A DNA stretch of 24,440 nt from positions 1-24,440 of the IMG/VR virus record IMGVR_UViG_3300005935_000135. One strand, written 5' to 3'. Origin of the DNA: a virus. The notes beneath the pieces were generated by a model that saw only the letters and a program-made list of their open reading frames with translations, searched no databases and was not told where the DNA came from. Positions 1 to 24,440 of the stretch are shown piece after piece. Position 1 is the first letter of the stretch; every line of letters starts with the position of its first letter. A program made the position numbers and the translations under genes.

Positions 1-417
1 AGAAAATCGGTTGAGTGCGCTAAAATATTTGGCGTTTCTGAGGGAGCTATTAGTCAAGCGAGAAAGAAGCTCGGGAGGGCTGTTGCTATTAGAACGGCAA
101 CGAAAGCGGCTCCTGTTGTTATCCAAAAGAATCTGGACACAGTTGAGCAGCTTCAAAAGATTAACAAAAAGGCAAATGAGCTTCTTAATGAGGTTGAAGA
201 CGATCCGGCCATGTCAGTTAAGCTTATGGCTGAAATCAGAGGACAGCTTAAATTACAGCTTGAATTATTTCAGGCACTTTATGACATTCAGGCTGCAGCA
301 GAGTTTCAGAACGAAGTTTTAACGGTTATTGGAGAAGTGGACAAAGATGTTAGGGACCGAATTATATACAAACTTAGCAGCAAGCGAGCATTACGACAGG
401 CTATTTGCGAGCCTTAG
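1..417 (+). CDS. Terminase small subunit (5' end cut by window)
   Basis: Open in frame 1 from the first base to TAG at 415-417, giving 138 visible residues without a start. The visible N-terminus (VECAKIFGVSEGAISQARKK) reads as a helix-turn-helix, the DNA-recognition element of small terminases. It is followed by a helical, charged stretch (about residues 45-120) suited to oligomerisation. Role by family: recognises phage DNA and hands it to the large subunit for packaging. Its 3' end overlaps the large-subunit gene in another frame, the usual TerS-TerL arrangement. Identification rests on the HTH and position rather than strong sequence recognition; an internal ATG at 211 would leave out the HTH and is unlikely to be the true start. 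Confidence 0.72.
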   Translation, partial: RKSVECAKIFGVSEGAISQARKKLGRAVAIRTATKAAPVVIQKNLDTVEQLQKINKKANELLNEVEDDPAMSVKLMAEIRGQLKLQLELFQALYDIQAAAEFQNEVLTVIGEVDKDVRDRIIYKLSSKRALRQAICEP

Positions 418-1963
418 TTTGTTGGGAGACATAACAACTCTTCCCGATGTTGTCCCTTGGGCTGAAGCGTTATTGCTGGATGGCAGGCCGTTCAGCTTAG
501 AAGGCCATGAATATCAAAGAGACATGCTTGAAGAGGAAGCTATAAGACAGGTCTTCCTTAAAGGCGCTCAGGTTGGTGTGACATCAATTATCATGCTTAA
601 AACTCTTTATGGTCTTATTTCAGCCAGGTATTTACAGGGAGCTTTATATCTATTTCCTTCCAGAGATGATGTAAATGACTTTTCAAGTGGCCGGTTTAAT
701 CCCCTTATTAACGACAATGAGGAAATGGCTAAGTATATCAAAAGCACTGATGCTAAAAATATTAAGCGAATTGGCAGGGCCATGCTTTACATGCGTGGTG
801 CGAGAGCAACTTCTAAAATCCATGGGATGAAACGGTCATCTACTGCATTAAAATCGGTGCCGGTTGATAGAGTTGTGTTTGATGAACGTGATGAAATGGC
901 TAACGATATGGTTGACCTTGCACTTGAGCGAATGTCTCACTCTGAAATTAAGGAAGAGGTTCATCTTTCCACTCCGACTATTCCTGATTATGGGGTTGAT
1001 AAGCTATTTCAGGACTCAGATCAAAGACACTGGCTCATAAAGTGTTCAAAGTGCGGTGGGCTTACCTGTCTTGAGACGGAGTTTCCTGATTGTTTGCATG
1101 AATTAAAGAACGGAAAAGTCCTTCGATTGTGTCAGAGATGCAGAAGGGCAGAGATCTTTCCTAAAGACGGTCAGTGGGTCCCGAAGTATCCGGAGAAAGC
1201 TAAGGATCTCGTGGGTTGGAGAATCAGTCAGTTAAACTCCATGCCTGTCGATCCTGCTCAGATACTTAAATTATATCTTGATCCTCCAAATGGAAATATC
1301 AGCGAGGTTTACAACTCAAAACTCGCACAGGCTCATATCGCTGCAGAAAACAGACTGACCTATTCCGAGGTTATTAAGCTATGCGGTATCGAATCGATTC
1401 AAGAAAGCGACAAGGGCCCCTGTTACATGGGTGTAGATGTTGGGAGTCTTATTCACTGTGTTATCGGCAAAAAGCACGACAAGGGCGCTGAGATTGTATA
1501 TGCCGGTGCATTCCCTGAATGGTCGCAACTTAATAGCCTTGTGAAGCGATTTAATGTTGTCCGGGGTGTTATCGATGGACTTCCGGAAACAAGACTTTCA
1601 AGGGAATTTGCAAAAGACAATCATGGAAAAGTCTATTGCTGTTTTTATAATGAACATCAAAAGGGCTCATATGGTTGGAATGAAAAGGAATTGACCGTGA
1701 CTGTAAACAGAACTGAATCTCTTGACGCTTCCCATGAAGAGTTAAGACAAGGCCGGGTTGTGCTGCCCAAAGAGTCTGAAATTATTCAGGAGTTCGCCAC
1801 TCAATGCAGCAATATAGCCAGAGTATTACAGACAGATCCGGAAACTGGCGCTTCAAGATACGTTTATTTAAAGACGGGTCCCGACCATTATCGCCATGCT
1901 GGCAACTATTTCACCATGGCGTTTCAAAGTGGCGGAAACTTATTATTTGCGGGGTTGTTGTGA
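347..1963 (+). CDS. Terminase large subunit (GpA-like packaging ATPase/nuclease)
   Basis: About 538 residues from ATG 347. This is the motor that pumps DNA into the procapsid and cuts it. Numbering from that ATG: a deviant Walker A, KGAQVGVT, near residues 72-79; Walker B, VVFDERDEM, near 176-184; the STPTIPDYG stretch typical of GpA-type terminases near 208; paired CxxC motifs near 233-236 and 262-265 forming a zinc ribbon; and a nuclease-domain start, MGVDVG, near 361-366 with an acidic metal ligand. The frame also has a TTG at 329, but no Shine-Dalgarno precedes it, whereas GGAG at 331-334 lies upstream of ATG 347 (a rather long 12-nt spacer). The gene overlaps the small subunit by about 70 bases. 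Family call is firm; the exact start is less so. Confidence 0.92.
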   Translation: MLGTELYTNLAASEHYDRLFASLSLLGDITTLPDVVPWAEALLLDGRPFSLEGHEYQRDMLEEEAIRQVFLKGAQVGVTSIIMLKTLYGLISARYLQGALYLFPSRDDVNDFSSGRFNPLINDNEEMAKYIKSTDAKNIKRIGRAMLYMRGARATSKIHGMKRSSTALKSVPVDRVVFDERDEMANDMVDLALERMSHSEIKEEVHLSTPTIPDYGVDKLFQDSDQRHWLIKCSKCGGLTCLETEFPDCLHELKNGKVLRLCQRCRRAEIFPKDGQWVPKYPEKAKDLVGWRISQLNSMPVDPAQILKLYLDPPNGNISEVYNSKLAQAHIAAENRLTYSEVIKLCGIESIQESDKGPCYMGVDVGSLIHCVIGKKHDKGAEIVYAGAFPEWSQLNSLVKRFNVVRGVIDGLPETRLSREFAKDNHGKVYCCFYNEHQKGSYGWNEKELTVTVNRTESLDASHEELRQGRVVLPKESEIIQEFATQCSNIARVLQTDPETGASRYVYLKTGPDHYRHAGNYFTMAFQSGGNLLFAGLL

Positions 1964-2005
1964 AAATAACTGAAAGAGAGCGAGACTGGAGCGGAACCAT
2001 ACAGG

Positions 2006-2629
2006 ATGACTGAAGACATAAAACAAGAAGTGTCACACGTAGCCGAGGCATCAGCAGGCGGTTTCATTGTTCATTACAAAAGACCTCCCACTGAGCCAAA
2101 GTCGTTAAAGATAGCGATAAACGGTGTCAGATCATCAGCTGTGTTCCCTTCGCCTTCAATCCCGGGATATTATCTATTTATGGGAGAAAAGTTTGAAAGA
2201 AACAAAGTTAACAAGAATCCTCTTGTGTTTTTAGCAGAAGGGGAATACCATGGGTACGCAGAATTACTCGAGAAGTTTGCTGACGATGCGATCAGATTAA
2301 GGTGCAGGATGATATACTGTCAACCAGAAGAAGGATTCTTGTACGAATTAAAGAAGCGCATACCTACCTTGTACGCGCCTCAGCATCTTCCTTTTGGGGA
2401 TGACGAGAAGTATGGAAAAATACTTGTTCATCAATGGCTGAAGGATGAAAGCCTGGACATTCCAAAAGACACTGTTTTGACTCAGCATTTAACAAAATCA
2501 ACCGAAGAGACATTACCGCCAGGATTTCAAGCGTTAAGGCAAATAGTAGGTGGTTTTTTGACTGACAGTACTATAGGGAAACATAGCGGCCCGAGGAAGA
2601 TTGAGGTCGCTGACCATCATTGGGGGTAG
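2006..2629 (+). CDS. Unrecognised protein next to terminase
   Basis: 207 residues, no signal peptide or membrane segment, mixed alpha/beta-looking and soluble. I do not recognise the family. The start is weakly marked: AGGATG abuts the ATG, and a GGAG-like stretch sits about 14 bases upstream. A 17-codon GTG-initiated frame (1960-2013) overlaps the start and may couple translation to the terminase. Residues 60-110 contain an acidic FLAEGEYHGYAELLEKFADD stretch followed by a predicted strand (RCRMIYC), which could be an alpha/beta fold. Position between TerL and a terminator suggests a packaging or nuclease-accessory role, but that is inference from location only. Confidence 0.7.
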   Translation: MTEDIKQEVSHVAEASAGGFIVHYKRPPTEPKSLKIAINGVRSSAVFPSPSIPGYYLFMGEKFERNKVNKNPLVFLAEGEYHGYAELLEKFADDAIRLRCRMIYCQPEEGFLYELKKRIPTLYAPQHLPFGDDEKYGKILVHQWLKDESLDIPKDTVLTQHLTKSTEETLPPGFQALRQIVGGFLTDSTIGKHSGPRKIEVADHHWG

Positions 2630-2632
2630 GTT

Positions 2633-2836
2633 ATGGACAGAACTGCTACAGAAATGGCGATAAGACAAGAAGGCTCAGAAGAATGTTGGGGCAAATCTGT
2701 GGTGGAAATATATAGAGAAAGGGAAATAGCGCACAATCAATTCATGAAAAAAATATTTGATAATTTGAAATTTACAATCGGTCCTCATATTGAAATAAAA
2801 AGTGAAATGAAGGAGCTAAACCTATTAAATAACTAA
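2633..2836 (+). CDS. Small unrecognised protein
   Basis: 67 residues, charged, no signal peptide or TM segment. ATG 2633 lies three bases after the preceding stop and is preceded by GGGGGTAGGTT, a usable purine-rich ribosome site that overlaps the end of the upstream gene, so translation is probably coupled. The middle (EREIAHNQFMKKIFDNLKF) looks helical. It is the last gene before a strong terminator, so it closes the terminase transcription unit. No function can be assigned. Confidence 0.55.
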   Translation: MDRTATEMAIRQEGSEECWGKSVVEIYREREIAHNQFMKKIFDNLKFTIGPHIEIKSEMKELNLLNN

Positions 2837-2884
2837 CAACTCGGGCAGTCCGACAGTTCGCTACTTTGAAGACCAAATAATTAA

Positions 2885-2920
2885 GGCGGTATGGGGCCAT
2901 ACACTCATGCCGCCTTTTTT
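2885..2920 (+). terminator. Rho-independent terminator after terminase genes
   Basis: A 9-bp stem (GGCGGTATG at 2885-2893 with CATGCCGCC at 2906-2914, one T-G wobble) with a 12-base loop is followed by six T at 2915-2920. It separates the terminase unit from the block of exported-protein genes. An ATG inside the loop (2891) is in frame with the next gene but lies within this structure and is not a credible start. Confidence 0.87.
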
Positions 2921-2944
2921 ATTGCCCGACACAGGAGAGAGAAA

Positions 2945-3325
2945 ATGAAACTATCTATTGCAATACTTCTAATTTTCAGCGTTCTTTGTGGAATTGCTGA
3001 CGCGGCTGACGAAACCTGCACCACGGGGAATACAACAGGATCGGCTTCAGGGTTGCTCTTTACCGGTGGAGGATATCTAAGGGCTATTCAGCTTACACCG
3101 GACACAAATGACGTTATCTTGACGTTGTATGATAGCAAAACTGCGGCTTCCGGCAGGGTTGTTGGATATTGGTCAACTGCCGGGTCTGCGAGTCCATTAA
3201 CGTCCGGAAGAACATACGACGATGTTTTGTTCAAAACAGGACTTTATTATTCGATTACCCAAACCGGAGCTACGTTTTCGGTAGAATATGGGACATCGAC
3301 TGGAAGGTGTGGGGCTGGTTACTGA
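2945..3325 (+). CDS. Small exported phage protein
   Basis: 126 residues. Start at ATG 2945 is set by AGGAG at 2932-2936 and by a signal peptide beginning right there: MKLSIAILLIFSVLCGIADA, then ADE, with an A-D-A cleavage site. The mature part is a short beta-rich domain of about 105 residues with only two cysteines, near its two ends (ETCTT and GRCG), which could form one disulfide after export. First gene after the terminator and first of a run of seven signal-peptide genes. The stop overlaps the next ATG (TGATG). Family not recognised; probably a small virion exterior or fibre-associated protein by neighbourhood. Confidence 0.75.
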   Translation: MKLSIAILLIFSVLCGIADAADETCTTGNTTGSASGLLFTGGGYLRAIQLTPDTNDVILTLYDSKTAASGRVVGYWSTAGSASPLTSGRTYDDVLFKTGLYYSITQTGATFSVEYGTSTGRCGAGY

Positions 3326-3522
3326 TGAAAAAAATACTTATTATCACACTTACAATATTATTGTTCGCCGGTTCTGCTTACGGTTCTTTTTGGTTTTACA
3401 GGGATCAGGGCTCACCGGAAGCAGTTGGTGGAGGCGCTGGTGGACCTTCAGCCGATGCCGTACTATTGGAGTCAGGCGACTTTTTACTGCTTGAATCAGG
3501 CGATTATCTATTATTGGAGTAA
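3325..3522 (+). CDS. Small exported protein with tandem LLLESGD motif
   Basis: 65 residues from ATG 3325, which overlaps the preceding TGA and has only a weak ribosome site, so it is probably translated by coupling. Signal peptide MKKILIITLTILLFAGSAYG, then a short aromatic stretch (SFWFYRDQ), a glycine-rich linker (VGGGAGG), and a C-terminus made of three near-identical units, LLESGD-F, LLLESGD-Y, LLLE. LLLE-x-G type repeats occur in small proteins beside phage tail-fibre genes (from memory); their role is not established. Sits directly before the tailspike, so it may be a spike-associated protein. Confidence 0.7.
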   Translation: MKKILIITLTILLFAGSAYGSFWFYRDQGSPEAVGGGAGGPSADAVLLESGDFLLLESGDYLLLE

Positions 3523-3525
3523 GTT

Positions 3526-6500
3526 ATGAAACATTTATTGAGAATATTATTTATTTTGTTCTTGACCTTTGGAATAGCGCAGGGCGCTGACCAGAAAGTC
3601 TCCGAACTTCCGGCTCCGTCAGGCGGGGTTGCCGGTGATGATAAATTCTACATGGTGGATGACTCCGGCTCTGTTTCTGTCGGCGATACGCTCACTAACG
3701 TATGGACTTACTTCGGCTCGCTCTTGACCGCTTCCGACGTTCCTATAGTAGATGCTGGAGGGTATTTTGAAGGTGGCGAGGTAGAGGCCGCACTTCAGAA
3801 AAATGGATTTCTTTTAACGGATATAACTGATGATGTTGCTTTGAATAGATTTACAGTATCAAGCGCTGTGTCGGGTGGAGTTTGGACAGTTACAATAACT
3901 CAAGACGATGGGCTTGATCTTGCGTTTAATATAGACAAAGTACATTTAAAAAACGATGACGACACTATGTCTGTTATCGCTACATCATTTGCCGGAACAG
4001 ATGCTAGCCCCAACACCGTTTATGTTTATGTAAGAAATGTCACTGGAACGGCAACATTAACAGCTTCGAATACAAGTCCAGAAGGAGTATTAGAACATGT
4101 GGATGTTGCAAATTATAAAGCTGGTGCTGTTTCCGCTTCCTCTTTGACTCTGTATGGCGGGTTTACTACCGCAATGACAAGTTATGAAGTGGTTCATCAT
4201 ACCTATCATAGATTTTGGACAGATGGTTCAGCATACTATTCAGGAATGGATATCACAGCAGTCCAAGCCAATGTTACGATAGCCACTGGATCTCTAAATA
4301 CAATTTTTGACACAATTACCACAACTCAAAAGGTTGTTGGAACTGATGGATTGTTTCACATTTTAAATGCTGGGACATATAGCACATTAACCGATTTTGC
4401 TTTTACCCATTATTCAACTGGAGAAGCGATATCGGCTAATAAATTTTATAATGTAGTTCTTGGAGTAGTTGAAGAAGATACAACAAGAATTATGGCCTTA
4501 GTTCAGAAGGCTGATACAATCCCAGGCGGAAAGGAGTATAAGAATTCAAAAGAAGCAACAGAGGATAAATATGGAACTCTGGTTTTAGCTCCATCGGATA
4601 CATTATTGAAAGGTATTTTTATACCGGTTTGTAGGATTATTATTAAAAATGATGTGAATGATTATCTACAAGAAATTCCGGAAACAGGCACGGGTCTTTA
4701 TGCGATTGATTTACGTGGGTCAAAAGGCGGAGGCGGCAGTGTCGCAACTGCGAGCAATACTAATGCAGGAACAGCGAACAACGATTCTTTATATTGGAAT
4801 AATACTTCTGGTGAGTATGATTATAAAACCCCAACTGAAGCAAGGGTGATACTTAATGTTGCGGATGGTGCAGAGGCAAATGTCGTATACACCGGCACAG
4901 CAAACGAAATAGATTTAACAGGTACGGCTTTCGGGATTGTCAGCAATCCGATAATTCCTGGCAATGAAAAGATGCAGCTGCCTGCTGGAACCACAGGGAC
5001 AAGACCCGGAAGTCCTTCGTACGGGGATATGAGATTCAACAGTTCAACAGACCAACTTGAGTTTTATCTGGCCGCATGGGCTCAGGTAGTAGACAGTGCA
5101 GATATTGGTGTGAGTGTTGAAGCTGCCGATGCAGCGATAGTAAAATCAGACGAAGAAGAAACTATATCAGTTTCTTGGACATTTGCTGATAATGTAGTTA
5201 TGCTACTTTCGGACGTTGATGCTTCTGAAGCGGATCAAGGTGCAGCCGGTAATGGTCAAACAGTAAACGCTCTGATAGATGCTGCTGCTGGTAATCCTTT
5301 GACGCTTCGTTTTAAACACACTGATCAAGATGCTCAGACAGTTTATACATTTGACACTGATGAAACTATACCGTCCACAGTTAGCATGGTAATTGAAAAT
5401 GGGGCTGCGCTTACTGGTAACACAGGTGATGAAACTTTAACTGTTTATGGAAGTATTCAAGCCGGTTTGCATAAATGGATACAGGGAACAGCTCTCACAA
5501 TCGCAGGTAGTCCAAGAGAAAAAATTGTTTATCCTGAATGGTGGGGTGCTAACGGCGATGGCACTGGTGATGACACAGCGGAAGTTCAATATGCCATAGA
5601 CACCGCTGTGACTATTGCGTCAGGTACGTTTTTAGATGTTGGAGATATTGGGTGTGAGGTCAGGTTAAATGGTCAATATAATATAACTTCAACAGTTAAA
5701 ATGATTAATGCAGATGGCGTTGGACTTGTAGGTACTGTTGGTCGTGGAGCGCAGTTATCTTCCAGTACTGCTGACATTGTACTTCTACAGCTTGGTGATA
5801 ATAGGTATAAACTAACAGTTGTTGATTATTCAACGATTGGTGTAGCTGATACAATTACAATAGATGGATCAGGGATTACCGATACAACTCTTGAAGAAGG
5901 AGATACATGGGATGCAGAAACAAGTAATGATGTTACTGCCACAAATATTGCAGCAGCTATAGATGCTGTTTCTGGTATTTCAGCTTCGGCAGTTGCAGCG
6001 GTTGTCACGGTGACTCCTGATACTGGATCGGTGATTAATGAGTTTTGGACTATTTCTGAAACATCGGAATTGGTATTAGCATCAAATGAACGAACTTATT
6101 TTGTACATATTGAAAATATTATCTTTGCTGCCGGTGGAGCAATAGATGAAAGCACAACAACAAAGGCTATAGAAGCGCACGATGCTATTTTTACAACTAT
6201 TAGAGATTGTAAATTTAACAATTGGGCGTATGCCATTGACGGTTACAGGTTTAATACAAGCACAATAGACAACTGCCTTTTTACTCAATGGAGCCGAGCG
6301 AACACTCCTGCCCCTGCTGCAATCGCTTTATCTGGACGCGCTACAGATGGTTTCACTTCAGGTGGAAACCACATAACTAATTGCGAGTTTAGGGGTTCGG
6401 GGGCAACACAAGATCATGTATGGTCTAATATTTTTGTTATAAGGTCTGTTGATGGTTTATATATACAGAATTGTCATCTGTATAAATATGCTTTTGGTAT

Positions 6501-7437
6501 TAATTTTACACCCGATGGCACAAATAGAGGTAATTTTATTACCGATGTAATGGTTGATAATTGCTATTTTGATGAACCTGAGAATAACTGCGTTATTATA
6601 GGCGGAACGGTAGCTGCCTCTGGTAGCGGTGTAGGTAAGGCAGGTGTTTATCAAAACATTAAATTTGCTAATTGTTATTTAAGGGGCATGCTGGCCTCCG
6701 ATGGTGGACTTACATTTGCAGATTATTTAGTTTATATAGCCATTACCGCTGCTCAGATTGTTCCAAGTAATATTTCATTTCATGGTGGTACAATGCGTCA
6801 AGCAGGAATAACCGCCATTCGAGTTGACGGTACGGCCCAATCTAAAGTTGATATAGCAAACTTTCAAGTGAAAGATGTCCACTTTGAAGATAATGCATAT
6901 GATGGGGCGCAAACTCAATCAGCTATTATGTGGAATGATGGCGACAGCATAATGGTTGATGGTTGTTCTTTTGGCCCAGATGAGAATGCCTCAACACGAT
7001 TAATAACTGTTACTGCTACAGATAATGGTGGGTACATTGGACCTATGGATTTCTCAGAGTCTAATTATACTGGAACCACACCTGTTGTTGCTGATTTTAT
7101 GTACTATGAAGGGCCATTGGCAAGTGGTGAGTGGAATATAGCTAATGAGGGTTTTGCAAGTTATGCTTTAGGTGAAGGTTCATATTTAATTTCTGTTATG
7201 GCTAAGAGTAGTGTAGAGCGTGGCGGTCAGATAATGGCTGAGACGGCAGGAACAAATACTATCTCAATCGTAGGTGGAGGTTCTGATTTTGAAGTTTTGA
7301 CGGTGGCGTTAAATGGAACAACTGGAAATGGCGGCAAAGTAACAGCTTCGGTAGACGCTGATGGCGTGTTTTATCTTGAGAACCAGATAGGTGGGACACT
7401 TGCTTTTGCATTTAAGGTTTTGCATCAGATTAAATAA
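3526..7437 (+). CDS. Tailspike with pectate-lyase-type beta-helix and N-terminal signal peptide
   Basis: 1303 residues; ATG 3526 has GGAG seven bases upstream. Order of parts: Sec-type signal peptide (MKHLLRILFILFLTFGIAQG, cut before ADQ); a short K-V-S-E-L-P-A-P-S-G-G segment like the N-terminal anchor of many tail fibres; about 600 residues of fibre-like beta domains, including a GTTGTRPGSPSYGDMRFN module; then PEWWGANGDGTGDDTAE near residue 671, the signature opening of pectate-lyase-3 parallel beta-helices; an inserted small beta domain near 776-832; and a long beta-helix with repeated N-C-x-F rungs (about 880-1150). Such spikes bind and often cleave host surface polysaccharide; enzymatic activity is not shown by sequence alone. 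DNA composition changes sharply after about 3800 (see findings). Confidence 0.88.
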   Translation: MKHLLRILFILFLTFGIAQGADQKVSELPAPSGGVAGDDKFYMVDDSGSVSVGDTLTNVWTYFGSLLTASDVPIVDAGGYFEGGEVEAALQKNGFLLTDITDDVALNRFTVSSAVSGGVWTVTITQDDGLDLAFNIDKVHLKNDDDTMSVIATSFAGTDASPNTVYVYVRNVTGTATLTASNTSPEGVLEHVDVANYKAGAVSASSLTLYGGFTTAMTSYEVVHHTYHRFWTDGSAYYSGMDITAVQANVTIATGSLNTIFDTITTTQKVVGTDGLFHILNAGTYSTLTDFAFTHYSTGEAISANKFYNVVLGVVEEDTTRIMALVQKADTIPGGKEYKNSKEATEDKYGTLVLAPSDTLLKGIFIPVCRIIIKNDVNDYLQEIPETGTGLYAIDLRGSKGGGGSVATASNTNAGTANNDSLYWNNTSGEYDYKTPTEARVILNVADGAEANVVYTGTANEIDLTGTAFGIVSNPIIPGNEKMQLPAGTTGTRPGSPSYGDMRFNSSTDQLEFYLAAWAQVVDSADIGVSVEAADAAIVKSDEEETISVSWTFADNVVMLLSDVDASEADQGAAGNGQTVNALIDAAAGNPLTLRFKHTDQDAQTVYTFDTDETIPSTVSMVIENGAALTGNTGDETLTVYGSIQAGLHKWIQGTALTIAGSPREKIVYPEWWGANGDGTGDDTAEVQYAIDTAVTIASGTFLDVGDIGCEVRLNGQYNITSTVKMINADGVGLVGTVGRGAQLSSSTADIVLLQLGDNRYKLTVVDYSTIGVADTITIDGSGITDTTLEEGDTWDAETSNDVTATNIAAAIDAVSGISASAVAAVVTVTPDTGSVINEFWTISETSELVLASNERTYFVHIENIIFAAGGAIDESTTTKAIEAHDAIFTTIRDCKFNNWAYAIDGYRFNTSTIDNCLFTQWSRANTPAPAAIALSGRATDGFTSGGNHITNCEFRGSGATQDHVWSNIFVIRSVDGLYIQNCHLYKYAFGINFTPDGTNRGNFITDVMVDNCYFDEPENNCVIIGGTVAASGSGVGKAGVYQNIKFANCYLRGMLASDGGLTFADYLVYIAITAAQIVPSNISFHGGTMRQAGITAIRVDGTAQSKVDIANFQVKDVHFEDNAYDGAQTQSAIMWNDGDSIMVDGCSFGPDENASTRLITVTATDNGGYIGPMDFSESNYTGTTPVVADFMYYEGPLASGEWNIANEGFASYALGEGSYLISVMAKSSVERGGQIMAETAGTNTISIVGGGSDFEVLTVALNGTTGNGGKVTASVDADGVFYLENQIGGTLAFAFKVLHQIK

Positions 7438-7460
7438 GGAGCATAGACCGGAGTGATAAA

Positions 7461-8447
7461 ATGAAAAATATGAAACGAATAACAGCTTTCCTTAAAAATC
7501 CAACGATCAAGGCCCAAACGACAGTCTGGTTCGTGTTTTTATTTATTAGTGTCTCGACTGTATGGGCTGCTGATAGTAAAGTGTCGGATCTATCGGCTCC
7601 GGCCGGTGGGCCTGCACCTGGAGACAAAGCATATATCATAGACGTTTCTACCGGCCTGTCAACGGCGGATACTTATGCAAACATACTTGGAGTGGGAACC
7701 GACCTGGAAGCTGGAGGCGCTTTGAGTGCAAGCACAGTGGCCGACAATGAGCTTGATTATGGTAATATAACATTCAGTCTTTTCACGGCTCCGATTAATA
7801 ATTTGGACAATCCGACCGGAGCCATGAATTACAACATGGGAACGTATGGACACGCTTGGACACTTGGCACTGCTGGATTTATTAGTTTTCGTAAGGATGG
7901 TACGGATAGGATAGACATTACGAATGATTCGGGTGATCCAACAATCAGCTTTCACGGTACGGGCAAGGCTGAGTTCGGACAGATAACCTCTACTGATGAC
8001 TTTATTCATGTCGTAGGCGCAGGAGATGAAATAGCTGAAGAGTATCTCGTAGGTGGGCCGCTTCATAAGTCTTGGTCATTTGATCCGGTAGCGGTTTGCG
8101 CCGGAGATGTTGATGCTCTATTGCTTATGACTGTAGGGGACAATGCCCCTAATGGTATAAGGATTGTTGAGTGGTCAGTATCTTTTTCACAAGACCCTGG
8201 TACTGAATTCGGTACAGTCCATGTGCTGTTAAAAAGAGCAACAGCGTTTATTGGGCAAGGTTCTGCTGCAACAATGGGTGACCTCGAAACTACAAGTGGA
8301 GTGTCCGGAGAAGACACATATACAAATATTAACACTGATGGAAGCGTGGTGGCAAATGGACAAGTTATCTTCCTCGACTTTGATACAGCCTATACAGCGA
8401 CAGGGGAACAAGTTATCTTTGAAATGTGGTATTATGCGGTTGATTAA
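7461..8447 (+). CDS. Exported tail-fibre-like protein
   Basis: 328 residues; ATG 7461 with GGAG at about 7450. The N-terminus is longer than in its neighbours: about 16 basic or polar residues, a hydrophobic core (VWFVFLFISVSTVWA), then AADSKVSDLSAPAGG. This is clearly the same anchor segment as in the upstream spike (ADQKVSELPAPSGG). After it come fibre-like beta segments (NLDNPTGAMNYNMGTYGHAW; SFRKDGTDRIDI) and a C-terminal beta-sandwich-like domain (about 205-328). The next gene starts inside its 3' end. Likely a second receptor-binding or spike-base protein sharing the same virion attachment site. Confidence 0.8.
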   Translation: MKNMKRITAFLKNPTIKAQTTVWFVFLFISVSTVWAADSKVSDLSAPAGGPAPGDKAYIIDVSTGLSTADTYANILGVGTDLEAGGALSASTVADNELDYGNITFSLFTAPINNLDNPTGAMNYNMGTYGHAWTLGTAGFISFRKDGTDRIDITNDSGDPTISFHGTGKAEFGQITSTDDFIHVVGAGDEIAEEYLVGGPLHKSWSFDPVAVCAGDVDALLLMTVGDNAPNGIRIVEWSVSFSQDPGTEFGTVHVLLKRATAFIGQGSAATMGDLETTSGVSGEDTYTNINTDGSVVANGQVIFLDFDTAYTATGEQVIFEMWYYAVD

Positions 8448-9021
8448 ATACATACTCATTCTATTACTGATTCCGGCACTCGCTTCCGGGGGCTGGTATT
8501 ACGCTGGAACACATGAAGTTAAATATTACGGCTTCCCGAATACTGCCGGAACGCCCTCTGCTCCTGTTGGCTCTTGGACTTCGTGGGGGACTCCTGTTGA
8601 TAGTACATACTGTAACAAATATGACCCTATAGTAAGCGGGACAATCACAGGGATCAATGCGTATGTGCGGAATGATAGCTGGACTACAAATGCGTGGCTC
8701 GTTGTCTATCGCGAAACTGCGTTAATTGGATATTCAGATGCCTTGGGTACGCCTGGGGTTGGCTGGACAGGTTATTTATCGCTAAATGTGGTCGGTGGGC
8801 AGAACCTTAATTACACATCGGGCGACAATGATCTTTACTATGGTCTTGCGTGGGATGCGAGTGATGGAGATCCAAAATTAGGTTACGACGATGGGGGAAG
8901 TAGTGTTGATATTTTTTATGACACTGCGCCGGTGCATTCGGGCGCACCTGATCCAACGGCTACGAGTTGGGCTACTTCTGCGGCAGATGATATGGGAGTT
9001 ATTTTGAGGGTAACGGAATGA
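8434..9021 (+). CDS. Exported beta-rich protein, probable fibre component
   Basis: 195 residues. Start ATG 8434 is chosen because the signal peptide begins exactly there (MRLIKYILILLLIPALASG, then GW); it overlaps the previous gene by 14 bases and lacks a strong ribosome site, so translational coupling is likely. The upstream in-frame extension to 8251 only reads through the preceding gene. The mature part is rich in Gly, Trp, Tyr and Asp and looks like a single beta-sandwich of about 175 residues (GTITGINAYVRNDSWTTNAW; DNDLYYGLAWDASDGDPKLG), resembling carbohydrate-binding or fibre-tip domains, though I cannot name the family. Its stop overlaps the next ATG (ATGA). Confidence 0.78.
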   Translation: MRLIKYILILLLIPALASGGWYYAGTHEVKYYGFPNTAGTPSAPVGSWTSWGTPVDSTYCNKYDPIVSGTITGINAYVRNDSWTTNAWLVVYRETALIGYSDALGTPGVGWTGYLSLNVVGGQNLNYTSGDNDLYYGLAWDASDGDPKLGYDDGGSSVDIFYDTAPVHSGAPDPTATSWATSAADDMGVILRVTE

Positions 9022-10796
9022 AGAAACTGCTTATCGTATTGTTTTTGCTTTACGCTCAGAGTGTTTGGGCTACTAATTATTACTGTCGAGATGATGCAAG
9101 TGGCGGAGATGGTTTGTCAGATGCCACCGCTTTTACTTTGGCTGAAGTGAATGCAAAGAGTGACTGGGTAGCTGGTGATGACGTTTATTTCAAGTGTGAT
9201 GACACTTGGACAGGCGAAACTTTAAATATAGACTGGAGTGGTGTTGATGCAGGCAACCCGGCAATTGTCGGAGCTTATTATGGGTCTGGAACAATAGGGG
9301 TAAGTGGAACCAAGCCAACAATAGACGGAGAATATACTTATCCAACTGCTACGTGGTCACATCTAATCGGCATAGATACTCAATCCTATATAACTCTTAC
9401 GAATATCAGAGTGGTCAACTCTCTTGCCAGGGCTATTTGGGTTGATGAGTCTTCGTATATTGATGTCTTAAATTGTGACGTAAACAAAGCATATAGAACG
9501 GGGATTGGTTTTGGTGGCCCAAGCAATAACTGTTCTGCTATAGGGTGCACAGTAACAGATGTTGCATGGGTATATCAAGTAGCTGATTGGCCTGCTGCAA
9601 TTTTTTGTATGAATGGTTGCGATAGCATGACTTTTAGCGACAACACTGTCCATAATAATTGGGGAGAGGGTATTGGTCTTTACTACCACACTACCAATAG
9701 TCTTGTTGAAAACAACTTCGTTTATGAGAACCGAAGAGTTAATATATATAACGGTTCAAGCAGGAATAATATAATAAGATATAATCTAATCTTTGGACAT
9801 GGAAGTGATTCTAACGGTCACGGAATTATGATAGATGACGAACAGTGGCACAATGACGCTTACTCGGAAAATGTAGAAATATATGGTAACTTTATTGCTT
9901 ACTGCTATGTTGGATTTTACTTCGGTACTTCACATGAGGATGCTGTTTTTAAAGATCATAAAATTTACAGTAATACTCTTGTGGATAATGTTAGAAACAT
10001 GGGTTTCTATGGCAACAAGGATGCTGAAAACTCTGAAATAAAGGATAACATTTTTTATTGTATTACGGGCGGGGGTTGTAGTAATTTGTCATGGACTGCT
10101 GACAGCGATATAGACTTTGACTACAATTTGTGGTCATCTGAGCCTGATACGAATGCCAAGGGAGCTAACGATCTTTCCTATGCTGATCCTGTGATTCTAA
10201 GAACGTCGGGATGGAGAGAGTTGGGTGGTGAAAACGTAGTTGTAACTGATTTTGCACTTCAAGTAGGCTCTCCAGCGATTAATTCGGCAATAAACTTAGG
10301 TTCTCCTTATGACATTATAGTAGACGCTGAAGGATCAACGTTTCCGGCAAGTGTGGTTGCAGGAGATCAAGATGATTATGGTTCAGGATGGGAAATAGGG
10401 GCTGATTTGTATGGAGTTCCTCCAACCTTGACTAATTTGACAAGCACCCCTGTTTCCTGTGTAACCGACCCACTGAATCACGACATGGTGTTCTCAACAA
10501 TATTAAATGTAGAATTAAAATATGATTCCTCAGATGTGGCTTTTGGGAGCATGGGGGATACATTTACGAATACTGATGATACGAGTCATTCAGAGACTTT
10601 AAGTTCGCTATCCTGTGGAGTTACTGAGACACAATATGTTAGAGGGCAGGATGAGCTTGGCTATACAAATGAAAGTTCAACACAGGTGGACATAGTTGTT
10701 CAAGGGAGCCCAGCATTGCCTCACGAACATTCACTGACAACTGGATCAACACACTCTTTAACGGCTGGATCAACACACAGCATAGGAGCACAATAA
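9018..10796 (+). CDS. Exported right-handed beta-helix protein, second candidate spike
   Basis: 592 residues; ATG 9018 overlaps the preceding TGA. Signal peptide MKKLLIVLFLLYAQSVWA, cut before TNYY. Residues about 20-110 resemble the N-terminal cap of secreted beta-helix (polysaccharide-lyase-like) proteins (YYCRDDASGGDGLSDATAF). Residues about 110-400 contain beta-helix rungs of the right-handed parallel type (SLVENNFVYENRRVNIYNGS, NIIRYNLIFG, NVEIYGNFIAY). About 475-570 looks like a separate Ig-like domain. The C-terminus is a tandem STHSLT-type repeat rich in histidine. The mature chain has 12 cysteines, some in the beta-helix ladder. Likely a polysaccharide-binding or depolymerising spike; no catalytic residues can be assigned. 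Confidence 0.8.
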   Translation: MKKLLIVLFLLYAQSVWATNYYCRDDASGGDGLSDATAFTLAEVNAKSDWVAGDDVYFKCDDTWTGETLNIDWSGVDAGNPAIVGAYYGSGTIGVSGTKPTIDGEYTYPTATWSHLIGIDTQSYITLTNIRVVNSLARAIWVDESSYIDVLNCDVNKAYRTGIGFGGPSNNCSAIGCTVTDVAWVYQVADWPAAIFCMNGCDSMTFSDNTVHNNWGEGIGLYYHTTNSLVENNFVYENRRVNIYNGSSRNNIIRYNLIFGHGSDSNGHGIMIDDEQWHNDAYSENVEIYGNFIAYCYVGFYFGTSHEDAVFKDHKIYSNTLVDNVRNMGFYGNKDAENSEIKDNIFYCITGGGCSNLSWTADSDIDFDYNLWSSEPDTNAKGANDLSYADPVILRTSGWRELGGENVVVTDFALQVGSPAINSAINLGSPYDIIVDAEGSTFPASVVAGDQDDYGSGWEIGADLYGVPPTLTNLTSTPVSCVTDPLNHDMVFSTILNVELKYDSSDVAFGSMGDTFTNTDDTSHSETLSSLSCGVTETQYVRGQDELGYTNESSTQVDIVVQGSPALPHEHSLTTGSTHSLTAGSTHSIGAQ

Positions 10797-10797
10797 A

Positions 10798-11118
10798 ATG
10801 AAAATGTTTAAAGCTTTATTTATCGCAATTTTGGCAGTTTGTTTTTTGGCAGGGGTAGCGAGTGCAGAGACAACATTGTCGTGGACGGCTTCGGAGGGCA
10901 TTGTAGAAAAATATACTGTCTATGTGGACGGAGCGCCGCAGGACGTTGGGATGGTTACAGAGATTCTTGTATCATCGCTTACTCTCCCAAGTGGAGATGC
11001 TGATGTTATTTTTACTGTTACGGCATCAAATATTATAGGCGAAAGTGACCACAGCGATTCGGTGTCTTTGGGAAAGCCGACAACTCCGGGGGGTTTCCGT
11101 CTTGTTTCTTCGGAGTAA
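10798..11118 (+). CDS. Exported fibronectin-type-III-like protein
   Basis: 106 residues; ATG 10798 with AGGAG at 10784-10788. Signal peptide MKMFKALFIAILAVCFLAGV ending ASA, then ETTLSW. The mature chain is one Fn3-like domain: LSWTASEGIVEKYTVYVDG, followed by SLTLPSGDADVIFTVTASN and IIGESDHSDSVSL, which matches the W-to-Y strand pattern and the closing N-x-x-G-x-S-x-x-S of Fn3 modules. Fn3-like and Ig-like domains are common on phage surfaces and help weak binding to carbohydrate. Last of the run of seven exported genes. Confidence 0.78.
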   Translation: MKMFKALFIAILAVCFLAGVASAETTLSWTASEGIVEKYTVYVDGAPQDVGMVTEILVSSLTLPSGDADVIFTVTASNIIGESDHSDSVSLGKPTTPGGFRLVSSE

Positions 11119-11159
11119 TAAAATAAAGACAACTGACTCAATCTGATCGGAGGTTTAAA

Positions 11160-11462
11160 ATGAGTGATGTTGTAACAGTAATAGCGGGGACGACACTTTT
11201 TGCTCAATTCGGGCTACTTGGTTTTATTTTAAGGGGTCAGAATAACAAGATTAATGATAAGGCTAAGACCCAGGATGAAAAGATAGAAAAACTCGAAACG
11301 AAAAGTGGCGAGCATATCACAAATGAAAAACATGGCCTTGTATGTGAAAATGCGGGGTTGAAAATGCGGGAACATATTACACAGGAGATGACCACACTAA
11401 AAGATTTGACATTTAAGGAGCTTCGCGAAATTAAAACACTCATTAAGAACGGAGACGGATAA
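11160..11462 (+). CDS. One-TM coiled-coil membrane protein, holin-like
   Basis: 100 residues; ATG 11160 with a good GGAGG at about 11149-11153. One hydrophobic segment near residues 4-24 (VTVIAGTTLFAQFGLLGFIL) is followed by RGQNNK and a long charged heptad-like helix (about 30-98). Positive charges after the segment suggest the C-terminus stays in the cytoplasm, as in XhlA-like or one-TM holins; an inner-membrane spanin would need the opposite orientation. The next gene, a peptidoglycan-peptidase-like protein, overlaps by one base (TAATG), so a lysis pair is the simplest reading. Function inferred from topology and neighbour. Confidence 0.6.
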   Translation: MSDVVTVIAGTTLFAQFGLLGFILRGQNNKINDKAKTQDEKIEKLETKSGEHITNEKHGLVCENAGLKMREHITQEMTTLKDLTFKELREIKTLIKNGDG

Positions 11463-11770
11463 TGCTTTTAAAACTCGGCGTTGACATAGCGAGGTTAAAA
11501 AGACCTATCAGGCGCAAATTAGACCTGATTGACAACATCTTCGAGAGGAATGGATATGGAGAAGCCGTTATATCGTCAACATACGAGGGCGATCATGGGG
11601 CAAATTCGCTTCATTATGCCGATTTAGCCATTGACCTTAGAAGGCCGAAGAAGCGCATTACAATCACACTGAAAGACCTTGAAAAAGACTTAAAGGAGAG
11701 TCTTGGAAAAGATTTTGATGTAATATTAGAAGGAAACCACTTTCATATTGAGTACGATCCGAAGGGGTAA
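11462..11770 (+). CDS. Minimal M15-family peptidase, putative endolysin
   Basis: 102 residues. The M15 (D-Ala-D-Ala carboxypeptidase/L-Ala-D-Glu peptidase) zinc pattern is visible: S49-L-H51-Y-A-D-L-A-I-D58, then E90-G-N-H93-F-H95. By analogy H51, D58 and one of the H93/H95 pair bind zinc and E90 is near the catalytic position. It would cut cross-bridges of peptidoglycan. It has no signal peptide, so it needs the upstream holin-like protein or another exit. At about 100 residues it is at the small end of the family, catalytic core only with no wall-binding domain. An alternative role is a virion-associated peptidase. Confidence 0.78.
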   Translation: MLLKLGVDIARLKRPIRRKLDLIDNIFERNGYGEAVISSTYEGDHGANSLHYADLAIDLRRPKKRITITLKDLEKDLKESLGKDFDVILEGNHFHIEYDPKG

Positions 11771-11773
11771 ATT

Positions 11774-13798
11774 ATGCCGAATTTAGAAATGGAAGGATAT
11801 AAAAACAATGACCAGATAGCCAATGATGAGTCCTTGTTTATGGAAGATGAAATGGCAACCAGGAGACAGCAAGACCCGGTTGTTACATCTTTATCAAGTT
11901 ATGTGAAGAGATCCTGGGAAGCCGCAAGGGACGAAAAACAAACATGGATTGAAGCCGAAATGCTGAAGGTTAAGCGTCGCCTCAAGGGAGAATATGAGCC
12001 TTCTGTTTTGGCTAAAATCAGAGCCCAGGGTGGGTCTTCGGTTTTTATGCGCTTGACAGACGAGAAGTGCGAAGCTGCGAAAGCATGGCTATTCGATATT
12101 CTTTTAAACGAAATGCCTTTTGATTTTAAGCGTTCTCCTGTGCCGATGTTACCGCCGCCTCAGAAAGAAATGATTGCTGAGGAAGTCAAGGCAAAAACTG
12201 AAATGGTAATAGTTAATGGCGTTTATACTCTTCCATCAGATATAGACCAGAGAATTAAAATGATATCGGCTCATATTCAGAAGAAAATGCAGGAAGTGGC
12301 AAATGAAGCTGAGGCGGCTATCGAAAGTAAAATAAAAGACGTTGTTGTAGAAAGTAACTGGAAAGAAGCTCTTAAAGGATTTATCTCTGACTTGGTGGAT
12401 TACAAAGCGGGATTTCTGGAAGGTCCGATTATCAGGAAAAAACGAATAATGGCATGGGATGAACAAGGTAATCCTCAACCCACGACGAAATTAATGGTAA
12501 CATGGGACGCTCCGAGTCCGTTTGATATATATCCTCTACCGGCCAGTAGAAAACCTGAAGACGGATATATACAGAAACATACCCTGAAACCAAGATATAT
12601 CCAGAGTTTAAAAGGAGCTCCGGGTTACGACAACGATGCAATCGATCTTGTTTTAAAGGACTATGGCAGCGGAGGTCTTACAAAATGGACGTATGAAACC
12701 AATCAAAACGAATTCGACAGACTGTCTTATAGACAGTATCCTGAGTCAGATCCGGAAGGAACAATCGATGCGCTCCAATTTAAAGGCCAGGTTCAAGGGC
12801 TTCAGTTGGTTCAGCATGGCGTGAGCCCTGAGAGATTGGGTGACTTGTTCGAGTCTTACGATGCTGAAGTGTGGCTTATCGGCAGATATGTTATAAAAGC
12901 CGTTTTGAATGAAAATCCTTTAGGAAAGTATAATTTATTCAAGGCTTCCTTTAGAGAGCGAAAAGACCAATGGTGGGGCGAGGGCCTTCCTGATTTAATC
13001 GAAGATTCCGACAGAATGTGTGGTGCTGCAGCAAGAAATATTGCAAATAACGCTGGCATGATAACAGGGCCTCAAGTCGGGGTCGATACGGACGCAATGG
13101 CCCCAGGAGACACCATAAAAACAATAACGCCACTCAAGATATGGCAATTCAAAATGAAGGATGTTCAGAGCGGAACAAGAGCTCCTATCTGGTTTTTTCA
13201 GCCGAAGTCCATGATTAGTGAGTTGATTAAACTATATGAGTTCTTTTCAAACGAGGCTGATAATAAAAGCGGAATTCCTAAATATTCTTACGGTCAAAAG
13301 GGTGGCGGCGGAGCGATAAACACAGCGACAGGCTTTAGCATGATGATGTCAAACGCTTCCAGAAATATAAAAAAGGTTGTTAAAAGCATTGACGGAGTTA
13401 TTGAAGGATCAATCGAAGCTCTCCATCATTATTTATTAATGACAGATCCTGACCCGGTTTTAAGAATGGGGGATATAAATTTACAAGCTACAGGCTCAAA
13501 GTCGTTGATTAACAAAGAACAGGCGCAAATAAGACGGCAGGAAGCTTTACAGATGGTAGTTCATCCTGCGGTGCTTGAATTGATCGGAAGAGAAGGATTC
13601 TCTGAGTTCATGAGACAGTTCTTTACCGGGCTTGACGGTTCAACTGCGGATATTGTACCGTCGAAGGAAGACATACTGCTTCAGAATATAGTGGCGCAAA
13701 ACGCTCCACAGTCGACAGGTAGGGGTCAAATAACCGAGGGTGCTAAAACTAATCAGGCAGGAGACAAGGTAGGAGGCCAGGATGTCAGAACAGCTTAA
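11774..13798 (+). CDS. Portal protein (podovirus type)
   Basis: 674 residues. Forms the twelve-subunit ring at one capsid vertex through which DNA enters and leaves. Recognised from overall length, an acidic N-terminus, the SVFMRLTDEKCEAAKAWLFD segment, ADNKSGIPKYSYGQ and GGGAINTATGFSMMMSNAS near residues 495-530 (a typical podoviral portal signature), and a helical charged C-terminus. No signal peptide. ATG 11774 lies four bases after the preceding stop and has GAAGGGGTAA upstream. The 3' end overlaps the next gene by 17 bases. Confidence in role is high; the exact subfamily is not determined. Confidence 0.88.
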   Translation: MPNLEMEGYKNNDQIANDESLFMEDEMATRRQQDPVVTSLSSYVKRSWEAARDEKQTWIEAEMLKVKRRLKGEYEPSVLAKIRAQGGSSVFMRLTDEKCEAAKAWLFDILLNEMPFDFKRSPVPMLPPPQKEMIAEEVKAKTEMVIVNGVYTLPSDIDQRIKMISAHIQKKMQEVANEAEAAIESKIKDVVVESNWKEALKGFISDLVDYKAGFLEGPIIRKKRIMAWDEQGNPQPTTKLMVTWDAPSPFDIYPLPASRKPEDGYIQKHTLKPRYIQSLKGAPGYDNDAIDLVLKDYGSGGLTKWTYETNQNEFDRLSYRQYPESDPEGTIDALQFKGQVQGLQLVQHGVSPERLGDLFESYDAEVWLIGRYVIKAVLNENPLGKYNLFKASFRERKDQWWGEGLPDLIEDSDRMCGAAARNIANNAGMITGPQVGVDTDAMAPGDTIKTITPLKIWQFKMKDVQSGTRAPIWFFQPKSMISELIKLYEFFSNEADNKSGIPKYSYGQKGGGGAINTATGFSMMMSNASRNIKKVVKSIDGVIEGSIEALHHYLLMTDPDPVLRMGDINLQATGSKSLINKEQAQIRRQEALQMVVHPAVLELIGREGFSEFMRQFFTGLDGSTADIVPSKEDILLQNIVAQNAPQSTGRGQITEGAKTNQAGDKVGGQDVRTA

Positions 13799-14360
13799 AG
13801 ACGAACTCAACAAGATAGGCGAAAGTTCGCATGATAAACTTAATACCGTTCTTGTAGATGGTGAAGAGGCGTTTCTTCAAGACATACCGAACATTACCGA
13901 CCACAGGACATTCGGTGATATCGAAGAGGATGAAAAGGAACAGTGGGCTGTAATGTATAAAAGCCTTGATGAAATCCGGAGAGACGACAGGGTAAGTGCT
14001 ATAATGGCGATTGAAGATTGTGTGGAATATGCCATGAAAAGTTTAGGTGTGGACCTGTTCAAGCTTGTAAAAATAGAAGAGTTCTCTTTCTTCCCAACTT
14101 TGTCCAAGTTAAAGAAAATCTTCAGCGATGACAAGTTAAAGAAAAAACTGTTCAGGGAACATCGTGTAAGAGTATCAAAGCACAGAAAATCCCAGGTGGA
14201 TGAAATTTGGCAGGAAGGTCTTCATATTTACAAGGACAAGGAACTTGCTTATTTCATAGGCGAAGCGAAGGAAATGGTTAGCGAGATGGTGCTTTCTGTA
14301 CCATTTTGGCTGGTCAGAACAAACGTCGTGCTCCCAGGGGGGAAGGGGTTATTGCATTGA
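13782..14360 (+). CDS. Unrecognised head-region protein
   Basis: 192 residues, strongly charged and mainly helical, no signal peptide. ATG 13782 has GGAGG at about 13771 and overlaps the portal end, so it is made together with the portal. Central part (about 90-150) is rich in lysine (KLKKIFSDDKLKKKLFREHR) and could bind nucleic acid or the portal; the C-terminus carries a short hydrophobic VPFWLVRTNVVLPGG. Genes in this place often encode head-assembly helpers. Family not recognised. Confidence 0.7.
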   Translation: MSEQLKDELNKIGESSHDKLNTVLVDGEEAFLQDIPNITDHRTFGDIEEDEKEQWAVMYKSLDEIRRDDRVSAIMAIEDCVEYAMKSLGVDLFKLVKIEEFSFFPTLSKLKKIFSDDKLKKKLFREHRVRVSKHRKSQVDEIWQEGLHIYKDKELAYFIGEAKEMVSEMVLSVPFWLVRTNVVLPGGKGLLH

Positions 14361-14704
14361 AAATCATTCAATTAAGCGCAGAAGGAAAGTACTTACCGGC
14401 CCTGAATGCTTTAAAGTTTGCAGGTCAGTCAACGAACTCCGTTAAGGATTTTTTGGAAGAATCACTCGCAAGCTACCGGAAATATAATGATGTTTCTGAG
14501 GGTTCTCAGGTCAATGGGCACCAGGGCGTTTGTCAGTTTATAGACCAGCTTTTGGGCATAATCGACAATGCCAGCAATACGCTTCAAAATATAGAAACGA
14601 TAGACCAAAACAGGAGCATGGCAAGCGAGGGAAGTTCATTAACTGAACACCTCGACAGTCTTGACAATGACGGTGTTGGGCTTTCGGATATGGAATACGG
14701 ATAA
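14357..14704 (+). CDS. Small helical head-region protein, TTG start
   Basis: 115 residues if started at TTG 14357, where TTGA overlaps the preceding stop and AAGGGG lies about nine bases upstream. The frame could also begin at TTG 14306, inside the preceding gene, but that has no ribosome site and adds a basic run that merely shadows the upstream frame. Content: a helical repeat-like first half (KIIQLSAEGKYLPALNALKF) and a polar second half with a helix (QFIDQLLGIIDNASNTLQNI). The acidic C-terminus ends GLSDMEYG. Not recognised; a minor head or portal-associated protein by position. Confidence 0.6.
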   Translation: MKIIQLSAEGKYLPALNALKFAGQSTNSVKDFLEESLASYRKYNDVSEGSQVNGHQGVCQFIDQLLGIIDNASNTLQNIETIDQNRSMASEGSSLTEHLDSLDNDGVGLSDMEYG

Positions 14705-14714
14705 GGACTAAAAA

Positions 14715-15074
14715 ATGCCAAGACTTAAAAGAGAAAAAGCTCAAAAAGACGAATGGTGTGAGTGGGTTACACCTGTCATGAAAGGTTATAGAATGGCTTG
14801 CTGTGACTGTGGGCTGGTCCATAATATGGATTTTATTGCAGTTAAAGTTTTACAAAAAACAGAGGATGGTTTTTGGAAATATAAAGAACTTGACCCAGAT
14901 CAATACAGAATTATTTTCAGAGGACGGCGCAACAACAGAAGCACCGCACAGGTAAGGCGGCACATGAAGGGCGCATACTTTAAACCATTACCGAAACGTA
15001 AGGATTGCAAAGACAAAATAACTATAATGAATAGGCCAAAAATAACTTGCAAAACCGAAGAGTTGAATATATAG
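14715..15074 (+). CDS. Conserved small phage protein with CxxC (zinc-ribbon-like)
   Basis: 119 residues; ATG 14715 with AAGGA upstream. The segment WVTPVMKGYRMACCDCGLVH (about 17-36) followed by a basic FRGRRNNRSTAQVRRHM (about 68-84) is a pattern I recognise from small uncharacterised proteins in phage head clusters. Cys-x-x-Cys with a nearby His is compatible with metal binding or a beta-ribbon; the arginine-rich tail suggests RNA or DNA contact. Function unknown. It precedes a 32-codon frame and the non-coding region before the capsid genes. Confidence 0.7.
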   Translation: MPRLKREKAQKDEWCEWVTPVMKGYRMACCDCGLVHNMDFIAVKVLQKTEDGFWKYKELDPDQYRIIFRGRRNNRSTAQVRRHMKGAYFKPLPKRKDCKDKITIMNRPKITCKTEELNI

Positions 15075-15172
15075 TGGAAATTGATAACAAACAGATATTA
15101 AAGGCATTGATTAGAGGGCTTAGATATTTGGTGAAAATGCTTGAAAAAGTGTCGAAAGGAGAGCCGGTATAA
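15074..15172 (+). CDS. Possible 32-residue microprotein
   Basis: GTG 15074 overlaps the preceding TAG stop, and the TAA at 15170-15172 is immediately followed by the next ATG. The peptide is an amphipathic helix with hydrophobic residues spaced every three to four positions (QILKALIRGLRYLVKMLEKV) and a basic face. No strong ribosome site, so it would rely on coupling. The exact fit between flanking genes argues for a real gene; short length and a GTG start argue caution. Confidence 0.45.
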   Translation: MEIDNKQILKALIRGLRYLVKMLEKVSKGEPV

Positions 15173-15358
15173 ATGAGTCGATTATCGCAAATATTCTGGG
15201 CGTTAGAGGCAAAAGAAATGCCAACCATCTATGATTCAAGGGTTTATTTCACAAGTTTTGACTTAACAAATAGCATAACGCGCATGGACATTACTGCTGC
15301 AAGGCGGCGCATTATTAATAAAAAAAGGAGGCCGAAAATAAAAGGCGGGAGCTCATAA
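15173..15358 (+). CDS. Small basic protein of unknown function
   Basis: 61 residues; ATG 15173 preceded by AAAGGAG at about 15155-15161. C-terminal half is strongly basic (AARRRIINKKRRPKIKGG), suggesting nucleic-acid contact; the N-terminal half is neutral with several aromatic residues. Last gene before the structured non-coding region. Family not recognised. Confidence 0.5.
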   Translation: MSRLSQIFWALEAKEMPTIYDSRVYFTSFDLTNSITRMDITAARRRIINKKRRPKIKGGSS

Positions 15359-15373
15359 AATAAAACACATAGC

Positions 15374-15411
15374 AACCTGATACTACCGGATTAAGCCGCA
15401 CCTATCAGGTT
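15374..15411 (+). other. Perfect 9-bp inverted repeat in leader of capsid genes
   Basis: AACCTGATA (15374-15382) and TATCAGGTT (15403-15411) are exact reverse complements around a 20-base loop. The loop and the following bases share TTAAGCC twice (15391 and 15411 region). The element stands alone in the 130-base gap before the capsid cluster and is followed 19 bases later by a long terminator stem, so it may be part of a structured leader RNA. No known RNA family recognised. Confidence 0.6.
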
Positions 15412-15429
15412 AAGCCAGTCAAACGCGAA

Positions 15430-15477
15430 AGCCTCACTGGAGTTCTAAAAAAAACAGAATTCCGTGGGGCTTTTTTT
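15430..15477 (+). terminator. Long rho-independent terminator before capsid genes
   Basis: A 16-bp stem with one bulged T: AGCCTCAC/GTGGGGCT below and GGAGTTCT/AGAATTCC above, around an A-rich loop (15447-15455), followed by seven T (15471-15477). The next gene's ribosome site AAAGGAGGTG starts only five bases after the T run. It ends the portal transcription unit, or acts as an attenuator that tunes the capsid genes, since no clear sigma-70 promoter is visible between it and 15498. Confidence 0.87.
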
Positions 15478-15497
15478 ATTTAAAGGAGGTGAGGCAA

Positions 15498-15692
15498 GTG
15501 AGACATCCAAAAAAAGCAATAGACGAACTGACGGTGGCAAAAATTATTCCTCCGCCTTCTGTGGGAGATCAGGCATCAGCGATTACCGATTTAACCGTAA
15601 CAGGTACTTACGCCACCGATGACACACCGATTGAAACGGCAATAAATTCTATTTTGGCAGCAATGCGAGATGTAGGACTGATAGCAACATAA
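15498..15692 (+). CDS. Small head-fibre-like or decoration protein, GTG start
   Basis: 64 residues from GTG 15498, seven bases after a near-perfect AAAGGAGGTG; the in-frame GTG at 15489 lies inside that site and is not used. The chain ends with DDTPIETAINSILAAMRDVG, a short helical C-terminus of the kind seen in small phage head-fibre and decoration proteins encoded just before scaffold. Proline-rich middle (KIIPPPSVGD). No signal peptide, unlike the decoration-like gene after the capsid. Role inferred from ending and position. Confidence 0.62.
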   Translation: MRHPKKAIDELTVAKIIPPPSVGDQASAITDLTVTGTYATDDTPIETAINSILAAMRDVGLIAT

Positions 15693-15706
15693 ACCTTTAA
15701 CCCAAT

Positions 15707-15750
15707 GAATACCTGAAATCAGGCTCTACGGAATACCTGAAAACAGGCTC
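15707..15750 (+). repeat. Two tandem 20-base hairpin repeats before scaffold gene
   Basis: 15707-15726 and 15731-15750 differ at one base; each contains CCTG-4 bases-CAGG, a small hairpin with an AAAT or AAAA loop. They end four bases before the scaffold ribosome site AGGAGG. They could stabilise the mRNA end, bind a protein, or set scaffold translation. Confidence 0.7.
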
Positions 15751-15764
15751 AAAGGAGGTACGAA

Positions 15765-16805
15765 ATGCCAGGGTTACCACAGGAAATTGAACAAGATATT
15801 AAAGATTTGGATGAAGGGATTTTCGCTAATGATCTGGCGGAAAAGATAGCGAATACCGGAGAAGCAACTGCAGGCGAGGAAGAGAACACTCTTAGCGGAA
15901 CTCTTGACCTCGGAAGCAATCCTGACGAACCGGCTCCTGTAAAACTGGAATCCGAACCGGCCAAAGTCGATCCGACGCTCGAACAGAGATTTAGTGTACT
16001 GGAAGGCAAGTACAATGCTGAAGTGCCTCGACTGTCAGCCGAGAATAGAACACTCAACTCTCAAGTTCAGGGTTTGCAGAATGAAAATTTCGACCTGCGA
16101 AAACAGCTTGAGGACAAACCAGCGCCGGAGCCAAGCGACAAAACCGCTGAAGATTTGATCGCAAGTATCGACCCCGAAGCCATCGCAGGTTACGGGGAAG
16201 AGTTTGTAACCATGTTGAAGCTCATTAAGAACGCTACAGATACGGCTAACAAGGCGCAAGTAACGGCAGGAGAGGCGAAAAAGGGACATCAGGACACGAC
16301 CCATTCGTCATACATCAATAACCTTAGAATGACTGTTGAGGCCGATATAAAAGCGGCAGGCGGCGAGCATGTTAACTTTGATGTGCTAAATGACAGCCCT
16401 GGATTTAATGCGTATCTGTCAGAAATGATACCAGGAACGAATTACGCAAGAAAGGGGTTGCTTACCGATGCACACACTAAAAAAGATCTCGCTTCGGTAA
16501 CTGAAATCTTTAGAGGTTTCATTAATTTGCCAAAAGCTTCGCTCGAAACCGAACCTGAACAGCAAATTGACAATAACCCTCCGCTAAAAGATTTGAATGA
16601 TATTTCCCCCTCACCTGAACGAAGTGCGCCAAACGCCCAGGAAGTATCAAAAGGGAAAGGCCGCATCTACACTCAGGCATTTGTAAACCAGTTCACAAAG
16701 GATTACACCCGGGGAAAATACGTCGGAACGGTAGAAGAAGCCAAGTCCGACTCAATCAATGCGGATATTTTTACGGCCATGGATCAAGGCCGAATACAAG
16801 GTTAA
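15765..16805 (+). CDS. Scaffold / capsid assembly protein
   Basis: 346 residues; ATG 15765 has a strong AAAGGAGG. Scaffold proteins template procapsid assembly and then leave. Support: position immediately before the coat gene, a very acidic and proline-rich N-terminus, a clear coiled coil at about 72-117 (LEQRFSVLEGKYNAEVPRLS onwards), disordered polar linkers, and a basic helical C-terminus (about 305-335), the coat-binding end in known scaffolds. No protease motif was seen. Sequence similarity to a named family is not claimed; role rests on composition, coiled coil and synteny. Confidence 0.8.
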   Translation: MPGLPQEIEQDIKDLDEGIFANDLAEKIANTGEATAGEEENTLSGTLDLGSNPDEPAPVKLESEPAKVDPTLEQRFSVLEGKYNAEVPRLSAENRTLNSQVQGLQNENFDLRKQLEDKPAPEPSDKTAEDLIASIDPEAIAGYGEEFVTMLKLIKNATDTANKAQVTAGEAKKGHQDTTHSSYINNLRMTVEADIKAAGGEHVNFDVLNDSPGFNAYLSEMIPGTNYARKGLLTDAHTKKDLASVTEIFRGFINLPKASLETEPEQQIDNNPPLKDLNDISPSPERSAPNAQEVSKGKGRIYTQAFVNQFTKDYTRGKYVGTVEEAKSDSINADIFTAMDQGRIQG

Positions 16806-16812
16806 CAAAGCG

Positions 16813-16846
16813 CCTTCTCTGTAAGGTGCAGCGTTGACAGAGAAGG
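16813..16846 (+). promoter_or_regulatory. Hairpin overlapping the capsid ribosome site
   Basis: CCTTCTCTGT (16813-16822) pairs perfectly with ACAGAGAAGG (16837-16846) around a 14-base loop. The 3' arm runs into the GGAG (16846-16849) that serves ATG 16858, so folding would partly hide the ribosome site. No T run follows, so it is not a terminator. Regulatory role is inference. Confidence 0.6.
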
Positions 16847-16857
16847 GAGACAAACTT

Positions 16858-16989
16858 ATGATAGCAGCAGCAGCAGGAACGCCACAATTCAGTGGCAATT
16901 TTATCCCGGAAAAATGGAGTCGCATGCTTTTAGTCAAGTACTATATAGCATCCATCTTCCCCGGGATGGCCAACACGTATTACGAGGGT
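16858..16989 (+). CDS. Major capsid protein, exon 1
   Basis: 44 codons from ATG 16858 (GGAG at 16846-16849) to GGT 16987-16989. Contains FSGNFIPEKWSRMLLVKYY, the conserved N-terminal start of a coat family with the HK97 fold, and ends MANTYYEG. Homologues continue D/E-I-K/R-N-Q-G-D, which is exactly what exon 2 supplies. Read without splicing, the frame stops one codon later (TAT TAA), so the 45-residue product would be useless as a coat. The final T of the exon forms the U-G pair of intron P1. Confidence 0.85.
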
Positions 16990-17247
16990 TATTAATGGCT
17001 CTCTCTAAACAGCGTGAATTGCTGGAATATCCTAACGTAAAGACGAGGACAATCAGCAGCCAAGCTTCCTGGAAACAGGTTGAAGGTTCAGAGACTAACG
17101 CATGGAACCTAAGCTCACTTTGTGGGCATGGTGGTAAAGCGACACGAGCGCGCTGCGGTTTGTTTAAAAAAGAACCGAAGATATAGTCCGGTCTGCATGG
17201 AAACATGTAGGAGCCGAGGATAAAGAGCCTCGGACGTAAACACAACG
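16990..17247 (+). ncRNA. Group I self-splicing intron (258 nt) in the capsid gene
   Basis: P1: exon GAGGGT (16984-16989) pairs with guide GCTCTC (16998-17003), ending in the required U-G. P4: TTGCTG (17019-17024) with CAGCAG (17054-17059). P6: CTTC/GAAG region capped by a GAAA loop (17072-17075). P7: GACTA (17093-17097) with TAGTC (17184-17188), inside TTCAGAGACTA and AAGATATAGTCC, both typical of phage and cyanobacterial group I introns. P9: CTGCATG (17193-17199), GAAA loop, CATGTAG. P9.1: CCGAGG (17214-17219) with CCTCGG (17228-17233). A short P3 (17012-17015 with 17098-17101) is possible. The intron ends with G at 17247. No homing-endonuclease frame is present. Length is divisible by three but it contains stops. 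Confidence 0.93.
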
Positions 17248-18039
17248 GATATCAGAAATCAGGGCGATGTTGTAAAGATTCGTACCCGTCCTGACATCGA
17301 GATTCTTGATTACACCAAGAACCAGGTGCTTGACATTCAGCATCCTGACAATCCTCTCGTTGAGTTTCCGATTGAACGTGCCAAGTATTACAATGCGATT
17401 TGTGACGACATCGACAAGCATCAGTCTGACATTGCTCTTATGAGCGAGTGGGGGCAGGATGCAGCCGAGCAGATGAAAATCACAATCGACAGTGAGGGAC
17501 TTGGTTCTGTATATGCGGATGCTGATTCGGATAATACTGGCATAACAGCTGGTAAGGATTCTGGAATTTATGACATGGGCGTTGCGGGAAATCCCGTAAG
17601 TATCACTAAGGAGAATGTTATTGACATCCTTATGGATATGACCGCGTGTCTTGATGAGCAGAATGTTCCGGAGAGCAATCGGTGGTACGCACTTGCCTCA
17701 TGGGTGTGCAACTTGATTAAGAAGTCTGAAATCAAGGATGTTTCCATGACAGGTGATAGCCGGTCTGTATCCAGGCATGGTAGAATCGGTTCCATTGACA
17801 ATAACCCTATCCTTAAAAGCAATCAGATCCACAGAGTTGTGGACGGCATTACTGGTAATAACGCTTATTACAACATGGCCGGTCATAAAGACGCGATTAC
17901 TTTCGCAAGTCAGATCACCAAAACTGAGACACTTCAGTCTGAGAGAACCTTTGGTCGTCTGATCCGGGGATTAAACGTTCATGATTACAAGGTCATTAAA
18001 GGTCAGGGTCTTGTAACGGCTTATTCCGATAAGGCGTAG
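17248..18039 (+). CDS. Major capsid protein, exon 2
   Basis: 263 codons plus TAG, in the same frame as exon 1. Joined product is about 307 residues: ...NTYYEG then DIRNQGDVVKIRTRPDIEIL. Clear coat-family signatures: AKYYNAICDDIDKHQSDIAL, EQMKITIDSEGLG, VDILMDMTA-like helix followed by LDEQNVPESNRWYALA, and SERTFGRLIRGLNVHDYKVI near the end. It builds the icosahedral shell. A gene caller that ignores the intron would start at ATG 17326 and lose the N-terminal arm and the first part of the fold. Confidence 0.92.
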   Translation, partial: DIRNQGDVVKIRTRPDIEILDYTKNQVLDIQHPDNPLVEFPIERAKYYNAICDDIDKHQSDIALMSEWGQDAAEQMKITIDSEGLGSVYADADSDNTGITAGKDSGIYDMGVAGNPVSITKENVIDILMDMTACLDEQNVPESNRWYALASWVCNLIKKSEIKDVSMTGDSRSVSRHGRIGSIDNNPILKSNQIHRVVDGITGNNAYYNMAGHKDAITFASQITKTETLQSERTFGRLIRGLNVHDYKVIKGQGLVTAYSDKA

Positions 18040-18089
18040 AAATCAATAGGGATTTTATAGTCCCTTTGGAAACTCAGGAGGTTTTAACA

Positions 18090-18605
18090 ATGAAGAAACT
18101 GAAAATATTTACAATTTTCATGGCGGTATTTGCAATGCTTGTTGCTCCGGCACTTGCTGATACTATTGACCAGACCGCGAGCGGTGCGGGTACTGTAATG
18201 CCTAGTTCTTTCGGGAATGGGTTTTACAGAATGACAAAGATTATTGATTTTGCTGATGTTCTTACTGAGAAGGAGTCTGCCCTTGCAGCAGCCGACATTA
18301 TACAGGTCTTTGACATTCCGAAGCGCCATGCGGTCTTAGCGGCTACAATCAACCCAATCACGGTAGGTGACTCAACTACCGCAACACTGGATTTAGGTTT
18401 TACAACCTTGCCCGAGGCTGACCCCGATAATTTTGTGGACGGCTACGATGCTATTCAGGTTGCGAGTAGTGGTGTTCCGATCTTCAACGTCGAAGGTTAC
18501 GCTCTCGACTCAGCCACGACAGTCGATATGGTGATCAAGACCCTATCGGGGACTTTGGCGACAGGCAAGGTCAGAGTGACTGCTATTATTTGGGATATGA
18601 GATAA
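18090..18605 (+). CDS. Decoration-like capsid protein with signal peptide
   Basis: 171 residues; start ATG 18090 is fixed by AGGAGG eight bases upstream; an in-frame TTG at 18066 has no site. Signal peptide MKKLKIFTIFMAVFAMLVAP ending ALA, then DTIDQ. The mature part (FYRMTKIIDFADV, ADIIQVFDIPKRHAVLAATI, DSTTATLDLGF, PDNFVDGYDA) resembles small beta proteins encoded after the coat gene in many podoviruses, probable capsid decoration or stabilising proteins, which normally lack a leader. Mature chain has no cysteine. Followed by a terminator. Confidence 0.8.
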   Translation: MKKLKIFTIFMAVFAMLVAPALADTIDQTASGAGTVMPSSFGNGFYRMTKIIDFADVLTEKESALAAADIIQVFDIPKRHAVLAATINPITVGDSTTATLDLGFTTLPEADPDNFVDGYDAIQVASSGVPIFNVEGYALDSATTVDMVIKTLSGTLATGKVRVTAIIWDMR

Positions 18606-18623
18606 GTCGCTTCACTTAAAATT

Positions 18624-18650
18624 AGCCGGGGGTTTCGGCTCCCGGCTTTT
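18624..18650 (+). terminator. Terminator after the capsid block
   Basis: AGCCGGG (18624-18630) pairs with CCCGGCT (18641-18647) around a 10-base loop, followed by TTT then A-rich sequence. The T run is short, so termination may be partial, which would let some transcription continue into the adaptor and tail genes. Confidence 0.75.
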
Positions 18651-18667
18651 AAAAAAGGATAAAAACG

Positions 18668-19192
18668 ATGAGAAAAAGGAAAAATGAGGGGCCAGCCAGG
18701 TACCTTAAATTAGTAACCAACAATGCAGTTTTTACGTATTCCCCAATACTGGCAAAGCGTAGGGATGTTATTGAAATTACCGAGGCGGAAGCATTCCATT
18801 TGATCGATCCGGACAAATATCCGGCTCCGAAAGACCTTACGAACTTGAAGAACATCGCTCCCGAACTGATGGATATTATGTCCAAGCTTAAACCGGGTCA
18901 GTTTTCCGAGCTCCAAAAGGCAGCAGAGCAACTTGTCAACAGTCAGTCGGCCATTGATCTTGATGAGGCTACAGAACCTCCACCTGAAGATGCTGAACCT
19001 CTTACAGAAGATCCCGAAGAGGATGTTGATGATTCAGACGAAGAAAAACCGTATGATAAGATGAATATGATTGGGAAGATAGATCATATTTTCCTCAAAC
19101 ACGGCAAGGTGCTTAATCCCGACGAGTACAAAAAACATGCCGATATCGACGCAGAGCTTGAAAAACTCGAAGCGGAAGAGAAAGCAGCATGA
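18668..19192 (+). CDS. Unrecognised acidic head-tail region protein
   Basis: 174 residues; ATG 18668 with AAGGA upstream. First 70 residues look folded (RYLKLVTNNAVFTYSPILAK, EAFHLIDPDKYP); about 95-130 is strongly acidic and proline-rich (EPPPEDAEPLTEDPEEDVDD), a disordered linker; the end is helical and charged (DAELEKLEAEEKAA). Stop overlaps the next start (ATGA). Similar small acidic proteins follow decoration genes in several phages, but I cannot name a family. Confidence 0.68.
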   Translation: MRKRKNEGPARYLKLVTNNAVFTYSPILAKRRDVIEITEAEAFHLIDPDKYPAPKDLTNLKNIAPELMDIMSKLKPGQFSELQKAAEQLVNSQSAIDLDEATEPPPEDAEPLTEDPEEDVDDSDEEKPYDKMNMIGKIDHIFLKHGKVLNPDEYKKHADIDAELEKLEAEEKAA

Positions 19193-19887
19193 CTGTCGAA
19201 GAACTCATAATTCAGGCCGCAATGGAATTTGGTGGGTATGATGCCGATGCCGAAACTGGAGAGGAATACGCCAGGGTGTTGCTTCCACAGTGGGTATATT
19301 TTTTCAACAATTCCCTCAAGCAGCTTCTTGGAACTCGGCCCGACACGCATGTTAAGTTTGTGAAAACATTTCAATTAACAGCAAATGAGACTCGTCATGC
19401 CCTACCTGATGACTGTGTTCATTTTGTGAACATGACGAGAAACACGGGCGTTGCAGGCGCAACTCCTGGGGAGCCTATCAAGGGTCCGAAAACTATTGAA
19501 GACCTTGGCGTTTTAGATAGTGGCTGGCATTCTGACACAGGCGTTACCGTGATGGAGTTTTTTGCATTTAACAAGAAGGCTCCTGATGTTGTCTGGACAT
19601 ATCCGAGAGTTCATGCCTCAACAGCCGTAATGGTTGAAATTGAATATGCGTATCCATTCGATGAATATCTTGAGGACGACATATCAACAGATGACATTCC
19701 TGTTGAAGCTCAGTTTGAGCAGCCTTTAAAAATGTGGATGAAAAAGCAAGCTTTTGAAATCGATACTGATTCACTTCCTGACTGGAATCTTTCAATCAGG
19801 TTTGAGAAATCATTCTATTCGTCTCTCGGTATTGAGTTCCAAACAGGGTCAACGATAGCACCACAAAAGGAGCGAGGAAATGACTAA
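19189..19887 (+). CDS. Phage adaptor protein (head-tail connector)
   Basis: 232 residues. The run HALPDDCVHFVNMTRNTG, a GATPGEPIK segment, LGVLDSGWHSDTG and FFAFNKKAPDVVWTYPRVHA match a podoviral adaptor family (I recall DUF6682) that sits between portal and tail nozzle. N-terminal residues (VEELIIQAAMEF) form the usual first helix. No signal peptide. Overlaps neighbours at both ends (ATGA upstream, eight bases downstream). Confidence 0.82.
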   Translation: MTVEELIIQAAMEFGGYDADAETGEEYARVLLPQWVYFFNNSLKQLLGTRPDTHVKFVKTFQLTANETRHALPDDCVHFVNMTRNTGVAGATPGEPIKGPKTIEDLGVLDSGWHSDTGVTVMEFFAFNKKAPDVVWTYPRVHASTAVMVEIEYAYPFDEYLEDDISTDDIPVEAQFEQPLKMWMKKQAFEIDTDSLPDWNLSIRFEKSFYSSLGIEFQTGSTIAPQKERGND

Positions 19888-20533
19888 AACCTATGAAGAA
19901 TTCAGAGAATACTTTGAGCCAGAGATGTTCTTCGCTCCCAAAAAGACCGCTATTAATAAAATCAGGGAAGCCGTTATCGAATTCTGCGAACAATCGAGAC
20001 TCGTCTTGCTTGATGCCACAGTTATAGACATTGTTGCCGATACAAAAGAGTACGCCATTGTTTTTGATCCGGCCTATTATCTTCCTGTTGAGATCGGCAA
20101 AGCTTATCTCGGTGACGGTACTAAAACCGACACGGAACTTACTGTGACCTCGCGTAGGCGTATGGACATGAGCGTTGCCAACTGGAGTGTTTTAGAAACA
20201 GGAAGCGATATCACGCACGTATTTTTGACCAAAACTAGAAAAGTAAGAGTTTATCCCATTGCCGACAGTGATATTGATGATCACCTGTATTTGAAAGATG
20301 TTGCCGTAAAACCCAAAAGGGATGCCACGCAAATTGTCGATTTCATTTACGATGATTATCTCGAGGACATTAAGCACGGTGCTCTTTATTTTTTAAAGCA
20401 GATGAAAGGTCAGGATTGGTATAATTCGAAAATAGCCTCTCACCACAGAGATATGTTTTACCGAGCGATCGCTGACGCAAAAGGCGAAAGACTGCAGGGG
20501 CTTGCCGACTATTCAGGAAGTTCAATGTTTTAG
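19880..20533 (+). CDS. Second head-tail adaptor / tail-tube-like protein
   Basis: 217 residues; ATG 19880 with AAGGAG about ten bases upstream, inside the preceding gene. N-terminus YEEFREYFEPEMFFAPKKTA followed by INKIREAVIEFCEQSRL is a frequent opening of podoviral connector proteins; the middle is beta-rich (RVYPIADSDIDDHLYLKDVA) and the end helical (IASHHRDMFYRAIADAKGER). It likely extends the portal-adaptor channel. No signal peptide, consistent with assembly in the cytoplasm. Confidence 0.68.
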   Translation: MTKTYEEFREYFEPEMFFAPKKTAINKIREAVIEFCEQSRLVLLDATVIDIVADTKEYAIVFDPAYYLPVEIGKAYLGDGTKTDTELTVTSRRRMDMSVANWSVLETGSDITHVFLTKTRKVRVYPIADSDIDDHLYLKDVAVKPKRDATQIVDFIYDDYLEDIKHGALYFLKQMKGQDWYNSKIASHHRDMFYRAIADAKGERLQGLADYSGSSMF

Positions 20534-20542
20534 GAGACTGTC

Positions 20543-21454
20543 ATGAAGAAATTCTTTCTAACCTTATTTTTAATTTTACTTGTACCTTTCTCAGCCAATG
20601 CCGCACTTCAGCAATTTGCTAACAATGCGGTGGCGAACCTTGCTGGAGACATATCAAATGTAGCCACGACCATAACGATTGACGATGCTACCGGATGGCC
20701 CACGGCTGACGGTTCGGATTGGTTTATGGGCACTTTAGTTCAGGCAGATGGTGACATGGAGATTTTTAAATGCACCACAAGGGCAGGAAATACTTTAACA
20801 GTCGTAAGGGCTCAAGAGAGCACCACCGGGCTTACTTGTACCGCATCTCCGGTAACAATCGTATCTTGTAGGCTTACCGCTGAAACTATTGACGAATTTG
20901 TCACCTTAGACGGCCCTCAGACCTTAACGGAAAAACAGCTTACCACTCCGCATATTAACGAAGCTGTGGATTGCGATGCAACGTCTACCGAATTAAACAC
21001 AGCCGCAGACGGTATTTCTGATCCTCCGTTAGCGGGGGACGCTACTGCGGGAAGGGTGTTAAGGGCCATTAATGTCTTAATCGCAGACGGCACAGCTTCA
21101 GGAATTAATTGCACCGTCACTGATCTTTGGAACGGTGACGCTATATCCATTGTTGAAGATATCACAACTGGCGCTACAAAAGGAGATTTCTCGCTGGCCG
21201 CTAATGGTGGAACTCTTACGATAGAAGCAAGCGGTCTTACAGGGAACTGTGTTGGCGTTTTGATGGCCGATGTAACAAAAAGCAAGTCTACTCTTGGGGC
21301 CACTGAACCTATCTATGCATTATCTATTATGCAGACAAACGATATTATTATTCAGCTTTGGGGTGGCGGAGAGACTGCAGCTAAAAATATGACCACATAT
21401 TTAAGCGCGACTGAGTATGTTCAAGTAAAGATTCTTTATGTAACGGACGAATAA
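20543..21454 (+). CDS. Tail-fibre-like protein with signal peptide
   Basis: 303 residues; ATG 20543 with AGGAG at 20532-20536. Signal peptide MKKFFLTLFLILLVPFSANA, then ALQQF. Mature N-terminus contains a known fibre module: TTITIDDATGWPTADGSDWF, LVQADGDMEIFKCTTRAGNT, LTVVRAQESTTG; then GPQTLTEKQLTTPHINEAV and a STELNTAADG stretch, both routine in tail-fibre shafts. The C-terminus is a beta-rich tip. Six cysteines in the mature chain. The leader is unexpected for a fibre lying between connector and nozzle genes. Confidence 0.82.
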   Translation: MKKFFLTLFLILLVPFSANAALQQFANNAVANLAGDISNVATTITIDDATGWPTADGSDWFMGTLVQADGDMEIFKCTTRAGNTLTVVRAQESTTGLTCTASPVTIVSCRLTAETIDEFVTLDGPQTLTEKQLTTPHINEAVDCDATSTELNTAADGISDPPLAGDATAGRVLRAINVLIADGTASGINCTVTDLWNGDAISIVEDITTGATKGDFSLAANGGTLTIEASGLTGNCVGVLMADVTKSKSTLGATEPIYALSIMQTNDIIIQLWGGGETAAKNMTTYLSATEYVQVKILYVTDE

Positions 21455-23473
21455 ATGAAAAAATTAGCTCTCATATTAAGTCTTTTTTTATGCTCGACCG
21501 CTTTTGGTCAAGGCATATCGATTAAAGCGTTTAAGGGTGAGAATCCTCGTTATGCGGATAACATTCTCGATGTTACCGACGCTAAGATTGCCGAGAACTG
21601 TAAACTTGACAGGGGTGATTTAAGGTCGTTTAGGGAGCATTCGGAAACAGAAGTGTTAGCCGATGCCGACGTTGAATCATTAAATGAATTTGATGATGAT
21701 TTTATTGTCGATGAAGACGATCTTAATTATGCCGATTCTCCAATATCTAACGATACTTATGGCAGAAAATACTTTACCGGAAAAGCCGAAATGCGGGCTT
21801 ATTCTTCCGAGTTGGTTTATCCTCTTTATTATAAAGTTGGAGTTCCTGCCCCTACCATACAACCCACGGTAGCTGTTAACACAGGCGGTTCAAGCAACGA
21901 AGAAGAACGAATTTATACCTATACAAGGGTTACTGACTACGGTGAAGAGGGGCCTCCGTGTCCTATTACTGATTTACCAGGAAGCGCTTTTTTAGCCGAC
22001 GATACGGTTGATATTACCCATATTGAATCCATACCGGCCACAAGAGAAATAACGACTTTAAGGGTTTATAGAACCGTGGCCGGGTCTGAGGACACCGCAG
22101 AGTTTGTTTTCGTGAAAGATTACACACTTCCTACAATCGAGGGTGATTGGGCTACCGGGGTTTCCAGTGGTGACGATGGTGAATATTGGCAATTTGACGA
22201 TGGCTCTGATGACATTATTTATAAATGTATTAATGATAGTACCTCTGAAGACCCTGACGATGCCACGCATGGCGTAGGCGGGTCTGGTGCTGATTATTGG
22301 GAATATTACACTCTATTAGATAACATAGACACAGCCGACTTAGACACTGGTTCGGTTTGTCCTTCTACATACTGGGCTCCGCCACCGGACGGATTGACCC
22401 ATTTACAGGCACTTCCTTCTGGAAGAATGATGGGATTTGTCGGGAATACTTTATATCTTTCTGAGCCTTTTCTTCCTCACGCATGGGGGCCGGATACGAT
22501 ATCATTTGAACAAGACATTGTAGGAATAAGTTTTTTTGGCTCTACGGTTGCTGTGTTAACGGAGGGTTATCATTCTGTCGGGTTTGGTGACGATCCGGCT
22601 ACGATGATTTTTAATCAGTTAAATGATTTCTGCCCTGCAGCTGCTAAAAAGTCTATAGCCAGGATTAAAAACAGTGTTATATTTGCATCCAAAAGAAGCG
22701 GCCTTAAAGTAATAAACCAAGACGGAATAGTCACTTTAACGACTTCTTTTCTATCAAGGGATGATTGGGTTGATTTTCAACCAACTACTCTCCAAGGGTT
22801 TGTTTATAATAATAAATACTTTGCGTTTAACGAATCGGCTTCGGGTACGAGTTTTATGATTGACCTGGAATTAAACACGTTCACTAAATTAAAAGATACA
22901 GTTTACGCCGGATATGTTTCTATTGCTGACGGCAACTTTTATGTTGTCGTAAATGAATTGGAAGATCCAGAAGACCCAAATTCTGCGCTCACTAACAAAA
23001 TAAAACAATGGGAAGGCGAAACTTATAATTATAAAAGATACATTTGGAAGACTAAAAAATTCCAGCTTGATTCATTGGTGAATTTTTCTGCAGCGAGACT
23101 GACAAGAGACGAATACTGGTATGATGATCTTATATCTGCAATGTCTGACAGTGATTACCTTGAAGACTTAAATGAGGACATGATGGACAATCAGGAACTT
23201 TTCGGGGCCATAGGATGTGCCGCTATAAATGAACTGGCTATCAATGATGATTATCTCTATACCATACAAAATACTACATTAAATAATACAGTTACGTTTA
23301 AATTATATGTAGAAGGTTCCCCTACTCCAAAATTAATAAAAACAATAACAAACTCAAAGCCGTTTAAATTGCCTGCAGGATATAAGAGCAGGATATTCGA
23401 GATTGAATTATCAGGTTACGTGCCTGTAAAGACGATAGATATATCAACATCCGTGAGGGAGTTGGGACAATGA
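21455..23473 (+). CDS. Large tail protein, nozzle-like, with signal peptide
   Basis: 672 residues; ATG 21455 directly follows the preceding TAA and has only a weak ribosome site. Signal peptide MKKLALILSLFLCSTAFG, then QGISIKAF. The mature protein matches podoviral tail proteins of the nozzle or stabilising class: opening GENPRYADNILDVTDAKIAE, a YTYTRVTDYGEEGPP beta module, LPSGRMMGFVGNTLYLSEPF and DTISFEQDIVGI, and repeated beta-propeller-like blades up to about 520. Six cysteines after the leader. In known phages this protein extends the tail tube; a secretion signal on it is surprising. Confidence 0.8.
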   Translation: MKKLALILSLFLCSTAFGQGISIKAFKGENPRYADNILDVTDAKIAENCKLDRGDLRSFREHSETEVLADADVESLNEFDDDFIVDEDDLNYADSPISNDTYGRKYFTGKAEMRAYSSELVYPLYYKVGVPAPTIQPTVAVNTGGSSNEEERIYTYTRVTDYGEEGPPCPITDLPGSAFLADDTVDITHIESIPATREITTLRVYRTVAGSEDTAEFVFVKDYTLPTIEGDWATGVSSGDDGEYWQFDDGSDDIIYKCINDSTSEDPDDATHGVGGSGADYWEYYTLLDNIDTADLDTGSVCPSTYWAPPPDGLTHLQALPSGRMMGFVGNTLYLSEPFLPHAWGPDTISFEQDIVGISFFGSTVAVLTEGYHSVGFGDDPATMIFNQLNDFCPAAAKKSIARIKNSVIFASKRSGLKVINQDGIVTLTTSFLSRDDWVDFQPTTLQGFVYNNKYFAFNESASGTSFMIDLELNTFTKLKDTVYAGYVSIADGNFYVVVNELEDPEDPNSALTNKIKQWEGETYNYKRYIWKTKKFQLDSLVNFSAARLTRDEYWYDDLISAMSDSDYLEDLNEDMMDNQELFGAIGCAAINELAINDDYLYTIQNTTLNNTVTFKLYVEGSPTPKLIKTITNSKPFKLPAGYKSRIFEIELSGYVPVKTIDISTSVRELGQ

Positions 23474-23751
23474 AGAAAGTCTTTTTAATTGTGGTGCTTA
23501 TTGCGCTTGGAATAATATATGCAGTTGTGACGGCTTTCGGGGCTAATTATTATAAGTTGCCTAACGTGCCCGGACGGCTAGAACCGAAAGGACTTTATGT
23601 GTTTTTGACCGAACTAAAAAAGAAATTTGAAATATATTCAGGGGCTTCAAACGATAGAGTAATGACATATCAGGACTTAATAAATTTGGGATTAATCGAC
23701 AAAGCTGGTGATCCTGTGAAACAGGTGAATCCTTACGAGTATGGCATATGA
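23470..23751 (+). CDS. Small protein with N-terminal signal or TM segment
   Basis: 93 residues; ATG 23470 overlaps the preceding TGA. Residues 4-24 form one hydrophobic segment (VFLIVVLIALGIIYAVVTAF), followed by GANYYKLPN. AFG before AN could be a cleavage site, but the long core could equally stay as an anchor. The rest is soluble, with a short helix (GLYVFLTELKKKFEIYSG). Stop overlaps the next ATG. Family not recognised. Confidence 0.65.
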   Translation: MKKVFLIVVLIALGIIYAVVTAFGANYYKLPNVPGRLEPKGLYVFLTELKKKFEIYSGASNDRVMTYQDLINLGLIDKAGDPVKQVNPYEYGI

Positions 23752-24245
23752 ATAACGTAGAAATGAATTTTTATTATATTAAAGACGGCATTCCGTCTAT
23801 GAAAGACTCTTTTATTGTGAGTCTTCTTGATAGATGCGAAAAAGACGGAACTTTAGAAATGTTCTTTTTTGGAGACAGGAAGCCGGACAAACAAGGATTT
23901 GTTAGGCGAATAAAATATGAACCAAGATTAATGTTTTTCACTATTCTTTACGAGGGGGATATTGCCGGATTTGGACTAGTGGATAATATTCGACACCGGA
24001 CAGGCCAGGGCCATTTTTGCGTGTTTTCAGAATATTGGGGGCACGAGGCTTCTATTTCGGCCACAAAGGAAGTTTACAGGCGTTTATTGGAAAAACAATT
24101 CACGGTTTTAATTGGAATAATACCTAAAGATAATGCTTTTGCGATTCAATTTTGCGAAAAAACCGGGATGAAGTATTTATGTGACATCCCTCAGCATTTT
24201 AACGGAATCGATGGCGTTCAGTTTTGTATAGAAAGAGAGGTGTGA
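23748..24245 (+). CDS. GNAT-like acyltransferase-fold protein
   Basis: 165 residues. The order of elements fits a GNAT fold: beta segment (RLMFFTILYEGDIAGFGLVD), HCVF-like strand region (GHFCVFSEYWGHEASISATK) leading into a helix, then LLEKQFTVLIGIIPKDNAFA and IQFCEKTGMKYLCDIPQHF, the classic P-x-x-N-x-x-A-x-x-F-x-x-x-x-G-M motif of the acyl-CoA fold. GNAT-like proteins occur among podoviral head/ejection genes (I recall P22 gp14-type and some T7 gp13 annotations). Whether it acylates anything is unknown. No signal peptide. Confidence 0.72.
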   Translation: MNNVEMNFYYIKDGIPSMKDSFIVSLLDRCEKDGTLEMFFFGDRKPDKQGFVRRIKYEPRLMFFTILYEGDIAGFGLVDNIRHRTGQGHFCVFSEYWGHEASISATKEVYRRLLEKQFTVLIGIIPKDNAFAIQFCEKTGMKYLCDIPQHFNGIDGVQFCIEREV

Positions 24246-24246
24246 T

Positions 24247-24440
24247 ATGGGCGGTGGCAGTGGAGATACATTCGACGCGGCTTTTAACGCAGGAATGCTC
24301 GAACTTTCCGAGGAACAGCAGGAGTGGGCCAAGGAGTTCAAAAACTTTGCTTGGTTTGGAGTTAACTATGATCCCAACGAAAAGGGGTATATAGATCCTG
24401 GCACTGGTGAGTTTATTGCCAGTGCTGCTCCAGTTGACAA
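24247..24440 (+). CDS. Start of an internal-virion-protein-like gene (3' end cut)
   Basis: 64 codons visible from ATG 24247 (GAGAGGTG upstream), open to the window end. Begins MGGGSGDTFDAAFNAGMLEL, then SEEQQEWAKEFKNFAWFG. A glycine-rich start, then a helix with an EEQQEWAKEF core, is common at the front of podoviral ejection or internal virion proteins. Too short to be sure. Confidence 0.6.
   Translation, partial: MGGGSGDTFDAAFNAGMLELSEEQQEWAKEFKNFAWFGVNYDPNEKGYIDPGTGEFIASAAPVD

Follow-up and report, generated by a model that had tools for sequence, protein, structure and literature searches.

In the window, i.e. the whole 24,440-nucleotide stretch of viral DNA that we analyzed, Sec-type leaders are predicted by sequence only on exterior parts when the virion genes with an assignment are considered, and this suggests a particle that is put together in two compartments of the cell and completed at host-cell rupture. 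Our main reading, to which we give a probability of about 0.5, is that of a derived phage clade with Sec/SPase I leaders on every identifiable exterior protein and on a spike cluster, where these parts would dock at lysis.

Genomic context

The window comes from a podophage of the Bcep22/PBC5 type and together with contig G004 implies a 58.9-kb circle. Its nozzle belongs with those of GP4 and T7 (gp12) and matches phrog_511, and the gene order is capsid, cement, adaptors, fibres, nozzle, small protein, acetyltransferase, internal proteins and giant polyvalent protein. The same order, from capsid to giant polyvalent protein, is found in the Bcep22-like podophages (BcepIL02, JC1; genus Lessievirus) and in Sinorhizobium phage PBC5. 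These three phages have a nozzle and a fibre homologous to those of the window, as well as equivalent cement-position and small proteins. However, their nozzle, fibre and cement-position proteins are leaderless (one BcepIL02 fibre reaches a sub-threshold 10.9), a trait of the other members looked at that the window does not share. Another feature that sets the window against these phages is a spike-like cluster between the terminase large subunit (TerL) and portal genes. The relevant genes, with predicted leaders, are as follows.

329-1963, +: terminase large subunit, leaderless (phrog_675, 7e-92)
2945-3325, +: SP1, 126 aa, first gene of the spike-like cluster; leader 2945-3004, score 15.5
3325-3522, +: SP2, 65 aa; leader 3325-3384, score 14.5
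3526-7437, +: SP3, 1303 aa, spike/fibre-like; leader 3526-3585, score 13.4
7461-8447, +: SP4, 328 aa; leader about 7461-7568, with a long n-region
8434-9021, +: SP5, 195 aa; leader about 8434-8490, score 14.7; weak Shine-Dalgarno match
9018-10796, +: SP6, 592 aa, right-handed beta-helix, spike-like; leader 9018-9071, score 15.0
10798-11118, +: SP7, 106 aa; leader 10798-10866, score 16.4
11160-11462, +: putative holin with one hydrophobic segment, leaderless (from sequence; no Pfam match)
11462-11770, +: putative endolysin, leaderless, with an M15-peptidase-like H/D/H pattern (from sequence; no Pfam match)
11774-13798, +: portal, leaderless (phrog_332, 1.5e-24; phrog_1216, 3.6e-9)
15765-16805, +: probable scaffold, leaderless (position; phrog_13678, 1.4e-10, a phrog of unassigned function)
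16858-18039, +: major capsid protein, leaderless, in two exons, about 16858-16988 and 17248-18039 (phrog_267, 1.1e-29)
18090-18605, +: SP8, capsid cement/decoration protein; leader 18090-18158 (structure model)
19189-19887, +: head-tail adaptor 1, leaderless (phrog_399, 3.1e-19)
19880-20533, +: head-tail adaptor 2, leaderless (phrog_437, 5.3e-23)
20543-21454, +: SP9, tail fibre with cysteine pair C99/C109; leader 20543-20602 (phrog_8469, 9.3e-21)
21455-23473, +: SP10, tail nozzle; leader 21455-21508 (phrog_511, 2.3e-91)
23470-23751, +: SP11, small fibre-anchor-like protein; leader about 23470-23541, score 17.3

Leader prediction

N-termini were analyzed with our own scorer, which looks for a basic start, an uncharged hydrophobic core and small residues at -3/-1. 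Sec-type leaders were thereby found at the start of 11 out of the 27 called genes (SP1-SP11), and were absent from the other 16 (0/16 scored at all) as well as from the capsid gene. The latter is interrupted by a group I intron and for that reason missing from the 27 called genes; its N-terminus was read from the intron-free L003 and L002. Ten of the 11 genes score 13.4-17.3 from the starts given above. The long n-region of SP4 leaves it without a score from the first ATG (7461); from ATG 7470 (the G004 copy) it reaches 13.3. The hallmarks of Sec/SPase I signal peptides, i.e. a basic n-region, a hydrophobic core (strongly so, with means of 2.8-3.8) and small residues at -3/-1, are all present. 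An earlier note on this DNA had proposed these same eleven N-termini as Sec leaders; all exist and exceed the threshold of 12.5, including the one at 23470, which it had listed only as possible (17.3). For the genes at 8434 and 23470, our cleavage sites lie 2 residues away from those that it gives, and none of the proteins that it called leaderless (terminase, portal, scaffold, capsid and both adaptors) scores as a leader.

For calibration, we ran the scorer on 185 proteins encoded in five regions of E. coli K-12, which we sorted into classes with the product names as a guide. The 12.5 threshold was passed by 0/109 cytoplasmic and 17/28 exported proteins, along with 3/8 lipoproteins, 6/39 inner-membrane proteins and 0/1 Tat substrate; at a threshold of 11, the cytoplasmic and exported counts were 1/109 and 23/28, respectively. 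Scores below 11 (highest 10.9) were classed as leaderless. Since six inner-membrane proteins pass, first membrane helices can score as leaders. Past the leader, ten of the 11 mature window proteins look soluble (19-residue hydropathy maximum of 0.2-1.5), and SP3 is borderline at 1.80. The background was 32 out of 863 forward ORFs of at least 80 aa passing 12.5, in 79 nozzle-selected loci that include clade members and L023/L028. Weak Shine-Dalgarno matches were found at the genes starting at 8434 and 21455. PEP-CTERM tails were not seen on any of the 11 virion-type genes. A PEP-CTERM protein is encoded by G004, and an O-antigen-ligase-like protein by both G003 and G004.

Exterior and inner proteins

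Four leadered genes have phage homologues, namely capsid cement, tail fibre, tail nozzle and the small fibre-anchor-like protein. The SP8 model matches capsid chains of Pam1, KHP30 and GP4 and the cement protein of KHP40, and the SP10 model matches the GP4 portal-tail chain 8jov_A (E 8.8e-31) and the T7 nozzle gp12, with pLDDT <50 at residues 1-17 and a well-folded structure directly after. Homologues of all four outside the clade are leaderless and start about 3 residues or less from the predicted mature start: the SP8 homologue in L176 opens MATIDM at the SP8 mature start, SP9 residue 25 aligns to position 5 of the phrog_8469 profile, and the SP11 homologue in L021 (42% over 52 aa) opens MKLPDIP. 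The L002 version of SP11 is 639 aa long. By homology, leaders are found on 4/4 exterior vs 0/9 inner or packaging proteins, for which chance is 1 in 715 with classes picked after the split had been found.

The genes between 2945 and 10798 are only probably exterior, and some of SP1-SP7 may be exported non-virion proteins. Residues 458-518 of SP3 match, at 44%, a protein of Methylophilales phage MEP401 that is annotated as tail fibre, and SP3 and SP4 have the mature start AD.KVS.L.AP.GG in common. SP6 has a Pfam Beta_helix match (8.3e-14); neither SP6 nor the L023 spike found a match among cultured phages. SP1 and SP7 have leadered homologues in G003 (40% and 36%, respectively), the SP1 pair being the only one found in the viral scan. 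In addition, G003 has spike-like genes of 235, 1047 and 483 aa, all leadered and matching nothing in the window cluster at an E-value below 0.011. Two of the six spike-like leaders in G003, at 31694 and 32697, score only from a later ATG.

Distribution of leaders among relatives

The nozzle carries a leader in 3/80 viral loci, the best of at least 580, and in 0/34 bacterial contigs, a count that includes L275 and L283, whose matches begin at query residues 128 and 288, beyond the N-terminus. A first genome scan showed no relative; the second gave 34 nozzles, distant and leaderless, most of them from alphaproteobacterial records. The fibre survey covered 79 loci of 151, and the cement survey the best 80 of at least 389 relatives. 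In a tree of 32 rows, the leadered nozzles form one clade of single origin (support 100/100).

The identity of leaders between clade homologues ranges from 5/20 to 12/21, and that of the first 100 mature residues from 27/68 to 79/100. Leader identity is below mature identity in 8/8 comparisons, nearly equal in one, yet the leader is kept in all eight; random change would keep 1-21% per leader at an assumed 0.25-0.35 substitutions per site. Judged by these comparisons, the clade leaders are maintained, drifting in sequence yet staying leaders.

The inside/outside split described earlier is real, and it is also seen in G003. It holds across the clade and is absent in the examined homologues of other phages. 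Beyond the virion module, too, some ORFs of G004 and G003 pass as leadered. The syntenic sister phage G010 carries leaders on only two spike-like genes within its virion module and has a leaderless nozzle, and L023 has leadered spike-like genes beside a leaderless nozzle. Leadered spikes alone therefore do not imply a two-compartment scheme. Leadered spike- or enzyme-like genes together with nozzles lacking a leader are found also in L025 and the cultured phage PBC5, where the leadered gene of the tail cluster is the enzyme-like orf16.

Cysteines

The C99/C109 pair occurs in 3/3 leadered and 0/79 leaderless fibres, and the fibre probably forms a periplasmic disulfide. With incomplete ORFs left out, the cysteine content of leadered vs leaderless proteins is 1.17 vs 0.73% for the nozzle, 1.33 vs 0.72% for the fibre and 0.67 vs 0.83% for the cement protein, which gained no clade-only cysteine. 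Clade-only cysteine sites make up 3/957 exterior vs 8/3933 inner columns (p = 0.46), or 3/957 vs 0/3480 with TerL dropped afterwards. Disulfides as a general reason for export were rejected, content being only modestly higher and the site test not significant with TerL kept.

Proposed assembly and alternative explanations

The leaders look functional, and Sec export of the leadered proteins is well supported on sequence grounds. We infer all four of export, leader cleavage, fibre disulfide and assembly site. In the proposed mechanism, the host translocon would export cement, fibre, fibre anchor, nozzle and spike-like proteins, which would fold and oligomerise in the periplasm. The inner parts (portal, capsid, scaffold, adaptors and internal proteins) are leaderless, and DNA-filled, adaptor-capped heads would be built in the cytoplasm. 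At lysis, the putative holin would open the inner membrane, the two halves would meet, and nozzle, fibres, spikes and cement would dock on the packaged heads. The full version, in which the whole exterior is Sec-exported, oxidatively matured and joined at lysis to a head made in the cytoplasm, and which arose stepwise with spikes first (G010, L023, PBC5), is somewhat short of an even bet.

Mass spectrometry of the JC1 virion, according to the part of the paper covered, identified gp61 (nozzle homologue), gp56 (same-family fibre) and gp49 (cement position); gp57, the best SP9 match by hit position, is not among the virion proteins given there (PMC9144972). JC1 gp49 is equated with cement by position only. 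Because the nozzle normally seals the head, heads without it would have to hold their DNA until lysis, and, counting against docking at that stage, exterior parts may be diluted on cell opening.

An alternative, which we consider unlikely, is dual use, with an exported share displayed or shed (as decoy, superinfection exclusion factor or polysaccharide enzyme) and an unexported share assembled in the cytoplasm. The leadered spike- or enzyme-like genes accompanying leaderless nozzles in G010, L023, L025 and PBC5 would fit this, as would the O-antigen-ligase-like protein of G003 and G004 and the PEP-CTERM protein of G004, but it leaves unexplained the leaders on cement and nozzle, neither of which has a known surface function. 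Of the three options offered earlier for the exported parts, free display on the host consequently fits worst. Dual use also lacks an internal start yielding a leaderless form at the mature N-terminus: in a scan to 25 codons past the cleavage site, none of the 11 genes had a well-placed start where its mature protein begins, and fairly well-placed Shine-Dalgarno sequences occurred only at the SP6 TTG codon 33 and the SP11 GTG codon 44, 15 and 20 codons beyond the cleavage site, respectively. Neither the nozzle nor the fibre nor the cement protein had a second copy in the window, G003 or G004, and leaderless forms by either route were rejected.

Export could also be real with assembly taking place before lysis at the inner membrane, where exterior parts wait and heads dock from the cytoplasmic side. 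Strongly hydrophobic leaders suit membrane targeting, and filamentous phages assemble exported coat proteins there (PMC4823517). This is nevertheless quite improbable, as ten of the 11 mature parts are without a second membrane-like segment (SP3 reaches 1.80), cleaved soluble proteins beyond an intact membrane would be out of reach of the heads, and no extrusion ATPase or secretin was recognised among the scanned subset of G003/G004 proteins.

More doubtful still is that the leaders are uncleaved hydrophobic tips kept in the virion, e.g. touching membranes at entry. Leader cleavage is so far unobserved, but all the leaders combine a basic start with a small-x-small site, the sequences drift with the type kept, one leader is on the cement protein covering the head, and homologues begin right past the predicted cleavage site. 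Lastly, we give hardly any credence to host-derived secreted proteins or relics without assembly role, for although SP6 has its Beta_helix match and many secreted proteins of bacteria have beta-helix or enzyme-like folds, cement, fibre and nozzle are phage-type by fold and family, single-copy and syntenic, an argument that does not extend to SP1-SP7.

Relation to known systems and significance

Phage-encoded proteins with export signals include the SAR endolysins; neither these nor Lom or the o-spanins are known to be structural virion parts. Export signals are likewise described for lambda Lom (PMC12309495) and the lysis protein Rz1 (PMC9144972), and phage DGR proteins are given as lacking signal peptides (PMC6199706). 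The Inoviridae virion proteins pIII and pVIII have type I signal sequences and are Sec-exported (PMC4823517). Inovirus coat proteins are anchored in the membrane and their virions leave by extrusion, whereas the window phage has a terminase-packaged capsid, leaders on exterior parts only and no such anchor predicted in ten of its 11 mature leadered proteins, whose 19-residue hydropathy does not exceed 1.45 (SP3 again at 1.80). A tailed phage with exported exterior parts is not described in the literature searched, which covered subscription journals only to a small extent.

In the textbook view, tailed phages assemble wholly in the cytoplasm. If the two-compartment reading is true, the virion exterior can be added from another compartment, virions would have a natural route to disulfides or other modifications made in the periplasm, and lysis would become an assembly step.

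Phage identity and gene content

The window is identical to G004, a contig of the same phage, over positions 1-17485 and 22565-24440, at both G004 ends. Together, the two overlaps imply a circular molecule of 58,919 bp. Profile matches identified TerL (terminase large subunit, phrog_675), a portal, a probable scaffold, a capsid, two adaptors, a tail fibre (phrog_8469) and a phrog_511 nozzle, and the gene order from the capsid onward is that of Bcep22-like phages. The phage is a variant of the Bcep22/PBC5-type podophages, new as such. G003 (56.6 kb, portal 66% identical) belongs to the same clade, of which L002 is the third contig. The window's phage was also found in another metagenome, 3300025736 (contig L297, 99.99% over 8.7 kb). 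Other elements in the clade were:

window 16980-17210: group I intron (Rfam RF00028, 80 bits), inside the major capsid gene
L010:2475-12821 (-), from G004: polyvalent protein, 3448 aa, with ADP-ribosyltransferase, inorganic pyrophosphatase and LPD domains
L009:3496-3786 (-), equal to G004 21496-21786: small protein of the phage carrying a signal peptide and, at its C-terminus, a PEP-CTERM motif (PF07589, 3.8e-9)
L009:4749-5909 (-), from G004, and L013:2270-3364 (-), from G003: membrane protein resembling O-antigen ligase (Wzy_C), shared by these two clade phages

The intron is absent from L003, a 99.8% identical contig of the same metagenome that lacks window 16989-17247; at this site G003 has a larger insert and L002 none. 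The PEP-CTERM protein suggests a host with an exosortase.

Signal peptides and their scope

Sec-type leaders had been claimed in the earlier note for about eleven genes, and their absence for terminase, portal, scaffold, capsid and both adaptors. The eleven genes are a spike-like cluster (SP1-SP7), cement (SP8), tail fibre (SP9), nozzle (SP10) and a small fibre-anchor-like protein (SP11). The claim was borne out: all eleven leaders are present, 10/11 passing our own scorer from the proposed start and the gene at 7461 from its second ATG, and 0/16 of the other genes score. At the threshold used (12.5), calibrated on 185 E. coli K-12 proteins whose classes we assigned ourselves, 0/109 cytoplasmic, 17/28 exported and 6/39 inner-membrane proteins pass. 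Beyond the leader, hydropathy over 19 residues stays at or below 1.5 in 10/11 proteins; SP3 reaches 1.80. ORFs outside the virion module of G004 (e.g. 21496-21786 and 22749-23909) and of G003 pass too, as expected of membrane and exported proteins. Directly past the cleavage site, the mature forms of SP3 and SP4 both begin with AD.KVS.L.AP.GG (window 3586-3640 and 7569-7620).

Confidence that these proteins are exterior varies. For the nozzle, the structure model (mean pLDDT 81) resembles the GP4 portal-tail chain 8jov_A (E 8.8e-31) and the gp12 nozzle of T7. For the cement model (mean pLDDT 77), structural hits with TM-scores of 0.43-0.59 were capsid chains of Pam1 (8.6e-6), KHP30 (5.7e-4) and GP4 (1.1e-3) and the trimeric cement protein of KHP40 (2.9e-3). 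In the accessible part of the JC1 report, purified virions analysed by mass spectrometry contained gp61, gp56 and gp49 (PMC9144972), i.e. the nozzle homologue, a fibre of SP9's family and the protein after the capsid, respectively; the best SP9 match in JC1 sits at gp57, which is not among the virion proteins named there. SP10 is thus assigned as exterior with good confidence, and SP8 and SP9 with fair confidence. According to the same part, the small protein was not seen in JC1 and Bcep22 (gp62/gp68) and was seen in BcepIL02 (gp64) (PMC9144972); SP11 is probably exterior, and its L002 homologue extends into a 639-aa protein. SP1-SP7 are placed outside by resemblance only, SP6 being a beta-helix protein (Pfam match) and 61 residues of SP3 matching an annotated tail fibre.

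Leaders as an addition

Judged by their homologues, the leaders are an addition to exterior proteins. Leaderless nozzles, fibres, cement and small proteins start at most about three residues from the predicted mature start (MKISIKAF in the nozzle of G010, a syntenic sister phage; MADQLFVNN and MATIDM in the fibre and cement of the viral relative L176; MKLPDIP in the small protein of another, L021). Leaders were found in 3/80 nozzles (best 80 of at least 580 relatives), 3/79 fibres (79 of 151) and 2/80 cement proteins (best 80 of at least 389), all in the clade, in sets that contain many near copies; the L002 cement protein, leadered as well, lies outside its set. Nozzles on bacterial contigs had leaders in 0/34 cases, two being too partial to judge. 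In a 32-row nozzle tree with leaders excluded, the three leadered rows form a single clade (100/100).

Relatives with some leadered genes include:

G010 2021-2620 and 2617-4317: two genes with strong leaders, spike-like by appearance, directly before the portal
L014:10482-11531: orf16 of PBC5, a cultured Sinorhizobium phage; leadered enzyme-like protein between the fibre and nozzle genes

G010 (61.5 kb) has the window's gene order (portal 55%, capsid 55%, nozzle 52%, cement 51% identical), with cement, fibre and nozzle all leaderless; two small ORFs beyond its module also pass the scorer. Among other relatives, L023 combines leadered spike-like genes with a leaderless nozzle, and L025 has a single leadered spike-like gene. 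The C-terminal block of PBC5 orf16 is presumably SGNH-hydrolase-like, from its motif, and a homologue occurs at L279:6910 in a Sinorhizobium MAG. The simplest reading is that leaders were gained stepwise, first by spikes and later by other exterior parts in the window's clade. Three leadered genes in a row were also seen downstream of a leaderless fibre gene in contigs L158 (9161-13442) and L159, the one at 9871 of L158 containing a fibre-type VANGGTG stretch.

Maintenance of leaders and cysteine content

Between the window and G003 or L002, leader identity is 5/20 to 12/21, lower than over the 100 residues that open the mature protein (27/68 to 79/100; the L002 cement protein shows almost no difference), and the leader is kept in 8/8 comparisons. 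Simulated random change kept each leader in 4-21% (0.25 substitutions per site) or 1-9% (0.35) of cases, a guide only, as these rates are assumed and not the leaders' own. Three spike-like genes of G003, whose best match in the window's cluster is no better than E 0.011, are all leadered, one only from a later ATG; the leader thus seems to go with exterior position rather than with descent.

Cysteines were considered as a sign of export. C99 and C109, ten residues apart, are common to the three leadered fibres, which count as one event because they form one clade; among leaderless fibres both occur in 0/79 and one of them in 1/79. A wider test of cysteine sites was not significant (exterior 3/957 vs inner 8/3933 columns, p = 0.46). 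All inner sites (8/8) are in TerL, and the G010 gene taken as TerL by position gave no blastp match to the window's; with TerL excluded post hoc, the counts are 3/957 vs 0/3480.

Production and assembly

At the mature starts of the eleven genes, internal initiation codons with a suitable Shine-Dalgarno were absent, and neither the window nor G003 nor G004 yielded a further copy of the nozzle, fibre or cement gene, so these parts are most likely made only in leadered form. Leader hydrophobicity should commit them to the membrane early. Directly before the portal lie holin-like and endolysin-like genes, both leaderless and called from appearance alone.

One possible use of the leaders, display of exterior proteins or their deployment as decoys, accounts for leadered spikes but leaves those on cement and nozzle unexplained. 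Cement, nozzle and fibres would be explained together by a model in which exterior parts are exported, fold in the periplasm and dock onto packaged heads once lysis opens the inner membrane. In phage P22, adding tail parts in extracts can complete the heads, which makes docking after lysis plausible.

Export of virion proteins is known in filamentous phages, as described in the accessible part of PMC4823517. Searches of an open-access library turned up no case of a tailed phage whose exterior parts are exported, an absence that is weak evidence. If assembly in two compartments were demonstrated, it would represent a new type of morphogenesis in tailed phages.
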